Assembly (NCBI RefSeq): GCF_003046475.1
Contig: NZ_PZZZ01000006.1
Span: forward strand, 163,540-227,539
DNA: 64,000 nucleotides
Direction of reading: 5' to 3'
Source of the DNA: Mycoplana dimorpha
GTDB lineage: Bacteria > Pseudomonadota > Alphaproteobacteria > Rhizobiales > Rhizobiaceae
Below, piece after piece: positions 1-64,000 of this stretch (positions within the stretch are counted from its first letter, which is position 1; each line of letters starts with the position of its first letter). Under the pieces are notes generated by a model that saw nothing but the letters and a program-made list of their open reading frames with translations, made no database searches and was not told where the DNA came from. A program made the translations under genes and the position numbers.

Positions 1-2181
1 GGTGACCGGGTTCGGCAGGGCCACGGTCTGCCAGCCGGTGGCCGAGGTGTTGGTGAAGGTGGCGGTGGACAGCTTCGTGCCGGTGGCCGTCCACAGGTCG
101 ACGACGTTCTGGCCGCTGTCGCCGGGGCTGCGGTAGAACTTGATGGCCGTGATCTGGCCGGCCACGTTCGACTGGAACTTGACGCCGAGCTCGAGCTGCT
201 GGCGGTCGTTCAGCCCGGTCTGGGCCGGCGTGCTGGAGGCGCTGAACAGGCTGTAGGTCGTCGGCGTCGTCGGCGTCGTCGTCACCGCGATGTCGAAGGT
301 CTCGCTGGTCGCCAGCCCCCCGAGGTCGGTCGCCGTCACCCGGATGCTTGGCGTGCCGGCGTCGCCCGCCGCCGGCGTGCCGCTGAAGGTCCGCGTGGCG
401 GCGTTGAAGCTCAGCCAGCCCGGCAGCGCCGCGCCGCTGGCAAGTGTTGCGCTGTAGGTCAGCGCGTCGCCGCTGTCGACATCGGTGAAGGTGTTGGCCG
501 GCAGCACCAGCGAGAAGGCGGAGCCGACGACGGCGTTCTGGTTGGTGGTCTGGGTCGTCAGCACCGGCGCGTCGTTGGCGCCGTGGAGGGTGATCGTCAG
601 ATTGGCCGTCGCGGTGGCGCCGGCGCTGTCGCGCATGGTGTAGCTGAAGACGTCGCTCAGCGTGTTGGTCGACAGCCGCAGCGCCTGCACGGCGGCGTTG
701 GTCTCGTTGATCGTGTAGGTGTAGGCGCCCGCCGCATTCAGTACGAGGCTGCCATAGGTGCCGGCCAGCGCCGTGCCGAGCGTGCCGTTGGTGGTGCCGA
801 AGCGCACCGCGGTGACCGTCTTGGTGTCGCCGGGGTCGGGGTCGGTGTCGTTGGTCAGCACGTTCCCGGTGGCGGGCGACCCGCCCGAGCCGTTGGCGAT
901 GCCGCCCTTCTCGGTGGCGTCGCCCGCGTCGGCCACCGCCGTCGGCGCCGTGTTGCCCGGCGTCGACGTTGTCGGGTTGAACACCACGTCGGCCCAGTAA
1001 TTGGCGGCCTGGTAGGAAGCATTCGGGAATATGCCGGTCGTGGCCGATCCACCGTAGCGATAGACACCATTGCCGCCCGCGCCGGCATTGGACGGCGCCG
1101 TCAGCGGGCCATTGGTGACGGGGCTGCTGAAGTAGCCATCGGTCGCCACGTAATTGCCGGTGCTGTGATAGGAGGCGATGTAGGTGGTGTTAGCGGCGAT
1201 GTTGACCGGGTTCGGCAGGGCCACGGTCTGCCAGCCGGTGGCCGAGGTGTTGGTGAAGGTGGCGGTGGACAGCTTCGTGCCGGTGGCCGTCCACAGGTCG
1301 ACGACGTTCTGGCCGCTGTCGCCGGGGCTGCGGTAGAACTTGATGGCCGTGATCTGGCCGGCCACGTTCGACTGGAACTTGACGCCGAGCTCGAGCTGCT
1401 GGCGGTCGTTCAGCCCGGTCTGGGCCGGCGTGCTGGAGGCGCTGAACAGGCTGTAGGTCGTCGGCGTCGTCGGCGTCGTCGTCACCGCGATGTCGAAGGT
1501 CTCGCTGGTCGCCAGCCCCCCGAGGTCGGTCGCCGTCACCCGGATGCTTGGCGTGCCGGTGTCGCCCGCCGCCGGCGTGCCGCTGAAGGTCCGCGTGGCG
1601 GCGTTGAAGCTCAGCCAGCCCGGCAGCGCCGCGCCGCTGGCAAGTGTTGCGCTGTAGGTCAGCGCGTCGCCGCTGTCGACATCGGTGAAGGTGTTGGCCG
1701 GCAGCACCAGCGAGAAGGCGGAGCCGACGACGGCGTTCTGGTTGGTGGTCTGGGTCGTCAGCACCGGCGCGTCGTTGGCGCCGTGGAGGGTGATCGTCAG
1801 ATTGGCCGTCGCGGTGGCGCCGGCGCTGTCGCGCATGGTGTAGCTGAAGACGTCGCTCAGCGTGTTGGTCGACAGCCGCAGCGCCTGCACGGCGGCGTTG
1901 GTCTCGTTGATCGTGTAGGTGTAGGCGCCCGCCGCATTCAGTACGAGGCTGCCATAGGTGCCGGCCAGCGCCGTGCCGAGCGTGCCGTTGGTGGTGCCGA
2001 AGCGCACCGCGGTGACCGTCTTGGTGTCGCCGGGGTCGGGGTCGGTGTCGTTGGTCAGCACGTTCCCGGTGGCGGGCGACCCGCCCGAGCCGTTGGCGAT
2101 GCCGCCCTTCTCGGTGGCGTCGCCCGCGTCGGCCACCGCCGTCGGCGCCGTGTTGCCCGGCGTCGACGTTGTCGGGTTGAA
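1..2181. repeat. Near-perfect 1200-bp tandem repeat inside the giant gene
   Basis: Bases 3-981 and 1203-2181 are identical except at 360/1560 (C versus T), and the period is exactly 1200 bp (400 codons). Identity ends abruptly at 982/2182, where the more diverged first DUF4082 copy begins. Further copies may lie beyond position 1. One mismatch in 979 bp points to very recent duplication or ongoing gene conversion. Short-read assemblies tend to collapse such arrays, so the true copy number is uncertain. Confidence 0.95.
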
Positions 2182-5100
2182 GACCACGTCGACCCAGTAG
2201 TTGGATGCCTGATAGGTGTTGGTCGGAAACTGGCTGGAACTACCATAGGCATAGACGCCGTTGCCGCTGGCGGGCGCCGTCAATGGGCCGCTCGTCACAT
2301 TCGAGGTGAAGTAGTTGGTGGTCGAGGAATAGCGGCCGACATTGGTGTGGTAGGAGGCCGTATAGGTTTCGCCCGGCGTCAGGGTCACCGGACCGGAGAA
2401 ATACGCCGTCTGCCAGCCGCTGGCCGTCTCGTTCGTGAACGTCAGCGTCGCCAGCCGGGTGCCGGTGCTCGACCACAACGAACCGGTGTGCGTGCCGGTG
2501 TCCTGGCTTCCCTTGTAGAAGCGGATGCCGCTGACAGTGCCGGCCGCCGAGGTCTGGAACTTGACCCCGAGCTCGACCGCCGCCGAATCGTTGGTGTTGA
2601 CGGTCGCGGGCGTCGCCGTTCCCGGAAACAGCGAGACGTAGGTCGGCCCGCTGACGGTGACCGTGCGCCCTGCCGATGGCGTTTCCAGGTTGATGCTGTC
2701 GTCGACGGCCCGGGAGCGGATCGTATAGGTGCCGGCGACCTGCGGCGACCAGGTGTAGGCCCAGGTCGCGTCGCCGGTTGCTGGATGCCAGCTCGCACCG
2801 TTGTCGGTCGAGACCTCGACGCCGGCGATCACGCCGCCGCCCAAATCGGCGGCGGTGCCGGTGATGGTTATCGTGTCGCCGGAGTTGACCGTCGAAGGCA
2901 CCGAGATGGTGGAGGTCGGCGCGGTGCGGTCGGTCGACGCGGTCGCAGGGACGAGTCCGGATTGCAGCGTTCCCGGCTGGATTCCCATGTCGGCGAGCAG
3001 ATTGACCATCGCCTGCTGCACGCGCGGGTCGGACGGCGTGGCCTGCAGGTCGTGATTGTTGCTCAGTCCCCAGGACCAGTAGACCGTGCCGGCCCCGAAC
3101 ACCAGCGCGCCGCTGGGGGCCCGGTAGAGCGTCAGGTTGTGGGTCGCCACTCCGTTTCCGGTCGTGTTCCCGTAGTCGAGCAGGTAGCTGCTGACCGGAA
3201 CGGTCGTCGACGACAGCTTGACGAGGCCGGCGGGATCGAAGCCATTGTCGGGCGCCTCGTCCCATTCATAGCCGAGATAGTTCTTGGTCAGCGTCGCGGT
3301 CTGGCCGGGCTTAAGGTTGGCAACGCTTGTGTTCCGCCAGAAGCGCAGGTCGGCGTCTTCATAGGGAACCGTGATCGACTGCAGATTGTTGCCGACGTCG
3401 TCGACCATGAACAATTGCCCGGTCAGCGAGTTTTCCGGGTTGCCGCCGCCGATGGCCGGCGGACTGAGACGCGGATCGCGGAACGTCCCGGTCCATTCGT
3501 TGGAGGGATCGATGCTCGCACCCGGCGACCAGGTCTCTTTGTAGGAGATCATCGAACGGTAGGCCGTGGCATCGCTGCTGATGCTGTTGCCCCAGCGGGT
3601 GCGCCAGTAGACCTCGTTGCCGCTCCAGAACTGCAGGTTGACGCCGGCGTCGCGGGCCGCCTCGACATTGGCGCGCTGCTGGCCGGACCAGTATTCATCA
3701 TGGCCGACATCCAGATACATTTTGTGGTTGAGCAGCAGGTTGCCATAGCGGTCGGCATCGACGCCGGCCATGTACGAGACGTCGTAGCCGTTCTGTTCCA
3801 GCCAGTAGAGGCCGGCATACTCGGCGCCGAACAGATAGTCCTGCGGCCCGGCAAAGGTACCGACGCCGCCGCGCGTGGCGATCGGCCGGTTGTAGCTGAG
3901 GGCATAGGCGCGCCCGGCGCCCTGGCCGGTGGCCGGGCCGTTGCCGCCATAGAAGTTCGCCCCGCCCCAGCCGTTGTAGGCCTGCCAGGTCTGGTCGGAG
4001 GTCTGGAAGACGATGTCGCTGCGGCTGTCGTCGTCGCGGACGATGAACGGGATGTGGTTCTCGCCGAAAGTGCCGTCCTGCCGCACGAGCTTGGCGATGT
4101 AGACGCCGGATACGGCATCGGCGGGCACGTTCCAGGAGGCCGAGACGGCCCAGTTGCCGGCGTCGACCATGCCGGTCGCAGCATCGCGCAAGGGCGCCGG
4201 CTGGTTCTGCAGGCCGGTGTGTTGCAGCGTCGCGACCTTTCGCGCACCCGAGCCGCCGTAATAACCAAGCCGGTAGATGTCGATCCGGTAGTTGGCTGAG
4301 TTCGTATTGATCTTGAAGCTGATCGTCTTGCCGTTGTCGACGCTGATGTCGGTGGCGAAGCCTTCGATGTTCGAGCTGCCGGCGCCGCTGATCCCCCACT
4401 CGCTCTCCGGATTGCCCTGCTTCTGGTTTTCAAGCACGATCAGATTGGTGGCCGCGGCCGCAGCTGCCAGTCCCTGCGTCAGGGCTCGTTGCGTGCCCAC
4501 CGGCTGCGTCGTAACCGAGCCGGACAGGATGCCGACGCCCTTTGAGGTCGGGCTTCCCGTGCCGCTCTCGCCGCCGCCCGGCAGGGCCCCATGCCACACC
4601 GGCGACTGGCTCCAGTCCGCCGTGCCGGTCCAGCCGGTCAGGGGCGACACGTCCCGGTTCAGCATCGGGTCGCTGGTCGAGGCGCCGGTCGTTCCCCGGC
4701 TCGTCGGCACATAATCCGGTCCTTCGGTCAGCCGGGTTCCCGGCAGCTGGCCATCCGGCTGGAGCACGCCGTTGGCATCGGCCCACTCCAGGATGCGGCT
4801 CGGAGAGTTGAAGTAGCCGCATCCGCAAACCCCGAAGGGCATGCCGAACGCCAGGTGCGAGGCCGACCCGGCAACCGGCGCGGTCTCCGTCGCCGACGGC
4901 GTCGACTCGAGGATGACGACATTTCCGGACGGCGCGGTCTGGACGGACACCCTGGACCTGTCCTGCTCGGGGACGGCCGGGGCGGAGCCTTGCAGAAGGG
5001 CCGGCCCCAGCGGATCGCCGCCGGCCAGGCCGGTGCCCGCGTCCGTCGCGGCCGGGGTCGGCGGCGCGGTGGATGGTGCGGTCGTTGGTGCGGAATTCAA

Positions 5101-5508
5101 TCCTGCCGCGGCCGCATTCCATTTGAAGGGTGCGAACTGCTTCAGATCGCCGGCCAGTGAGGCCATGGCGGGACGATCCCCCTGCGCGATCATCCTTGAG
5201 GCGGCTGCGACAAGGTCGGCCAGCCAGGCCGAGGCGCGCTCTGCGTCATCCGGCAGTCCCGCCGCCTCGCAATGCGGATCGTCGCCCTGCCCGCCGCGCA
5301 CATCGGCTGCGGCATTGCCGCTCAGGGTTACGGCAGGGGTATCGGGCCTGTCCCGGTCGGTGACGTGCGCGGATACGGCGGACGGCCCCTGCTCCTCATG
5401 CCTGGCGGCGAACTTGCGCGGCGTTGCCTTCCGGCCGACGGCCAACCATCCGGGGAGAGCGTCCAGCAGTATTGTTCGGGGAGCCCAACGATGAGCATAG
5501 CGAAACAT
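1..5508 (-). CDS. Giant modular protein: N,N-dimethylformamidase-like domain, Ig-like domain, DUF4082/VCBS/cadherin-like repeats (3' end beyond window)
   Basis: An open frame of 1836 codons runs from ATG 5508 (GGGAGGG Shine-Dalgarno at 5517-5523) off the window edge, so the C-terminus is unseen. Residues 1-350 are low-complexity, Ala/Pro/Thr-rich, without a classical signal peptide. Residues about 355-835 match the N,N-dimethylformamidase large-subunit-like domain (LGYYGGSGARKV motif). About 862-948 is an Ig-like domain (VEVSTDNGASWHPATGD). About 954-1106 is a DUF4082 domain (ELGVKFQTSAAGTVSGIRFY). From 1108 on, a 400-residue unit repeats: VCBS-type (GNVLTNDTDPDPGD), cadherin/He_PIG-type (PGWLSFNAATRTFSGTPAAG), then DUF4082. 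One unit is complete and the second is cut at residue 1836. This architecture is known in large secreted rhizobial proteins; type I secretion and a surface role are inference, because the C-terminal signal lies outside. Any enzymatic activity of the amidase-like domain is unproven. Confidence 0.85.
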   Translation of the reverse strand, partial: MFRYAHRWAPRTILLDALPGWLAVGRKATPRKFAARHEEQGPSAVSAHVTDRDRPDTPAVTLSGNAAADVRGGQGDDPHCEAAGLPDDAERASAWLADLVAAASRMIAQGDRPAMASLAGDLKQFAPFKWNAAAAGLNSAPTTAPSTAPPTPAATDAGTGLAGGDPLGPALLQGSAPAVPEQDRSRVSVQTAPSGNVVILESTPSATETAPVAGSASHLAFGMPFGVCGCGYFNSPSRILEWADANGVLQPDGQLPGTRLTEGPDYVPTSRGTTGASTSDPMLNRDVSPLTGWTGTADWSQSPVWHGALPGGGESGTGSPTSKGVGILSGSVTTQPVGTQRALTQGLAAAAAATNLIVLENQKQGNPESEWGISGAGSSNIEGFATDISVDNGKTISFKINTNSANYRIDIYRLGYYGGSGARKVATLQHTGLQNQPAPLRDAATGMVDAGNWAVSASWNVPADAVSGVYIAKLVRQDGTFGENHIPFIVRDDDSRSDIVFQTSDQTWQAYNGWGGANFYGGNGPATGQGAGRAYALSYNRPIATRGGVGTFAGPQDYLFGAEYAGLYWLEQNGYDVSYMAGVDADRYGNLLLNHKMYLDVGHDEYWSGQQRANVEAARDAGVNLQFWSGNEVYWRTRWGNSISSDATAYRSMISYKETWSPGASIDPSNEWTGTFRDPRLSPPAIGGGNPENSLTGQLFMVDDVGNNLQSITVPYEDADLRFWRNTSVANLKPGQTATLTKNYLGYEWDEAPDNGFDPAGLVKLSSTTVPVSSYLLDYGNTTGNGVATHNLTLYRAPSGALVFGAGTVYWSWGLSNNHDLQATPSDPRVQQAMVNLLADMGIQPGTLQSGLVPATASTDRTAPTSTISVPSTVNSGDTITITGTAADLGGGVIAGVEVSTDNGASWHPATGDATWAYTWSPQVAGTYTIRSRAVDDSINLETPSAGRTVTVSGPTYVSLFPGTATPATVNTNDSAAVELGVKFQTSAAGTVSGIRFYKGSQDTGTHTGSLWSSTGTRLATLTFTNETASGWQTAYFSGPVTLTPGETYTASYHTNVGRYSSTTNYFTSNVTSGPLTAPASGNGVYAYGSSSQFPTNTYQASNYWVDVVFNPTTSTPGNTAPTAVADAGDATEKGGIANGSGGSPATGNVLTNDTDPDPGDTKTVTAVRFGTTNGTLGTALAGTYGSLVLNAAGAYTYTINETNAAVQALRLSTNTLSDVFSYTMRDSAGATATANLTITLHGANDAPVLTTQTTNQNAVVGSAFSLVLPANTFTDVDSGDALTYSATLASGAALPGWLSFNAATRTFSGTPAAGDTGTPSIRVTATDLGGLATSETFDIAVTTTPTTPTTYSLFSASSTPAQTGLNDRQQLELGVKFQSNVAGQITAIKFYRSPGDSGQNVVDLWTATGTKLSTATFTNTSATGWQTVALPNPVNIAANTTYIASYHSTGNYVATDGYFSSPVTNGPLTAPSNAGAGGNGVYRYGGSATTGIFPNASYQAANYWADVVFNPTTSTPGNTAPTAVADAGDATEKGGIANGSGGSPATGNVLTNDTDPDPGDTKTVTAVRFGTTNGTLGTALAGTYGSLVLNAAGAYTYTINETNAAVQALRLSTNTLSDVFSYTMRDSAGATATANLTITLHGANDAPVLTTQTTNQNAVVGSAFSLVLPANTFTDVDSGDALTYSATLASGAALPGWLSFNAATRTFSGTPAAGDAGTPSIRVTATDLGGLATSETFDIAVTTTPTTPTTYSLFSASSTPAQTGLNDRQQLELGVKFQSNVAGQITAIKFYRSPGDSGQNVVDLWTATGTKLSTATFTNTSATGWQTVALPNPVT

Positions 5509-5843
5509 GGGATCGCCCTCCCGCGAGAACTGGGGGGTTCAAAGGACACGAATATCCGGGTTGTGATGAAGAATAGCATAGTCGAAATGCCCGAAAATAT
5601 ACTCTAGCTATTTCGATTTAGGCCAGTCCACGGCCTCTATTCGGCGCATGCGGGCGGGTGGCAATTCCATGGAACGCAGGCACTATCGGCCACTTGCGGC
5701 ACGGGGGGCGGGCTGGAACAAGAGATGATCGAGGGGTGTCATTTGTCGCTAAGGGGCGGCTAAGGACTGTAAAGCGCACCTAGCATGCATCGACGAACGG
5801 CGAGGCGTGCGTGTAGCGGCGCGGCCGGCGAGATCTGGCCGGC
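5509..5843. other. Intergenic region upstream of the giant gene and downstream of oxyR
   Basis: No gene is supported here. The part nearest the giant gene (5540-5640) is AT-richer than its surroundings and presumably carries its promoter, but no convincing -35/-10 pair was found. A GCCGGC/GCCGGC stem (5824-5829 with 5838-5843) lies directly behind the oxyR stop codon without a T-tract. Confidence 0.5.
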
Positions 5844-6767
5844 TCAGGCGTGCCGCTGTGTTGCGGTCTGCTGTTCCGCCAGCAGCGCCTGGGAAACGGT
5901 GCGCAGCACCTGCGCGACCTCCTTCAGGAACTCGCCCATAGCCGCGCTCCGGCGCCAGCAAAGCGCGATCCGGCGGGTCGGCGCGGCACCTTCGAAGCGC
6001 AGCAGCCGGAGCGGCGCCGGGGCCGAAGACAGGGTGGCGAGTTCCGGCAGCAGCGTGATGCCGACTTCGGCACCGACCATCTGGCGCAGCGTCTCCAGGC
6101 TCGTCGCCCGGAACGACGCGCGCTCGGCCGCCCCGGACAGCCGGCAGACGTCGAGCGCCTGCTCGCGCAGGCAGTGGCCTTCCTCGAGCAGCATCAGCTC
6201 GTGGCCGGCAAGATCGTCGAGCCGGACCGCCGGGCGCGCCGCCAGCGCGTGGCCGGCCGGCACCGCGAGCAGGAAGCGCTCCTCGAACAGGAACTCCGCC
6301 TGCAAGCGACTGTCGTCAACGGGCAGCGCCAGCAGGGCGGCGTCGAGCCTGCCGTCGCGGAGGCGCGAAAGCAGCGTCTCGCTCTTCTCCTCGGCCAGCA
6401 GCATCTCCAGCCGCGGATAGCGCTGGCGGATGTGCGGCACGACGTGCGGCAGCAGGTAGGGTCCGAGCGTCGGGAAGATGCCGAGCCGCAGCGAACCGGT
6501 CTCGGGATCGCGGCTGCGCAGCGCGGCGCGGCGCATCTCCTCCACCTCGCCCATAATGCGGCGCGCTCGCGCCACCGTGTCGCGCCCGAACGGCGTCAGC
6601 ATCAGCGAACGCGGCGTGCGTTCGAGGAGCGGCGCGCCCAGTTCGTCCTCGAGCTTCCTGATCTGCATGGAGAGCGTCGGCTGGCTGACGTTGCAGACCT
6701 CGGCGGCGCGGCCGAAGTGGCGGAGGTCCGCCAAAGCGATCAGATATTCCAGTTCGCGCAGGTTCAT
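5844..6767 (-). CDS. oxyR: Hydrogen-peroxide-sensing LysR-family regulator OxyR
   Basis: This 307-residue LysR-type protein has an N-terminal winged HTH (residues 1-60) and a C-terminal sensor domain. The redox cysteines fall at 199 (EEGHCLRE) and 208 (LDVCRL), the same numbers as in E. coli OxyR, and the conserved FRATSLETLRQMV segment follows. OxyR forms an intramolecular disulfide on peroxide exposure and activates defence genes. It lies downstream of ahpC-ahpF on the same strand, not divergent as is common. The 109-bp gap holds a strong hairpin (6833-6856), so separate transcription is likely. The OxyR-type operator at 9298-9334 is its probable target. Confidence 0.93.
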   Translation of the reverse strand: MNLRELEYLIALADLRHFGRAAEVCNVSQPTLSMQIRKLEDELGAPLLERTPRSLMLTPFGRDTVARARRIMGEVEEMRRAALRSRDPETGSLRLGIFPTLGPYLLPHVVPHIRQRYPRLEMLLAEEKSETLLSRLRDGRLDAALLALPVDDSRLQAEFLFEERFLLAVPAGHALAARPAVRLDDLAGHELMLLEEGHCLREQALDVCRLSGAAERASFRATSLETLRQMVGAEVGITLLPELATLSSAPAPLRLLRFEGAAPTRRIALCWRRSAAMGEFLKEVAQVLRTVSQALLAEQQTATQRHA

Positions 6768-6832
6768 CGGTCGGTCCGGACGCAGGTCCCGGCAACCGCT
6801 GCGGTTTCCGGGACTGCTGTCGAAATTCGAAG

Positions 6833-6856
6833 GCGCCGCAGGTGGACCTGCGGCGC
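6833..6856 (-). terminator. Strong palindrome between ahpF and oxyR
   Basis: Perfect 11-bp arms (GCGCCGCAGGT / ACCTGCGGCGC) are separated by 2 bp, 20 bp downstream of the ahpF stop. The sequence after it on the minus strand is only moderately T-rich (CTTCGAATTTCG), so it may be an imperfect terminator or an RNA-stabilising stem. Confidence 0.55.
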
Positions 6857-6876
6857 AGCGGGTGGACTGAATTGTT

Positions 6877-8457
6877 TCAGGCGGCCTTGGCGTTGTCGCT
6901 GTCGGGCGCGGAGGTGCGCATCAGGTGGTCGAAGGCGGCGAGCGAGGCCTTGGCCCCCTCCCCTGCCGCGATCACGATCTGCTTGTAGGGCACGGTCGTG
7001 CAGTCGCCGGCGGCAAAGACGCCCGGAACCGAGGTCTGGCCGTGCGCGTCGACGACGATCTCGCCACGCGGCGACAGCTCGAGCGTGCCCTTCAGCCATT
7101 CCGTGTTCGGCAGCAGCCCGATTTGCACGAAGATGCCCTCCAGCGACAGCGTGTGACGCTGGCCGGCGATGCGGTTCTCATAGGTCAGGCCGGTGACCTT
7201 CTGGCCATCGCCGAGCACTTCGGTGGTCTTGGCATTGAGCAGCACGTCGACGTTCGGCAGGCTGCGCAGCTTGCGCTGCAGCACGTCGTCGGCGCGCAGC
7301 TTGCTGTCGAACTCGATCAGCGTGACGTGGGCGACGATGTTGGCCAGATCGATCGCCGCCTCGACGCCGGAATTGCCGCCTCCGATGACGGCGACGCGCT
7401 TACCCTTGAACAGCGGCCCGTCACAGTGCGGGCAATAGGCGACGCCCTTGTTGCGGTACTGGTCCTCGCCGGGAACGCCCATCTGCCGCCAGCGCGCGCC
7501 GGTGGAGAGGATCACGGTCCTGGAGCGCAGCGTCGCGCCGTTTGCCAGCTCGATTGCAATCAGGTCCTTGCCCGGCACCAGCTTCTCGGCCCGCTGCAGG
7601 TTCATCACGTCGACGTCGTAGTCCTTGACATGCGCCTCGAGCGCGGCAGCGAACTGCGGGCCCTCGGTGTGGCGGACGGAGATGAAGTTCTCGATCGCCA
7701 TGGTGTCGAGCACCTGGCCGCCGAAGCGCTCGGCGGCAATGCCGGTGCGGATGCCCTTGCGCGCCGCATAGACCGCGGCGGCAGCACCTGCCGGTCCGCC
7801 GCCAACGACGAGGACGTCATAGGGCTCGCGCTCGTTCAGCTTTTCGGCAACACGTGCCGCCGAGCCGGTGTCGAGCCTGGCGACGATCTCCTCGATCTCC
7901 ATGCGCCCCTGCGCGAACAGTTCGCCGTTCAGGTAGACCGACGGTACCGACATCACCTGGCGGCTTTCCACCTCGGCCGGGAAGACGCCGCCGTCGATCG
8001 CCACATGCTTGATGCGCGGGTTGAGCACGGCCATCAGGTTCAGCGCCTGCACCACGTCGGGGCAGTTCTGGCAGGACAGCGAGAAATAGGTCTCGAAGCT
8101 CAGCTCGCCCTCGAGCGCCCGCACCTGGTCGATGATCGCCTGCTCGGTGCGCGGCGGATGGCCGCCGACCTGCAGCAGCGCCAGCACCAGCGAGGTGAAC
8201 TCGTGGCCCATCGGAATGCCGGCAAAGCGCAGGTGAGTGTCCTGGCCGGGGCTGTTGAGCGCAAAGGACGGCGCCCGCTCGCCATCGTCGCGGCGCTCGG
8301 TGACCGAAACGAAATCGCAGAGCCCCACCAGCTCGTTCAGCAGCGCCATCATCTCCTGCGACTTCGGGCTGTCGTCGACCGAAGCGGTGATTTCCACCGG
8401 GCGGACGACCTTTTCGAGATAGGCTTTCAGCTGGGACTTCAGGTTTTCGTCGAGCAT
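6877..8457 (-). CDS. ahpF: Alkyl hydroperoxide reductase subunit F (NADH:peroxiredoxin reductase)
   Basis: The 526-residue flavoprotein passes electrons from NADH to AhpC. The N-terminal double-thioredoxin-fold domain holds the CxxC pair at residues 129 and 132 (SCQNC). The thioredoxin-reductase-like part shows the FAD motif [12 protein letters not shown], the redox motif CPHCDGP near residue 350 and the NAD motif [12 protein letters not shown]. The start at 8457 was chosen because [10 protein letters not shown] is the usual AhpF N-terminus and CGGAG precedes it; a frame extension further upstream has no family similarity. It lies 197 bp downstream of ahpC on the same strand, with a small hairpin (8573-8589) in the gap. 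Confidence 0.95.
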
Positions 8458-8654
8458 GGGGCACTCCGGATTACACTTGAAATTTCGCGGGCCACGGTTT
8501 TGGGAGGATGCGTGGCAGGGGTGCCGCCCCGTTGGAACGGGACGGCGTCTTGCATGCCTTTCGGAAATGGGACCGGTCTTACGGACCGGGACACGCGAGA
8601 ACAAGGAAGCGCGGCAACGGACCCGACAGTCCGCGCTGCGCCTCGGTTCAGGCG

Positions 8655-9218
8655 TCAGATCTTGCCGACGAGCTGCAGCGAGGGGGCGAGCGTCTTGGCG
8701 CCCTCTTCCCACTTGGCCGGGCAGACTTCGTTCGGATGGGCGCGGACATACTGGGCGGCCTTGACCTTGCGCAGCAGGTCGGCGGCATTGCGGCCGATGC
8801 CCTCGGCGGTGATTTCCATCGCCTGGATGATGCCGTCCGGATCGACGATGAAGGTGCCGCGGTCGGCAAGACCCTCGCCTTCGCGCATGACCTCGAAGTT
8901 GCGGGTGATCGTGCCGGTCGGGTCGCCGATCATCGCGTACTCAATCTTGCCGATCGTCTCCGAAGCGTCATGCCAGCCCTTGTGGCTGAAGTGCGTGTCG
9001 GTGGAGACCGAAAACACCTCGACGCCGAGGCGCTGCAGCTCGGCATAGTGATCGGCCAGGTCGCCGAGCTCGGTCGGGCAGACGAAGGTGAAGTCGGCCG
9101 GATAGAAGAAGAAGATCGCCCACTTGCCCTTGATGTCGGCTTCGGTCACTTCGATGAACTTGCCCTGCTTGAAGGCCTGCGCCTTGAACGGCTTGATGGG
9201 GGTATTGATAAGGGACAT
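8655..9218 (-). CDS. ahpC: Alkyl hydroperoxide reductase subunit C (2-Cys peroxiredoxin)
   Basis: The 187-residue typical 2-Cys peroxiredoxin reduces H2O2, organic peroxides and peroxynitrite. The peroxidatic Cys47 (FTFVCPTE) and resolving Cys166 (NEVCPAKW) are both present. It starts at ATG 9218 with AGGAG upstream; the frame is open further upstream, but the extension is not peroxiredoxin-like. It is the first gene of ahpC-ahpF and is preceded by an OxyR-type operator 80-117 bp from the start codon, so peroxide induction through the adjacent oxyR is expected. Confidence 0.97.
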
Positions 9219-9297
9219 GGGTACTCCTGTAGAAAATTGCTGCGAAGCGAAGATCGCTTTCGCGCCGCAACATAGACAGGCAGCATCCATAAAGGAA

Positions 9298-9334
9298 ATA
9301 GATAGTTCCTGAAAGTTTGATAGCTGCGGTCTAT
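9298..9334. promoter_or_regulatory. OxyR operator upstream of ahpC
   Basis: Four tetranucleotides occur at exact OxyR spacing: ATAG (9298-9301), N7, CTGA (9309-9312), N7, ATAG (9320-9323), N7, CTAT (9331-9334). This is 14 of 16 matches to the ATAG-N7-CTAT-N7-ATAG-N7-CTAT consensus. It lies just upstream of ahpC, where oxidised OxyR could contact RNA polymerase. Confidence 0.8.
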
Positions 9335-9439
9335 CGCCGCGCCGCAGCAAAGTCGCCCGTGCTCGCCCCCTTGACGCGTAGCGCAAGAGCCGGCCGGGAC
9401 CGACCCCGTCTTCCCGTGCACCCCTCTCCGTCCCACTCC

Positions 9440-9835
9440 CGCTGGCGATGGCACTGTTGCCGATACGGGGGCCTCGCCCCAGAATTGTCCCTTGCCGGGA
9501 GGCCAATGCCGCAAGTAACCGAGCCGTCCGTATGTTGCATATGCTCGGCGCACTCCGCAGCCTTGGCCTGCGAACGCCGGAAACGCTCCCAATACTTCTG
9601 CCGGCGACCGCACTTTTGCCGATACGCAGCCTGAGCTCCAGAACCGTCCCTTGCCGGGGAGCGCCAATGCCGCCCCGAGACCGAGCAGGCCGTCTCTTGA
9701 AATATGCTCGCTGCGTTACGCGGCTTCGGCCCGCGAACCCCGAAAACACTCCTCATACTTTTGCAGGCGACGGCACTGATGCCGTTACGCGGCCTGGACT
9801 CCAAGCTCGCCCTTAGCAGTGCCCGTCTCTGTCGG
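9440..9835. repeat. About 160-bp imperfect tandem repeat (three copies, the last partial) between ahpC and fba
   Basis: The core GCAC-N4-TTGCCGATACG recurs from 9451 and 9610, and as a variant (TGCCGTTACG) from 9773, giving offsets of 159 and 163 bp. Between the cores are conserved blocks such as CGTCCCTTGCCGGG, TATGCTCG and GCCTGCGAAC. Reading frames through it encode repetitive Arg/Ala-rich peptides that resemble no protein family, so it is treated as non-coding. Function unknown. Confidence 0.7.
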
Positions 9836-9934
9836 GCAGGACCTGCCACGGGCAACGCGGCCGGGGTTGGAGCCTGTGGGGACCCAAAGCCGGGCAGCCG
9901 CAACACCTTGATTGGACGAGGTCATTTCTCCATA

Positions 9935-9963
9935 ACGAAAGCAAACAAGGGCTTTGCTTTCGT
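9935..9963. repeat. Perfect 11-bp inverted repeat
   Basis: ACGAAAGCAAA (9935-9945) is mirrored by TTTGCTTTCGT (9953-9963) across a 7-bp spacer. Neither side has a clear T-tract, so a protein-binding site or an RNA hairpin is as likely as a terminator. An imperfect GGTTGTTAACC / TTAATTAACC dyad follows at about 9968-9992. The rest of 9836-10226 shows nothing recognisable. Confidence 0.5.
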
Positions 9964-10226
9964 CACTGGTTGTTAACCATGTTAATTAACCAGCCGGCGC
10001 CCGCCCCGCCTTTGCAATCCCCCACGATCCACCATAGTCAGCAGGCCGGCGTCCTCGGCGCGCGCGCGGGCAGAGCGGGTCGCCGAATGCGATCGAGGCG
10101 AACGGGCAGGCACCGGTTCAGCCAAGCGTCCGGCGCGCCGGACCGGCGACGACGGTCAATGTTGCCCGCCCGTCCGCCACTTATCGATCCTGAAAGCAAT
10201 CACGGCGCTCCGGACGTACCGCGGCC

Positions 10227-10266
10227 TAAAAAACGATCAGGGGCGGGAAGTCCCTCCCCGCCCCTG
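10227..10266 (-). terminator. Rho-independent terminator of fba
   Basis: On the minus strand a 10-bp GC stem (CAGGGGCGGG / CCCGCCCCTG, 10238-10266) is followed by ATCG and TTTTTT. It lies about 55 bp beyond the fba stop codon. A second weaker stem (10289-10318) sits directly behind the stop. Confidence 0.85.
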
Positions 10267-10318
10267 TCGAACTGTCACTCGGTCAACGTTTTCCGGCCAA
10301 CCATCGCGTGGCCGAAAA

Positions 10319-11365
10319 TCAATTCGCCGAGGCGTAGAACTTCGCCATCTCCGGCAGCCGCTTGGTGCGGATCTTCGAGGCCTTGCCGGCGGTGCGGAAG
10401 GCTTCGAAGCGCTCCTTGCAGACCTCCGTCATCAGCGCGGTTGCCGGCTTCAGGTAGTTGCGCGGGTCGAAGTTTTCCGGGTTCTCGGTAAAGTTCTTGC
10501 GGATCGTGCCGGTCATCGCCAGTCGCAGGTCGGTGTCGATGTTGACCTTGCGCACGCCGAGCGGGATCGCCTTCTGGATCTCGGACACCGGCACGCCCCA
10601 GGTCGGCTTCATCTTGCCACCATAGGCGTTGAACAGGTCCTGCAGGTCCTTCGGCACCGACGAGGAGCCGTGCATGACGAGGTGGGTGTTCGGCAGCTTC
10701 TTGTTGATCTTGGCGATCGTCTCGATCGACAGGATCTCGCCATCCGGCTCGCGGGTGAACTTGTAGGCGCCGTGGCTGGTGCCGATGGCGACGGCCAGCG
10801 CGTCGACGCCGGTCCGCGAAACGAAGTCGAGCGCCTGGTCCGGATCGGTCAGCAGTTCCTCGCGCGACAGCTTGCCCTCGAAGCCGTGGCCGTCCTCCTT
10901 GTCGCCGGCGCCGGTCTCGAGATTGCCGAGACAGCCGAGCTCGCCCTCGACCGAAACGCCGGCCGCGTGCGCGATCTTCACCACTTCGGCGGTGACGTCG
11001 ACGTTGTAGTCATAGCTGGCGACGGTCTTGCCGTCGGCGAGCAGCGAGCCGTCCATCATCACCGAGGTGAAGCCGTTGGTGATCGCCGAGATGCAGGTGG
11101 AGGGCTGATCGCCATGGTCGAGATGCAGGCAGATCGGAATGTGCGGGTATTCCTCGGCAGCTCCGAGGATCAGGTGGCGCAGGAAGGCGTCGCCGGCATA
11201 GGCCCGGGCGCCGCGGCTTGCCTGCAGGATCACCGGCGAATCGGTGGCATCGGCGGCGCGCATCACCGCCTGGATGTATTCGAGATTGTTCACGTTGAAC
11301 GCCGGCAGCGCGTAGTCGTTCTCCGCCGCGTGATCGAGCAACTGCCGCATGGTAATCAACGCCAT
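10319..11365 (-). CDS. fba: Class II fructose-1,6-bisphosphate aldolase (Calvin-cycle subtype)
   Basis: The 348-residue zinc aldolase interconverts fructose 1,6-bisphosphate with glyceraldehyde 3-phosphate and dihydroxyacetone phosphate. Class II features are visible: CLHLDHGDQ with zinc-ligand and catalytic residues near position 80, [16 protein letters not shown], and [13 protein letters not shown] near the C-terminus. The start ATG 11365 is preceded by AGGAGA. It stands alone with its own terminator. No other cbb genes are visible, so glycolysis/gluconeogenesis is as likely a role as CO2 fixation. A pair of AATCGATT palindromes lies about 100 bp upstream. Confidence 0.95.
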
Positions 11366-11457
11366 TCCGTTTCTCCTTTTCGAGCAAACACCTGTGCCCG
11401 GCACTAACCATACAAGCGGCGAGCCTGGCAACAGCCCCGCCGCCGGTGGGAGCACCC

Positions 11458-11487
11458 CAAATCGATTGAAACAAGTTCAAATCGATT
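11458..11487. promoter_or_regulatory. Pair of CAAATCGATT repeats 20 bp apart upstream of fba
   Basis: CAAATCGATT occurs at 11458-11467 and again at 11478-11487. Each contains the 8-bp palindrome AATCGATT, and the spacing is two DNA turns. They lie 93-122 bp upstream of the fba start. The form resembles a LacI-type operator pair; the cognate regulator is unknown. Confidence 0.4.
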
Positions 11488-11560
11488 AGCAAGAGATTTC
11501 AACGCTTTGCTATTCACAGGCTGCAGGCGGGGACCTTTGGCCACCGCGGCGCGGACGCCG

Positions 11561-11985
11561 GACGCCGCCACCACCCCGCGCTTGGTACCGCCTGATCGCC
11601 TTGAGGGCTCGGTCGGGTGTTACAATTGAAACGCAGCAGAAAATTTTGCTTTTATTTCAGGAGGCTAGGCGCGCATTTGGTGGTCAGCCCCCGTGTAACG
11701 CCGCGCATCCGGTCGGTTGCCCCGACGCCCGTTGCGCGATGCGCATCCGGCCTGCCGGCCGCCCCCTTTCGGCAGATTGGACGCCGCCATGACGTCGCGC
11801 TTGGCGCCACCTGATCGCCTTGGGGCCCGGCGGGTGTTACAGTTGAAACGCGGCAGAAAAATACACTGTTAATTCAGCGGGCTCGGGGCATTTCGGGCGG
11901 TCAGCCCGCACTGGAACGCCGCGCATCCGACCCGTTGGTCCAACGGATGCGGGGGCCGCCCGCGATGCGGCATCCGGCCTTCGGA
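11561..11985. repeat. Imperfect direct repeat of about 218 bp, two copies, beside repAB
   Basis: The copies begin near 11561 and 11780. Shared blocks are GACGCCGCCA, CCTGATCGCCTTG, GGGTGTTACA, TTGAAACGC, CGCCGCGCATCCG and GCATCCGGCC, at offsets of 217-219 bp. Each copy has a TTGAAA followed by 17 bp and a CTTTTA or CTGTTA hexamer, resembling a weak promoter. No open frame is convincing. The position between fba and the end of repB suggests either a replicon-maintenance element or tandem small-RNA genes. Confidence 0.65.
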
Positions 11986-12090
11986 CCGCTCGCTTCCGGC
12001 GGATGGGGCTGGCCTAAGCCACGATCCCCTCGCCTGCACGCGCGAGCCGATCGGGTGAGGGGCGAGCATCGCCCCTCACCCGCGTTTCGC

Positions 12091-13122
12091 CTACGAGCGT
12101 TCCTGCTCGAAACGCGCCACCAGTCCCGGCAGCTCGCGGGCCAGCCACTCGGCCAGGCCGGGCACCTGCCGCTCGTCGACGGCGAAGCGCGTCACCGGCC
12201 CGGCCCGCTCGATCGTCACGGCGTCCTGCCCGCCTCCGCCGCGGATCGTGCTCTTCGCCGTCCGCGGCTTTTCCTTCGCCTCCAGCAACGACAGCAGCAT
12301 GGCGAAGCGTGCGTCACTGTCGGCGGCGAACCACTTGTCGGAGGCCATCAGCCCGTTGGCCGCCGACGAACGGGCCGCCGGCAGCTTGCGGTCGGAAAAA
12401 TACCCCGCGAGCTTTTCCCATTTCGGCCGGCCGGTCTTCGGCGCCGGACCGATCTTGCGGACGACCTCCGGCGACAGCGCTGCGGCCAGCGAGGTGAGGA
12501 TCGAGATATAGGCGAGCCCCTTGTCCTCGCTGCGGCCGAGGGCGGCGGCGATCGTCTGCCGGTCGAAGCCGCGCTCCTTCAGCTCCTGGGCAAACAGCGC
12601 CTGCTCGATGAAGGACAGGTCCTTGCGCTCGCTGTTTTCCTTGCCCTGGGCGATTACCAGCGCGTCGTCGGTCAGCGCCCGCACGATTGCCTTGAGGGGC
12701 AGGTTCAGTGCCTTGGCCGCCTGCCAGCGGCGATGCCCATAGGCGATCTGGTAGCGGCCGGCGGCGTCCGGATGCGGGCGCACCAGGATCGGCACCTGCT
12801 GGCCGTGCTCACGCATGCTGCGCACCAGCTCGTCCAGTCCGGGGTCGGCCTGGCCGTCCATGCGGTCGCGCACGAAGGAGGGATCGAGCTCGCCGGGGGC
12901 GATTTCGACGATGGCCTCGGACCCGGCGAGCTTTTCGCGCAGCTTCGCGTTCTCGTCCTCGATTGCCGAAAAGGAATCCTGCATCGAGCGCACGGCGCCT
13001 GAGGCGACGCGGCGGTTGGCCTGCGACAGCGGCGAGGGCGCCACGGCGGCGGCCAGTTCCTCCGGATTGATGCCGCCGAACATGGCCTTCATTCGCTTGG
13101 AGCGGTCGCTTGCATTGGTCAT
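12091..13122 (-). CDS. repB: Plasmid partitioning protein RepB (ParB family)
   Basis: The 343-residue protein has a ParB N-terminal domain (residues about 85-175: YQIAYGHRRWQAAKALNLPL, then GKENSERKDLSFIEQALFAQ) and a KorB/ParB-type HTH (LKERGFDRQTIAAALGRSEDKG). The C-terminal third matches the RepB-specific region. RepB binds centromere-like parS sites and works with the RepA ATPase in segregation. Its start overlaps the end of repA by 4 bp (ATGA), so translation is coupled. Unlike a normal repABC operon, no repC follows: the next region is the 218-bp tandem repeat and then fba. Confidence 0.93.
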   Translation of the reverse strand: MTNASDRSKRMKAMFGGINPEELAAAVAPSPLSQANRRVASGAVRSMQDSFSAIEDENAKLREKLAGSEAIVEIAPGELDPSFVRDRMDGQADPGLDELVRSMREHGQQVPILVRPHPDAAGRYQIAYGHRRWQAAKALNLPLKAIVRALTDDALVIAQGKENSERKDLSFIEQALFAQELKERGFDRQTIAAALGRSEDKGLAYISILTSLAAALSPEVVRKIGPAPKTGRPKWEKLAGYFSDRKLPAARSSAANGLMASDKWFAADSDARFAMLLSLLEAKEKPRTAKSTIRGGGGQDAVTIERAGPVTRFAVDERQVPGLAEWLARELPGLVARFEQERS

Positions 13123-14336
13123 TTGCGTCCCCAGACAGTCTTGATGTGACGGAAGATCTCGGCGTTGACCGCGTCGACGGATTCGAGGGCGCGGTTCAGC
13201 GTGTCGCGGCCGACACTGCCGCGGCTCATCTCGTAGAGGCTCTTCTTCTCCAGCCCCGCGCTGGCGATTGCGGTGGTGTCGACGACCGAGGCGGCCAGCA
13301 CGTCCTCGCCGAACAGCGAGCGCAGCAGCGCCACCACGTTGACCTGCGGCACGTCGTGCGGATTATGGCGGGTCAGCACGTAGCGGATGAAGTCGTGCTC
13401 GAGGGCGCCGCCGGCATCCTCGATGACGCCGAGCAGGTCGCTGGTCATCGCCAGGAACTGGTTCATCGAGGCGACGTCAAGCATAGCCGGATGCACGGTG
13501 ATCAGCAGGCCGGTGGCGGCATAAAGCGCCCCGAGCGTCAGGTAGCCGAGCTGCGGCGGGGCGTCGATCAGCACCACGTCGTAGTCGTCCTCGACCTCGG
13601 CCAGAACCGTCTTCAACCGGCGGAAGAACATGCCGTCGCCGCGCGACTGCCCCCTGGCGATCGCCTGCGGCGTCTCGTGTTCGTATTCCATCAGCTCGAG
13701 ATTGCCCGGCACGATGTCGACGCCGTCGAAATAGGTCTGACGGATCACCGCGGAGAGGGGGACCCGCTCGTTCTCGTCATAGCGGATCGCCGCATAGAGG
13801 GTCTGGTTGGCGTCGACGTCGAACTCCGGCTGGTAGCCGAACATGGTCGACAGCGATGCCTGCGGGTCGAGGTCGATCGCCAGCACGCGCAGCCCCTGCA
13901 AGGCCAGATAGTGCGCCAGGTGCACTGTCGTCGTCGTCTTCGCCGAGCCACCCTTGAAGTTGGCAATCGCCAGCACCTGCAGCTTGTCGCCGGGACGGCG
14001 GCGCGGCAGGAAGTCGAGCGCCTCGGAGGGGCGACGCCTGGCGAGATAGGCGCGCAGCTCATTGAGCTGCGGCAGCGTGTAGACGCGGCGGCCGTTGTCC
14101 TGCCGGTCCGGGATCACCGCCTCGCCGTCGAGCGACATCTGCCGCAGCGTCGATTCGGCGACGCCGAGCAGCGCGGCGGCGTCCTTCGACGAAAAAGTCT
14201 TCAGCGATTTCATCGCCTCCGGCGGATACATCTGGCGGCGCAGGTTCTGGAGTTGGGCCGAAAGCAGCTGCGAGTGGCGCATGATCCGGTCGGCGGAGGA
14301 GGGGAGGTCCTGGGGGCGTCTGAGCGTATTGTCCAT
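13119..14336 (-). CDS. repA: Plasmid partitioning ATPase RepA (ParA family), copy 1
   Basis: The 405-residue RepA-type ParA protein has an N-terminal HTH-like DNA-binding region (FSSKDAAALLGVAESTLRQM, residues about 48-67) used for operon autorepression in this family. A deviant Walker A motif follows (NFKGGSAKTTTTVHL, near 130), then IDLDPQASLS and a Walker B segment (DYDVVLIDAPPQLGYLTL). It is the first gene of a repA-repB pair. A perfect TTAA-N7-TTAA box lies 90-104 bp upstream. A second RepA (36101-37348) is clearly homologous but diverged, so the two represent different lineages, not a fresh duplication. Confidence 0.93.
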   Translation of the reverse strand: MDNTLRRPQDLPSSADRIMRHSQLLSAQLQNLRRQMYPPEAMKSLKTFSSKDAAALLGVAESTLRQMSLDGEAVIPDRQDNGRRVYTLPQLNELRAYLARRRPSEALDFLPRRRPGDKLQVLAIANFKGGSAKTTTTVHLAHYLALQGLRVLAIDLDPQASLSTMFGYQPEFDVDANQTLYAAIRYDENERVPLSAVIRQTYFDGVDIVPGNLELMEYEHETPQAIARGQSRGDGMFFRRLKTVLAEVEDDYDVVLIDAPPQLGYLTLGALYAATGLLITVHPAMLDVASMNQFLAMTSDLLGVIEDAGGALEHDFIRYVLTRHNPHDVPQVNVVALLRSLFGEDVLAASVVDTTAIASAGLEKKSLYEMSRGSVGRDTLNRALESVDAVNAEIFRHIKTVWGRK

Positions 14337-14425
14337 GATGTCCGACGGTTATTGAGGGAAAGGCGGGAAAATTCCGTCGCGACCGTTTTTCAACTGATTT
14401 GCGAAATTGGTCAAATCCTTTATCG

Positions 14426-14440
14426 TTAACGCAAGGTTAA
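14426..14440. promoter_or_regulatory. CtrA-type box (TTAA-N7-TTAA) upstream of repA-repB
   Basis: TTAA at 14426-14429, seven bases, TTAA at 14437-14440: an exact match to the alphaproteobacterial CtrA core motif. It lies 90-104 bp from the repA start, in a locally AT-rich stretch of an otherwise GC-rich gap. The rest of 14337-14738 (shared promoter region of divergent repA and a MarR gene) shows no gene. The motif is short, so chance occurrence cannot be excluded. Confidence 0.5.
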
Positions 14441-14738
14441 TGCCAACAGGCCAGTCCCCGTCGGAGCAGGGCGAAAGCGCCGACCGGCCTGGCTTCGGAA
14501 CAGATGCGCGAGAAGGCCGTTATGGCCTGCCCACAGGCTCTCGATAATGACCGTCGGCATGCTTGAATAAACCGGTCACCGGGGCCGTCACTGCGAGAGT
14601 GGAGCAGAACGGGACTCGGCCTGCCGACGCGGCAATCTCTTCCTCCACCCGTGGAGGTACCTGAGCAACGAGTGACGCCGGGGCGGCGAAGGCCCAGTCC
14701 AAGATCGACCGTCGGCGCAAGACAGCGGATACACGAAG

Positions 14739-15257
14739 ATGATGGAACCGAGCCAGATCGTTTCTCCCGGTCCGCCCGACCCCATTCCGCACGACCGGCT
14801 GATGCCACCCGACACCCGTCGCTCCCTGCCGATCGCGCTCTTGCGGGCGCGCGAAGCCATCATGAGCCATTTCCGCCCGATGCTTGCCAGTCACGACGTG
14901 ACGGAGCCACAGTGGCGGGTGATCCGCGTGCTGGCCGAAGCCGGAACGCTCGATGCCTCGGAGGTGGCGGAGAAGGCCTTCATTCTCGCCCCCAGCCTGA
15001 CGCGGATGATCAAGTCGCTGGAGGAGCGCGGCTACATCACCCGGCACAAGGATGTCGGCGACGGGCGGCGCGTGTTGCTCAAGCTGGCACCGGCCGGCCT
15101 CGACATTCTCCGGACCGTGACGCCCGACAGCCTTGCGATCTACGAACACATCGAGGCGCGCTACGGCAAGATGCGGGTCGAGCACCTGCTGGATCTGCTG
15201 GACGATCTGGCGATGCTGAAGTCCGAGCCGCCGGAGGGCAGCGACCAGCCTCATTGA
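14739..15257 (+). CDS. MarR-family regulator, HpaR-like
   Basis: This 172-residue protein (172 from ATG 14739, about 151 from ATG 14802) has a winged-helix MarR domain. The stretch RRSLPIALLRAREAIMSHF...DVTEPQWRVIRVLAEAG...ILAPSLTRMIKSLEERGYI is typical of HpaR, the repressor of homoprotocatechuate degradation operons. No aromatic degradation gene is visible nearby, so the target may lie elsewhere. It is divergent from repA. The upstream start is preceded only by a weak GAAG, so the exact start is uncertain. Confidence 0.85.
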   Translation: MMEPSQIVSPGPPDPIPHDRLMPPDTRRSLPIALLRAREAIMSHFRPMLASHDVTEPQWRVIRVLAEAGTLDASEVAEKAFILAPSLTRMIKSLEERGYITRHKDVGDGRRVLLKLAPAGLDILRTVTPDSLAIYEHIEARYGKMRVEHLLDLLDDLAMLKSEPPEGSDQPH

Positions 15258-15296
15258 TCGCCCTTCATCCTTGAAAAGCAGCCCGGCGGGTGATAG

Positions 15297-15322
15297 ATAT
15301 CCCATTCACGAGGATGGGATAT
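15297..15322. promoter_or_regulatory. Palindromic operator overlapping the vapB translation start region
   Basis: ATATCCCAT (15297-15305) and ATGGGATAT (15314-15322) form a perfect 9-bp dyad with an 8-bp spacer, ending 3 bp before the antitoxin ATG. The only Shine-Dalgarno candidate (GAGGA) lies inside it. This is the expected layout for autorepression by a VapBC complex. Confidence 0.7.
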
Positions 15323-15325
15323 ACC

Positions 15326-15568
15326 ATGGCCCTTTACGTCAAGGATCCCGAGGTCGGCCGGCTAGCCGACCGGCTCGCCAGCGCCCGCAACATCAGCAAG
15401 ACGGAGGCGGTGCGGCAGGCGCTGGAGCACGAGCTTGAGCGGGCAGGGGCTGCACCTCGACTTATCGATGCGGTGGAGGATTTATTGCGCGAACTGGATG
15501 CCGGGCATCCCGCGAAGGGGCCACCGATCGACAAGGCATTCATCGACAGCCTCTACGAGGACGATTGA
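15326..15568 (+). CDS. vapB: Type II antitoxin, VapB family
   Basis: The 80-residue protein is of the Rv0623/PSK-type antitoxin family: a short N-terminal DNA-binding segment (ALYVKDPEVGRLADRLASAR, NISKTEAVRQAL) and an acidic C-terminus (PPIDKAFIDSLYEDD) that would neutralise the toxin. ATG 15326 was chosen over an earlier in-frame ATG because family members begin MALYVKD and because the palindromic operator lies just upstream. Its stop overlaps the toxin start by one base (TGATG). Confidence 0.88.
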   Translation: MALYVKDPEVGRLADRLASARNISKTEAVRQALEHELERAGAAPRLIDAVEDLLRELDAGHPAKGPPIDKAFIDSLYEDD

Positions 15569-15963
15569 TGTTCGTCGATGCATCGGCTTTGGTGGCCATT
15601 CTTGCCAAGGAAGCCGACTATCCGGCATTGGTCGCGCGGCTGGAGACGCCAGGTGCGAAGATCACCTCGCCGCTTGCGGTATGGGAGACCGCTGTGGCGG
15701 TTGCCCGCAAGCGCAAGATTGATCCCGGCGATGCACTGGTGGCGGTCGAGCGACTCCTCGGCATTCTCGGCGTTGAGGTACGCGCGGTCGCCCCCGAAAC
15801 GGCCGCGCTCGCCATCGCAGCCTTCAGCCACTTCGGCAAGGGCCGGCATCCCGCCGCGCTGAACTTCGGTGATTGCTTCGCCTATGCCTGCGCGCGCCAG
15901 TACGGCATGCCGCTGCTCTACAAGGGCGATGATTTCGCCAAGACCGATATCGAACCGGCCTGA
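15568..15963 (+). CDS. vapC: VapC-type PIN-domain ribonuclease toxin
   Basis: The 131-residue PIN-domain protein keeps the acidic metal-binding residues: Asp4 (MFVDASAL), Glu in VWETAVAV, Asp in FGDCFAYACA and Asp in KGDDFAKTD. VapC toxins are Mg-dependent RNases, often cutting tRNA or rRNA. It is translationally coupled to the antitoxin by TGATG. VapBC pairs are common stabilisers of large plasmids, and this one lies about 1.2 kb from repA. Confidence 0.92.
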   Translation: MFVDASALVAILAKEADYPALVARLETPGAKITSPLAVWETAVAVARKRKIDPGDALVAVERLLGILGVEVRAVAPETAALAIAAFSHFGKGRHPAALNFGDCFAYACARQYGMPLLYKGDDFAKTDIEPA

Positions 15964-15973
15964 AGCGGAGGGG

Positions 15974-15998
15974 ACCGGCCTCCCGTGGAGAGGCCGGT
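15974..15998. terminator. Hairpin between convergent vapC and gabD
   Basis: Perfect 9-bp arms (ACCGGCCTC / GAGGCCGGT) with a 7-base loop lie between the two stop codons. No strong T-tract exists on either side, so its role as a bidirectional terminator is plausible, not certain. Confidence 0.5.
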
Positions 15999-16008
15999 TG
16001 GAGGATCG

Positions 16009-17490
16009 CTAGGCCAGGTTGCCCATGCAGAGATACTTCATCTCCAGATAGTCGTCGGCACCGTGACGCGAGCCCTCGCGGCCGAGGCCGGACTGCTTGA
16101 TGCCGCCGAACGGGGCGGCCTCCGACGAGATCAGGCCGGTGTTGATGCCGACCATGCCGTATTCCAGCGCCTCGGCGACCTTCCAGACGTACTTCAGGTC
16201 GCTGGCGAAGAAATAGGCCGCGAGGCCGAATTCGGTGTCGTTCGCCTGGGCGATCACGTCGTCGACGGTGTCGAAGCGGAACAGCGGCGCCAGCGGGCCG
16301 AAGGTCTCCTCGCGCGCCACCTTCATCGTCCGGTCAACGCCGGTCAAAATCGTCGGCTGGAAGAAGGTGCCTTCGCCGGCAAAGCGCTTGCCGCCGGCAA
16401 CGACCTTCGCGCCCTTGGCGACGGCGTCGGCGATGTGCGTCTCGACCTTGGCGATCGCCGCTTCCTCGATCAGCGGGCCAAGATTGACGCCGCTGTCGAA
16501 GCCGTTGCCGACCGAGAGCTGCTTGACCTTGGCGGCAAGCTTCTCGGCGAAGGCGTCATAGACGTTCGACTGCACGTAGATGCGGTTGGCGCAGACGCAG
16601 GTCTGGCCGGCATTGCGGTATTTCGAGATGAGCGCGCCCTCGACGGCGGCGTCGATGTCGGCGTCGTCGAAGACGATGAACGGCGCATTGCCGCCGAGCT
16701 CGAGGCTGACCTTCTTGATCTGGTCGGCGCACTGCCGCATCAGGATCCGGCCGACCTCGGTCGAGCCGGTGAACGAAATCTTGCGCACCTTCGGGTTGAA
16801 GCAGAGCTCCTTGCCAATCGCCGGCCCGTCGGTTCCGATCACCACGTTGAAGACGCCGGCCGGAATGCCGGCCTTTTCGGCAAGCACGGCCAGCGCGATC
16901 GCCGAAAGCGGCGTCTGCTCGGCCGGCTTCGACACGACCGTGCAGCCGACGGCGAGCGCCGGGGCGACCTTGCGGGCGATCATCGCGGAGGGGAAGTTCC
17001 ACGGCGTGATCGTGCCGACGACCCCGACCGGCTGCTTGATGACGAGCATGCGCTTGTCGGCGGACGGGGAGGGGATGGTCTCGCCGTTGATGCGCTTGGC
17101 CTCTTCCGCATACCATTCGACATAGGAGGCGGCATAGAGGATCTCGCCCTTGGCGTCGGCCAGCGGCTTGCCCATCTCGGCGGTCAGGATCGCCGCCAGT
17201 TCGTCGGCATTGGCGATCATCAGGTCGTGCCACTTGCGCAACAGCGCACTGCGCTCCTTGGCCGGTCGCGCCGCCCAGGGGCCTTGCGCGCGGTAGGCGG
17301 CGTCGATCGCCGCGGCCGTCTCGGCGGCGCCCATTTCCGGCAGCGTCGCCAGCTTCTCACCGGTCGCCGGGTTGAAGACGTCGAAGGTCGCGGCGCTCTT
17401 GCCGCCGATCCAGTTGCCGTCGACATAGCCGGAATCGCGCAGGAAGTCGGTGGACTTCAGGTGCTTGGTCAATGCGTCGTGGAAGGCCAT
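16009..17490 (-). CDS. gabD: NADP-type succinate-semialdehyde dehydrogenase
   Basis: The 493-residue aldehyde dehydrogenase oxidises succinate semialdehyde to succinate, the last step of GABA catabolism. Landmarks are TITPWNFPSAMIARKVAPAL (cofactor region), the general base Glu in VSLELGGNAP, the catalytic Cys in NAGQTCVCANRIYV and the end motif PFGGIKQSGLGREGSRHG. The start ATG 17490 is preceded by AAGGA. It follows gabT on the same strand, 301 bp downstream, across a region with hairpins and a palindromic repeat, so it may have its own promoter. Confidence 0.95.
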   Translation of the reverse strand: MAFHDALTKHLKSTDFLRDSGYVDGNWIGGKSAATFDVFNPATGEKLATLPEMGAAETAAAIDAAYRAQGPWAARPAKERSALLRKWHDLMIANADELAAILTAEMGKPLADAKGEILYAASYVEWYAEEAKRINGETIPSPSADKRMLVIKQPVGVVGTITPWNFPSAMIARKVAPALAVGCTVVSKPAEQTPLSAIALAVLAEKAGIPAGVFNVVIGTDGPAIGKELCFNPKVRKISFTGSTEVGRILMRQCADQIKKVSLELGGNAPFIVFDDADIDAAVEGALISKYRNAGQTCVCANRIYVQSNVYDAFAEKLAAKVKQLSVGNGFDSGVNLGPLIEEAAIAKVETHIADAVAKGAKVVAGGKRFAGEGTFFQPTILTGVDRTMKVAREETFGPLAPLFRFDTVDDVIAQANDTEFGLAAYFFASDLKYVWKVAEALEYGMVGINTGLISSEAAPFGGIKQSGLGREGSRHGADDYLEMKYLCMGNLA

Positions 17491-17565
17491 TTCATCATTC
17501 CTTCGGGCGTGAAAAGGGGTCTCCCGGACGCCGACGTCCGGGCGCTGCCTTGCATTTGAACTGTA

Positions 17566-17589
17566 AAGCGGCTGCGGACGGAGCCGCTT
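17566..17589. repeat. Inverted repeat in the gabT-gabD gap
   Basis: AAGCGGCT (17566-17573) and AGCCGCTT (17582-17589) form an 8-bp stem with an 8-base loop. Together with the palindrome at 17626-17648 it is the only structure seen in the 301-bp gap 17491-17791. Confidence 0.45.
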
Positions 17590-17625
17590 GCGGAGGTCGT
17601 TTTCGCCGGCATCACCTGCCGCTCA

Positions 17626-17648
17626 CTTCTCCCCGCCACGGGGAGAAG
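17626..17648. repeat. REP-like palindrome, copy 1
   Basis: CTTCTCCCCG and CGGGGAGAAG flank a 3-base loop. The same CTTCTCCCC/GGGGAGAAG core recurs at 42950-42970 and 55183-55208, all in gaps between genes. This form matches short dispersed palindromes typical of Rhizobiales intergenic DNA. Confidence 0.75.
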
Positions 17649-17791
17649 TCGGATGTGGAACAAGGCTTGCCGGTTCCCCCCTGCTCCGGAGAGGGCAGGG
17701 GGGAGGGAGGGCAAGCACCGTCCAGCCCGCTGCGCGCATGCGCCTGCACCGTTTGCGGTTCAGGGATCGCGCAGCAGCCGGGTTTGCTGCG

Positions 17792-19069
17792 TCAGGCGGA
17801 GCGGGCCTCGAGCATGGCGGCTTCGAGGATGTCGAGCGCCTCGGCGAACACCTCGTCCTGCACCGTCAGCGGAGCGAGGAAGCGGATGACGTTGCCGTGC
17901 ACGCCGCAGGTCAGCAGGATCAGGCCCTTTTCCAGCGCCTTCAGCCGCACCTTGTTGGCGAAGTCGGCGCTCGGCTGCTTCGTTGTCGCGTCGTTGAACT
18001 CGACCGCGTTCATGAAGCCGGGGCCGCGCACGTCGACGATTTCCGGAACCTTCTCGCGCAGCGATTCCAGGCGCTGTTTGAGGCGGTTGCCGAGGCTGGT
18101 GGCGCGGTTGCAGAGGTCCTCGTCCTTGATGACGTCGATGACGGCGTGCGCAGCGGCGATGCCGAGCGGGTTGCCGGCATAGGTGCCGCCGAGGCCGCCA
18201 GGGCCGGGCGCGTCCATGATCTCGGCGCGGCCGGTCACTGCGGCGATCGGGAAGCCGCCGCCAAGGCCCTTGGCCATCGTCGTCAGGTCGGCGACGACGC
18301 CGTGATGCTCCATGGCGAACAGCTTGCCGGTCCGGGCAAAGCCGGTCTGGACCTCATCGGCGATCAGCAGGATGCCGTGCTGGTCGCAGATCTCGCGGAG
18401 TTGCTTCAGGAACGCGGTGGTGGCCGGATAGAAGCCGCCTTCGCCCTGCACCGGCTCGATGATGATCGCGGCGACGCGGTTCGGGTCGACGTCGGCGGCA
18501 AACAGCTTCTTCAGCGCCGCGAGCGACTGTTCGGCCGTCTGGCCGTGCAGTTCGACCGGGAAGGGGATGTGGAACACGTCGCCCGGCATGGCGCCGAAGC
18601 CGACCTTGTAGGGCACGACCTTGCCGGTCAGCGCCATGCCCATGAAGGTGCGGCCGTGGAAGCCGCCGCCAAACGCGATGACGGCCTGGCGGCCGGTCGC
18701 GGCACGGGCGATCTTGACGGCATTCTCGACGGCCTCGGCGCCGGTGGTGACGAAGATCGTCTTCTTCTCGAAGTTGCCGGGAACGAGCTGGTTCAGGCGC
18801 TCGGCGAGTTCGACGTAGTTCTCGTAGGGAACGACCTGGTGGCAGGTGTGGGTGAAGCGATCGAGCTGCTTCTTCACCGCCTCGATGACGCGCGGATGGC
18901 GGTGGCCGGTGTTGACGACGGCGATGCCGGCGGCAAAATCGATGTAGCGATTGCCTTCCTTGTCCCAGATTTCAGCGTTTTCGGCGCGATCGGCATAGAT
19001 CTGCGTGGTCATGCCGACGCCGCGGGAAATGGCGGCGTTCTTGCGGTCGGTGAGGGATGTGGCGGTCAT
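17792..19069 (-). CDS. gabT: 4-aminobutyrate aminotransferase
   Basis: The 425-residue class III PLP aminotransferase converts GABA and 2-oxoglutarate to succinate semialdehyde and glutamate. Visible are FVTTGAEAVENAVKIARA, GGGFHGRTFMGMALTGK, IIEPVQGEGGFYPA, IADEVQTGFARTG and the PLP lysine in MAKGLGGGFPI. ATG 19069 gives the usual GabT length and has AGGAA upstream. It is divergent from a MerR-XRE-cupin regulator; the 205-bp shared promoter region carries two 21-bp direct repeats. With gabD it funnels GABA from polyamine or guanidinobutyrate breakdown into the TCA cycle. Confidence 0.96.
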   Translation of the reverse strand: MTATSLTDRKNAAISRGVGMTTQIYADRAENAEIWDKEGNRYIDFAAGIAVVNTGHRHPRVIEAVKKQLDRFTHTCHQVVPYENYVELAERLNQLVPGNFEKKTIFVTTGAEAVENAVKIARAATGRQAVIAFGGGFHGRTFMGMALTGKVVPYKVGFGAMPGDVFHIPFPVELHGQTAEQSLAALKKLFAADVDPNRVAAIIIEPVQGEGGFYPATTAFLKQLREICDQHGILLIADEVQTGFARTGKLFAMEHHGVVADLTTMAKGLGGGFPIAAVTGRAEIMDAPGPGGLGGTYAGNPLGIAAAHAVIDVIKDEDLCNRATSLGNRLKQRLESLREKVPEIVDVRGPGFMNAVEFNDATTKQPSADFANKVRLKALEKGLILLTCGVHGNVIRFLAPLTVQDEVFAEALDILEAAMLEARSA

Positions 19070-19104
19070 GGTGCGAAATTCCTGGCTCTGGAACACGGAT
19101 TATA

Positions 19105-19157
19105 TCCTACATTTTTTCTGTAAGATATGGTAGAAGTCCTACATTTATTCTGCAAGA
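19105..19157. promoter_or_regulatory. Duplicated 21-bp operator between gabT and its divergent regulator
   Basis: TCCTACATTTTTTCTGTAAGA (19105-19125) recurs as a copy with two changes at 19137-19157, a 32-bp centre spacing (three helical turns). Each copy holds a TACA-N7-TGTA or TACA-N7-TGCA half-site dyad. The position and AT-richness suggest binding sites for the adjacent MerR-XRE-cupin protein, controlling both divergent promoters. Confidence 0.65.
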
Positions 19158-19274
19158 ATGCAACGGCTATTTTCGGCGGCCGCATGCCGCAGAGCGCCAC
19201 GGAGCGGCCGGCCGGTCGGCTGGACCGCAAACTGCTGTAAAAGCAGCATAACACAAGAAACGGGATTCATTGGC

Positions 19275-20102
19275 ATGGGTGCGAGCGGCCCGGAGACGGT
19301 GCACTACAAGGTGGCGGAAGCAGCACGGCTCGCCGGCGTCTCGGCCTCGACGTTGCGCCTGTGGGAAAGCCAGGGCCTCGTCGTTCCCGGGCGCTCGGAG
19401 GCCGGCCACCGCCAGTACAGCGCCGAGGACGTGGCGCGACTCAAGAAGATCGCCTGGTACCGCGCCGAGCGCGGCCTGAACCCGGCGGCGATCCGCGAGG
19501 CGCTCGAGGCGGAGAACGGCGCCGCCGACGGGCACGCCGCAGGCGGGGAGGGCGAGGCGCCGCAGGGCGTCGGCCGCAAGTTCCGCGCGCTGCGCCACGC
19601 CGCCGGCAAGACGCTGGAGCAGGTGGCGGGCGACATCGGCATCGCCACCTCGGTGCTCTCCACCTTCGAGCGCACCTCGCAGGGCGTCACCTTCCGGGTC
19701 ATGCACGATCTTGCCAGCTATTACGGCACGACCGTCTCGAAACTTTCCGGCGAGGACGAGGCCGAGCGCCGCAGCATCGTGCGGGCAGGGGAGTGGAAAT
19801 TCTGGCCGGAGACCTCGCCGGGCGTGACGGTGCAGGTGCTGGCCGACGGCCGCAACATGATGGACTGCCACCGCTTCGTGCTGTCACCGGGCGCCTGCAG
19901 CGACGGCGCCTACCGCCACGAGGGCGAGGAGTTCATCCACGTGCTTTCCGGCCGCTTCGAGATGGTGCTGGACGGCGACGAGTTCCACGATCTCGGCCCC
20001 GGAGACTCCATCTACTTCGACAGTCGCCGCCATCATTCCTGGCGCAACCGCCACGACGGCGAGACCGTGCTCGTCTGGATCAATACGCCGCCGACGTTCT
20101 GA
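19275..20102 (+). CDS. Three-domain regulator: MerR HTH + XRE HTH + cupin
   Basis: The 275-residue protein combines three modules. Residues about 10-80 form a MerR-type winged helix (YKVAEAARLAGVSASTLRLW, then HRQYSAEDVARLKKIAWYR). About 97-155 form an XRE/Cro-type HTH (LRHAAGKTLEQVAGDIGIA, SVLSTFERTSQG). About 185-273 form a cupin sensor (YRHEGEEFIHVLSGRFEMVL, LGPGDSIYFDSRRHHSW). XRE-cupin regulators often control amino-acid or polyamine catabolism, and the cupin probably senses a small ligand. It is divergent from gabT, so a role as GABA/polyamine-responsive regulator of gabT is inferred. ATG 19275 has no strong Shine-Dalgarno. Confidence 0.85.
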   Translation: MGASGPETVHYKVAEAARLAGVSASTLRLWESQGLVVPGRSEAGHRQYSAEDVARLKKIAWYRAERGLNPAAIREALEAENGAADGHAAGGEGEAPQGVGRKFRALRHAAGKTLEQVAGDIGIATSVLSTFERTSQGVTFRVMHDLASYYGTTVSKLSGEDEAERRSIVRAGEWKFWPETSPGVTVQVLADGRNMMDCHRFVLSPGACSDGAYRHEGEEFIHVLSGRFEMVLDGDEFHDLGPGDSIYFDSRRHHSWRNRHDGETVLVWINTPPTF

Positions 20103-20348
20103 TGATCCACCGCTCGGCGGCCGGATCGCGGTCTTGCCATTTCGGACCGGGGCAGGGGGTATCGGATTGCTGGCGGTGTAGGGACAAGCAGCCGAGCGCC
20201 TGTCGGCCTCACGGGGTCTGGCCGCCTGGATGCGCCCGGCACAAGCGGGTGTCACGCGTCGCGATCTTCAGAGCCGGCCGTCGCGGTTCAAGCTCTTGGC
20301 ATTGCATGTCACGGCGCCTAAACCTGTCGTTGCTTGCGATCGCATGGA

Positions 20349-20597
20349 TTAACCGCCCTTGCCGCGGCCGGGCTTGCGTGGCGGGCGGATCTGCGCCGTG
20401 TCCGGTTCGGACGCGGCGGCCTCGCTCGCCTCGCGGGCGGATCGTTCGAGACGCTGGGCCCGCAGGGCCGCCGTCTTCTTCAGGCGGGCGGCCTTTTCCT
20501 TGGCGATGATGCCCCACACCGACGTATCGGTGGCCGCCGCCTGGTCGCCGGCCGGTCGTCGTGTGGGCCTGACGGATTTCCCGGTACCCGTGGTCAT
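20349..20597 (-). CDS. Small basic hypothetical protein
   Basis: The 82-residue, Lys/Arg-rich protein has no recognised domain. The central stretch IIAKEKAARLKKTAALRAQRLERSARE is predicted helical, and the C-terminus (RKPGRGKGG) is strongly basic, suggesting nucleic-acid or ribosome contact. The start is supported by AAGGAG 7 bp upstream. It lies 170 bp downstream of rpsU on the same strand. Function unknown. Confidence 0.6.
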   Translation of the reverse strand: MTTGTGKSVRPTRRPAGDQAAATDTSVWGIIAKEKAARLKKTAALRAQRLERSAREASEAAASEPDTAQIRPPRKPGRGKGG

Positions 20598-20767
20598 GGC
20601 TCAGCTCCTTAGCACACGCCTTGCGGCGCCGATGGTGGCGGGCAGGGCGGCGGGAGGCTTCGTCGCGGCGCGCCACGCGCCGGCGTTCACCTGCCGCCTT
20701 CCGGCCCGGAGCGTCTTCCGGTCCGTTTCGAAGCTCGCCGCGATCCGGCGAGCCTCGCCATCACCCG

Positions 20768-21004
20768 CTATCGGCTGCGAGCCGTCTTGCCGCGCGTCGG
20801 CAGCAGGCCTTCGCGCTGCATCTTCTTGCGGGCCAGCTTCCGCTGCCTACGAACCGCCTCCGCCCTTTCGCGAATGCGTCTTTCGGACGGTTTCTCGTAA
20901 GCCTTTCGCGCCCTCATTTCGCGGAAGACGCCTTCGCGCTGCAATTTCCGTTTCAGCGCCCGGAGCGCCTGGTCGACGTTATTGTCTCTGACGAGTACCT
21001 GCAA
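20768..21004 (-). CDS. rpsU: 30S ribosomal protein S21 (TTG start)
   Basis: The 78-residue protein matches bS21: [20 protein letters not shown], then [19 protein letters not shown] and a very basic tail ([18 protein letters not shown]). Family members start [12 protein letters not shown]. No ATG is present, and TTG 21004 with GAAAGGA 6 bp upstream is the best start. bS21 binds near the anti-Shine-Dalgarno of 16S rRNA and assists initiation. Rhizobiales often carry several rpsU copies, so this replicon-borne one may be accessory. It lies 58 bp downstream of a conserved-looking 92-residue gene. Confidence 0.9.
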
Positions 21005-21062
21005 TTTCAATCCTTTCTGTTTTCGGCGCAAGGCCGCGGTGGTCGGCGTGGTATTGGCGCCC

Positions 21063-21341
21063 TCAGCGGGCGCGAACGCGGACGGGCGCCAGCCAGGGGC
21101 GGCCGATCGGCACTGCCGCCGGCGTGTCGCCGCCGTCCGAGGCTTCGCCGAGAGCCTCGATGTCGGTTGCGGTAATCCGCCGGTCGAAAACCTCGTTGCC
21201 GAAGCGGACGCGGTATTGCACTTCGCCGCCTTCGGCGGGCAGGGCCTGGATGATCCTGCACGTCCGGTCATCGGGCTGGGCGCCTGCGATGCCGGGCCTG
21301 ACGACAACGGTGTCGCCAGCGGTGTAGATTGTGTTGCTCAT
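21063..21341 (-). CDS. Hypothetical protein, 92 residues, upstream of rpsU
   Basis: The start ATG 21341 is preceded by AAGGAG. The N-terminal 55 residues ([41 protein letters not shown]) are beta-rich and resemble a small SH3-like barrel; the rest is Ala/Pro-rich and ends basic. The family is not recognised with certainty. Shared orientation and a 58-bp gap suggest cotranscription with rpsU, hinting at a translation- or RNA-linked role. Confidence 0.65.
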
Positions 21342-21446
21342 TGTTCTGCTCCTTGCTGCTGCGCAATGCCCCCGGGCCGCAGATCCGCGGGCGGCCGCGG
21401 GCTCGGCCCGGAGGTGCGAAATTCCAGACGTGAAGAACCAGACGCA

Positions 21447-21475
21447 AAAAGGTCGGGCTTGAACCCCGACCTTTT
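21447..21475 (-). terminator. Intrinsic terminator upstream of the 92-residue gene/rpsU operon
   Basis: AAAAGGTCGGG and CCCGACCTTTT form an 11-bp stem with a 7-base loop, followed on the minus strand by one more T. It lies 105 bp before the ATG at 21341, so a transcript from the AT-rich stretch 21500-21760 would end here unless antiterminated. It is symmetric enough to work on both strands. Confidence 0.75.
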
Positions 21476-21499
21476 CCGGCCGTTCCACGCCCTGCCAGT

Positions 21500-21760
21500 A
21501 CATCCGTGGTCAGGGGGGAACGGCAAATTTACGCGGCTCAATTCGCGGCATTCGCAATGTCGAGATCGCGGCTCGAAAAGGCCTGGGTAAATATTTCATT
21601 GTCATACATATAAGCCATTGTGAATTTTTTGCAACACCTTCAACTTTTTCGATTTCTCTGACCCAAAGAGAACTTCGCATAAATTCTTTGGAAGCTGCGC
21701 CGTACTGTAGGTCATGCAATAAATAGCGGTATCATTTACTTGGCTATACAGTAACGCCAG
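21500..21760 (-). other. AT-rich non-coding stretch ending at a terminator (candidate sRNA or attenuated leader)
   Basis: The stretch is strikingly AT-richer than the rest of the window. A 69-codon minus-strand frame exists (21510-21719) but has no Shine-Dalgarno and resembles no family. Combined with the terminator at 21447-21475, the simplest reading is a small RNA or a regulated leader for the 92-residue/rpsU operon. No promoter was identified with confidence. The neighbouring 21761-21937 shows nothing. Confidence 0.35.
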
Positions 21761-21937
21761 CAGACATCAGAAGCTCGCGCTGGTTCTGGAGAACCCCAGA
21801 CGCCGCCTGGCACCGTTCGGACGCAAGGCACCAGCGGGAGCCCTCAGGCCGCTCCGGAACAAATCGCGGCGAACCACCATTTGCCCCTCGACTGCGGCGC
21901 CGCCAGCGCCGTCGACGCGAACGCAAGGGCAAGGCCG

Positions 21938-22195
21938 ATGATGAACGCTGACATGTCTCCCGATCGCGGCGTCGATCACCTCGGGCTGGTGGAGTCCGTA
22001 CGCTGTGCGCTGGCGATGTCGCCGGATATCGAGCTTGCCGGCATCGAAGTCGAGGCGCAGGGAAACGACATCGTGCTACGGGGCACCTGCCGCAGCGCCC
22101 TTGGCGCCGCCACGGCGCGCCGCATTGCCGAGGAAATCGCCGGGCCGGAGCACGTGCATACGGTCATCATCATCGCGCGTGACGACGACCGCTGA
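21938..22195 (+). CDS. Small BON-domain-like protein
   Basis: From ATG 21938 (AAGG upstream; ATG 21941 is an alternative) the 85-residue product matches the BON pattern: VESVRCALAMSPDIELAGIEVEAQ, then GNDIVLRGTCRSALGAATARRIAEEIAG and a closing strand HVHTVIIIARD. BON domains bind membranes or ligands in osmotic and envelope stress proteins. No signal peptide is present, so a cytoplasmic single-domain protein is likely. No operon partner is seen. Confidence 0.6.
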   Translation: MMNADMSPDRGVDHLGLVESVRCALAMSPDIELAGIEVEAQGNDIVLRGTCRSALGAATARRIAEEIAGPEHVHTVIIIARDDDR

Positions 22196-22333
22196 AAAGA
22201 GGCGAATGGTCTAGACCAGGTTCGACGTCCGAGGCATCACGCCATGGCAGGCGCACTCCGCGCGCTGCGAGACGCGGAACTTCCCAGCCGCCGGATTGCG
22301 ATGATACGCGGCGGCGAGCTCTCCGGTTACCCG

Positions 22334-22462
22334 TCAGTTGTAGGGAATGCGCAAACCGCTCGGTTCGGGCGGGCGGGCGTAGTTGATGTTGTCGCCGGCG
22401 GTGGTGGTGCAGCCTGCCAAGGCCACGAGGGCGATCACGGCCGATAAAAGTCTCGCGGGCAT
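22334..22462 (-). CDS. Small lipoprotein (42 residues)
   Basis: This short gene starts at ATG 22462 with GGAGGGAACG upstream. It encodes a signal sequence with a lipobox (MPARLLSAVIALVALAGC), so Cys18 would be lipidated, followed by a 24-residue mature part rich in Thr, Pro and Asn ending GLRIPYN. Small lipoproteins of this form are frequent in Rhizobiales. Its function is unknown. It is orientated like the DUF992 gene but lies about 200 bp downstream of it. Confidence 0.75.
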   Translation of the reverse strand: MPARLLSAVIALVALAGCTTTAGDNINYARPPEPSGLRIPYN

Positions 22463-22661
22463 CGTTCCCTCCGGGCATGGCTGACGATGCACAGGAGCCT
22501 AGTGCGCCGCTCGCCCGCCCGCTACCGCGCGGGCGCCGATTTGCATCTTATCCTCAACGAAATGTGAAGAGGAGCCGACGGCCCGCTTTCGCGGGCCGTC
22601 GGGGCGTGGCGGCGGGGGAGGTGCGCCACCATCGCGGAATTGCCTGGCTGATCGCGGAGGA

Positions 22662-23180
22662 TCAGCCCTGCGGGGTCAGCGTGACGGAAGTTCCGGTCGC
22701 GGCCAGGTTCAATCCGAGCTGTCCGGTGACGCTGATCGTCTGCAGCTGGATTGCATTGGCGGTCCCGCCGAACAGGATATTGGTGCCGACGCCGGCGCCA
22801 ACCGTCGCCTCTGCGGTGGCGCCGCTGTAGACGCCGGCCAGCGCCCCGCGATGATAGCCCGCCGTCGGGGCGAAGACCGCCCAGGCGAGCCGCCCGCGGG
22901 TGGTGAAGCCGAGATCGACGCCCATCTTGCGGATCACACCGGTGTAGCGCTCCTGCGTGCCGCGCGTGGAGTTGAACACGCAGTCAACCGTCTTGGCCGA
23001 TCCCAGCAGATAACCGGCGCCACCGCCGACATCGCAGCTGAGCATGCCGATCTTCACCCCATCGCGGGTGTCGGGCTCCACATGGACCGGCGCGTGCCGC
23101 ACTGCCACGACATCTGCCGCCACGGCGCCGGAGGCCGTCGCCAGTCCGGCTGCGAGAATTGCCATCGCCATCGTGTTCAT
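22662..23180 (-). CDS. Secreted DUF992 protein
   Basis: The 172-residue product starts at ATG 23180 (AAGGAG upstream) with a clear signal peptide cut after about residue 22 (AILAAGLATASGAVAA). The mature part, VKIGMLSCDVGGGAGYLLGSAKTVDCVFN, the two cysteines and the repeated Gly/Ala beta-rich C-terminus match DUF992, a periplasmic family of unknown function common in alphaproteobacteria. It is divergent from a MarR-FUSC operon. Confidence 0.88.
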   Translation of the reverse strand: MNTMAMAILAAGLATASGAVAADVVAVRHAPVHVEPDTRDGVKIGMLSCDVGGGAGYLLGSAKTVDCVFNSTRGTQERYTGVIRKMGVDLGFTTRGRLAWAVFAPTAGYHRGALAGVYSGATAEATVGAGVGTNILFGGTANAIQLQTISVTGQLGLNLAATGTSVTLTPQG

Positions 23181-23442
23181 GCTGGTCTCCTTCTTGGTCT
23201 TGCTGATCGGGAAAGTGCATTGCACTGCCGTTGGTTCCCGTCCTGCGCGCATATTCTCGTTTTGCTGGCTTTCAGGCTGTCGGCGGCCGCGAACCAGGGA
23301 CCGTGGAATCACCGCACCACATTTCAACCAAGAGATGGCAAAATGGCGGCACGCACCGCGCTGTGCTGCGCGTCGACATCGAAAATTTAGATGCAGCTTG
23401 AAATAATTTGAACTACAAATCGTTTTGCCGTAAACCGGCGGC

Positions 23443-23901
23443 ATGACGATCGATCACAATCCGCCCCGCTTTCGCTTCGGCCACCAGTTTTCGCTTCTGG
23501 CGCGTCGATGGCGCCGGGCCGTGGAAGCACGCCTGGAGCAGGCCGGTCTGACCGATGCGACCTGGGCGCCGCTGGTCCATCTGTCCGCCACCGGCGGCGG
23601 CATCACCCAGAAGCAGCTTGCCGCCCTCGTCGGCATCGACGGCTCGACGCTGGTCCGGCTGCTCGACATTCTCTCCGACAAGGGCCTGATCGAACGGCGT
23701 GCCGACGAGGCGGATCGCCGCGCCAAGCGGCTTTACCTGACCCGGGCCGGGCGCGACGCGGTTGGACGTATCCGGGCGCAGCTGAACGCCGCCGAGGCCG
23801 AGCTCCTGCAGGGGATCGGCGACGACGAGATCGCGGTCGTCCTCGGCGTGCTGGCGAGGATCGGCGAGCGCCTCGAGCAGGAACAGGAGCCACGGGCATG
23901 A
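23443..23901 (+). CDS. MarR-family regulator of the adjacent FUSC exporter
   Basis: The 152-residue winged-helix protein shows LTDATWAPLVHLSATGGGITQKQLAALVGIDGSTLVRLLD and the wing RRADEADRRAKRLYLT. It overlaps the exporter gene by 4 bp (ATGA), so it most likely represses its own operon until an aromatic or toxic ligand binds. A near-palindromic TTGAAAT-A-ATTTGAA lies at 23398-23412. TTGAAC-N17-TAAACC would place the transcript start at or near the ATG, and no Shine-Dalgarno is visible, so leaderless translation is possible. Confidence 0.88.
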   Translation: MTIDHNPPRFRFGHQFSLLARRWRRAVEARLEQAGLTDATWAPLVHLSATGGGITQKQLAALVGIDGSTLVRLLDILSDKGLIERRADEADRRAKRLYLTRAGRDAVGRIRAQLNAAEAELLQGIGDDEIAVVLGVLARIGERLEQEQEPRA

Positions 23902-25850
23902 GCCCGCGTGACCGGATCGCCGCATGGGGGTTCGTGCCGGAGCGCCTCACCTTCACCTTGCGCACCGCGCTTGCCGGCTGTCTGGCGCTGCTGGTTGCCT
24001 GGCTGCTCGGGCTGGAGCATCCGCAATGGGCCGCGATGACGGTGTTCTCGGCCGCCCAGCCGGTCCGCAACCTGCTGGTGGAGAAGAGCTTCTTCCGCCT
24101 CGTCGGCACCATCGCCGGCACGCTCGTCGGCATGCTGCTGGTGGCGGCCGCGGAAGATCGGCCAGCGCTGCTCGTTGCGGGCCTCGCGGTGTGGATCGGC
24201 GCCTGCGCCGGTCTCGGCAACGTGCTGCGCGGCTTCGTCGCCTATGGAACGATCCTCGCGGGCTATTCGGCGTCGATGGTGGCGCTGCTGGAGACCGCCC
24301 ATCCCGGCCACCTGCTGGCGCTCGGCACGGACCGTGCGCTCACGGTTTTGACCGGCGTCGCCACCGGTCTGGTCGTCGGCCTGCTCTTTACCCAGAAGGC
24401 GTCCGAGAGCGAGATCGCCGCCAATACGCGGCGGCTTGCGGCGCGCATCCTTGCCGACATGGCCGCCTTTCTCCGGGGCGCACCGCCGCCGTCCACCGAC
24501 GACTGGCATGACCGCCTGGCCGAGATGGCGCTGCTTGACGAAGGTCTGGATCCGCACGGCGCCGGCTCGCTGGCCTCGCGACGCTCGGCTCGACGGCTGC
24601 GCGTCGTCCTTGCCGCGCAGGTCACCGCGCTGCTGTGGCTGAAGACCGAGCGATCCGCCCCGCACGAGCCGGCGCTCGCCGATGCCCTTGAACGTGCGGC
24701 GCGCAGTCTCGAGCACCCGGGCGCCGTTTCGCAGACCGTCGCAGCTCTCGAGGAGGCGGCCCGCCTGGCCGGCCGCCACCCGGCGCTGCTCGAGGTGCTG
24801 CAGGGGCAGGCGGCGGCGCTACGGGAGTGGGCCGAGACCGACGAAGCCGCCGTGGCCGGCTCGGCCGCCGCTGCGCGCGGCGAGCCGGTGCTGCCGGCGG
24901 TCGTCCTGCACCGGGACTGGATCGGCGCCCGCCATGCCGCCCTTCGCGCCGGCGGCGTCATGCTGCTGGTCGGCCTTGCCTGGGTCGTGACCGGGTGGGC
25001 CGCCGGCCCCTATGTACTGCTTGGTACCTCGGTGATGATCTCCCTGTTCTCCACCTTCGAGAACCCGGCGGCCGTGATGCGCCAGGTGCTGGCCGGCCAG
25101 TTCTTCGGCGCCTGCGCGGCGCTGGCCTGCCGGTGGCTGGTCTGGCCGTTCGCCACCTCCGAACTCGGGCTGGTGCTGTCGGTGATGCCCTTCATCATCA
25201 GCGGCGTGGTGCCGATGTCCCACCGGCGCACCATGCTCGGCGGCACGGATTACGTGATGGTGCTGCTGCTGCTGTCGCAACCCGCCTATCCGCTTTCCGG
25301 CAGCTTCCTCGGCTCCCTTGCGATCGCGGCGGCCGTGGTCGCCGGCCCGGCGATCGCGTTGCTCGCCTACGGGCTGGTGTTTCCGACCGATGCCCGCCGC
25401 CGCCTCGAAACGCTGATCACCATGATGGTGCGCGACCTGCAGGACGCGGCGGCAAGCCCGGACAGCACGAGGCACCGGGGAGTCTTGCGCGCCCGGCTGC
25501 AACACCGGCTGCTGCGGCTGGTCCGACTTGCGCAGGCCGCGGGCGAGCGCCGGTTTTCGCCAACTGAGGGTGGCCTGGCGGTCTACGTGCTCGGCCGAGC
25601 GACGCTCCTCCTGCATGAGCGGGCAAGCGACCCGGCGCTATCGGCCGGCACGCACCGGGCCCTGCAACTGGCGCTCAGGCGGATACGACACCTTGCCGAC
25701 CGGCCGGAGCGAGTTCCGCCGGCGCTTGCCCGCGCCGCCGCCCGGCTTGATGCCGACGCAGCCGGCGAGGGCGGGCTCCTGCGAGCTGCAGGAGAGTCGA
25801 TGGCGCGCAACCCTGCGTTCTTCGACCGCAGCGCGCGCCGGCGGGCCTGA
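23898..25850 (+). CDS. FUSC-family inner-membrane exporter (aromatic-acid/drug efflux type)
   Basis: The 650-residue protein starts at ATG 23898 and has the FUSC layout: an N-terminal membrane block of about six helices (residues 20-165, with AMTVFSAAQPVRNLLVEKSFFRLVGTIAG), a cytoplasmic part (170-345) and a second membrane block (350-500, TSVMISLFSTFENPAAVMRQ), then a soluble C-terminal domain. Relatives (AaeB, YccS) export p-hydroxybenzoate or related compounds, often with a periplasmic adaptor, which is not seen here. Coupling to MarR suggests induction by its substrate. Confidence 0.88.
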   Translation: MSPRDRIAAWGFVPERLTFTLRTALAGCLALLVAWLLGLEHPQWAAMTVFSAAQPVRNLLVEKSFFRLVGTIAGTLVGMLLVAAAEDRPALLVAGLAVWIGACAGLGNVLRGFVAYGTILAGYSASMVALLETAHPGHLLALGTDRALTVLTGVATGLVVGLLFTQKASESEIAANTRRLAARILADMAAFLRGAPPPSTDDWHDRLAEMALLDEGLDPHGAGSLASRRSARRLRVVLAAQVTALLWLKTERSAPHEPALADALERAARSLEHPGAVSQTVAALEEAARLAGRHPALLEVLQGQAAALREWAETDEAAVAGSAAAARGEPVLPAVVLHRDWIGARHAALRAGGVMLLVGLAWVVTGWAAGPYVLLGTSVMISLFSTFENPAAVMRQVLAGQFFGACAALACRWLVWPFATSELGLVLSVMPFIISGVVPMSHRRTMLGGTDYVMVLLLLSQPAYPLSGSFLGSLAIAAAVVAGPAIALLAYGLVFPTDARRRLETLITMMVRDLQDAAASPDSTRHRGVLRARLQHRLLRLVRLAQAAGERRFSPTEGGLAVYVLGRATLLLHERASDPALSAGTHRALQLALRRIRHLADRPERVPPALARAAARLDADAAGEGGLLRAAGESMARNPAFFDRSARRRA

Positions 25851-25889
25851 TCCGACCGTTACCCGGTTGGCCACTATCGGCGATCGAGG

Positions 25890-28193
25890 CTAGGCGCGCC
25901 CGCCGGCCGCTCCCGCCGACGGCAGCAGCAGCCGCATGGCGTTCAGCGTCACCAGCACGGTGGCGCCAGTATCGGCGAAGACGGCGATCCACAGGCCGGT
26001 CGCGCCGAGAACGGTGGTGACGAGGAAGACCGCCTTCAGGCCGATGGCGATCGTGACGTTCTGGCGGATGTTCGCCATCGTCGCCCGGCCGAGCGCGATG
26101 GCGCGGGCGACGTCCAGCACGCGGTTGCCCATCAGCGCCACGCCGGCGGTCTCGCGCGCCAGCCCGGTGCCCGAGCCCATCGCCATGCCGACGCTGGCCG
26201 CAGCCAGCGCCGCGGCGTCGTTGATGCCGTCACCGACCATCACCGTGCGCCGCTCCTGCGACAGCCCCCGCAGCGCCTCGACCTTCTCCGCCGGCAGCAG
26301 CCCGCCACGGGCGTCGTCGATCGCAAGCGTCCGGCCGATCGCCGCGGCGGTCACCGGATTGTCGCCGGAGAGCATCATCGTCTCGACGCCGAGCGCCTTC
26401 AGCGCCGCGATGCCCTGCCGGGCATCCTCGCGCGGCTCGTCGCGCAGCGCGATCGCGCCGATGCCCGCGCCATCGGCGACCACGACGGCGACCGTGTTGC
26501 CGGCTTGCTCGAAGTCATCGATCCGCGCGGCCAGCTCCGGCCCGATCGTGCCTTCCTCGGCGGCAAAGCGCGGCGCGCCGATGAAGATCTTTCGACCCTC
26601 CGCCCGACCGGTCACGCCGCGGCCGGCAATCGCCTTGACCCCGGTCGCCAGCACCGGAGCGAGATCGCGCCGGCGCGCCTCGGCCAGCACGGCCTCGGCA
26701 AGCGGATGGCTCGAGCCGGTCTCGACCGCCGCGGCAAGCGCCAGCAGCCGGTCCTCGCTGCCTTCGACCGCATGGATGGCCGTCACCGCCGGGCGGCCCC
26801 TGGTGAGCGTGCCGGTCTTGTCGAAGGCGACGAGATCGGCTTTCGCCAGCGTCTCCAGCACGATGCCGCCCTTGACGAGGATGCCGGCGCGCGCCGCGGA
26901 CGAGAGCGCCGAGGCGATCGCCGCCGGCACGGAGATGACCAGCGCGCAGGGGCAGCCGATCAGAAGCAGCGCCAGCCCGCGATAGATCCAGGTTTCCCAG
27001 GCGCCGTCGAAGACGAGCGGCGGGATTGTGGCGACGAGAACCGCAAGCGCGGCGACAAGCGGCGTGTAGACGCGCGAAAAGGCGTCGATGAAGCGTTCGG
27101 CCGGCGCCTTGGCGTCCTGCGCCTCTTCCACCAGCGCCACGATGCGGGCGATCGTGTTGTCGGCGGCGGTCCGCTCGGCGCGGATCTTCAGCGCCGCGTC
27201 GATGGCGACGGAACCGGCAAAGACGGTTTCGCCCGGACCACGCGAGACCGGAACGCTCTCGCCGGTGATCGCCGACTGGTCGAGATGGGCACGGCCCTCG
27301 ACCACGGTCCCGTCGGCTGCGACATGGTCGCCGGGCCGCGCCACGACGATCTGGCGTGGCCGGATCGCGGAAGCGGGAATTTCGCGCAACGTGCCGTTCT
27401 CCTCGACCAAGGCGCGGTTGGGGACGAGCGAAGCAAGCGCCTCGATGCCGGCACGGGCCCGGCCGGCCGCGTAGCCCTCCAGCACCTCGCCGGTTGCAAA
27501 CAGGAAGACGACTACCGTCGCTTCGGCCGGCTCGCCGATGATCACCGCACCGATGACGGCGACGGTCATCAGCATCTCGATGGTGAAGGGCGCGCCGGCT
27601 GCCGCAGCAGCAAGGGCGCGGCGCGCAATCGGCAGGGCGAGCAGGATCGCTGCGGCGACGAACAGGTAATGGCCGAGCTCCGGCGACAGCCGGCCCGCGG
27701 CAAAGGCGCCGGCCGTGGCAAGCCCGCCGATGATCGCATGCAGGCCCTTGCGTGTCCGCCACCAGGCAAGGCGGGCCGGGCGTGAGGCAGGGGCGTCGTC
27801 CTTGAGCAGTTCGACACCGTAACCGAGGCCTTGCACCCGCTCGCGCACCGCCTCCGGCGAGGTCCTGCCATCGGCGAACGCCACGAACATCCTCTCGCGC
27901 CCGATCGACACCCGGACGTCCGAGACGCCGGCCATGCCGCCGACGGCGGTGCGGATGGTGTTGGCGCAGCTGGCGCAGTCCATCCCAGAGACGCGGAAGT
28001 GGCGATAGCCGTCGCCGGGTTCCGGGGCCGCATGCTCTCCGGCCGCACCGTCCGCCGTTGCACAGGCGGCCCCGCGCGCATGGTCATGGCCGTGGGCGTG
28101 GGCGTGGGCGCGGCCATCCGGATCGGCCTCGCAGCGTCCGGCCTGCTTGCCCGTCGCGCCGTCCGGCGCGTGTGCGTGAAGGTGTTCGTCCAT
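25890..28193 (-). CDS. Heavy-metal P1B-type ATPase (Zn/Cd/Pb exporter, ZntA/CadA-like)
   Basis: The 767-residue ATPase has a His-rich N-terminus (DGRAHAHAHGHDHARG), one HMA domain with MDCASC at 71-76, the phosphatase motif TGES, the metal-binding CPC in LIGCPCALVISVPAA, the phosphorylation site DKTGTLT and VGDGINDAAAL. CPC with a His-rich tail points to Zn, Cd or Pb efflux. The start ATG 28193 is preceded by GGGAGA; an earlier in-frame ATG at 28217 would overlap the -10 region. It is divergent from its MerR regulator, and the 19-bp-spaced promoter between them fits induction by metal. Confidence 0.94.
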   Translation of the reverse strand: MDEHLHAHAPDGATGKQAGRCEADPDGRAHAHAHGHDHARGAACATADGAAGEHAAPEPGDGYRHFRVSGMDCASCANTIRTAVGGMAGVSDVRVSIGRERMFVAFADGRTSPEAVRERVQGLGYGVELLKDDAPASRPARLAWWRTRKGLHAIIGGLATAGAFAAGRLSPELGHYLFVAAAILLALPIARRALAAAAAGAPFTIEMLMTVAVIGAVIIGEPAEATVVVFLFATGEVLEGYAAGRARAGIEALASLVPNRALVEENGTLREIPASAIRPRQIVVARPGDHVAADGTVVEGRAHLDQSAITGESVPVSRGPGETVFAGSVAIDAALKIRAERTAADNTIARIVALVEEAQDAKAPAERFIDAFSRVYTPLVAALAVLVATIPPLVFDGAWETWIYRGLALLLIGCPCALVISVPAAIASALSSAARAGILVKGGIVLETLAKADLVAFDKTGTLTRGRPAVTAIHAVEGSEDRLLALAAAVETGSSHPLAEAVLAEARRRDLAPVLATGVKAIAGRGVTGRAEGRKIFIGAPRFAAEEGTIGPELAARIDDFEQAGNTVAVVVADGAGIGAIALRDEPREDARQGIAALKALGVETMMLSGDNPVTAAAIGRTLAIDDARGGLLPAEKVEALRGLSQERRTVMVGDGINDAAALAAASVGMAMGSGTGLARETAGVALMGNRVLDVARAIALGRATMANIRQNVTIAIGLKAVFLVTTVLGATGLWIAVFADTGATVLVTLNAMRLLLPSAGAAGGRA

Positions 28194-28216
28194 TGCAAAT
28201 CTCCCGATTTGCACCA

Positions 28217-28247
28217 CCTATAATTCCTCTAGTAACTATAGCTTCAA
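28217..28247 (-). promoter_or_regulatory. MerR-type metal-inducible promoter with 19-bp spacer
   Basis: Reading on the minus strand, -35 TTGAAG (28242-28247) and -10 TATAGG (28217-28222) are separated by exactly 19 bp. The long spacer holds the dyad CTATAGT-TA-CTAGAG, which resembles known CadR/PbrR operators. This stretched geometry is diagnostic of MerR-family activation. The transcript would start about 17 bp before the ATPase ATG. Confidence 0.85.
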
Positions 28248-28259
28248 GCAGGAATGTCC

Positions 28260-28694
28260 ATGGAACGCGTCTTTTCGATCGGCAAGCTCGCCGAGGCTAG
28301 CGGTTCGAAGGTCGAGACGATCCGCTACTACGAATCGATTGGGCTGCTGCCGGAACCGGAGCGCAACGCGGGCAACCAGCGCCGCTACACCGCCCGTCAC
28401 TATGACAGGCTGGTGTTCATCCTGCACGCCCGCGATCTCGGCCTGTCGATCGAGGCGGTGCGCCAGCTGATCGAGCTTTCCGCCCATCCAGAACAACCCT
28501 GCGTGGAAGCCGACGCCATCGCCAGGCGCCAGCTCGACGATGTGCGCCAGCGGATCGCCCGGCTGAAGCTGCTCGAGGCCGAGCTCGAGCGCACCCTTTC
28601 GAGCTGCAGCCACGGCACCATCGCCGATTGCAAGGTGATCGAGACCCTGGCCCAGTGCGGCGCCTGCGAACGTCACCATCGGCCGCCTCGCTAA
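28260..28694 (+). CDS. MerR-family metal regulator (CadR/PbrR/ZntR-like)
   Basis: The 144-residue protein has a MerR HTH (FSIGKLAEASGSKVETIRYYE, YTARHYDRLVFILHARDLG) and a coiled-coil dimer helix. The metal-site cysteines Cys81 (HPEQPCVEAD), Cys116 and Cys124 (SSCSHGTIADCKV) match the CadR/PbrR pattern, with two more Cys and three His at the C-terminus (CGACERHH). ATG 28260 is preferred over ATG 28254 because AGGA lies 6 bp before it. It should activate the divergent ATPase promoter. Confidence 0.9.
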   Translation: MERVFSIGKLAEASGSKVETIRYYESIGLLPEPERNAGNQRRYTARHYDRLVFILHARDLGLSIEAVRQLIELSAHPEQPCVEADAIARRQLDDVRQRIARLKLLEAELERTLSSCSHGTIADCKVIETLAQCGACERHHRPPR

Positions 28695-28867
28695 TAGCCG
28701 CCTCGCTAATATTTGCTGCGCAAACCAATAAGTTGCGTTAGAGTCAGGTTCCCCCCGGTGCGCCGGCGTTCAGGTGGCTGTCAGCATCCCGTGTTGGTTT
28801 CCGGCCGAGTTGCGAGGGGGCGAATCGGATGCCTCTTGCCTTGCCTGCCGACCCGGGAGAAAAGCAA

Positions 28868-29629
28868 ATGGCCGACATAGCAACACCACTGCCGCTGCGC
28901 ATCGAGCGCAAGGACCAGGTCTTCGCCCGCGAGGATCTTCCGGTCGGCGACTTCGCCTTCAACGCCAACGTGGCCAGCGTCTTTGACGACATGGTCAGCC
29001 GCTCCGTTCCCTATTACGAAGAGATGCAGCGGATGGTCTGCGAGCTGGCCGCCGATTTCGCCCAGCCCCAGACCAATCTCGTTGACATCGGCTGCTCGAC
29101 CGCAACGACGCTTCTGGCGCTCGACGGAGCTATCCACCCGGACGTCCATTTCATCGGCATCGACAACGCTCCGGATATGCTGGAAAAGGCCGCGCAGAAG
29201 ATCCGGGCCGCCAACACGAACCGGCCGATCGAACTCAAGGTGGCCGACCTCAACCGCGGCTTCCAGATGGAGAACGCCAGCGTCGCGACCATGCTTCTGA
29301 CGCTGCAGTTCGTTCGCCCCCTCTATCGCGAGCGGGTGATGAAGGCGATTTATGGCGGCCTGACCGACCAGGGCTGCCTTCTGCTGATCGAGAAGCTGAC
29401 GAGCGAGGACACCACGTTCAACCGCCTGTTCATCGAGCACTATTACGACTTCAAGCGGCGCAACGGTTATTCCGAGATCGAGATCTCCAAGAAGCGCGAG
29501 GCGCTGGAAAACGTGCTGATCCCCTACCGGCTGGAAGAAAACATCCAGCTTCTGAAGGAAGCCGGTTTCCGCACCGTCGAGATCTTCTTCCGCTGGTATA
29601 ACTTCTGCGGCATCATCGCCGTCAAATAA
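28868..29629 (+). CDS. CmoA-like carboxy-S-adenosyl-L-methionine synthase homologue
   Basis: The 253-residue class I methyltransferase-fold protein aligns with E. coli CmoA throughout: FDDMVSRSVPYYEEMQ, VDIGCSTATTLLALD (SAM loop), IGIDNAPDMLEKA, TLQFVRPLYRERVMKAIYGGL, YYDFKRRNGYSEIEISKKRE and NFCGIIAVK. CmoA makes carboxy-SAM from SAM and prephenate; the Arg in SKKRE aligns with Arg199 of E. coli CmoA, which binds the carboxylate. ATG 28868 has GGGAG upstream. CmoB, the usual tRNA-modifying partner, is not visible. Instead a membrane ICMT-fold enzyme follows after 11 bp, so the two probably act together. Confidence 0.82.
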   Translation: MADIATPLPLRIERKDQVFAREDLPVGDFAFNANVASVFDDMVSRSVPYYEEMQRMVCELAADFAQPQTNLVDIGCSTATTLLALDGAIHPDVHFIGIDNAPDMLEKAAQKIRAANTNRPIELKVADLNRGFQMENASVATMLLTLQFVRPLYRERVMKAIYGGLTDQGCLLLIEKLTSEDTTFNRLFIEHYYDFKRRNGYSEIEISKKREALENVLIPYRLEENIQLLKEAGFRTVEIFFRWYNFCGIIAVK

Positions 29630-29640
29630 GCAGGTAAATC

Positions 29641-30390
29641 ATGACCGCAGCCATGGTCGGCATCGGCAATTTCTTCTTCAAGTACCGGAACAAGGCCTTT
29701 CCCGTCATCGTCGTGGCGATGATGCTTTTGGCGCCGCCCTCCGCGCCCCTGTCGCGCAGCGCCGGGTTCGAACACGCCAAGGACATTGCCGCCGTGCTGC
29801 TGGTGCTCGCCGGCCTGGCGCTCCGGGCCACCGTCATCGGCTATGCCTACATCCAGCGCGGCGGGCTGAACAAGCGCGTCTATGCCAAGGACCTCGTCAC
29901 GGAAGGCATGTTCGGCGTCTGCCGCAACCCGCTCTATGTCGGCAACATGCTGCTCTATTCCGGTTTCTTCCTGTTCCATGGCAACCCGCTGGTGGTGGTG
30001 CTCGGTATCGGCCTCTTCGCCTTCATCTACCAGTGCATCGTGCTGGCCGAGGAGAATTTCCTCGAGAAGAAGTTCGCGGACGCCTATCGCGCCTATTGCC
30101 GCGACGTACCGCGCTGGGTGCTGCGGTTCTCCAATTTCCGCCATTCGACGGAAGGCCTCGTCTTCAATGTGCGCCGCGTCGTCCGCAAGGACTATTCCAC
30201 CGTCTCGGCCGCGCTGATCACGCTGCTGGGCATCGAGGTCTACCGTTTGCTCCGCGATGGCAACCTCCCCCAGAGCCTCCCGCACCTGTCGGTGCTGGGC
30301 GTACTGCTCGCCACCGTCGGCGTCGCGACGGCGGCCTTGAGCCTGATGAAGCGGCGCGGCGCCCTTCGTCAGCCGAAACCACTGAACTGA
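29641..30390 (+). CDS. Integral-membrane methyltransferase, ICMT/PEMT fold
   Basis: The 249-residue protein has five or six membrane helices and the ICMT/PEMT signature: GMFGVCRNPLYVGNMLLYSG, then EENFLEKKFADAYRAYCRDVPRW. Members methylate isoprenylcysteines, phospholipids or other lipophilic acceptors with SAM. The C-terminal 70 residues add two further helices beyond the catalytic core. It starts 11 bp after the CmoA-like gene with AGGTAA upstream. A carboxy-SAM donor made by the neighbour, giving carboxymethyl transfer, is a hypothesis; ordinary methylation is the default. Confidence 0.82.
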   Translation: MTAAMVGIGNFFFKYRNKAFPVIVVAMMLLAPPSAPLSRSAGFEHAKDIAAVLLVLAGLALRATVIGYAYIQRGGLNKRVYAKDLVTEGMFGVCRNPLYVGNMLLYSGFFLFHGNPLVVVLGIGLFAFIYQCIVLAEENFLEKKFADAYRAYCRDVPRWVLRFSNFRHSTEGLVFNVRRVVRKDYSTVSAALITLLGIEVYRLLRDGNLPQSLPHLSVLGVLLATVGVATAALSLMKRRGALRQPKPLN

Positions 30391-30572
30391 GCTTTGCGGC
30401 GCCATCGAGCCCGTCAGGCTGGGGGGCGACAATCCTCCCGCAAGCCGTCAGAAGGACAGGTAAAAGGGATTGGCTGCCGCCAGCAGGAAATGTCCTGCAC
30501 GGCGGCTTTGCCAACCCGACCCCGGTCACTCGGCGGGCCGCGCCGGGCCGAAGTCTTCCGGCCCCGACGCCC

Positions 30573-33479
30573 CTACCAGCCTTCTTCCAGGACCCGTTCC
30601 AGCATGTCCGCAAAGAAATCCGCACTCTGCGGCGAGAGGCAAAGCGGCGGCTTGATCTTCAGCACGTTGAGGTGATCGCCGGTCGGCTGCATGATGACGC
30701 CGAGGTCGAGAAGCCGGTTGCAAATGGCCGCCGTCTCCTGCGTGGCCGGTTCCAGCGTGTCGCGGTCACGAACGAACTCGAGGCCGAGATAGAGGCCCAT
30801 GCCATGCACCGCGCCGACGATTGGGAAGCGCTCGCCGAGCGCCTCGAGCCGGCGCCTGAGGTGATCGCCGACGATGCGGGCGTTTTCCTGCAGCTTCTCG
30901 TCACGCATCGCATCGAGCACAGCCATGCCGACCGTGCAGGACACCGGGCTGCCGCCGGCGGAGGAGAAGAAATAACCCTCCTTCTCCAGTGAATCGGCGA
31001 TCGCCCGCGAGGTGATCACGGCGCCGAGCGGATGGCCGTTGCCCATGCCCTTGGCGATGGTGATGATGTCCGGCACCACGCCCTGTTCCTCAAAACCCCA
31101 GAAATAGTGGCCGAGCCGGCCATAGCCGACCTGAACCTCGTCGGCGATCGTCACGCCGCCGCGTTCCCGCACAAGCCGGTACACTTCCTGAAGATACCCT
31201 CTTGGCAGCGGGATGCCGCCGGCATTGCCGTAGACGCTTTCGGCGATGAAGCCGCCGAGCCGTTCGCCGCTGGCCTCGATCCTGGCCAGCGCCGCCTCGA
31301 CATCGGCAATGTAGCCGGCCGCCGAATCCGGGCCGCGATGCGGCCCCCGATAGGTGTTGGGCGCGGTGACGGCATGCACCCAGGCCGGCCGCGTCGTCAG
31401 CGCCTGCGGATTGTCGGCGATCGAGGTGGAGACGGCATCGCTCGCCACGGTCCAGCCATGATAGGCCTCGAGGAGGCTGATGATGTTGCGGGCGCCGGAA
31501 TGGGCCCAGGCGAGCCGCAGCGCCAGGTCGTTCGCCTCGGAGCCGGAATTGACCAGAAACACCGTGTCTAGCCCGTCGGGCGCGAGATCGGCGAGGCGCC
31601 TGGAGAACTCCGCAACGCCGGCGTAATGGAAACGCGAATTGGTGTTCAGCAGCGACCACTGCCGACCGACCGCGGCGGCAAGTTTTTCGTGGCCATGGCC
31701 GAGGATCGCGACATTGTTGACCATGTCGAGATAGCTTCGGCCGTCCATCCCATACATCTGCTCGCGATAGCCGCGCTCGATCTGCGGCGGCCGCTGGTAA
31801 TAATTCTTCTGCGGTCTGGCGAAATGCGCCTGCCGGATTTCCAGAAGCGCTTCGCCCGCCGGTTCAGGCGCGTCGAAATCGCCGCCGAACAGCCCCGACG
31901 GCGACGGGCAGACGACCGACCAGGCGCCGGCCTGATGCGGCATGACGAACGGCGGCGGCGTCAGGCCCTTTTCGCGGCAGAACTGCACCCGCAACCGGCC
32001 GGAAGCGGCAACCCGGCCGATCGTCTCGCCGGCGCCGGTGCGCTCTTCGCCATGCGTCCGCTCCATGCCGTCGATCAGCAGGCAGACGTGTTCGCCGTCG
32101 ATGCGCATCCCGCCGTCTTCCATCGAGACGATTCCGGCGAACGGTGCGACCACGCGGGAACCGGCCGGAACCTGCGCCTCGATGCAAAGGGCAAAGGTCT
32201 CGGGTGCCGTCGCCGAATGGTGCCGGGTGCGCGACAGGCGGTATTCGCCATAGCGGCTGATTGCGGCGCCGGTTTCGGCCGCCGCCTCCCGCAGCAATCT
32301 CACCTCGATGCCCTCGTCGGACCAGTTGCCGCCTTCGAACAGCGGGCTCAGCGCGTCCAGTCGCACCGGACGGAACGACTTAGGCGCGACATCCGGCAGA
32401 AGAGGCTCCATCGCCGGCAGTGGCCGGTCGTCGGCCTTGCCGACCGCTTCCAGGACCGCCGCCTGCATGACGGAAATCGGCAGGCTGGTCGCCACCTCGA
32501 AAATCGCCCGTTCATGCGCGATATTGCCGGCCGCATATGCGTTGTCCGGCTCGAGCGCCAGCTGATTTTCACCGCTGGCGACGAGCACGCAGGCCCGCTG
32601 CACGACGAGCGACCAGAGCGCCTTGAGTTCAGCCTCGTTGAGCGGATGCTCGGCATGGAAGGCCCGTATCGCCGGCAGGGCAACGAACGGATCTGCGGCG
32701 TGGTGCAGCAAGGCCGAACAGCAAACGGCAAGGTCCGCCACCAGCCAGCCGCGCGTCAGGTCGCCGAAATCGATGACGCCGCGCGGGATCGGATTGCCGT
32801 CGGCATCCGGCGTGGCAACGACATTGTCGTCTGTGATGTCGTGATGGATCGCCTGGACGCGCAGCCCGGCACGGAGCGGAGCGATATGGCGTTCCGCCTC
32901 ATCCAGCGCAGCGGCAATGCGCGCCGCCGCCCGTTCGTCCGGCAAGGCGGAGAGCAGCGCCGTGGCGACCGGCCGTGCCTGCCGGAGGTCCCACTGGATC
33001 TGTCGGTCGAGTCCTCCGTGATCGAAGCTGTCCAGTCCCTTCGCCACCCGGCCGCAAACCTGGCCGAGTGCCGCCACGGTGATTTCCGGCAGGAACTTGC
33101 GACGGGTCAGCGGTTCGCCATCGAGATAATCGAGCAGGCGCGCATGACAGGGTTGGCCGTTGATGTCGATCGACAGGATGGTCTCGCCGGAGCCTGCCGC
33201 GATCGCCCTCGGCACCAGGGGCATGGAGGCCAATCCGGCCAGGTGCTTCATCGCGGCATTCTGCGCCTCGAGTTCGATGCGCCGGTATTCGGCGTGACAG
33301 ATCTTCAGGACATGACGCTTGCCGCCCGCACGGATGCGAAAATTTCGGTCCTGCTGGCTGCCCAGCTCGACAATATCGCCGACAAGGCCGTAGTGATCGC
33401 GGAAAATCGCCTGTGCGTCCGCGACGGACACGTTCGGCCTCGGCAGCTCTGCGCGCCCGATCGCGCTCTCTTGCAGCAT
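30573..33479 (-). CDS. Trifunctional fusion: APH-like kinase + M23-like domain + class III aminotransferase/phospho-lyase
   Basis: The 968-residue protein joins three modules. Residues about 20-340 are an aminoglycoside-phosphotransferase-like kinase (catalytic HHDITDDNVV near 211, metal-binding IDFGDLTRGW near 236). About 430-520 resemble an M23/LysM-type beta domain (VPAGSRVVAPFAGIVSMEDGG), probably non-catalytic. About 550-968 are a class III PLP enzyme (NSGSEANDLALRLAWAHSG, IADEVQVGYGRLG, PLP lysine in TIAKGMGNGHP near 808). In animals, hydroxylysine kinase (APH-like) and AGXT2-like phospho-lyases act in sequence on hydroxylysine, so phosphorylation followed by beta-elimination or transamination of an amino alcohol or hydroxy amino acid is inferred. 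The substrate is unknown. Confidence 0.85.
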   Translation of the reverse strand: MLQESAIGRAELPRPNVSVADAQAIFRDHYGLVGDIVELGSQQDRNFRIRAGGKRHVLKICHAEYRRIELEAQNAAMKHLAGLASMPLVPRAIAAGSGETILSIDINGQPCHARLLDYLDGEPLTRRKFLPEITVAALGQVCGRVAKGLDSFDHGGLDRQIQWDLRQARPVATALLSALPDERAAARIAAALDEAERHIAPLRAGLRVQAIHHDITDDNVVATPDADGNPIPRGVIDFGDLTRGWLVADLAVCCSALLHHAADPFVALPAIRAFHAEHPLNEAELKALWSLVVQRACVLVASGENQLALEPDNAYAAGNIAHERAIFEVATSLPISVMQAAVLEAVGKADDRPLPAMEPLLPDVAPKSFRPVRLDALSPLFEGGNWSDEGIEVRLLREAAAETGAAISRYGEYRLSRTRHHSATAPETFALCIEAQVPAGSRVVAPFAGIVSMEDGGMRIDGEHVCLLIDGMERTHGEERTGAGETIGRVAASGRLRVQFCREKGLTPPPFVMPHQAGAWSVVCPSPSGLFGGDFDAPEPAGEALLEIRQAHFARPQKNYYQRPPQIERGYREQMYGMDGRSYLDMVNNVAILGHGHEKLAAAVGRQWSLLNTNSRFHYAGVAEFSRRLADLAPDGLDTVFLVNSGSEANDLALRLAWAHSGARNIISLLEAYHGWTVASDAVSTSIADNPQALTTRPAWVHAVTAPNTYRGPHRGPDSAAGYIADVEAALARIEASGERLGGFIAESVYGNAGGIPLPRGYLQEVYRLVRERGGVTIADEVQVGYGRLGHYFWGFEEQGVVPDIITIAKGMGNGHPLGAVITSRAIADSLEKEGYFFSSAGGSPVSCTVGMAVLDAMRDEKLQENARIVGDHLRRRLEALGERFPIVGAVHGMGLYLGLEFVRDRDTLEPATQETAAICNRLLDLGVIMQPTGDHLNVLKIKPPLCLSPQSADFFADMLERVLEEGW

Positions 33480-33644
33480 GTCATGTACTCCCGGCAGTCG
33501 CCTGATGGTCCGTTCCCTTGGCGCCTAGGATTGCCCCGTTCGCTTCGGGAGCGTCAATGGTGTAACCGTTGCTTGTCCACGGCGAAGGCTGCGCGCATCG
33601 GGATGCGATCGGCCGCCGGCAGAGCGACAGCCGGGGGGAAAAGC

Positions 33645-34313
33645 TCACGGGCTCTTGCCGTTGCCGGCCGATGTGTCGGCGGCCCGGAAGCTCGCCAGCT
33701 GCCCATGGATGATCTGCTTGAAATCGACCAGCATCATCTCGGCTTCCGCGGCGGGCAGGGTGATTGCCAGCCGCACCATGCCGCTGGCGAGGTGGAAGAG
33801 CAGGAAGACCAGCCGGCCGAAGCGTTCGCGGTCGGCTTCGGCCACGAGATGTGACGCCATCGCGCCGAACATCTCCGCCTGCCGCCGCGTCTCGGCAATG
33901 TCCATGTTCTGCAGTTCCTTGTCGGCCTGGATGGCGTTCAGGAGGTCCTGGATGGCCGGATCGCCGGCGACCTGCAGGTAATAGCCGTCGAGGATCGCAT
34001 CGGCCGCATCGCGCACCCCGGCCAGGTCACGGACGCCGGCGAGGCTCGCCTCGATGCCGCCGCGAGTGTTGGCGGCATGCTGCTCGTAGAGCATGGCGAT
34101 GATTGCCGACTTGTTCGGGAAATACTGGTAGACTGAGGCGATCGGGCCGCCGGTCAGCAGCGCCACCTCGCGCATCGTCATGCCGTCGATGCCCTTCTCG
34201 CCGATCAGGGTCTTTGCGACCCGCAGGATCTCCTCGACCCGCTCGCGACTGCGTTCCTGCTTGGGCCTGCGCCGCAAGCGCTGCTCCAGATCATCGACGT
34301 CCGTCGCCGACAT
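33645..34313 (-). CDS. TetR-family regulator
   Basis: From ATG 34313 the 222-residue protein has a TetR HTH (ERVEEILRVAKTLIGEKGIDGMTMREVALLTGGPIASVYQYFPNK, residues about 22-70) and a helical ligand domain. It lies 165 bp upstream of the kinase/aminotransferase fusion on the same strand, making local control possible but not shown. A longer frame to 34442 lacks family similarity. Confidence 0.88.
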   Translation of the reverse strand: MSATDVDDLEQRLRRRPKQERSRERVEEILRVAKTLIGEKGIDGMTMREVALLTGGPIASVYQYFPNKSAIIAMLYEQHAANTRGGIEASLAGVRDLAGVRDAADAILDGYYLQVAGDPAIQDLLNAIQADKELQNMDIAETRRQAEMFGAMASHLVAEADRERFGRLVFLLFHLASGMVRLAITLPAAEAEMMLVDFKQIIHGQLASFRAADTSAGNGKSP

Positions 34314-34562
34314 GCCGCTCGTCCTTCCTGGTCTCAGGTTGCGATCCGCGAGCACGGTGCGTCCCGCCGGACGCCCACAGGAAAACCGCGGCGCAAAGAC
34401 CCGCCGCTGTACTCCCCGATCTGCCAACCATTCTCTCACCAAATCAGTTCCAGCTTAAGGAATTATTCCCGCCCGGCTCCCGCATTGGGTCGTTCGCAAC
34501 CTCGGCGCCCGCCAAGGCGCGCCTGTGGCCGGCGACCGACGGCAGAAACGCGCCGGCCACTC

Positions 34563-35765
34563 CTACTCCAGCGCCTTGATCATCGGCAGAACCGAGAATT
34601 TGCCGGCCTCGGCCTTGCGGGTCAGCTCCCGCAGGTAGCCTCCCGGCGAGCGGATCTGGTCGGATCGTTCGAGAATGGCGGCGATCACCACAGCTGCCGT
34701 GCCGTCGCCCATCGCCGCGCGGGCCTTCTGGTAGGCATCCGGCGAAATGCCGAGCATCGAGCGGACCAGCGCGGCGGTCTTGACCAGCTCCGCCCAGGTG
34801 CCAATCCCGTCCTTGGCGTAGCTGCGGATTTCAGGGCAGGCGGCCAGCACCCGCTTCAGGCTGATCGCCAACGCCTTCCGCTCCGGTGCGGCTCCTTCCG
34901 CCGGCGGCTCCGCCTGGTTGGTGTCATGGCCGTTTAATTCAAAAGTGGGCTCTGCATTTGAATTCTGAATATGGCGCTCGTTTTGGACGTCATTGGCGCT
35001 CATTTCTTCGTCTGAGAGCGACTTCAGGTAGTCGTCCTCCACCTTTCGGCGCAGTGCCAGCAGCCCGACCCTGCGCGTTTCCAACACCTCGGCAGAGGCC
35101 GACCGGCCCAGCCGTCCGGACAGGCCTGCCAGCGAGAGCTGGTGATCCGCCCACGGGCCGGAGCGCCCTTCCGAGATCGCCGCCTCGACGATCTTGGCGA
35201 CGTCGCGAAGGTGCAGCGTCACCTCGGCCCGCAGGGCCTGCTGACGCCTGGCCTCGGCCCGGGCCGCCTCCGCCTTCTCGTGGATCGCGCTCGCCATCAG
35301 CGCCAGTGGTGCCAGGTCGAAGCCGAACGCCTCCTCGACGACGCCACGCTCGTCGCGCCGGCAGTAGCGCTTGCCGTTGGGGCTGTCGCGGCGAAACAGC
35401 AGGCCGGCGTCCATCAGCTGCGCCAGATGCCGCCGCAGCGTGGCCGGTGCCATGCCGCGCGAGCGCACCGACAGCTCAGCGTTCGACGGAAAGACGATGA
35501 TCGGCGCGCGACCGTCGAGGACCTTGTCCGGGTGGAAGGTCAGCAGCGCCTCGAGCACCGCAATGGTGCGGTCAGACAGCCCATAGGCCGCACGCGCCTC
35601 GGTCAGCGCCCGGATGAGCTGCCATTTGTCCGCCGTGCCGGTGTCGTTGCCGCCCGCATCGGCCGCAAGCTTCGCCTGGGCCTGCGCAACCTGCTTCTGC
35701 ATCGCGAAGACGCGCGCAGTCATCCTGCCGCCGCCGAAAGGCGTCGTTGCCAGTCTCTCCATCAT
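34563..35765 (-). CDS. repC: Replication initiator RepC
   Basis: The 400-residue protein matches RepC of repABC plasmids: an N-terminal initiator domain (TTPFGGGRMTARVFAMQ, KWQLIRALTEARAAYGLSDRTIAVLEAL, IIVFPSNAELSVRSRGMAPATLRRHLAQLMDAGLLFRRDSPN) and the conserved C-terminal block (YAKDGIGTWAELVKTAALVRSMLGIS, SPGGYLRELTRKAEAGKFSV). RepC initiates replication at an origin usually inside its own gene. The start ATG 35765 has GAGGGG upstream. A repA precedes it by 335 bp and no repB lies between, which departs from the canonical order. Confidence 0.95.
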   Translation of the reverse strand: MMERLATTPFGGGRMTARVFAMQKQVAQAQAKLAADAGGNDTGTADKWQLIRALTEARAAYGLSDRTIAVLEALLTFHPDKVLDGRAPIIVFPSNAELSVRSRGMAPATLRRHLAQLMDAGLLFRRDSPNGKRYCRRDERGVVEEAFGFDLAPLALMASAIHEKAEAARAEARRQQALRAEVTLHLRDVAKIVEAAISEGRSGPWADHQLSLAGLSGRLGRSASAEVLETRRVGLLALRRKVEDDYLKSLSDEEMSANDVQNERHIQNSNAEPTFELNGHDTNQAEPPAEGAAPERKALAISLKRVLAACPEIRSYAKDGIGTWAELVKTAALVRSMLGISPDAYQKARAAMGDGTAAVVIAAILERSDQIRSPGGYLRELTRKAEAGKFSVLPMIKALE

Positions 35766-35944
35766 GGTCGTCCCCTCAAGGAGGCAAGAGGCCGGACCTC
35801 GACGTCATGACAAAGTCGTCGCGCGTTCACACCGAACGCACGGGTAGGCTCCAACTCCTTGAAATTGGAGCGTTCTTCGTCGCGCCGCTCAAAACGGCAG
35901 ACAAAAGGTTCCCGTTCCGCGAACGGCAAAACCGACGCGGACTC

Positions 35945-36029
35945 TTGACTTTGAATGTCGGAAGTGATTCTCTCGAACTGCTACATTGAAGAGGGCTTCC
36001 GGAATGGCGACGTTTTGGAGGCCTTTTTT
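35945..36029 (+). ncRNA. Candidate antisense counter-transcribed RNA (ctRNA) of repC
   Basis: On the strand opposite to repA-repC, TTGACT (35945-35950) serves as a -35 box. About 35 bp later a transcript could start that ends in an intrinsic terminator: GGCTTCC (35994-36000) pairs with GGAGGCC (36017-36023, one G-U) followed by six T's (36024-36029). This would give a roughly 50-nt RNA, near the size of known repABC ctRNAs, in the usual place just upstream of repC. The -10 box is weak (TTCTCT). The same gap holds the palindrome CCGTTC-CGC-GAACGG at 35912-35926. Confidence 0.7.
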
Positions 36030-36100
36030 CTTGCTTCGATCCTTTCCCGTTTCGTTTCCATCGTCCCCGGCAAGGCGTTCGGCCCGGCCGGAATTCTGTG

Positions 36101-37348
36101 TCAGCCGCTGCGCCCCCAGGCCTGGAGCACCAGGGCCTCGATCTCGGCGTTGACGGCGTTCATGCTCTCCATCGCCCGGTCGTAGGTGGCGCGGGTAAAA
36201 TTCTCGCGGCCGACCTCGTAGAGCGTCTCCTTCGTGAGGCCTGCGTCCGCGACAGCGGTCGACTTCACCATCGGGGCGGTCAGCACCCGGTCGGCGAACA
36301 GCGATCGCATCAGCCCGACGATCTGCGCCTGCGGCCCGTCATTCGGCTCGAAGCGGGTCACGAGGTAGCGCAGGAAATCGAAATTCAGCCGCCCGCCTGC
36401 CTCGCGCACCACCGACAGCAGGTCCGAGGTCATGAACAGGAACTGGTTCATCGACGCGACGTCGAGCATCTGCGGATGGACGGTGACGATCACCGAGGTC
36501 GAGGCGCAGAGCGCCGAGAGGGTGAGATAGCCGAGCTGCGGCGGGCAATCGAGCACGACGACGTCATAGTCGTCCTCGACTGTGCGCAGTGCCGCGTGCA
36601 CGCGGGCGAAAAACAGCGGCTGCCCCGGCGCACCGGCCTGGCGGTTGGCCAGCGCCCGTGGCGTGACATGCTCGAATTCCTGGAGCTCGAGGTTGCCGGG
36701 GACGAGATCGAGCCCGTCGAAATAGGTCTTGCGGATGATCTCCCGAAGCGGCCGCGCCTCCGCGTCGTAGCGGATCGCGCCGTAGAGCGTATCGTTGCCG
36801 TCGAGGTCGAGCTCGGGCTGGTAGCCGAACAGCGCCGACAGCGAGGCCTGCGGGTCGAGGTCGACGGCCAGCACCCGATAGCCGGCGAGCGCCAGGTACT
36901 GCGCCAGGTGGGCCGCCGATGTCGTCTTGCCGGAGCCGCCCTTGAAGTTGGTGACGGCGATGACCTGCAGGTGCTCGCCGCGGGCGCGGTCGCGCCATTT
37001 GCGGTAGCCGCGCGCCTTGGCGAGATTGCCCTTGGCAAGCGCCTGGTCGGCGAGATGGGCCCGGAGCGCATTGATGTCGGTCAGCGAATAAAAACGCCGG
37101 CCGCCCGGTCCGGTTTGCGGCTGCGGACCCTCTCCGGCCAGCGAAAGCTGCCGCAGGTAGCCGTCGGAAACCCCGATCAGCCGTGCCGCTTCGCCTGAGG
37201 TGAAGCTGCGCAACGCCTTCTTCGCCGCCGGCGGGAAGAAGCGCTCGCGCATCGCCTTTAGCTGCGCCGACAGAACGCGGGCGTCCGCCGCGATCGCCTC
37301 GTCGGCGGCCGGTTCAGCCCGTTCTGTTCTCTCCGGCGCCATCGCCAT
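36101..37348 (-). CDS. repA: Plasmid partitioning ATPase RepA (ParA family), copy 2
   Basis: The 415-residue RepA-type ATPase has an HTH segment (FTSGEAARLIGVSDGYLRQL), deviant Walker A (NFKGGSGKTTSAAHL), VDLDPQASLSALFGYQPELD and Walker B (DYDVVVLDCPPQLGYLTLS). It precedes repC, separated by a 335-bp gap with a candidate ctRNA. In a standard operon repB would follow; here it is missing, and the only RepB in the window belongs to the other repA. The upstream region has two palindromes that may be operators. Confidence 0.94.
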   Translation of the reverse strand: MAMAPERTERAEPAADEAIAADARVLSAQLKAMRERFFPPAAKKALRSFTSGEAARLIGVSDGYLRQLSLAGEGPQPQTGPGGRRFYSLTDINALRAHLADQALAKGNLAKARGYRKWRDRARGEHLQVIAVTNFKGGSGKTTSAAHLAQYLALAGYRVLAVDLDPQASLSALFGYQPELDLDGNDTLYGAIRYDAEARPLREIIRKTYFDGLDLVPGNLELQEFEHVTPRALANRQAGAPGQPLFFARVHAALRTVEDDYDVVVLDCPPQLGYLTLSALCASTSVIVTVHPQMLDVASMNQFLFMTSDLLSVVREAGGRLNFDFLRYLVTRFEPNDGPQAQIVGLMRSLFADRVLTAPMVKSTAVADAGLTKETLYEVGRENFTRATYDRAMESMNAVNAEIEALVLQAWGRSG

Positions 37349-37414
37349 CCGTATCCTTCCTCGCCCGATCGGGCCACGCTCGAACAGCCAGTTTACCGCG
37401 CCGGCAGGAGGCGG

Positions 37415-37484
37415 GGACGACGCGCGGCAAATTTTTTACGCGCCTACGTCGTCCGTCCGATCTAACAGGAAATTTACCGGGTAA
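37415..37484. promoter_or_regulatory. Palindromes upstream of repA copy 2
   Basis: GGACGACG (37415-37422) and CGTCGTCC (37447-37454) form perfect arms around an inner CGCG/CGCG pair and an AT-rich loop. TTACC-G-GGTAA follows at 37474-37484. They lie 67-136 bp upstream of the repA start, where RepA/RepB operators or the promoter would be expected. The rest of 37349-37647 shows no gene. Confidence 0.45.
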
Positions 37485-37647
37485 CGGCAAAAACCGGATC
37501 GGTCGTCATTTTCCGTTAGGGACGGTGGGACGATTCCCGATCGGCGTCAAGGCGTTTGTGGTTCACGGAAGCTTAACAGGATGGTTGGAAACAGAATCAT
37601 TTCCGCAACTTACCGCGGCCGCAGCCGGCGGCGGAGGGCCGGCAGGC

Positions 37648-38115
37648 TCATATCGCCAGCCGAGCCAGAAGCGCCAGAAACGCCTCGCGCGCCTTTTTCC
37701 CACCCAGCCGGGCGGTGCATTCCGCCTCGAAACTCGACGCGGCGCGATAGATCTCCTCGACGAAATCTTCCCCGAAAGGCGTCAGGTAAAGGGCGTTGGA
37801 ACGCCTATCCTGCGAGGAGGGCCGCCGCTCGGTCAACTGCCGGCGCTCGAGCGCGTTGATCAGCGGCACGAAGTTGGCCCGCTGCACGCCGAGCGCCTCG
37901 GCGATTTCGGTCTGCTTGCGGCCCGGATTGGTTGCGATCAGAAGCAGGATGCCGTACTCGCCGGGCCGCAGCTCGAAGCTCGAAAAGCGGGAGTTGAAGC
38001 GACGCGCCAGCAGCGACTGCGTCCGCCGGATCTGGAAGATGACACTGCCGTCGATCGACGAAGCGTCGAGTGATTGCCGATGTACCGGCTCCAGCGTCCC
38101 CGCAAAATTCATCAT
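37648..38115 (-). CDS. MarR-family regulator
   Basis: The 155-residue protein (ATG 38115, or 38112) has the MarR fold: FQIRRTQSLLARRFNSRFS, LRPGEYGILLLIATNPGRKQTEIAEALGVQRANFVPLINALERR and the wing RPSSQDRRSNALYLTPFG. Longer upstream extensions are not family-like. It lies between repA and an aminotransferase, both on the same strand but well separated, so its target is unclear. Confidence 0.86.
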   Translation of the reverse strand: MMNFAGTLEPVHRQSLDASSIDGSVIFQIRRTQSLLARRFNSRFSSFELRPGEYGILLLIATNPGRKQTEIAEALGVQRANFVPLINALERRQLTERRPSSQDRRSNALYLTPFGEDFVEEIYRAASSFEAECTARLGGKKAREAFLALLARLAI

Positions 38116-38301
38116 GGCGCCCCAGTTCGCCGTTATCCCAGCGAGGCTCCCCCGAATTGCACAGTTTGGCAATATGCAAAAGCCGGGCAACCGGGGGCAG
38201 CAGAGGGGGCAAATAGTATTATTTTTATATGCCCGATGGAGGACGTGCCTCCGCCTTTTCGTCAGCAACCATACCGCGAGTCCGGCTCACGGCAGAACAC
38301 C

Positions 38302-39477
38302 TCAGCCAATCGTGCCAAAGCCTTGCAGCCGCTCACGCAGACGACTGATCGTCGCCCGGTCGGCATTGGCGAAGGCAAAGCGCAGGTAGGATTCCTGGCC
38401 CGGGCCGAAGTAGCTGCCGGGCAGGCACAGCACCCCCGCTTCCTTGGCCAGCCGTTCGGCGACCGCCGCCGAGGGCGTGCCGGCGAAGGGATGGCGGACA
38501 AAGGCGAAATAAGCGCCGACCGCGCCGATCGACCAGCCGTTCAGGCCCGCCATCGTCTCCTTGAGTGTCGTGGCGCGCGCCGCGATCTCCAGCCGGTTCT
38601 CCTCCCGCCATCCAGCCAGCAGCGGCAGCGCCTCTGCGACGGCAGCCTGGGCGGAGCGCGGCGGGCAGATCTGGATGTTGTCCATGATCTTCGCCACCTG
38701 CTCTACAACCGCCGGTCCGGCGGCGATGGCGCCGAGCCGGTGGCCGGGAATGCAGAACGACTTGGAGAAGCTGTAGAGACTGATCAGCACCTCCTGCCAG
38801 TCCGGCTTGTCGAACAGTCCGTGCGGGCGCACGCCGCCGTCGGGCAGGAAATCGCGGTAGGTCTCGTCGAGGACCAGCCAGATGCCGCGCGCCCGGCAGA
38901 GGTCGAACACCTTGGCAAGCAGCTCGGGCGGGTAGACGGCGCCGGTCGGGTTGTTGGGCGAGACGAGCGCCAGCGCCCGCACCTCCGGCGTGATCGCGGC
39001 CGCAAGCCCGGCGAGGTCCGGCAGGAAGCCGTTTTCGGGATCGCAGGCGGCCAGCCGCACCTTCACGCCCAGCATGGCCAGGGTGGTTTCCTGGTTGAAA
39101 TAGTACGGATCCGTCATCAGCACGGTGTCGCCGGCGCCGGCAACGGCCATTGCCGCGCAGACGAAGGCCTGGTTGCAACCGGACGTGATGTGGACGTTCG
39201 CGGCCCCGAGCGTCGCACCGTAGACCGCCGCCAGGTGCGCCCCATAGGCCCGGCGCAGCGCGTCCTCGCCTTCGATCGGCCCGTAGCCGGTATAGGCTTT
39301 CGCGCCGGCATATTCGCTCAGCAGTCGCAGCATATCGGGGTGGGCCGGATAGCCGGGCACCGCCTGCGAAAGGTCGATCATCGGACCGCGGCGGCCGTCA
39401 TAGGCTCGGCCCCAGGCAAAGACGGTCGGGACCGGTGGGGCGGCAAGATCTGCGACGGACGGATTGAATTTCGGCAT
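38302..39477 (-). CDS. Class I/II (aspartate-type) PLP aminotransferase
   Basis: The 391-residue protein has the fold-type I pattern: GYGPIEGEDALRRAYGAHLA, HITSGCNQAFVCAAM, LVSPNNPTGAVYPPELL, LVLDETYRDFL, the PLP lysine in YSFSKSFCIPGHRLG and the carboxylate-binding Arg in ESYLRFAFAN. The substrate cannot be set from sequence. A LysR gene lies 27 bp upstream on the same strand, and the pair is divergent from a ureohydrolase-ABC-amidase operon. Transamination of a guanidino amino acid or partnership with the amidase (as in transaminase/omega-amidase pairs) is therefore a reasonable guess. Confidence 0.88.
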   Translation of the reverse strand: MPKFNPSVADLAAPPVPTVFAWGRAYDGRRGPMIDLSQAVPGYPAHPDMLRLLSEYAGAKAYTGYGPIEGEDALRRAYGAHLAAVYGATLGAANVHITSGCNQAFVCAAMAVAGAGDTVLMTDPYYFNQETTLAMLGVKVRLAACDPENGFLPDLAGLAAAITPEVRALALVSPNNPTGAVYPPELLAKVFDLCRARGIWLVLDETYRDFLPDGGVRPHGLFDKPDWQEVLISLYSFSKSFCIPGHRLGAIAAGPAVVEQVAKIMDNIQICPPRSAQAAVAEALPLLAGWREENRLEIAARATTLKETMAGLNGWSIGAVGAYFAFVRHPFAGTPSAAVAERLAKEAGVLCLPGSYFGPGQESYLRFAFANADRATISRLRERLQGFGTIG

Positions 39478-39504
39478 GGTGTTCTCTTCTGGAGGGCGGC
39501 CGCG

Positions 39505-40527
39505 TCAACCGCGGGCTTTTCGTTTCTGTGAGATGGCCGTGCCCTTCCCGCTGGAGGCGGACACCGGCTGGACATCGTCCATTGCACGCGCGCTTCGACC
39601 GCGCAACAGCATCCGCGCCGAGGTCTGCGGCTCGGGCCGGCTGTCTTCCTCCAGCGAGGTGAACAGCCAGTCGATGAACACCCGGGCGATCGGGGCGGCG
39701 CGCACCTCGTGCCGGCAGGCAACATAGAAGGCGTCGTTGGCCGGAACCGTCAGATCGAAGGGAACGACAAGTTCGCCGCGGGCGATCAGCTGCGCCGCGG
39801 TGATGGTGTCACCTAGCGCGACACCCTGGCCATGCAGGGCGGCTTCCGTCGACAGTCGTGCGTCGCTGGTGAACAACTGGGGCCCGCGCGGCAGGTCGAT
39901 GGCGTCGGCGGCGGCAAACCAGGTGTTCCACTCCCGCCCGTCCCGGTCGCCGTGCAGCAGCATATGGTCGGCAAGGTCGCGCACCGAGCGCAGCGGCCTG
40001 CTGTTGAGCAGCGTCGGGCTCGCCACCGGAAACAGCCGCAGATGGCTCCACAGCCGCGTCCAGCAGTCCGGCCAATTGCCGTCCCCATAGAGAATGGCGA
40101 CATCGACCTCGCGCGACAGCACCTGCGCCGGGTCGTTCGAGGCCACCAGGCTCAGCCGGATGCCCGGATATTGCTCGGTAAAGCGGTTCACCCGCGGAAT
40201 GAGCCAGAAGGAAAGCAGCGCCGGCACGCATCCGACCGCCAGCGAACCGCTGGTCGCCGGCTGCCTCATCAGCGCCGTCGCCGCGGCAATGCCGCCGAAC
40301 GCCTCGCTGACGGCCGGCAGCAGCAGCGCGCCTTGCGAGCTCAGCTTCAGCCGCTTGCCGCTGCGCTCGAACAGCGTCACGCCCAGGGCCTCTTCCAGTG
40401 CGCGGATCTGGTGGCTGATGGCGCCATGGGTGACGTTGAGCTCGCGCGCCGCCGCCGAGACCGACCCGCGCCGCGCAGCCGCCTCGAAGGCGCGCAGCGG
40501 GTTCAGGGGCGGCAGGCGGCTGGGCAT
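39505..40527 (-). CDS. LysR-family regulator, GcvA-like
   Basis: The 340-residue protein has the LysR HTH (LNPLRAFEAAARRGSVSAAARELNVTHGAISHQIRALEEALG) and a substrate domain of the GcvA/AmpR type (VDVAILYGDGNWP, ALHGQGVALGD). An extra basic C-terminal tail of about 45 residues is unusual. It is divergent from the ureohydrolase gene across 175 bp, and upstream of the aminotransferase on its own strand, so it probably controls both arms of the locus. Confidence 0.88.
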   Translation of the reverse strand: MPSRLPPLNPLRAFEAAARRGSVSAAARELNVTHGAISHQIRALEEALGVTLFERSGKRLKLSSQGALLLPAVSEAFGGIAAATALMRQPATSGSLAVGCVPALLSFWLIPRVNRFTEQYPGIRLSLVASNDPAQVLSREVDVAILYGDGNWPDCWTRLWSHLRLFPVASPTLLNSRPLRSVRDLADHMLLHGDRDGREWNTWFAAADAIDLPRGPQLFTSDARLSTEAALHGQGVALGDTITAAQLIARGELVVPFDLTVPANDAFYVACRHEVRAAPIARVFIDWLFTSLEEDSRPEPQTSARMLLRGRSARAMDDVQPVSASSGKGTAISQKRKARG

Positions 40528-40702
40528 GAGCGGAGCGCTTTTCCATGTGAGTTTTTCTCACAGAAAACGCTATAACAATGTCAATTGATTTTCCAGGCGT
40601 TTTGTTACGTAATGATGACAACAAGGGCAAAAGCCCGGGGGAGCAGCGCTGATTGACTTGAAGCCCCCCGTGCGCCCGGCATTTCGGAAAGCGAGGCGGA
40701 AA

Positions 40703-41761
40703 ATGGCATTCGACGATAGCAAGCTCCAGGCACTGCGGGACAAGTTCGGTGAGGGGCACGGCGGCGACATCTTCGACCCGGCCTTCCGGCGCGTCGCCGA
40801 CAAGATCTTCTCCAAGAGCGGCACCCGTCTCGCCCCCTATGCCGGCGTGCCGACCTTCCTGGCGGCACCGCACATGCCGGTCGACGCCGAGAATCCGGAC
40901 TTCGGCAACCTCCAGGTCGCCATCACCGGCGTGCCGATGGACCTCGGCGTCACCAACCGCAACGGCTCGCGCTTCGGGCCGCGGGCGATGCGCACGATCG
41001 AGCGCATCGGCCCCTATAACCACGTGCTCGACTGCGCGCCGGTTCACGACCTGCGAGTCGCCGACATCGGCGACGTGCCGTTCCGCAGCCGCTACCGGCT
41101 GGAGATGAGCCACGAGGACATCGAGAAGCGCTTCAACCAGATCGTCGACGCCGGCGTCATCCCGCTCGCCGTCGGCGGCGACCACTCGATCACCCACCCG
41201 ATCATGAAGGCGGTCGGCAAGAAGCAGCCGGTCGGCATGATCCACATCGACGCCCATTGCGACACCGGCGGCGCCTTCGACGGCACCAAGTTCCACCACG
41301 GCGGACCGTTCCGCAACGCCGTGCTCGACGGCGTGCTCGACCCGACCCGCACGATCCAGATCGGCATCCGCGGCTCCTCCGAATATCTGTGGGAGTTCTC
41401 CTACGAATCCGGCATGACCGTCATCCACGCCGAGGAGGTCACCGGCATGGGCATTGCGGCGATCATCGAGAAGGCGAAGCAGGTCGTCGGCGACGGCCCG
41501 ACCTATCTCTCCTTCGACATCGACAGCCTCGATCCGAGCTTCGCGCCCGGCACCGGCACGCCGGAGATCGGCGGCCTGACCACCCGCGAGGTGCTGGAAC
41601 TGCTGCGCGGCCTGAAGGGCGTCAACCTGGTCGGCGGCGACGTCGTCGAGGTCGCCCCGCAATACGACGCCACCACGAACACTGCGCATGCCGGCGCGCA
41701 GGTGCTGTTCGAAATACTCAGCCTGATGGTATTCAGCCCTTCCGTCACGGCAACGGCCTGA
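40703..41761 (+). CDS. Ureohydrolase: agmatinase/guanidinobutyrase family
   Basis: The 352-residue Mn enzyme would release urea from agmatine, 4-guanidinobutyrate or a related guanidine. Metal ligands are present: GGDHS, HIDAHCDTG and SFDIDSLDPSFAPGTGTPEIGG. The N-terminal extension of about 60 residues (DIFDPAFRRVADKIFSKSG) is typical of the agmatinase/guanidinobutyrase/guanidinopropionase subgroup, not of arginase. Start ATG 40703 has GAGG upstream. It heads an operon with an ABC importer and a nitrilase, and gabT/gabD exist 22 kb away, which fits either putrescine or GABA as the product. Confidence 0.9.
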   Translation: MAFDDSKLQALRDKFGEGHGGDIFDPAFRRVADKIFSKSGTRLAPYAGVPTFLAAPHMPVDAENPDFGNLQVAITGVPMDLGVTNRNGSRFGPRAMRTIERIGPYNHVLDCAPVHDLRVADIGDVPFRSRYRLEMSHEDIEKRFNQIVDAGVIPLAVGGDHSITHPIMKAVGKKQPVGMIHIDAHCDTGGAFDGTKFHHGGPFRNAVLDGVLDPTRTIQIGIRGSSEYLWEFSYESGMTVIHAEEVTGMGIAAIIEKAKQVVGDGPTYLSFDIDSLDPSFAPGTGTPEIGGLTTREVLELLRGLKGVNLVGGDVVEVAPQYDATTNTAHAGAQVLFEILSLMVFSPSVTATA

Positions 41762-41784
41762 CATACAATATAAAGTGGGAACAA

Positions 41785-41810
41785 GCCGGGCCGGCATGCA
41801 ACCGGCCGGC
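41785..41810 (+). other. GC-rich intercistronic hairpin between the ureohydrolase and binding-protein genes
   Basis: GCCGGGCCGG (41785-41794) pairs with CCGGCCGGC (41802-41810) with one bulge. There is no T-tract, so it more likely protects mRNA ends or partly attenuates than terminates. Such stems often flank genes for abundant binding proteins. Confidence 0.45.
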
Positions 41811-41828
41811 GCAAACTGGAGAAAGACG

Positions 41829-42917
41829 ATGCGTGACATCCTCAACGCAAATGTGAGCCGCCGCGGTGTGCTCGGCGCCGGCGTGGCCGGTGCATCGCTC
41901 TTGGCGATGCCCTCGATCCTGCGCGCCCAGGAAAAGTCCCTGAAGGTCGGCGTCTACGGCGGCTACTTCAAGGATTCCTTCGACAAGAACATCTTCCCGG
42001 AATTCACCAAGGCCACCGGCATCGCGGTCGAATCCGTTGCCGAGCCGACCGGCGAGGCCTGGCTCGTACAACTCGAGCAGGCCGCCAAGGCCGGCCAGGC
42101 CCCGGCCGACGTCTCGATGATGTCGCAGGTGGCGATGCTGAAGGGCCAGGCGACCGAGCTCTGGGCACCGCTCGACACGGCCAAGATCAAGAACGCCGGC
42201 AACCTGCTCGACCGCTTCGTCAACAAGTATCCGGACGGCCGGATTGCCGGCATCGGGGCGGTGGCGTGGTACATCACGCTCGTCACCAACACCGACGTCT
42301 ACAAGGAGCCGCCGACCTCGTGGCAGGCGTTCTGGGATCCGGCCAACGCCAACAAGCTCGGCCTGCTGGCGCTCGTCTCCAACTCCTTCCTGTTGGAAGT
42401 GACGGCCAAGACCTTCATGGGCGGCACCAATGCGCTCGACACCGAGGAGGGCATCCTCAAGGCCTTCGACAAGCTCGCCGAGGTCAAGCCGAACGTGGCG
42501 CTCTGGTATCGCGACGAGGCACAGTTCGAACAGGCGCTGAAGTCGGGCGAGATTCCGATGGGCCAGTACTACCACGACGTCACCGGCCTTGCCGCCGCCG
42601 ATGGCCATCATGTCCGCTCGACCTTCCCGAAGGAAGGCGGCATCCAGGATTCCGGTTGCTGGGCCCTGTCGCGCGCCTCCAAGAAGGTCGAAGAGGCCCA
42701 CGTCTTCATCGACTACATGTGCCAGCCGGCCATCCAGGCGACGCTGTCGCGCAAGGTCGGAACGGCGCCGACCGTCAAGCGCGAACTGCTCGACCTGAAC
42801 GAGAAGGAATTCGCCGCCGTCTCGTCCGACATCGAGCCGATCATCCCGCGGTACGATCTCTACCAGACCAAGTCCGACTGGCTGAACCAGAAGTGGACGG
42901 AGCTGATCGTCGGCTAA
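41829..42917 (+). CDS. Periplasmic substrate-binding protein of a polyamine/spermidine-type ABC importer
   Basis: The 362-residue protein starts at ATG 41829 (GGAGAAAG upstream) with a twin-arginine-like signal (SRRGVLGAGVAGASLLAMP, cut near AQE). The mature part (LKVGVYGGYFKDSFDKNIFPEFTKATGI, then DVSMMSQVAMLKGQA) is a PotD/PotF-like solute-binding fold. Substrate is unknown, but the flanking ureohydrolase suggests agmatine, guanidinobutyrate or another guanidino/polyamine compound. A terminator-like hairpin follows 12 bp after the stop. Confidence 0.9.
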   Translation: MRDILNANVSRRGVLGAGVAGASLLAMPSILRAQEKSLKVGVYGGYFKDSFDKNIFPEFTKATGIAVESVAEPTGEAWLVQLEQAAKAGQAPADVSMMSQVAMLKGQATELWAPLDTAKIKNAGNLLDRFVNKYPDGRIAGIGAVAWYITLVTNTDVYKEPPTSWQAFWDPANANKLGLLALVSNSFLLEVTAKTFMGGTNALDTEEGILKAFDKLAEVKPNVALWYRDEAQFEQALKSGEIPMGQYYHDVTGLAAADGHHVRSTFPKEGGIQDSGCWALSRASKKVEEAHVFIDYMCQPAIQATLSRKVGTAPTVKRELLDLNEKEFAAVSSDIEPIIPRYDLYQTKSDWLNQKWTELIVG

Positions 42918-42928
42918 GGGGCTACAAC

Positions 42929-42948
42929 GGCCGCGCCCCGGCGCGGCC
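42929..42948 (+). terminator. Terminator/attenuator behind the binding-protein gene
   Basis: GGCCGCGC and GCGCGGCC form an 8-bp stem with loop CCCG followed by TCTTCTTCCCC. It probably reduces read-through so that the binding protein is made in excess over the ATPase and permeases that start at 43201. Confidence 0.65.
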
Positions 42949-42949
42949 T

Positions 42950-42970
42950 CTTCTTCCCCTCGGGGAGAAG
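42950..42970. repeat. REP-like palindrome, copy 2
   Basis: CTTCTTCCCC and GGGGAGAAG flank a 2-base loop, with one bulged T compared with the copies at 17626 and 55183. A degenerate half-copy (GGCGGGGAGAAG) follows near 43050. Confidence 0.55.
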
Positions 42971-43200
42971 GTGGCCCAAAGAGGCTTTTGCAGCGACTTG
43001 CCTGCTTGGCTCCCCTTATCGCCTGGCCGGGCCAGGTTCTTCCTTCCGGCGGGGAGAAGAGGAAGCACAAGGCGCAAGGCGTCATCATTGCCATCAAAGG
43101 CACTGGCAAGCCCAGAGCCTGACTAGCATTCGCATGAAATTTCTGCCTTAGCAGGGCAGACGGGTTTCCCCCCGGAAAACTGCATGAGCTCGGAGACCCA

Positions 43201-44238
43201 ATGTCGGGACTGGCACTTCAAAACGTCACCAAGGAATTCGGCAGCTTCACCGCCGTGAAGAATGTCGATCTTGCCGTCCCGCACGGTACCTTCGTCTGCC
43301 TGCTCGGCCCGTCGGGCTGCGGCAAGACCACCCTGATGCGCATGATCGCCGGCCTCGACCTTCCGACCGGCGGGGCGATCCGCCTCGACGGAGCCGACAT
43401 CACCCGCGTACCGACACACAAGCGCGATCTCGGCATGGTGTTCCAGTCGCTGGCGCTGTTCCCGCACCTGACGGTCGGCGAGAACATCGCCTATTCGCTG
43501 CGCATCCGCGGCGTGGCCAAGGAGGACCAGGTCAAGCGCGTCAACGAACTGCTGGCGATGATCCATCTGTCCGGCTACGCCGACCGGCCAGTATCGAAAC
43601 TCTCCGGCGGCCAGCGCCAGCGCGTCGCGATTGCCCGGGCACTCGCCATCTCGCCGAAACTGTTCCTGCTCGACGAGCCGCTGTCGGCCCTCGACGCCAA
43701 GCTGCGCGAAGCGATGCAGGTCGAGCTGCGCCAGCTGCAGCAGCGCCTCGGCATCACCACGATCGTCGTCACCCACGACCAGCGCGAAGCCATGACCATG
43801 GCCGATACGGTCGTGGTGATGAACAGCGGCGAGATCCGCCAGGCGGCGCCGCCGGTCGAGATCTACCGCCGCCCGGCCGACACCTTCGTCGCCGACTTCA
43901 TCGGCATGACCAACCTGATCGACTTCGCCGCCGAGGGCGCGGGCCGCGCCAGCGTGCTCGGCACGAGCGTCGAGGGTCTGGCCATCCCGGAGGGGCTGGG
44001 CCAGGGCGTCCTGTCGGTGCGCCCCGAGGACGTCCACCTGACCGCGCCAGGCCACGGCGCCATCACAGGCAAGGTCACCTTCGTGCGCGATCTCGGCGGC
44101 ACGATCGAAACCTTCCTGGAGGCCGGCGGCAAGCAGGTCGTCGCCGTCTCGATGCCGAACGCCCGCCCCGACGTCTCGGTCGGCCAGGAGGTCGGTATCC
44201 GGCTTTCGCCGGACGCCTGCGTGGTGCTGAAGTCATGA
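43201..44238 (+). CDS. ABC importer ATPase (PotA-like, with TOBE domain)
   Basis: The 345-residue ATPase shows Walker [10 protein letters not shown], the Q-loop in MVFQSLALFPHLT, signature LSGGQRQRVAIARAL, Walker [13 protein letters not shown] and the H-loop in VVTHDQREAM. A C-terminal TOBE-like domain (residues about 270-345) is present. GGAG precedes ATG 43201. The gap before it (42949-43200) has a small hairpin (TCTGCC/GGGCAGA near 43142-43160), but no known riboswitch was recognised. It overlaps the next permease gene by 4 bp. Confidence 0.93.
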   Translation: MSGLALQNVTKEFGSFTAVKNVDLAVPHGTFVCLLGPSGCGKTTLMRMIAGLDLPTGGAIRLDGADITRVPTHKRDLGMVFQSLALFPHLTVGENIAYSLRIRGVAKEDQVKRVNELLAMIHLSGYADRPVSKLSGGQRQRVAIARALAISPKLFLLDEPLSALDAKLREAMQVELRQLQQRLGITTIVVTHDQREAMTMADTVVVMNSGEIRQAAPPVEIYRRPADTFVADFIGMTNLIDFAAEGAGRASVLGTSVEGLAIPEGLGQGVLSVRPEDVHLTAPGHGAITGKVTFVRDLGGTIETFLEAGGKQVVAVSMPNARPDVSVGQEVGIRLSPDACVVLKS

Positions 44239-45089
44239 GACGCGAAGCGCCGCAGAAATTCGCCGACTACGGCCCGCTGTTCTTCCCGGCGGCGATGCTG
44301 ACGGTGTTCTTCGTGATCCCGTTCGCCACGATGATCGCCGTCTCCTTCTTCAAGCGCGATCCGGCCGGCTTCTATTCGACCGCCTTCGTCTTCGACAACT
44401 ACGCCCGCTTCCTCAGCCTGTTCTTCGGCAAGGTGCTCGGCTTCTCGCTGTTCCTTGCAATTGCCGTCGCCATTTGCTGCGTCTTGATCGCCGTGCCGTT
44501 CACCTACCTGCTGTCGCGCGCCCCGCGCCGCACGCAGGTGGTCTGGCTGGTGGCATTGCTGTCGGTGCTGTCGCTGTCGGAGGTCATCATCGGCTTTGCC
44601 TGGTCGACGCTGTTCTCGCGCACCGCCGGCATCACCAACCTCTTCGTCTCGATCGGGCTGATGAGCGAGGCGGTCGCGCTGAACCCAAGCTTCGGCGCGG
44701 TGCTGACGGCAATGGTCTATCAGGCGCTGCCCTACACCGTGCTCGTGCTCTATCCGGCGCTGGTGCGCCTCGATCCGACGCTGACGGAAGCAGCCCGCAC
44801 GCTGGGCGCCTCGCCGCTGAAATCCTTCTTCACCGTGGTGATACCGGCCTTGCGCAACACCATCGTCGCCACGCTGATCATGGTCTTCATCTTCGCTCTC
44901 GGCTCCTACCTGCTGCCGCAGATCCTCGGCCGGCCGCAGCACTGGACACTGTCGGTGCTGATCACCGACCAGGCGATCTACCAGTCGAACATGCCGTTTG
45001 CCGCCGCCATGGCCGTGTTCCTGGTGCTCGTCACGCTCGGCCTCGTCGGCCTCACCGTCTATGCCGGCCGCAAGGGAGAAGCCGCATGA
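44235..45089 (+). CDS. ABC importer permease 1 (PotB-like)
   Basis: The 284-residue inner-membrane protein has six predicted helices and the EAA loop (LTEAARTLGASPLKSFFTVVIPAL). Its N-terminal helix and the GSYLLPQILGRP segment are typical of spermidine/putrescine-type permeases. It overlaps both neighbours by 4 bp, so ATPase, permease 1 and permease 2 are tightly coupled. Confidence 0.92.
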   Translation: MRREAPQKFADYGPLFFPAAMLTVFFVIPFATMIAVSFFKRDPAGFYSTAFVFDNYARFLSLFFGKVLGFSLFLAIAVAICCVLIAVPFTYLLSRAPRRTQVVWLVALLSVLSLSEVIIGFAWSTLFSRTAGITNLFVSIGLMSEAVALNPSFGAVLTAMVYQALPYTVLVLYPALVRLDPTLTEAARTLGASPLKSFFTVVIPALRNTIVATLIMVFIFALGSYLLPQILGRPQHWTLSVLITDQAIYQSNMPFAAAMAVFLVLVTLGLVGLTVYAGRKGEAA

Positions 45090-45886
45090 GTACGTTTCTC
45101 CCCCGCCTCTATCTCGGCCTCGTCGGGCTGTTCCTGTCGCTGCCGCTGATCGTCGTCGCCGGCGTCTCGGTCAACGAGAAGCAGACGCTCGCCTTTCCGC
45201 CGCAGGGTTTTTCGCTCGCCTGGTACGGCCAGATCTTCACCAACAGCGAATGGCGCAACGCGCTTTTGGCCTCGGTGACGCTCGCCACCGTCTCGGCGGC
45301 GCTGGCGCTTCTGATCGCCCTACCGCTCACTTGGTTCCTGTGGCGGCGCCATGCGCCCTGGGCCAACATCTTCCAGTTGCTCGGCATCGCCCCCTTCACG
45401 CTGCCGCCGGTCATCACCGCCCTCGGCATGCTGACCTTCTGGGCAACGACCGGCTTCTACGGTCAGCCGTGGACGGCGGCGATCAGCCACGCGATCTTCT
45501 TCGTCACCCTGCCGCTGGTGACGCTGTCGCTGGGCTTCTCCTCGATCGACCGGTCGCTGGTGGAAGCGGCCGCGACCATGGGCGCCGACGACCGCACGGT
45601 CTTCCGCACCATCGTGCTGCCGCTGATCCTGCCCTATCTCGTCTCCGGCTATGCGTTTGCCTTCGTGCTGTCGCTGAACGAGTACATCGTCGCCTACATG
45701 ACCGTCGGCTTCACCATGGAGACGCTGCCGATCAAGATCTTCAACGCGCTGCGCTACGGCTACACGCCGACCATGGCCTCGGTGACGATCCTGTTCGTGG
45801 CGCTGGCCGCGGTGATCTTCAGCCTCGTCGCCCGCTTCGGCGACCTGCCGAAGCTGCTCGGCGCGATGGCGAACAGCGAGAAGTGA
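45086..45886 (+). CDS. ABC importer permease 2 (PotC-like)
   Basis: The 266-residue membrane protein has six helices, an EAA motif (SLVEAAATMGADDRTVFRTIVLPLI) and the PotC-like segment FAFVLSLNEYIVAYMTVGF. ATG 45086 overlaps the previous stop. It completes an importer with its binding protein, ATPase and permease 1. A nitrilase-family amidase follows after 42 bp. Confidence 0.92.
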   Translation: MSTFLPRLYLGLVGLFLSLPLIVVAGVSVNEKQTLAFPPQGFSLAWYGQIFTNSEWRNALLASVTLATVSAALALLIALPLTWFLWRRHAPWANIFQLLGIAPFTLPPVITALGMLTFWATTGFYGQPWTAAISHAIFFVTLPLVTLSLGFSSIDRSLVEAAATMGADDRTVFRTIVLPLILPYLVSGYAFAFVLSLNEYIVAYMTVGFTMETLPIKIFNALRYGYTPTMASVTILFVALAAVIFSLVARFGDLPKLLGAMANSEK

Positions 45887-45928
45887 TGCGGCCGGTTCGG
45901 CGCCTGATATGATCCCGGAGGAAACAAG

Positions 45929-46708
45929 ATGAAAATCGCAGCCCTGCAGATGCAGGCCGTCAACGGCGACACCGACGCCAACCTCGCCCGCATCGCTACG
46001 GCCGCCAAGCAAGCCGCCGGCGAGGGCGCGAAGCTGCTCATCGCGCCGGAACTCGCCATCACCGGCTATGGGGCAGGGGAGGCGTTTCGGGATCTCGCGG
46101 CGCCGGCGGAAGGCGAACTGGTCGAGCGCCTGGCAACGATCGCCCGCGACAACGGCATCGCCATCGTTGCCGGTTTTGCCGAGGCGAGCGGAGAGGTCAC
46201 CTACAACAGCGCGCTCTTCACCGACGGCATCGGCACCAACGCCGTCTACCGCAAGTCGCACCTCTATGGCGGATACGAGCGGCAGTGGTTCCGGCCGGAG
46301 ACGCCCTCGTCGGTGATCGTCAAGCTCGGCGGGCTGACCCTCGGCATGCTGATCTGCTACGACGTCGAGTTCCCGGAGAACGTGCGGCGGCTGGCGCTGG
46401 CGGGTGCCGATCTCGTCGTCGTGCCGACGGCGCTGCCGCAGGGCGCCTCCGGCGCCTTCATCGCCGACCGGATGATCCAGGTCCGCGCCTTCGAGAACCA
46501 GCTCTTCGTCGCTTATGTCAACCACTGCGGCACGGACGGACGCTTCGCCTATGCCGGCCTGTCCCGCATCGCCGCGCCGGACGGCAGCCTGCTGGCGTCA
46601 GCTCCGGCGGAAGGCGAGGCGCTCGTCTTCGCCGACATCGACCCGGCCGCCTATGCGACCTCGCGGGCCGAGAACACCTATCTCGCCGATCTCGCACCGC
46701 GGACCTGA
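45929..46708 (+). CDS. Nitrilase-superfamily amidohydrolase
   Basis: The 259-residue protein carries the Glu-Lys-Cys triad: Glu in IAPELAITGYG, Lys in VYRKSHLYGGYE and Cys in LICYDVEFPENVRRLA. A strong CCGGAGGAAA precedes ATG 45929. The family hydrolyses C-N bonds of linear amides or N-carbamoyl compounds. In this operon candidates are a 4-guanidinobutyramide-type amide, N-carbamoylputrescine, or an omega-amide produced by the divergent aminotransferase. It is distinct from the AguB-type enzyme at 54221-55093. Confidence 0.88.
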   Translation: MKIAALQMQAVNGDTDANLARIATAAKQAAGEGAKLLIAPELAITGYGAGEAFRDLAAPAEGELVERLATIARDNGIAIVAGFAEASGEVTYNSALFTDGIGTNAVYRKSHLYGGYERQWFRPETPSSVIVKLGGLTLGMLICYDVEFPENVRRLALAGADLVVVPTALPQGASGAFIADRMIQVRAFENQLFVAYVNHCGTDGRFAYAGLSRIAAPDGSLLASAPAEGEALVFADIDPAAYATSRAENTYLADLAPRT

Positions 46709-46875
46709 CGATCCCGCCTCAGCGGTCACAGGACGATGGGGGTCGCGCGTTCTCCCCTGGCAGGAAGCGGCGGCGAGCGCTCTTTCCCGCGCCTCTCAAC
46801 CGTTTGGGGATGGGGATTTTCGGGGAGTGGCAGCTTCTGGCCACATCGAAAGCGAGCACGGCGCCGAAGCTCTTG

Positions 46876-46900
46876 CCCTCTCACACCGACGGCGAGAGGG
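46876..46900. repeat. Intergenic palindrome
   Basis: CCCTCTC and GAGAGGG flank an 11-base loop in the 232-bp gap between convergent amidase and DUF2950 genes. It is similar in style to the REP-like elements elsewhere in the window but with a different core. Confidence 0.45.
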
Positions 46901-46940
46901 GTGCGGCAGCCGGGTCAGGAGCCGAAGCGCTTCCGACCGC

Positions 46941-47903
46941 TCAGTCCTGCACGATCTCCCACTCGTCGCTTGGGTTGAACACGCGCATCTTCGCTGCGAT
47001 CTCCGCCGTGTTCTCGCCGAGATCGGCCTGGTAGATGATGCCGTTCTTGCTGACGAGAAACGTCTTGACGCCGGTAAGACCGTAAGTGACCGGCCAGGCG
47101 ATCGCGGCATGGCCGGCGATCATGTTGCCGTTGATGATGTAGCTGTATTTGCCACCGGCGATGTTGTCGCCCTGGCCGGTGAGAATGCGGTAGCGATAGC
47201 CGTTGTAGCCTTGACCCGCCTTGGCTTTTTCCATGGCGTCGCCGTCGGCGAGCGCGGCCCCGGCCGGGCTCTCCTCGCCGCCGAACTCCTCGGCCGGCCA
47301 GTAGAGGCCGTCCTGCTTGCCGGGGCTGCTGACAATCTTCTGCGCATATTCGAGCACACCATCGCCGTCCCGGTCCTTCGAGGCGTACTCCTCCTGCGCG
47401 TCGACATAAGCTTTCAGCGTATCGATCGTTGAAAGTTCGTTCTGCCCGACATTGCGGTCGGCGATCTCCGCGAGCCCGGCATGGGTGTCGAAGGCCCATT
47501 TGTTGTTGTCGTCCTTCACCAGGGGAAAGGGCAGCGGCCACTGGATCTTGCCGATCTCCAGCACCTTGTGGCCGTCCTGGTCCACGACGTCCACCTTCTC
47601 CTTCACGCCGGCCTGGATGTCGGCGAAGGTGTCCATCGTCCCGGGACTGGCCCTGGCCTTCTCAACGTCGAGCCCGAGAAGTTCCGCCGTCTTGTCGAAG
47701 TCGCTGTTGTTCACCGCCGCCTTGAAGGCATCCACCGCCTGTTCGGGCGTATCGAACTCCGGCGGCGCTTTCCCTGCGACGTAGTCCTCCAAAGGGCTGG
47801 CCGCCTGCGCCGCGGCTGGGGCCGGTGCAAACTGGATGACACCCAGAGCGATCGCGCCTGCAAGCAAAACGGCGATCCTGTCACGAGCAATTCCCAACAT
47901 CAC
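46941..47903 (-). CDS. Secreted DUF2950 protein
   Basis: The 320-residue protein has an N-terminal signal peptide (RIAVLLAGAIALGVIQFAPAPAAAQA) and matches DUF2950: FDTPEQAVDAFKAAVNNSD, YASKDRDGDGVLEYAQKIVS, GQGYNGYRYRILTGQGDNI, YGLTGVKTFLVSKNGIIYQADLG. A Ca-binding-like DRDGDGVLE loop is visible. Function is unknown. It lies 21 bp downstream of a DUF3300 gene, a pairing that recurs in many proteobacteria and suggests one envelope process. Confidence 0.9.
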   Translation of the reverse strand: MMLGIARDRIAVLLAGAIALGVIQFAPAPAAAQAASPLEDYVAGKAPPEFDTPEQAVDAFKAAVNNSDFDKTAELLGLDVEKARASPGTMDTFADIQAGVKEKVDVVDQDGHKVLEIGKIQWPLPFPLVKDDNNKWAFDTHAGLAEIADRNVGQNELSTIDTLKAYVDAQEEYASKDRDGDGVLEYAQKIVSSPGKQDGLYWPAEEFGGEESPAGAALADGDAMEKAKAGQGYNGYRYRILTGQGDNIAGGKYSYIINGNMIAGHAAIAWPVTYGLTGVKTFLVSKNGIIYQADLGENTAEIAAKMRVFNPSDEWEIVQD

Positions 47904-47924
47904 TGCCTCCTGATCGCCTGCTGC

Positions 47925-49421
47925 TCAACGACGGCCGCCACCACCGCGCCCACCGCCGCCGCCGCGCGGCCGAGCGCCGCCACCGCCACCGCGGCGGCCG
48001 CCGCTGCTGACGCTCGGCCGGCTACGAGAGGCGCCGCTCATCGACTGGCGCCCGCGGTTGGAGGCAACCTGCGTTTGGCGCTTGCTGCTGACATTGCCTA
48101 TCGCCGAGGGGCGATTGCCGGAGCGCTGCACCTGGCTGCCGGGCTTCGGCTTGCTGACCTTGCGATCGACATTCGCCGGCCGATTGTTTGCGACCTTGCC
48201 GGCGCCGCTGGCACCCCCCGGACGATTGACGGCCGCGCCGCCCTCCCTGCGCGCCGCCGCCCCCTGGCCGGCGCGGGCAGCGGAATTCCCGGCCTGCTGC
48301 CGTACCCGGTCGGCCTCGACCTTGCTCTTGCGGACATCTTCAACCGACACCTTCCCCGCCCGGTTTGCGACCGTGTCGCCGCCGTTGCGGCGCACCTCCT
48401 TGGCGCGGTTGGCAAGGTTGTTGTCACGGCTGCCGGTGAAGTCTCGCTTGAACTCGGTCCGGTCGAGATTGGCGAACTGGTTGCGGTCGAAATTGATCTT
48501 CGACCGGTCGACGTTCCTCCAGTCGACCTCGTTCATCTTGAACTTGCCGCGATCGATGTTGACGTTGTTGAAGCACTTGTCGCAATCGATGTCGACGTCG
48601 CCGCCCCAATTGCCTCCCCAGACGCCCCAGTCGTCCCAATCGACCGTGGCCGCCCAGATGGCGGCACCGGTTATCGCGGCCGCGAAATAGGGCGCCGTGG
48701 GATAGTAGTAATTCGGGTAGCCCTGGTCGTAATAGCTTATGGGCGCCGGTGCGTAGCCGGGCTCGTAGAGCATTTGCGGCTCGTATTGCGGAACGTAGAT
48801 CACCTCCGGATTGGCGGACTGGATGATGACGTTGTCTCCCTCGGCCTCCACCTTGATCTTGTCATCCGACTTGATCATGCCCTCGGCCACCGCCTTGTCG
48901 CGCAGGGTCTGGATCGCCATCAGCACGTCCTTTTGCTGATAGGCCAGCGCGCTGCCGAGCGCCTCGGTCCAGTCGAGGTCATCGCTCATCATCTTGACGA
49001 TCTCCGGATAGTTGAGCAGCGAGATAACGCTGTCGTCCCAGTCCTTGTCCGGCGTCAGATCCTTGTTGGTCTTCTTCTTTTCCAGGAAGCGCTCGGCCTG
49101 CACGATCTGCAGCGGAAACAGCGAGGCTGACGAGACCAGCGCAACGAGTTCGTCGGGATAAAGCGCGATCCGCGCGACGAGCACCTCGAGTTCGTCCTCG
49201 CTCAGTCGGTCGGGCTGTTCGGCCGTGGCCGTTCCTGAACTGGGGGCCGCAGCCTCCTGCTGTTGGTTTTGCTGCTGTTGTTGCTGTTGCTGCGGTTGCT
49301 GCTTCTGTTGCTGCTGCTGCTGTGCCGAAGCTGATCCGGACCAGGGAATGCTCGCGGTCGCCAGCAGGAACCCAATGGCTACGCCCGAGTGCAGCCAGCT
49401 TGAAAACCTCGCAAGATCCAT
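47925..49421 (-). CDS. Exported DUF3300 protein with poly-Gln N-terminus and Gly/Arg-rich tail
   Basis: The 498-residue protein has a signal peptide, then a Gln-rich tract (residues about 34-55, interrupted by K, P and N), the DUF3300 domain (about 70-265: ALYPDELVALVSSASLFPLQIVQAERFL, WDDSVISLLNYPEIVKMMSDDLDW, PEVIYVPQYEPQMLY), a Trp/Asp/Gly segment and a disordered basic C-terminus ending in GGGGRGGGGRR. The tail could bind nucleic acid or anionic polymers. The CAG/CAA run at 49250-49320 is prone to slippage. It is followed by the DUF2950 gene. Confidence 0.9.
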   Translation of the reverse strand: MDLARFSSWLHSGVAIGFLLATASIPWSGSASAQQQQQQKQQPQQQQQQQQNQQQEAAAPSSGTATAEQPDRLSEDELEVLVARIALYPDELVALVSSASLFPLQIVQAERFLEKKKTNKDLTPDKDWDDSVISLLNYPEIVKMMSDDLDWTEALGSALAYQQKDVLMAIQTLRDKAVAEGMIKSDDKIKVEAEGDNVIIQSANPEVIYVPQYEPQMLYEPGYAPAPISYYDQGYPNYYYPTAPYFAAAITGAAIWAATVDWDDWGVWGGNWGGDVDIDCDKCFNNVNIDRGKFKMNEVDWRNVDRSKINFDRNQFANLDRTEFKRDFTGSRDNNLANRAKEVRRNGGDTVANRAGKVSVEDVRKSKVEADRVRQQAGNSAARAGQGAAARREGGAAVNRPGGASGAGKVANNRPANVDRKVSKPKPGSQVQRSGNRPSAIGNVSSKRQTQVASNRGRQSMSGASRSRPSVSSGGRRGGGGGARPRGGGGGRGGGGRR

Positions 49422-49825
49422 GACCTCGAAACCTCCATCCGGCGCATACCGGTCAATCAGCTTCCGTCCGGAGAATGCTCAACGTTTCAACGCGCGTTGA
49501 TTTGCCGGCTAGCCGTCAAGGCATGCGCAAGCCGCGTGGAACGAAAAAACGCCCCGGCATCACGGCATGGTTGAACCTGCCACCAGTATCCTCCAATGCG
49601 GCCGGGAAGGATAGCGGTGTTGCCGTAGATACATGTAGCTACACCCGTATGCACGGGTGGCGGGAGGAAGAGCCCTCTGCATTTGATCGTCGTTCGTCGA
49701 CACCGGCCACAGCGTCAGGCGAAAGGCTCAGGCTCTGAGGTGCAACGGCCCGGTCGACGATGCCGACGTCGACCCGGCGCCAGTAACCATGCTGGGGCAA
49801 CGGACGCGGCGCACAGGCTTGGCCG
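49422..49825. other. Intergenic region between the DUF3300 gene and pit
   Basis: No gene is supported in these 404 bp. The only structure seen is CACCCGT-ATGC-ACGGGTG (49642-49659), next to an 8-bp TACATGTA palindrome (49631-49638). Both may be regulatory or part of a pit-distal terminator, but there is no T-tract. Confidence 0.4.
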
Positions 49826-50836
49826 TCAATGACCGCCGATCACTCCGACCACCCAGAAGGTCAAGGCCGAGACCAGTGCTGCGGCCGGCAGCGTCACGAA
49901 CCAGGCGACGACGATGTTGCTGGCGATCCCCCAACGGACCGCCGAGACGCGGCGAGCCGCCCCGACGCCGATGATGGCGCCGGTGATCGTGTGGGTGGTG
50001 GAGACCGGAATGCCGAGCCAGGTGGCGCCGAACAGCGTGATCGCTCCGCCTGTCTCTGCGCAGAAGCCCTGCATGGGATTGAGCCGGGTGATCTTCGAGC
50101 CCATCGTGTGCACGATGCGCCAGCCGCCGAACAGCGTGCCGAGCGCGATCGCCGCCTGGCAGGTGATGACCACCCAGAACGGCACATGGAACTCGGAGCC
50201 GAGATACCCCTGCGAGAACAGCAGCACGGCGATGATGCCCATGGTCTTCTGGGCGTCGTTGCCGCCGTGGCCGAGCGAGTAGAGCGAGGCGGAGATGAAC
50301 TGCAGGCCGCGGAAGGACTTGTCGACCGCGAACGGCGTCCGCCTGACGCAGAGCCAGGCGACGATCAGCACCAGCATGAGCGCGAGGAAGAAGCCGATCG
50401 CCGGCGACAGGAAGATGGCGCCGACCGTCTTCGCCACGCCCCAGAGCACGATCGCATCGCCACCGCTGCGGGCGAGACCCGCGCCCACCAGCCCGCCGAT
50501 CAGCGCATGCGACGAGCTGGAGGGGATGCCGAACAGCCAGGTGACAACGTTCCAGACGATCGCACCGACCAGGGCGGAGAAGATCACCGCCGGCGTGACG
50601 ATCGCCGGATCGATGATGCCCCGTCCGATCGTCTCGGCCACGTGCAGGCCGAAGAAGAGGAAGGCGATGAAGTTGAAGAAGGCCGCCCACATCACCGCGT
50701 ATTGCGGCCGCAGCACCCGCGTCGAGACGATGGTCGCGATCGAGTTGGCCGCGTCGTGGAGGCCGTTCAGGAAATCGAACAGCAGAGCGATGCCGATGAG
50801 CGCCACCAGCAACGGAAAGGCGAGGGTGGCCTCCAT
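49826..50836 (-). CDS. pit: Low-affinity inorganic phosphate transporter Pit
   Basis: The 336-residue PiT-family permease has about ten helices and both inverted family motifs: DFLNGLHDAANSIATIVSTR and GGNDAQKTMGIIAVLL, plus GIPSSSSHALIGGLVGAG and GIPVSTTHTITGAIIG. It takes up metal-phosphate by proton symport. Its ATG overlaps the stop of the DUF47 gene (TGATG), so the two are translationally coupled, as in the orfA-pit operon of Sinorhizobium. Confidence 0.95.
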   Translation of the reverse strand: MEATLAFPLLVALIGIALLFDFLNGLHDAANSIATIVSTRVLRPQYAVMWAAFFNFIAFLFFGLHVAETIGRGIIDPAIVTPAVIFSALVGAIVWNVVTWLFGIPSSSSHALIGGLVGAGLARSGGDAIVLWGVAKTVGAIFLSPAIGFFLALMLVLIVAWLCVRRTPFAVDKSFRGLQFISASLYSLGHGGNDAQKTMGIIAVLLFSQGYLGSEFHVPFWVVITCQAAIALGTLFGGWRIVHTMGSKITRLNPMQGFCAETGGAITLFGATWLGIPVSTTHTITGAIIGVGAARRVSAVRWGIASNIVVAWFVTLPAAALVSALTFWVVGVIGGH

Positions 50837-51480
50837 CAGACGTTCTCGATCACGATGCCGCTGATCTCGTTCGCCACGTCCTCGAAGCGGTCGACGACCT
50901 TCTCGAGCTGGCCGTAGAGTTCGCTGCCGATCATGTAGGCCATCGGATTGGAGGCGCCGTGACGGCGGAACAGGTCCTTCAGCCCCGCCTCATGCAGTTC
51001 GTCCGCCCGGCCCTCGATGCGCATCACCTCCTCGGCGATCGCGTTGAGGCGGGTGATGTTGGCGCCGATCTTGCGCAGCAGCGGAACGGCTTCGGCGACG
51101 AGGTGGGCGGCCTTGACGATGATCGTCCCCATCTCCTGCATGCCCGGGTCGAAGCTCGTCTGCTCGAACAGCCGGATCGTCTTGACGGTCTTGTGCATCA
51201 TGTCGATGGCGTCGTCGAGCGACTGGATCAGGTCCTTGATGTCGCCACGGTCGAACGGCGTGATGAAGCTCTTGCGGACCGCATGAAGCACCTCGGCGGT
51301 GATGTGGTCGGCCTTGTCCTCGAGTTGGACGATCCGGTCGCAGTACCGCTCGATGTCCGGCCCACCGGCCAGAACCTTCTCCAGCGCGTCCGCCGCTTCA
51401 ACCACGGTGAGCGCATGCGCGTCGAACAGGTCGAAGAACCGGTCTTCCCGGGGCATCAGTGCACGAAACCAACTCAGCAC
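50836..51480 (-). CDS. DUF47/PhoU-like protein, partner of Pit (GTG start)
   Basis: The 214-residue helical PhoU-like protein matches family members that begin M-LSWFRALMPREDRFF. This makes GTG 51480 the likely start, although the preceding GGGAA is a weak Shine-Dalgarno. Conserved metal-cluster segments are LEDKADHITAEVLHAVRKSFITPFDRGDI and DDAIDMMHKT. A Pho box lies only 19 bp upstream, consistent with PhoB repression of this operon under phosphate starvation, as known for Sinorhizobium orfA-pit. Confidence 0.92.
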   Translation of the reverse strand: MLSWFRALMPREDRFFDLFDAHALTVVEAADALEKVLAGGPDIERYCDRIVQLEDKADHITAEVLHAVRKSFITPFDRGDIKDLIQSLDDAIDMMHKTVKTIRLFEQTSFDPGMQEMGTIIVKAAHLVAEAVPLLRKIGANITRLNAIAEEVMRIEGRADELHEAGLKDLFRRHGASNPMAYMIGSELYGQLEKVVDRFEDVANEISGIVIENV

Positions 51481-51498
51481 GATCGTTTTTTCCCATTC

Positions 51499-51516
51499 AT
51501 GACAGAATTGCGACAG
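51499..51516 (-). promoter_or_regulatory. Pho box upstream of DUF47-pit
   Basis: On the minus strand CTGTCGC (51516-51510), AATT, CTGTCAT (51505-51499) match two 7-bp PhoB repeats with the required 4-bp spacer, 13 of 14 consensus positions in the repeats being CTGTCAT-like. The box ends 19 bp before the start codon, too close for classical activation, which favours repression. The rest of 51517-51753 shows nothing. Confidence 0.8.
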
Positions 51517-51753
51517 CCCATAGAGCAGAGAGGCCGGCGTGGAAAGACGCGAAAGGCAGGAAAGCCGCGCCCTACTGCGACCGAAATGCAGTCCTTCCCC
51601 AGATTTCTGTCGGGCCCGGCCCGATCTTGGTTCAGAACCCAACCGCTGTGCCGTCATGCCGAAGCGGTTGTGATCAATGGCCCGGCAGGCACTGTTTGCG
51701 GGCGGGCGCCGCTTCAATCCCTTCCTGTGCCGTAAGGTGCAGCCTCGAGGATG

Positions 51754-52653
51754 CTAAAGGCTGATCAGCCCGATGCCGGCGACCGCGAGGGCCGCCCCGG
51801 CCCAGGCCGAGGCGTCGGGCCGCTTCCGGGTCCGCATCCAGACCATCGGCAGGATGAGCACCGGCGTCAGCGACGACAGCGTGGCGACGATGCCGACATT
51901 GCCGTGTGCCAGTGCCGCCATGAACAGCGACATGCCCACGCCGGTTCCGACAAACGCCGCGCCGAAGGCGGTCAGGCGGATGCGCGGAGAGAAGCGGGCC
52001 GTGCCCTTCGCGGCGGCGATCGGCAGCAGCGACAGCGCAAGATAGAAAAGGGCGGCAACGCCCGAGCGGATCGCCATGGCCGTGAAGGGCTCCGCACCCG
52101 CAGCCATCGCCGGCCGCGCCGCCAGCGTGCCGATCGCCTGGCCGATTGCCGTGATCAGGCCAAGCACGATGCCAAGGGCGGCGACGCGTCCGATCCTCGC
52201 GGAGCCGGACGGAGCGCCGACCTCCCTCGGTCCGCCGATCGCCAGGATCACGCCTGCGACGACGAGCCCGATGCCGATACCCTGCTGCGCCGTTATCGTT
52301 TCGCCCAGCCCCAGATAGCCGAACAGCACGGCGAAGGGGGCGGTCAGCGAATAGAGGAGCGAGGTCGTCCGCGCGCCGGCGATGTAGATCGCCGCGAAAT
52401 AGGCGCTGCTGGCGATGATGATGCCGAACAGGCCGGAAAGCGCCAGTGCCCCCGCCTGCCACGGCTCGACCGCGCGCCAGCCGCCGGTCACAGCCGATGC
52501 GGCGGCGGTAATGGCAAAGCCGGCGAACATCTGCCAGCGGGTCAGCACGAGCAGCGGCACGCGCCCCTTCAGTTCACCGATCAGAATGGCGCTCAGGGCC
52601 GTGCAGGCGGCGGCGGAAATGGCGAAGAATTCGGCGAGGAACATCAGGGGCAC
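51754..52653 (-). CDS. EamA/DMT-family transporter
   Basis: The 299-residue protein has ten predicted helices in two EamA repeats (SAILIGELKGRVPLLVLTRWQMF..., GEPFTAMAIRSGVAALFYLALSLLP...). Members export amino acids or metabolites, or act as permeases of unknown substrate. It appears monocistronic and is divergent from an ArsR operon. Confidence 0.88.
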   Translation of the reverse strand: MPLMFLAEFFAISAAACTALSAILIGELKGRVPLLVLTRWQMFAGFAITAAASAVTGGWRAVEPWQAGALALSGLFGIIIASSAYFAAIYIAGARTTSLLYSLTAPFAVLFGYLGLGETITAQQGIGIGLVVAGVILAIGGPREVGAPSGSARIGRVAALGIVLGLITAIGQAIGTLAARPAMAAGAEPFTAMAIRSGVAALFYLALSLLPIAAAKGTARFSPRIRLTAFGAAFVGTGVGMSLFMAALAHGNVGIVATLSSLTPVLILPMVWMRTRKRPDASAWAGAALAVAGIGLISL

Positions 52654-52850
52654 TGCAAGCGTAGGGTTGCCCGCCTATGCCACGGAAGGAATTGATGGAA
52701 AAGTCACGAGTTTTGATGGGGTCGTGCAGGTGTCATGCAAGAGCGCGCCACTCGCCTCGAGCTTCCGAGCGGCGAGCTGATCGCCGTTCCACAGGCACGA
52801 CCCAGAGCGGCGAGGTCGCTTTCATGCATTGGCGCACAGATTGAATAGCA

Positions 52851-52879
52851 TTGACTAATTGATTAGTGCCTGCTATTTG
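52851..52879 (+). promoter_or_regulatory. Promoter with overlapping ArsR-type operator; leaderless start
   Basis: TTGACT (52851-52856), 17 bp, TATTTG (52874-52879) precede the ATG at 52887 by 7 bp, so transcription should begin at or next to the start codon. The perfect dyad ACTAAT-TG-ATTAGT (52854-52867) overlaps the -35 box, as expected for ArsR autorepression. No Shine-Dalgarno is present. Confidence 0.65.
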
Positions 52880-52886
52880 TTTGTCC

Positions 52887-53216
52887 ATGACCGAGGCTGC
52901 AACCATAACTGCCGTCATGCGCGCGCTTGCCGATCCCACGCGGCGGGCCGTCTTCGAGCGCATCGTCAATTCCGACGAGATCACTGTCGTTGAGTTGACC
53001 CGCGGCAGCACCGTCACGCAGGGCGCCATCTCCCAACATCTCAAGTCCTTGAAACAGGCCGGCCTCGTTTGCGAGCGCCCCGAAGGTCGCAACGTCTATT
53101 ATCGCGCCCAGCCAGGCGGCCTGAAGCCGCTGGCCGACTGGATGAGCCACTATGGCACCTTCTGGCGCGAACGCTTCGCCGAGTTGAGAACCCTGCTGAA
53201 GGAAATCGACCCATGA
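52887..53216 (+). CDS. ArsR-family repressor
   Basis: The 109-residue winged-helix protein (ITAVMRALADPTRRAVFERIV, GSTVTQGAISQHLKSLKQAGLV, RNVYYRAQPGGLKPLADWM) belongs to the metal-independent ArsR type that accompanies SRPBCC proteins. It lacks a CxC metal site. ATG 52887 appears leaderless. It overlaps the SRPBCC gene by 4 bp. Confidence 0.9.
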   Translation: MTEAATITAVMRALADPTRRAVFERIVNSDEITVVELTRGSTVTQGAISQHLKSLKQAGLVCERPEGRNVYYRAQPGGLKPLADWMSHYGTFWRERFAELRTLLKEIDP

Positions 53217-53692
53217 ACCAAGCCGTCAATCCGGACACGCAGGCCATTGTGGTCGACGAAGTCTTCCCGCACGCGCCGGCAGTCATCTGGAAAGCCTTGA
53301 CCAGCGGCGAACTGATCGGCCGCTGGCTGATGGCGCCGAAGGGGTTCGAGCCTGTGGCTGGCAGCCGTTTCACCTTTCAGACGACGCCGGCAGGCGAATG
53401 GGACGGCACCATTCATTGCGAGGTGCTCGAGGTCGTTCCGAACGAGCGGCTGTCCTATGGGTGGAAGGGCGGGCATGAGGGCAATGAGGGCTATGGCTCA
53501 AAACTGGAGACGGTGGTCACCTTCACCCTTTCCAAGGCCGAGACGGGCACGCGCCTGCGCCTGGTCCATTTCGGCTTCGTGCTTCCGAAGAACGATACCG
53601 CCTACCGCAACATGAGCGAAGGCTGGAAAAAGGTGGTCAAGAGGCTCGACTCTGTGGTCGCCGAAGAGGCGTCTTCGCAAACGCTGCATTGA
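53213..53692 (+). CDS. SRPBCC (AHSA1-like) ligand-binding protein
   Basis: The 159-residue START/Bet v1-fold protein has VDEVFPHAPAVIWKALTSGELIGRWLM, AGEWDGTIHCEVLEVVPNERLSY and a C-terminal helix (NMSEGWKKVVKRLDSVV). AHSA1-like proteins coupled to ArsR repressors are common; the ligand is usually unknown. It is translationally coupled to ArsR by ATGA, and a GFA-family gene follows 16 bp later. Confidence 0.9.
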   Translation: MNQAVNPDTQAIVVDEVFPHAPAVIWKALTSGELIGRWLMAPKGFEPVAGSRFTFQTTPAGEWDGTIHCEVLEVVPNERLSYGWKGGHEGNEGYGSKLETVVTFTLSKAETGTRLRLVHFGFVLPKNDTAYRNMSEGWKKVVKRLDSVVAEEASSQTLH

Positions 53693-53708
53693 GCGATGGG
53701 AGAGCGAC

Positions 53709-54122
53709 ATGAACAAGTCCTATACCGGTGGCTGCGCCTGTGGCGCGATCCGCTACGAGATATCAGGCGAACCGGCCGTCATGCTTGACTGTCAGTGCCG
53801 GCAGTGTCAGCGCGACAGCGGCACCGGACACCAATCGCACCTGACTTTCGTCGCGGCTGAGGTGAAGGTCGAGGGAGACGCATCGCATTGGCAGACCTTG
53901 GGCGATGGTGGAACCGTAAAACGGCGCGCCTTCTGCCCGACATGCGGTTCGTCCGTCTACCTGACATTTCCCGACATGCCGGATGTGTTCATCGTCACGC
54001 CGGCAAGCCTCGACGATCCAAGCCGCTACAAGCCGCAACTGGTGTCCTGGACCGCCGCCGGACATGCCTGGGATCACCTCGATCCGGCATTGCCGAAATT
54101 CGACCGGATGCCGGCGACGTGA
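53709..54122 (+). CDS. GFA-family (glutathione-dependent formaldehyde-activating enzyme-like) protein
   Basis: The 137-residue protein has the zinc-binding cysteines of the CENP-V/GFA fold: GGCACGAIRYEI, DCQCRQCQRDSG and AFCPTCGSSVYL. Catalysis of formaldehyde-glutathione adduct formation is shown for few members, so the name is only a family label. GGGAG precedes ATG 53709; it is the last gene of the ArsR operon. Confidence 0.88.
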   Translation: MNKSYTGGCACGAIRYEISGEPAVMLDCQCRQCQRDSGTGHQSHLTFVAAEVKVEGDASHWQTLGDGGTVKRRAFCPTCGSSVYLTFPDMPDVFIVTPASLDDPSRYKPQLVSWTAAGHAWDHLDPALPKFDRMPAT

Positions 54123-54220
54123 AATAGTGCGGCCAAATTTTTCACGACGGTTGCCGCTCGCAAAGGCCCTAGGGGCGGCCCAGCGCTTTGCCTTCCGACT
54201 TGGCGCTTTTAGGGCTTCGC

Positions 54221-55093
54221 TCAAAGCTGGCCGTCGAGCGTGCCGATCCGGCCATAAAGCTCCGGCCGACGATCGCGAAACAGCCCCCACGCCGAGCGCT
54301 GGCGCTCGATCGCATCGAGGTCGAAGGTCGCGATCAGCACCGTCTCGCTCTCCCGGTCGGCCTCGACGATCTTGGCGCCGGTCTGGTCGGCGATGAAGGA
54401 GGAGCCGTAGAAGGTCAGCGAGGTGTTGTTGCGACCCTCCTCGGTGCCGATGCGGTTGGAGGCAACGACGGGCACCATGTTGGCGCCGGCATGGCCCTGC
54501 ATGACGCGCTGCCAATGGGCGGCGGTGTCGAGCGTCGGATCCTGCGGTTCGGTGCCGATCGCGGTCGGATAGAGCAGGATCTCCGCCCCCATCATCACCA
54601 TGCTGCGTGCCGCCTCCGGAAACCACTGGTCCCAGCAGATGCCGCAGCCGATCGTGCCGAAACGGGTCTTCCACACCTTGAAGCCCGTGTCTCCCGGCGA
54701 GAAATAGAATTTTTCCGTGTAGCCGGGGCCGTCCGGAATATGGCTCTTGCGGTAGTTGCCGAGCACCGTGCCGTCGGCGTCGACGATCGCCACGGAGTTG
54801 AAGTGCGCCCGGCCGGCCTTCTCGAAATAGCTGACCGGCAGCACGACGCCGAGGTCCTTGGCGAGCCTGGCAAAATGCGCCACCAGCGGGTGGCCTTCCA
54901 GCGGCCTTGCAAGCGCATGGAAGCCGGAATCCTGGTCCTGGCAGAAGTACGGGGTCTCGAACAGTTCCTGGATCAGGATGATGTTCGCGCCGCTGGCCGC
55001 CGCTTCTCGCACGAGCCGGTCGGCCGTGGCGATGTTTTCATCAGTGTCCCAACTGCAGGCCATCTGGGTGGCCGCCACGGTCACTTCCCGCAT
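54221..55093 (-). CDS. aguB: N-carbamoylputrescine amidase
   Basis: The 290-residue nitrilase-superfamily enzyme hydrolyses N-carbamoylputrescine to putrescine, CO2 and ammonia. The triad is Glu in IQELFETPYFCQ, Lys in NYRKSHIPDGPGYTEKFYF and Cys in GCGICWDQWFPEAARSM, with AguB-typical flanks. ATG 55093 has AAGGA upstream. Agmatine deiminase (aguA), its usual partner, is not seen in the window. It is the last gene of a long same-strand run starting with potG, consistent with polyamine catabolism. Confidence 0.92.
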   Translation of the reverse strand: MREVTVAATQMACSWDTDENIATADRLVREAAASGANIILIQELFETPYFCQDQDSGFHALARPLEGHPLVAHFARLAKDLGVVLPVSYFEKAGRAHFNSVAIVDADGTVLGNYRKSHIPDGPGYTEKFYFSPGDTGFKVWKTRFGTIGCGICWDQWFPEAARSMVMMGAEILLYPTAIGTEPQDPTLDTAAHWQRVMQGHAGANMVPVVASNRIGTEEGRNNTSLTFYGSSFIADQTGAKIVEADRESETVLIATFDLDAIERQRSAWGLFRDRRPELYGRIGTLDGQL

Positions 55094-55182
55094 GCTTCTT
55101 GTCCTTTCAACTGTAAGGGGGTGCTCTTCATGAGGGCGAGGGAACGATGCTGAAACTATCACCCGCCGATCGGCGGCGTCGT

Positions 55183-55208
55183 CCTTCTCCCCATTTGCGG
55201 GGAGAAGG
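55183..55208. repeat. REP-like palindrome, copy 3
   Basis: CCTTCTCCCC and GGGGAGAAGG form perfect 10-bp arms with a 6-base loop in the gap between aguB and the amidohydrolase gene. It shares the core of the copies at 17626 and 42950. Confidence 0.75.
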
Positions 55209-55238
55209 TGCCGTCCGGTGCCCGAAGCTCCCGATCAT

Positions 55239-56909
55239 TCAAGCCTGATGGGTGATCCGTCCGTCGCAGATCGTCACCAGCGGACGCACCGAGGCGAGGT
55301 CTTCGTAGGCCGTGCGCTCGACGTCGCCCGAAAGCACGACGAGGTCAGCGAGGTAGCCTTCCTTCAGCATGCCCTTGCGGTCCTCCATGAACTCCACCCA
55401 GGCACCGGTCCGCGTATAGGCGGCGAGCGTTTCCGTCAGCGTCAGGCGCTGGTCGGGCAGGCCCTCCTTCCAGGTCTTGCGCGTCATCGCGTCGTGGATG
55501 CAGCTCATCGGATCGAGCGGCGACACCGGCCAGTCGGTTGCAAAGACGATCTTCGCCCCGGCGTCGACCAGCGTGCGCCAGGCAAATGCATAGGGCCAGC
55601 GCTCCTCGCCGATATAGGACAGGTACGGCTCCATCGGCAGGCCGGCATTGCCGGGCGGATGGGTCGGCTGCATCGAGGCGACCGTGCCGGTCTCGGCGAA
55701 ACGTCTGATGTCGGCGGGATGGACGACCTCGATGTGCTCAATGCGGTTGCGGCCGTCGCGCTTGCCGTTCGCCTTGATCGCCGCCTCGTAACCGTTCAGC
55801 ACCATCCGCACGGCTCCGTCGCCGATCGCGTGCACGGCGACCTGGAGCCCGAGCTTGTCGGCCGCAGTCGCGATGTTGTCGAACTGTTCCTGGCTGAAGA
55901 GCGGCTCGCCCTTCCAGCCTGGCTGGTGCTTGTAGTCGTCGATGAACACTGCGGTTCCGGACTCGGTGACGCCGTCCATGAATAGCTTCACGAAGTCGCA
56001 GCGCAGCTTGTCGGTGTTGAAGCGGTCGCGCCAGGCGGCCGCCTTGTCCGAAAGATCGCTGAGCGGCATGAAGTTCTTCATGTGGAAGGGCATGCGCACC
56101 CGCACCGGCAGCCCGTCGGTCTTCTCGATCTCGTCAAGCATCTCCAGTTGGTAGAGGCTGCCGTCCATGTTCTGCAGCGAGGTGATGCCGAGCGACGCGC
56201 AATAGGCAAGGCCGCGCTTGATCACGGCGATGTCCTTGGCCCGATCCTCGGCCGTGACGTGCTCCGGATCGCCGCCGGTGCCGACGCCCAGCATTTCTCG
56301 CCCGCCTGTCTCGCTCAGTGCGGCGACCGGGCGCATCGCGTCCGATTCGCGCAGCTCGCCATTGGCGAGACCGTCCTCACCCATGACGATCTCGTTGCCG
56401 ACGCCGACCTCGCCGCCCTTGAGGATGCCGGCCCTTTCCAGCGCGATCGTGTTCGCCCAGGCGGTGTGGTGGTCCGGCGCCACCATCATGAAGGGGCGAT
56501 CGGCGATGATCCGGTCGAGATGGTGGCGGGTGACGCGCTCGTGATCGGAGAGGATCGTGTAGTCGGCATACTGTGCCTCGAGCAGCGGCAGGTCGGGATT
56601 GGCCGCCGCATAGGCCCGCACCTTCTCCTGCAGCGCATCGAAGCCCTTCAGGCCGAACAGCGACAGCTGCGTCAGCCCGACCGAGCCGCCGAAGATGTGC
56701 ATGTGCGCCTCGTTGAAGCCGGGCAGCACCGTGCCGCCCTTGGCGTCGATGACATGCGTGTCGGGGCCGGAGAAGGCGTCGACCTGGGCCTCGGAACCGA
56801 CCGCCAGGATGCGATTGCCGGAAATGGCGATCGCCTCGGCCGCCGGATTGGCCTCGTCCATGGTAAGGATCCGCGCGTTGCGGATGATGTAGCTTGCTTC
56901 TTTCTGCAT
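55239..56909 (-). CDS. YtcJ-like metal-dependent amidohydrolase
   Basis: The 556-residue protein belongs to the Amidohydro_3/YtcJ group: GGTVLPGFNEAHMHIFGG (metal-binding HxH), QVAVHAIGDGAVRMVL, RNRIEHIEVVHPADI, FATDWPVSPLDPMSCIHDA. GAGGGAA precedes ATG 56909. The family hydrolyses amide, carbamate or cyclic amide bonds, with few defined substrates. Its place between a NylB-like hydrolase and aguB in a polyamine-transport operon suggests an amide of a diamine or related compound. Confidence 0.88.
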   Translation of the reverse strand: MQKEASYIIRNARILTMDEANPAAEAIAISGNRILAVGSEAQVDAFSGPDTHVIDAKGGTVLPGFNEAHMHIFGGSVGLTQLSLFGLKGFDALQEKVRAYAAANPDLPLLEAQYADYTILSDHERVTRHHLDRIIADRPFMMVAPDHHTAWANTIALERAGILKGGEVGVGNEIVMGEDGLANGELRESDAMRPVAALSETGGREMLGVGTGGDPEHVTAEDRAKDIAVIKRGLAYCASLGITSLQNMDGSLYQLEMLDEIEKTDGLPVRVRMPFHMKNFMPLSDLSDKAAAWRDRFNTDKLRCDFVKLFMDGVTESGTAVFIDDYKHQPGWKGEPLFSQEQFDNIATAADKLGLQVAVHAIGDGAVRMVLNGYEAAIKANGKRDGRNRIEHIEVVHPADIRRFAETGTVASMQPTHPPGNAGLPMEPYLSYIGEERWPYAFAWRTLVDAGAKIVFATDWPVSPLDPMSCIHDAMTRKTWKEGLPDQRLTLTETLAAYTRTGAWVEFMEDRKGMLKEGYLADLVVLSGDVERTAYEDLASVRPLVTICDGRITHQA

Positions 56910-57024
56910 GGTGTTCCCTCGATCCATCTGCACCAGCCTCCGCACTGGGTCATCTGCGGAGCCGCGCTTATATTCCGCATATTTCCGGCCGCGGCGCCGC
57001 AAGGCGTTCGCGGCCCGGCCACTA

Positions 57025-58206
57025 TCAGAACGCCATCGCGCAGATCCTGCGGAAGAAGGCGAAATTGTCCTGCTTCAGCTCGTCGTCCAGCGGGTTCGGC
57101 TGCGAGGAGACCTTGACGATCACCGTCGCCGTGCTCGGGTCGACGTAGAGCCACTGGCCGTGGATGCCGATGCCGCAATAGGCGCCGTCCGCCTCGCCCG
57201 ACTGGTACCACTGGCTGCGATAGCGGCCGTTCGGCAGCATGGTGTTCATGCCGGCGATCCAGGCGCCGTGGTCGCCCGCCGTCGTCATGTCGGCGATCCA
57301 GGCCTCCGGCACGATCTGCCGGCCGCTCGCCGCCCCGCCGGTGCGCAGGAGTTCGCCGACGCGCGCAAGGTCACGCGCCGTCATGCATATGCCGCCGGCG
57401 CAGCGCGGCGTGCCGATCGCATCGACGGTCACATAGGCGTCGTTCCGCGTCCCCATCGGCTGCCACAGCAGTTCGCTCATCAGATCCGGGAAGCGTTGGC
57501 CGGTGACGCGCTCGATGATGACGCCGAGCAGGTCGGAGTTCGGCGAGGCGTAGAAGAACGGGCCGCCATGGGCGTGCGGCGCCTTGGGCAGCGTCGTCAG
57601 GAAGGCGGCGAGCGTCTCGACCGGCGTGCCCGGCTCCGGCGGGTTCCACAGCGTGGCACGCCGGTAGCGCGCAAAGGCGCCGAGCGGATCGAGATAGGCC
57701 TCCTCGAAATCCAGGCTGACGCGCATGTCGAGCACGTCGCGGTAGCTGCAGGTGCCGTAGGCGCTGCCGGCCGCTTCCGGCAGGTAGTGCGTCACCAGCC
57801 GGTCCGGATCGATCAGCCCCTGATGCTCAAGAATGCCGGAGACGATCGCCGTCATCGACTTCGAGACCGAGAAGATGACGTGCGGGGCGTTCACATCGGC
57901 ATGCGGCGCATAATGTTCGGCGACGATCCTGCCGTCGCGCATGACGACGAAACCGTCCGTATGGGCGTAGTCGAGGAAGTCCTTGACGGTCGCGGCGCCG
58001 TCGATGCCGGTCTCGATCCTGGACTGGAGAAACGCGGAGGAGTCCCTTGCCTGCTCGGGCTCGGGGCTGGCGGTGCGGATCGCCGCGCTCGGCACGAGAT
58101 CGCGCACGTTCTGGAAGGCCCAGCGGCTGTAGGGGGCCGTGCGCCAGTTGGATAGCGTAACGTCGGAACGGGCGAACCCGTAGCGGTCCTTGAAGGTGGG
58201 GAGCAT
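57025..58206 (-). CDS. Serine hydrolase, NylB/6-aminohexanoate-dimer-hydrolase-like (beta-lactamase fold)
   Basis: From ATG 58206 the 393-residue protein matches NylB-type hydrolases: nucleophile and lysine in FSVSKSMTAIVSGILE (SxxK), CSYRDVLDMRVSLDFEE, GPFFYASPNSDLLGVI and YCGIGIHGQWLYVDPS. The family acts on linear amides or esters, including aminohexanoate oligomers. The Shine-Dalgarno at 58206 is weak, and a GTG at 58332 would extend it by 42 residues overlapping the terminator-like hairpin. It lies 144 bp downstream of the potF-like gene. Confidence 0.85.
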   Translation of the reverse strand: MLPTFKDRYGFARSDVTLSNWRTAPYSRWAFQNVRDLVPSAAIRTASPEPEQARDSSAFLQSRIETGIDGAATVKDFLDYAHTDGFVVMRDGRIVAEHYAPHADVNAPHVIFSVSKSMTAIVSGILEHQGLIDPDRLVTHYLPEAAGSAYGTCSYRDVLDMRVSLDFEEAYLDPLGAFARYRRATLWNPPEPGTPVETLAAFLTTLPKAPHAHGGPFFYASPNSDLLGVIIERVTGQRFPDLMSELLWQPMGTRNDAYVTVDAIGTPRCAGGICMTARDLARVGELLRTGGAASGRQIVPEAWIADMTTAGDHGAWIAGMNTMLPNGRYRSQWYQSGEADGAYCGIGIHGQWLYVDPSTATVIVKVSSQPNPLDDELKQDNFAFFRRICAMAF

Positions 58207-58306
58207 CGCAACATCGGCCGCATGCGGCGGGCGCGCGGCCCTGTCCGAGGCGGTCGTCCCTGCTGGTCGCGCAGACGTGGGTCCGGCGCGAGGATTCACA
58301 ATACTG

Positions 58307-58334
58307 CCGTGCCGCGCCCGAGGGCGCGACACGG
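58307..58334 (-). terminator. Hairpin downstream of the potF-like gene
   Basis: CCGTG-C-CGCGCCC and GGGCGCG-A-CACGG form a 12-bp stem with one mismatch, 17 bp after the stop at 58351. The following minus-strand sequence (CAGTATTGTG) has only a loose T-rich tail, so partial termination before the hydrolase genes is possible. Confidence 0.55.
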
Positions 58335-58350
58335 CCAGGTACCGAGGCCG

Positions 58351-59385
58351 TTACTTCTGCAGTTCGGTCCAGAGCTTGGTGTAGAGATCATTGACTTCCG
58401 GCGGGCAGGCAAGGCCGAACTTGCCGGCGGCCCTCAGCTCTTCCGGAACGATGATCTCCGGTGCCGTCTTCATGTCTTCCGGCATGAATTCTTCGGAACC
58501 CTTGATACCGTTGGCGTAGCGGGCGAAGGCCGAATTCATCGCAGCGTTCTCCGGCTCCATGATGAAGTTCAGGAACAGCTTGGCGTTCTCGACATTCTTG
58601 GCGTCCTTCAGGATGGCGGCGTTGTCCATCCAGATCGGATAGCCTTCCTTCGGATAGCCGTAATGCACGTCTGGGTTCTGCAGGCGGATGCGGAAGGTGG
58701 CGCCGTTCCAGTCGACGCCGGCGTCGAAGTCGCCCTTGGCGTGCTTCTCGATCGTGCCGTATTCCATCGACAGCCACTTCGGCTTGGCGGCGGCGAGGAT
58801 GTCGCGGGCCTTCTTCAGCACCGTCAGGTCGCCCGTGCAGGGCTCGCCGCCGGCATAGGTCACGACCATGTGCATGACGTCGGACATTTCCGGCACGACG
58901 TTGATCTTGCCGACCAGTTCGGCCGGCGGATCGAGGAAGATCGCCGAGGTGTTGATGTCGCCCGTGTAGACCTTGGTGTTGACGGCGACCCCGGTCGTGC
59001 CCCACATCCACGGAACCGAATAGTGACGGCCCGGGTCGAAGGGTACGTCCACCCACTGCGGATCGACGTTCTTGAAGTTCTCCAGCTGGTCGGGACGGCT
59101 TTCGAGCAGCAGACCGTCGTCGATCCAGACCTTCATGACGCTTGCCGACGGAACGACGATGTCGAAGCCGTGGCCGCCCTGGCGAACCTTGGCGAGCGCG
59201 GTGTCGTTCGAATCGTAGTCGGTGATCGTCACCTTGATCTTGTACTGCTCCTCGAACTTCTTGATCATCTCGGGGCTGGTGTAGTTGCCCCAGTTGTAGA
59301 TGTTCAGTTCACCTTCGGCGTGGGCGATCGCCGTGCCGGCGAGGAGCCCGAGGGCGAGCGATGCGAAACCCAGTCTGTGCTTCAT
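58351..59385 (-). CDS. Spermidine/putrescine-type periplasmic binding protein (PotF/PotD-like)
   Basis: The 344-residue protein starts at ATG 59385 (AGGAGA upstream) with a signal peptide ([17 protein letters not shown]). The mature part has [64 protein letters not shown] and [28 protein letters not shown], the PotD/PotF pattern. It is the last transporter gene of potG-H-I-F, in an order unlike E. coli potFGHI. Confidence 0.93.
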
Positions 59386-59404
59386 TGCTGTTCTCCTGAT
59401 TGAA

Positions 59405-60217
59405 TTAGCCATTGTCTTTTTCGGGTGTCCTGCTGAGGAAGAAGAAGACCGTCACGATCGCCAGCGATATCAGCAGGAAGACCGTCGAAATCGCGTTCAT
59501 CTCCGGCGTCACGACGCGGCGGAGCTGGCCGAGCATATAGGTCGGCAGCGTGTCCTGGCCGCCCGACTTGACGAATTCGGTGATGACGACGTCGTCGAGC
59601 GAGATGACGAAGGCGAGCATCAGGCCGGCGAGGATGCCCGGCCACAGAAGCGGCAGCGTCACGTAGCGGAACGCCTTGAACGGCGTGGCGTAGAGGTCGG
59701 CCGCGGCGCGCTCCAGCGACAGGTCCATGCTCTCCAGCCGGGCGCGGATCGGCAGATAGGCGAAGGGGACGCAGAAGGCCGCATGCGACATCATCAGGTA
59801 GCCGAGGCCGGAGTAGCCGGTCCAGACCTTGACGCGCGAGAAGAAGATCAGCAGCGCCACGGCGGTGACGATCTCCGGCACCAAAAGCGGCAGGTTGATG
59901 AAGGCGTATTTGAAGGTCATGCCGCGATAGGCGGCCGTGCGTGTCGTCGCAAGCGCCGCAAGCGTCGCGCAGATCGTCGCCAGGACGGCAGCGACGGATG
60001 CGATCTTCAACGAGCGGACCGAGGCCTCGATGACGAGGTCGTTGTTCCAGGCGGCCTCGAACCAGCGCAGCGAAAACCCTTCCCACATCGCCACCGAGAC
60101 GCCGGAGTTGAAGGCGTAGGCGACGAGGGTCGCGATCGGCAGGTAGAGCACGAAGAAGGTCATCATCGCGATCGTCGAGAAGCCCGGCAGACGCTTGATC
60201 GAGAACGACTTAGCCAT
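59405..60217 (-). CDS. Polyamine ABC importer permease PotI/PotC-like
   Basis: The 270-residue membrane protein has six helices and an EAA loop ([27 protein letters not shown]), with [23 protein letters not shown] typical of PotC/PotI. ATG 60217 lies inside the end of the previous gene (8-bp overlap) and has GGAGGC upstream. Confidence 0.92.
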
Positions 60218-61136
60218 GGCTGCTGCCTCCGGCCTTCCCGGCATTGCGGACGTAGTAGAGCATCGCAAACAGCACGATGATGACGAGCGTGACCGACAGC
60301 GCCGCCCCCAGCGGCCAGTTCCGGCCCTGGCCGAACTGCAACTCGATCAGGTTGCCGATCATCAGGTTCTTGCCGCCGCCGAGCACGCGCGGAATGACGT
60401 AGGAGGAAAGCGCCGGAATGAAGACCAGGATGGAGCCGGCGATTAGCCCGGGCTTCACAAGCGGCACGATCACCTTCATCAGCACGTTGAAGCGGCTGGC
60501 GTAGAGATCATAGGCGGCCTCGATCAGACGGAAGTCCAGCTTCTCAAGGCTTGCGTAGAGCGGCAGAACCATCAATGGAAGATGGACATAGGTCATGCCG
60601 AGCAGGATGGCGAAATCGGTATAGAGCATCTGCACCGGCGCCGAGATGACGCCGAGCTTCAACAGAACCGAGTTGATGATGCCCTCGGTGCGGATCAGTT
60701 CCTGGATGGCGAAGGTGCGGATCAGCATGTTCGTCCAGAACGGTATGGTGATCAGGAACAGCCAGACCGAGCGGTTGTGTGGGGGACGCGTGGCGATGAA
60801 ATAGGCGGTGGGAAAACCGAAGATCGCACACAGCACCGTGGTTCCGAGCGCCAGCTTGATCGAGCGCCAAAAGATCGAGAAATGCGCGTCCGCCAATGAC
60901 ACCGTGTCGTCGAAGATGTCACGCGCGAAGAAGACGTTGAACCAGCCCTGGCTCGAAAACTCCCACTTCACGTCGCCGTAGCTGCCGGGCGCCAGGAACG
61001 AGTAGAGGACGACGATCAGGAGCGGACCGACGCCGGCGACGAGGATCAGCAGCAGGGCCGGGGCGCTGAGCAGCCACCGGTCGCGAATGTCCTTCTTCTG
61101 TCGGGCTTCGCCGGCCTGTGCAGCACTGAGCGCCAT
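60210..61136 (-). CDS. Polyamine ABC importer permease PotH/PotB-like
   Basis: The 308-residue permease has a cytoplasmic N-terminus, six helices and an EAA loop (FRLIEAAYDLYASRFNVLMKVIVPLVKPG), with WTNMLIRTFAIQELIRTEG and SSYVIPRVLGGGKNLMIGN as PotB/PotH landmarks. It starts 3 bp after the ATPase stop. Confidence 0.92.
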   Translation of the reverse strand: MALSAAQAGEARQKKDIRDRWLLSAPALLLILVAGVGPLLIVVLYSFLAPGSYGDVKWEFSSQGWFNVFFARDIFDDTVSLADAHFSIFWRSIKLALGTTVLCAIFGFPTAYFIATRPPHNRSVWLFLITIPFWTNMLIRTFAIQELIRTEGIINSVLLKLGVISAPVQMLYTDFAILLGMTYVHLPLMVLPLYASLEKLDFRLIEAAYDLYASRFNVLMKVIVPLVKPGLIAGSILVFIPALSSYVIPRVLGGGKNLMIGNLIELQFGQGRNWPLGAALSVTLVIIVLFAMLYYVRNAGKAGGSSHG

Positions 61137-61139
61137 GAC

Positions 61140-62237
61140 CTAGTCCTTCAGGATCTGCGCGGCGCCTTCGCCGAGGCGGACGCCGACGCGCGCGCCGGTT
61201 TCGGGTGCCGCCGCGCCGGACCGGGTGTTCTGCCGTCGGACGATGAAGGTGCCGCCGTCGTCGAGACGGACGTGGAAATGCGTATCGGTGCCGAAATAGA
61301 TCACCTCGCCGAGCGTGCCGTCGAAGGTGCCGGACCCGGCCGCCGCCAGTTCGGCGTGTTCGGGGCGGACGACGACGGTCAGGTCGGCCTTCGGCGCGCC
61401 GCCTTCCGGCAGGCCGGCCCGGATGATCCCGCCGGCCTTGAGCCGTACGGAAGCCATCGATCCCTCGCTCCCGGCCAGCGTCCCTTCCAGAAAGTTCGTT
61501 TCGCCGATGAAGTCGGCGACGAAGCGGTCCGCCGGACGGTCGTAGATCTCACGCGCACTGCCGACCTGGCGCACCTGTCCCTGCGACATGACCGCGATGC
61601 GGTCCGACATGGTCAACGCTTCTTCCTGGTCATGGGTGACGAACACGAAGGTGATGCCGGTCTCCGCCTGCAGGCGCTTCAGTTCGATCTGCATGGATTT
61701 CCTGAGCTTCAGGTCGAGCGCCGAAAGCGGCTCGTCGAGCAGCAGCACCTTCGGTTGCGGCGCCAGCGCGCGGGCCAGTGCCACGCGCTGCTGCTGGCCG
61801 CCGGAGAGCTGCGTCACCGGATTGTCGCCGCGACCGTCCAGGTGCACGAGCTTCAGCATCCGCGCCACGACGGCCGCAATGTCGGCCTTCGGCTTGCCGA
61901 GCATCTTCAGGCCGAAGCCGATGTTTTCGGCGACGGTCAGGTGCGGGAAGAGGGCGTAGTTCTGGAAGACGGTGTTGACCGGCCGCTGGTTCGGCAGCAG
62001 GCTGGAAATGTCCCTGTCATCGAGCAGCACCTGTCCTTCGGTCGGCAGTTCGAAGCCGGCGATCATCCGAAGCAGCGTTGTCTTACCGCATCCCGAGGGG
62101 CCGAGCAGGGTGAAGAACTCGTTCGGCCGGATATCCAAGGTTACGTTGTCGACGGCCAGGAAGGTGCCGAACGACTTGCTGATGGCACGCATGCCAATGG
62201 CGCCGCCGTGCGCGGACTTCGCATGGAACTGGTCCAA
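61140..62237 (-). CDS. Polyamine ABC importer ATPase PotG/PotA-like (probable TTG start)
   Basis: The 365-residue ATPase has [59 protein letters not shown] and a C-terminal TOBE domain. No ATG fits the family length: TTG 62237 with GGGGA 8 bp upstream gives the full N-terminus, while the first ATG (62192) would delete 15 residues but keep the ATPase core. It heads a run of seven same-strand genes ending with aguB. Confidence 0.92.
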
Positions 62238-62309
62238 TATGTTCCCCGTGTTGCCCGACGAGACGTCCTCGTCGCTGGCGGTTTCAGGTGGCCGCTTGGC
62301 GCAGCTTCT

Positions 62310-62341
62310 TTGTGATAGGCTTCACAATTTTATGATCACAA
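62310..62341. promoter_or_regulatory. Palindromic sites upstream of the pot operon
   Basis: TTGTGA-N6-TCACAA (62310-62327) is a perfect dyad identical to the CRP-type core TGTGA-N6-TCACA. Two bases later TTATGATCACAA (62330-62341) repeats the TCACAA half in a spacer-less form. They lie 73-104 bp before the potG start. A CRP/FNR-family or GntR-family regulator is plausible. Confidence 0.55.
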
Positions 62342-62454
62342 CAAACCATCATTTGAGCGGGGCTGTAAAGAGGCAATTTCTGTCGTGATGACAGGTAAGC
62401 GGCATTGCCGGACAGAGGCGACCCCGACTTCGCAAAGGGACAGGTTTTCCACAG

Positions 62455-62473
62455 CCGGCTGCCCGGCAGCCGG
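62455..62473. repeat. GC-rich 19-bp palindrome
   Basis: CCGGCTGCC and GGCAGCCGG flank a single base, in the 594-bp divergent region 62238-62831 between the pot operon and the next importer. It may form a cruciform or an RNA stem; no T-tract is present. Confidence 0.4.
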
Positions 62474-62577
62474 GCCCCTGGTGACAGGACCTGCGGCCGC
62501 TGACTGCCGCCAGCCGGCCGCGCGGCGAGGGAGTTCCTCATCATGATCCACGGTGCGATCAGGTCCGCCAAATCGCC

Positions 62578-62616
62578 AATAAAAACGTTTTCTTCAGTGT
62601 TGAAAACGTTTTTATT
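62578..62616. promoter_or_regulatory. Perfect 15-bp inverted repeat built from two AAAACGTTTT palindromes
   Basis: AATAAAAACGTTTTC (62578-62592) is exactly mirrored by GAAAACGTTTTTATT (62602-62616) over a 9-bp spacer. Each arm contains the 10-bp palindrome AAAACGTTTT, the two being 21 bp apart (two turns). Low GC content argues against a terminator. It looks like a tandem operator, LacI-like in core, located 216-254 bp before the next gene. Confidence 0.65.
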
Positions 62617-62831
62617 GCTTGTTACTGGTTTCTACGCGGATAGCCTTGCGTCCTGAACCGAGCATCGTGCGGCGGTGACGCGGGAGCTTGCGCTGGTGTT
62701 GCGAATGCGCGTTGCGGCTGGCCCCCAACCTGCGAGCCGTATTCAACCACCGTCTTTTCGGCAACATTCGGAACCGGCACGGGCAGAGGAGGCCCGACCG
62801 GGTCCGGCGGACTTCATCAACGGAGGATGGA

Positions 62832-63578
62832 ATGAAGAAGCTCGTTGCTAGCATAACCCTTGCCCTGCTCATGGCGGGGGCCGCCCAGGCCGCCGATCTC
62901 GGCGGCAAGCTGCTCAAGGTCGGCTCGGACACCACGTCGCCGCCAATGGAGAGTATCGACCCCGCAACCGGCCAGGTCGTCGGCTTCGACGTCGACGTCG
63001 TCAACGCCATCTGCGCCAAGATCAACTGCCAGGTCGAGTTCGTGACGACCGGTTGGGACGGGATCTTTGCAGCACTCGACCAAGGCAATTTCGACCTGGT
63101 CGCCTCCGGCGTCTCGATCACCGATGAGCGCAAGAAGGCGATGGACTTCTCCGAGCCCTACATCGTCAACAGCCAGGCGGTGCTGACGCGCGTAGAGGAC
63201 CAGAACCTCTCCCTTGAAGAGTTCAAGGCACAGGGCCGCAAACTGTCGGCGCAGGCCAACACGACCGATGCGCAGGTCGCCGAGAACGTCGTCGGCAAGG
63301 AGAACGTCGTCGCCTATGACAGCTTCAGCGCCGCGATCATCGCCCTGAAGAACAAGGACGTCGACGGCGTGGTGATCAACGGCGCCAATGCCGCCGCCTA
63401 CGAGCGCGAGTTCGCCGGCGAACTCGTCGCCGCGATCAAGGATCTCGAATCCGACCCGCTCGGCCTGGTGTTCCGCAAGGGCGACGAGAACGTCGCCGCC
63501 TTCAACGAGGGGCTGGAGGCCATCAAGGACGACGGCACGCTCGACCAGTTGATCGCCAAGTACTGGGGCCTCAACTAG
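62832..63578 (+). CDS. Family 3 periplasmic binding protein of an amino-acid-type ABC importer
   Basis: The 248-residue protein starts at ATG 62832 (GGAGG upstream) with a signal peptide (LVASITLALLMAGAAQA). It follows the SBP family 3 pattern: LKVGSDTTSPPMESIDPATGQVVGFDVDVVNAICAK, WDGIFAALDQGNFDLVASGVSITDERKKAMDFSEPY, DGVVINGANAAAYE. The likely ligand is a polar amino acid or opine-like compound. A permease gene follows after 86 bp. Confidence 0.93.
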   Translation: MKKLVASITLALLMAGAAQAADLGGKLLKVGSDTTSPPMESIDPATGQVVGFDVDVVNAICAKINCQVEFVTTGWDGIFAALDQGNFDLVASGVSITDERKKAMDFSEPYIVNSQAVLTRVEDQNLSLEEFKAQGRKLSAQANTTDAQVAENVVGKENVVAYDSFSAAIIALKNKDVDGVVINGANAAAYEREFAGELVAAIKDLESDPLGLVFRKGDENVAAFNEGLEAIKDDGTLDQLIAKYWGLN

Positions 63579-63606
63579 GCCCTCCGTTCTCACCGAGACC
63601 GGCAAG

Positions 63607-63631
63607 CCGGGGACGCGCGCCGCGCCCCCGG
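63607..63631 (+). terminator. Intercistronic hairpin behind the binding-protein gene
   Basis: CCGGGG-A-CGCG and CGCG-CCCCCGG form a GC-rich stem followed by GCACCTTTT. It lies between the binding protein and the permease and probably lowers permease expression relative to the binding protein. Confidence 0.6.
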
Positions 63632-63664
63632 GCACCTTTTCGATCACGACGTCCGGAGACAGGC

Positions 63665-64000
63665 ATGTCATTCGTCAGAAGCATCAGGCCCAGCAACCTG
63701 ATCATCCTGTCCGCGCTGCCCTTCATCGTCTACCTGTTTGCGTCCTCGGCCGACTACCAGCGGTCGCTGCGCGCCATCGTCGGCGTCGAACCCGGCTCGT
63801 CGGCCTTCGTGCCGGGGTTCCTGATGCTTGCGACCGCATTTTCGGCCGGGCTGGCAGTTCCGCTGTTGTGGCGCGGCAAGGCTCCGCGTCGGCGGATGGC
63901 CGCGCTCGCCGCCCTGACAAGCGCTGTCGCCGCAACCTTCATCGTCGCGGGCGATACGGTCCATCCGTTCATCGCCTCGGTCGTCGCCAACGGCGTCGAT
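63665..64000 (+). CDS. Amino-acid ABC importer permease, N-terminal part (continues beyond window)
   Basis: The frame from ATG 63665 is open to the window end (112 residues). It shows three predicted helices (SNLIILSALPFIVYLFA, AFVPGFLMLATAFSAGLAVPLLW, MAALAALTSAVAATFIVAG) separated by a periplasmic-like loop. Several amino-acid permeases of Rhizobiales carry such an N-terminal extension before the conserved permease core, which would lie beyond position 64000. Identification rests mainly on position behind the binding protein. Confidence 0.65.
   Translation, partial: MSFVRSIRPSNLIILSALPFIVYLFASSADYQRSLRAIVGVEPGSSAFVPGFLMLATAFSAGLAVPLLWRGKAPRRRMAALAALTSAVAATFIVAGDTVHPFIASVVANGVD

Follow-up and report, generated by a model that had tools for sequence, protein, structure and literature searches.

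Complementary repA-repB and repA'-repC half-operons of two plasmid lineages on one replicon in Mycoplana

Introduction

The textbook case of replication and partition joined in a single unit that regulates itself is the repABC operon. Single incomplete operons of this type are already known. The available excerpts of published reports describe six "faulty" operons, five repAB and one repAC (PMC2783167), and a repAC half-operon on pRL7 (PMC1557990), where a complete operon is also present. These are single half-operons missing one gene, as is each of the halves reported here. Four of the six faulty operons coexist with complete operons according to the same excerpts, whereas the present halves are complementary and, on the replicon of Sinorhizobium sp. 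BG8, are the only rep genes found. Replicons of the Sinorhizobium pSymB type carry an orphan repA-repB, with a complete repABC of another type present. The composite plasmid pMM259 of Martelella mediterranea arose by fusion and, like the replicon described here, holds rep modules of two origins; in the portion of that report available (PMC5613091) both of its RepABC modules are described as functional, unlike split half-sets.

Excerpts of work on individual components report that RepC alone is enough for replication of p42d (PMC3155836), that RepA-ADP binds its own operator only, and that in Rhizobium leguminosarum RepB strongly enhances repression by RepA (PMC4492784). Among the matches listed from the open-licence PMC literature, as far as their text was accessible, there was no report of a complementary pair of half-operons as a replicon's sole set.

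Results

The window is a 64-kb stretch of the Mycoplana dimorpha genome, lying on a contig of 357 kb (C6) that belongs to a large secondary replicon. It contains two half-operons on the minus strand, repA-repB at 12091-14336 without repC and repA'-repC at 34563-37348 without repB, separated by 20.2 kb; RepA, RepB and RepC homologues are thus all present on the replicon, in two half-operons instead of a single repA-repB-repC operon. Profile matches confirmed the coordinates and gene identities given in a preliminary description of this DNA. The first half comprises repA (13119..14336; ParA-type, 405 aa; TIGR03453, 599 bits) and, overlapping it by 4 bp, repB (12091..13122; ParB-type, 343 aa; TIGR03454, 310 bits). 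The second begins with repA' (36101..37348; ParA-type, 415 aa; TIGR03453, 638 bits), followed by the gene for the replication initiator RepC (34563..35765; 400 aa; NF040974, 429 bits). None of the four genes is disrupted, and their dN/dS values are 0.04-0.23. Purifying selection on RepA' is strong (0.05-0.08); the protein keeps its ParA-type ATPase domain and is 91-93% identical in six genomes of the same genus.

The same half-operons, in conserved order and orientation, were found in all seven Mycoplana genomes examined and in BG8, 10.8-62.6 kb apart, and these eight genomes share the arrangement by common descent. Both halves lie on one contig in each of the six other Mycoplana genomes, and the BG8 replicon is a complete circular plasmid of 1.14 Mb with one RepC, one RepB and two RepA over the cut-off. 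A search for further repB or repC genes, as the preliminary description had proposed, found one RepB and one RepC on C6 and likewise on the BG8 replicon. Elsewhere in the host genome, contig C12 carries a complete repABC and contig C14 a RepC truncated at its N-terminus. RepB of the window type (76% or more identity) occurred in 8 of 394 family genomes sampled, namely the seven Mycoplana and BG8. Close RepC homologues were present in 60 genomes, and in the 30 for which the locus sequence was checked repB was absent between repA and repC in 11 (eight split sets and three from genus g130) and present in 19; a further 14 loci lacked it in three cases, all Mycoplana genomes already counted, and contained it in 11.

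Remnants of the missing genes were sought by tblastn. Fifteen RepB proteins compared with the eight repA'-repC gaps gave nothing credible (best gap match, E 0.23), the 335-bp gap of the window included, and apparent RepB matches of 38-68 bits in these loci were rejected as artefacts because stop-to-stop query frames overlap repA at their 5' ends. Eight RepC proteins compared with the DNA after repB in eight genomes gave no credible match within 1000 bp, the best (E 0.002, in G005) falling inside the neighbouring aldolase gene. Neither a repB fragment in the gap nor a repC directly beyond repB, either of which was to count against the preliminary description, was found, and its observation of two half-sets each lacking one gene is upheld.

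Phylogenetic trees were used to place the two halves. We call the RepA'/RepC lineage X, mostly full repABC sets with the parS GTTGACAGCTGTCAAC, and the RepA/RepB lineage Y, full repABC sets with a parS-like GTNACAGCTGTNAC just 3' of repC. Lineage Y is a type found on conjugative plasmids. RepA' formed a clade with seven others (support 100/100) and RepC fell in a clade of eight (100/99), both among full sets of lineage X, while RepA and RepB each fell in a 17-row clade of lineage Y (100/99 and 100/100, respectively). The RepC tree was partly discordant, as G024_C6 and MSH1 belong to lineage X by RepA and RepB and not by RepC. RepA shares 54-55% identity with RepA' and 83% with the RepA of G024_C10. 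Rep genes of two phylogenetically distinct systems thus lie on one molecule, as in composite replicons, and the trees strongly support an origin of the two halves from different plasmid lineages.

The closest canonical relatives of RepA' and RepC (78-84% and 60-65% identical, respectively) are in the lineage-X operons of Shinella pShin-02, Rhizobium SL42, Rhizobium ACO-34A c and Neorhizobium petrolearium, where, unlike in the window, repB lies between repA and repC. Their promoter blocks are common with those of repA' in the three with upstream DNA compared, and GTTGACAGCTGTCAAC is exact in two and one base off in one; N. petrolearium, compared without its upstream DNA, showed none. The orphan RepA of the pSymB-type replicons shares 85-86% identity with RepA'; in those replicons lineage X has kept repA and repB without repC. 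The lineage-Y operons of R. leguminosarum pR132503, B. barranii pBb144S4b, Shinella WSC3-e and G024_C10 (RepA 77-83% and RepB 49-54% identical) have their own repC, whose product is only 25-26% identical to the window RepC, with parS-like palindromes after it; transfer genes adjoin the three annotated sets. Shinella pShin-01 was considered as a possible parent of repA-repB after megablast because of its matching gabDT neighbours, and was rejected since its RepA shares 60% identity with RepA' and 52% with RepA.

Several elements accompany repA' and repC. Just upstream of repC lies an antisense ctRNA gene (35990..36034, plus strand; RF00489 ctRNA_p42d, E 1.7e-5), whose score of 38.9 bits is below the Rfam gathering score of 50. 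It is positioned after repA' because repB is missing. The family was matched in 8/8 repA'-repC loci (38.9-43.3 bits, all under the gathering score) compared with 0/8 repA-repB loci. Within repC, an A+T-rich stretch (34932..35011, minus strand; A+T 0.57 versus 0.32 for the gene), seen at a similar place in all eight repC genes, is a candidate oriV by analogy with p42d, as described in the accessible part of PMC3155836. No origin was located by GC skew in either C6 or the BG8 replicon. Upstream of repA' (37431..37552, minus strand), the blocks TTGACG, TAACGG, CCGTTAC and CTGTTAG are largely common to loci of the same RepA' lineage; they mark the promoter region, where they may act as an operator.

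The repA-repB half has a putative CtrA-type TTAA-N7-TTAA box (14426..14440, minus strand) 104 bp upstream of repA; such a box is present in six of seven Mycoplana repAB loci (BG8 left out) and, at a similar place, in four of five full lineage-Y loci. Directly 3' of repB is a class II fructose-bisphosphate aldolase gene (10319..11455, minus strand; PF01116), with the same start in the six other Mycoplana genomes and its protein matched in G002, G003, G006 and BG8. A scan of neighbouring genes picked up no conjugation or transfer genes next to repA-repB.

Downstream of repB, a 14-bp near-palindrome (11836..11849) with two changes from the lineage-Y motif, conserved in position among the split sets, is a candidate parS, as is a second site (11619..11632) with three changes. 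The pattern GTTWCARYTGWAAC occurs twice in the window and not once in 100 shuffles, a post hoc comparison as the pattern was derived from these sites. The lineage-Y motif GTNACAGCTGTNAC had no match in the window even allowing one mismatch, nor did the published 16-bp parS consensus GTTN4GCN4AAC, to which the 14-bp motif after repB is related, anywhere in the 64 kb. Among full lineage-Y sets GTNACAGCTGTNAC is located after repC in 8/9; the last four of these sets, added as a test once the motif was known, were all positive. All eight split sets have a looser form 117-475 bp after repB, a degenerate motif that may serve as parS. The lineage-X parS GTTGACAGCTGTCAAC, exact or one base off in 14/17 full sets, was present in 0/10 repA'-repC loci scanned alongside and had no match at up to two mismatches across C6 and the BG8 replicon. 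Distal parS-like sites were noted at 121021 and 123234 of C6, in G002 and at 283252 of the BG8 replicon; they are conserved, the surrounding sequence may be coding, and we do not claim them as parS.

Genus g130 has a similar split, with repA'-repC and, about 29 kb away, another type of repAB. A single clade of Mycoplana/BG8 and g130 was not rejected (AU p 0.098 for RepC and 0.31 for RepA'), and the trees are compatible with either one or two events of repB loss.

Discussion

The reading we favour, and consider likely, is that two repABC systems came together, that repB and repC were lost reciprocally, and that the remaining genes divide the labour, which was one of the options in the preliminary description. 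In the order of events that the sequences suggest, the lineage-X half would have lost repB and its parS and kept what serves replication, namely repA', the gene for the ctRNA, and repC, within which the origin would lie, and the lineage-Y half would have lost repC and kept repA, repB and a parS-like site. The looser palindrome lies directly after repB, compared with after repC in full lineage-Y sets, which fits an in-place deletion of repC. Replication would be started by RepC; RepA' would still repress its own promoter and so limit RepC jointly with the ctRNA; RepA and RepB, acting on their parS, would separate the copies and control their own operon only. RepA' probably does no more than repress repC, as a dedicated repressor in no need of contact with RepB, while RepA and RepB partition the replicon. 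Such a division of functions is, as we infer it, probably how the replicon works today. The idea that two replicons fused, with one gene missing from each, is strongly supported as regards the two half-sets and their two lineages; fusion as such is indistinguishable from insertion of one rep module, and with no conjugation genes next to repA-repB in the neighbourhood scanned, fusion of whole plasmids is no more than a possible form of the event.

RepB enhances RepA repression in R. leguminosarum, and RepA' without its own RepB might therefore be weak or make use of the foreign one. RepA' could also still be a partition ATPase, with the foreign RepB serving RepA and RepA' alike and RepA' coupling segregation to repC expression. 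The kept ATPase domain, the strong purifying selection and the strengthening of repression by RepB, as far as the excerpts of that work go, agree with this, although the ATPase would persist in a pure repressor too. The 54-55% identity of RepA' and RepA is, moreover, a divergence usual for compatible replicons, whose RepA identity is no more than 61% in the available text of PMC6090056, and RepAs showed no cross-reaction with foreign operators in the excerpts of PMC4492784. We regard a shared RepB as unlikely.

To the same degree improbable is a history without fusion, in which a small inserted repAB(-parS) stabilisation module that never contained repC replaced the repB of one repABC operon. 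It would accord with the lack of transfer genes among the scanned neighbours of repA-repB and with g130, where repA'-repC is accompanied by another repAB type, as if modules were exchangeable. Against it, the palindrome that follows repC in 8/9 full lineage-Y sets is found in looser form directly after repB here.

Transposition of repB out of a single operon was an option in the preliminary description. If a repA copy had moved along with it, one repA would likewise be left per half, but this is contradicted by the trees: RepA is far closer to the G024_C10 RepA than to RepA', and RepB groups at 100/100 within lineage Y, to which its own RepA belongs, and apart from the RepBs that accompany RepA', which makes this origin very improbable. 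An assembly artefact joining two replicons, named at the outset as a refuting outcome and conceivable for a 22-contig draft (G000), has a negligible probability given the same layout on one contig in each of the six other Mycoplana genomes and in the complete circular BG8 replicon.

The split, kept through the divergence of at least eight genomes, is a natural experiment on which of the couplings are indispensable. It bears on whether RepA represses without its RepB, on the need for partition genes beside the origin, and on what becomes of two compatible plasmid systems once they have merged. We tentatively raise the possibility, with more doubt than confidence, that replication control and partition have been uncoupled, RepA' having come to act on the initiator gene purely as a repressor and RepAB-parS being an exchangeable cassette that differs between Mycoplana/BG8 and g130. 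If true, two functions that are normally locked in one operon would be genetically uncoupled in this replicon family.

Two complementary half-operons on one contig

The M. dimorpha genome comprises 4.59 Mb in 22 contigs, and the window is part of the 357-kb contig C6. Curated model matches bore out the preliminary description of one rep locus lacking repC and another lacking repB, all genes lying on the minus strand: RepB (12091-13122) and RepA (13119-14336) are encoded by genes overlapping by 4 bp, while RepC (34563-35765) and RepA' (36101-37348), the RepA encoded beside repC, are separated by 335 bp. C6 contains one RepC and one RepB. A repB fragment in the gap or a repC beyond repB would make the split only apparent; neither was found. 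Searches with 15 RepBs turned up no convincing repB remnant between repA' and repC in eight genomes, and searches with 8 RepCs no convincing repC remnant over the 1000 bp 3' of repB in eight genomes.

Contig C12 (37 kb) of the same genome holds a separate complete repABC. Its RepC is sister, in the RepC tree, to a RepC with a truncated N-terminus on contig C14 (G000:C14:6093-7016, minus strand; 308-aa frame), possibly a broken duplicate or a piece of a related plasmid. Between the two rep loci lies a match to the alphaproteobacterial sRNA ar35 (21442-21560, minus strand; 49.6 bits, Rfam gathering score 45). Beside repA are gabDT-like genes for an aldehyde dehydrogenase, a class III aminotransferase and a MerR-type regulator (16009-20102). 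In a 968-aa protein (30573-33479, minus strand), an APH (phosphotransferase) domain precedes a class III aminotransferase domain, a fusion that looks unusual.

The split recurs in relatives

The split is not an assembly artefact. Wrong joining of two replicons, raised in the preliminary description, is ruled out by the agreement of seven Mycoplana genomes, each with both half-operons on a single contig, and of pEMPC1 from Sinorhizobium sp. BG8, a complete circular plasmid of 1,138,596 bp whose repA'-repC lies at 325-328 kb and whose repA-repB lies at 278-280.5 kb. Whole-record searches of pEMPC1 returned 1 RepC, 1 RepB and 2 RepA over the cut-off, so this complete replicon has no further repB or repC at that level. 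All eight split sets show the order repA', repC, repA, repB in a single orientation. The distance from repC end to repA start, calculated as 20.2 kb in the window, is 21.5, 26.6, 62.6, 15.0, 54.8 and 10.8 kb in the other Mycoplana genomes (G001 to G006, respectively) and 44.7 kb in BG8. Among 394 family genomes sampled, RepB was present at E <= 1e-85 in 17, and the 8 of these with at least 76% identity were exactly the split sets; RepC was present at E <= 1e-100 in 60, of which 30 were checked for architecture.

Another genus (g130) offers what may be a further split involving a different partition cassette: all three genomes with a close RepC (G135, G206, G263) have repA'-repC without an intervening repB. 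The partner was located in G206 alone: a repA-repB of a third type, about 29 kb from repA'-repC on contig C45, with order and orientation as in the split sets and no repC within the 16 kb examined. The trees are compatible with one repB loss shared with Mycoplana and BG8 or with two. In g130, homologues of the aldehyde dehydrogenase and class III aminotransferase genes lie directly downstream of repC.

Two phylogenetic origins

The window and 71 loci were compared by blastp, and the phylogenies proposed in the preliminary description were built for RepA (90 rows), RepC (86 rows) and RepB (84 rows). They gave two separate origins. Window RepA' and RepC each form a clade with seven others (100/100 and 100/99) nested in lineage X, which otherwise consists largely of complete repABC sets (among them Shinella pShin-02, Rhizobium SL42, ACO-34A c and G020_C41). 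Window RepA and RepB likewise group with seven others (100/95 and 100/99) inside lineage Y, which has 17 rows (support 100/99 for RepA, 100/100 for RepB); all nine rows outside the split sets have a RepC, and these nine RepCs form one clade (100/99). Transfer genes adjoin the three annotated lineage-Y sets (R. leguminosarum pR132503, B. barranii pBb144S4b, Shinella WSC3-e). In genome G024, one contig carries a lineage-Y operon and a different contig an operon belonging to lineage X by RepA and RepB but not by RepC, a combination that could roughly resemble a pre-merger condition. Replicon fusion and module insertion would both fit the present data.

Cis-elements and selection

The cis-elements agree with the trees. 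The ctRNA (RF00489) was matched at all eight repA'-repC loci and at none of the eight repA-repB loci, scoring 38.9-43.3 bits, below the Rfam gathering score of 50. Scanning within 4 kb of the genes, the lineage-X parS GTTGACAGCTGTCAAC was exact in 10 of 17 complete sets, had one change in 4 more and was not seen in 3, one of which (N. petrolearium) has a record beginning at repA. The same scan found it at 0 of 10 repA'-repC loci, and it was absent from all of C6 and the BG8 replicon with up to two mismatches allowed; the G004 repA'-repC locus has a different palindrome fitting the general consensus.

For lineage Y, GTNACAGCTGTNAC lies just 3' of repC in four of the five complete sets first examined, with the closest copies 6-18 bp beyond the end of the frame and others up to 1.3 kb away. 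Predicted after repC, it was then exact in 4/4 further complete sets, about 15-60 bp beyond the RepC match, giving 8 of 9 overall, with one mismatch in the ninth (G034_C27). A looser form, GTTWCARYTGWAAC, occurs 117-475 bp after repB in every split set (exact in four, one mismatch in four). Two sites in the window match it exactly, against none in 100 shuffles, the pattern having been derived from these same sites; they differ from GTNACAGCTGTNAC at 2 and 3 positions, and the strict motif has no window match even with one mismatch. Thus where repC would be expected, repB is followed directly by a degenerate parS-like site, a candidate parS by position and pattern.

Upstream of repA', the promoter blocks are for the most part shared with lineage-X loci. 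Six of the seven Mycoplana loci have a TTAA-N7-TTAA box about 104 bp upstream of repA, and a box of this kind also precedes repA in four of five complete lineage-Y loci. Comparing the window with six genomes, dN/dS was 0.037-0.057 for RepA, 0.100-0.194 for RepB and 0.161-0.230 for RepC; the low value for RepA' (0.051-0.082) indicates that it is no relic.

Relation to known systems and proposed working

Five repAB and one repAC incomplete operons were reported in a 2009 count, four of the six coexisting with complete operons (PMC2783167). Plasmid pRL7 is described as having repAC alongside a complete repABC (PMC1557990), and pMM259 as joining two functional modules (PMC5613091). No description of a complementary half-operon pair serving one replicon was found among the open-licence papers that the searches listed, which is weak evidence of novelty because subscription papers lay outside the search. 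S. meliloti pSymB (NC_003078.1, 1611559-1613799) carries a complete repABC and an orphan repA-repB without repC, as do S. fredii pNGR234b and S. sojae pSJ05684b. The orphan RepAs are 85-86% identical to RepA'; these replicons thus kept the opposite half of lineage X (repA-repB) to that kept in the split sets (repA'-repC).

Reading the whole from sequence, we infer the following division of labour. RepC would initiate replication at an origin within its own gene, where an A+T-rich stretch (34932-35011) has a comparable position in all eight repC genes; in p42d, repC is reported to replicate by itself (PMC3155836). RepA' would repress its own promoter. In R. leguminosarum, ADP-bound RepAs are reported to bind their own operators only, and repression by RepA to be strengthened by RepB (PMC4492784). 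RepA' fits a repressor without a partition role, because the operator blocks were kept while parS was lost, and RepA-RepB, together with the motif 3' of repB, would carry out partition.
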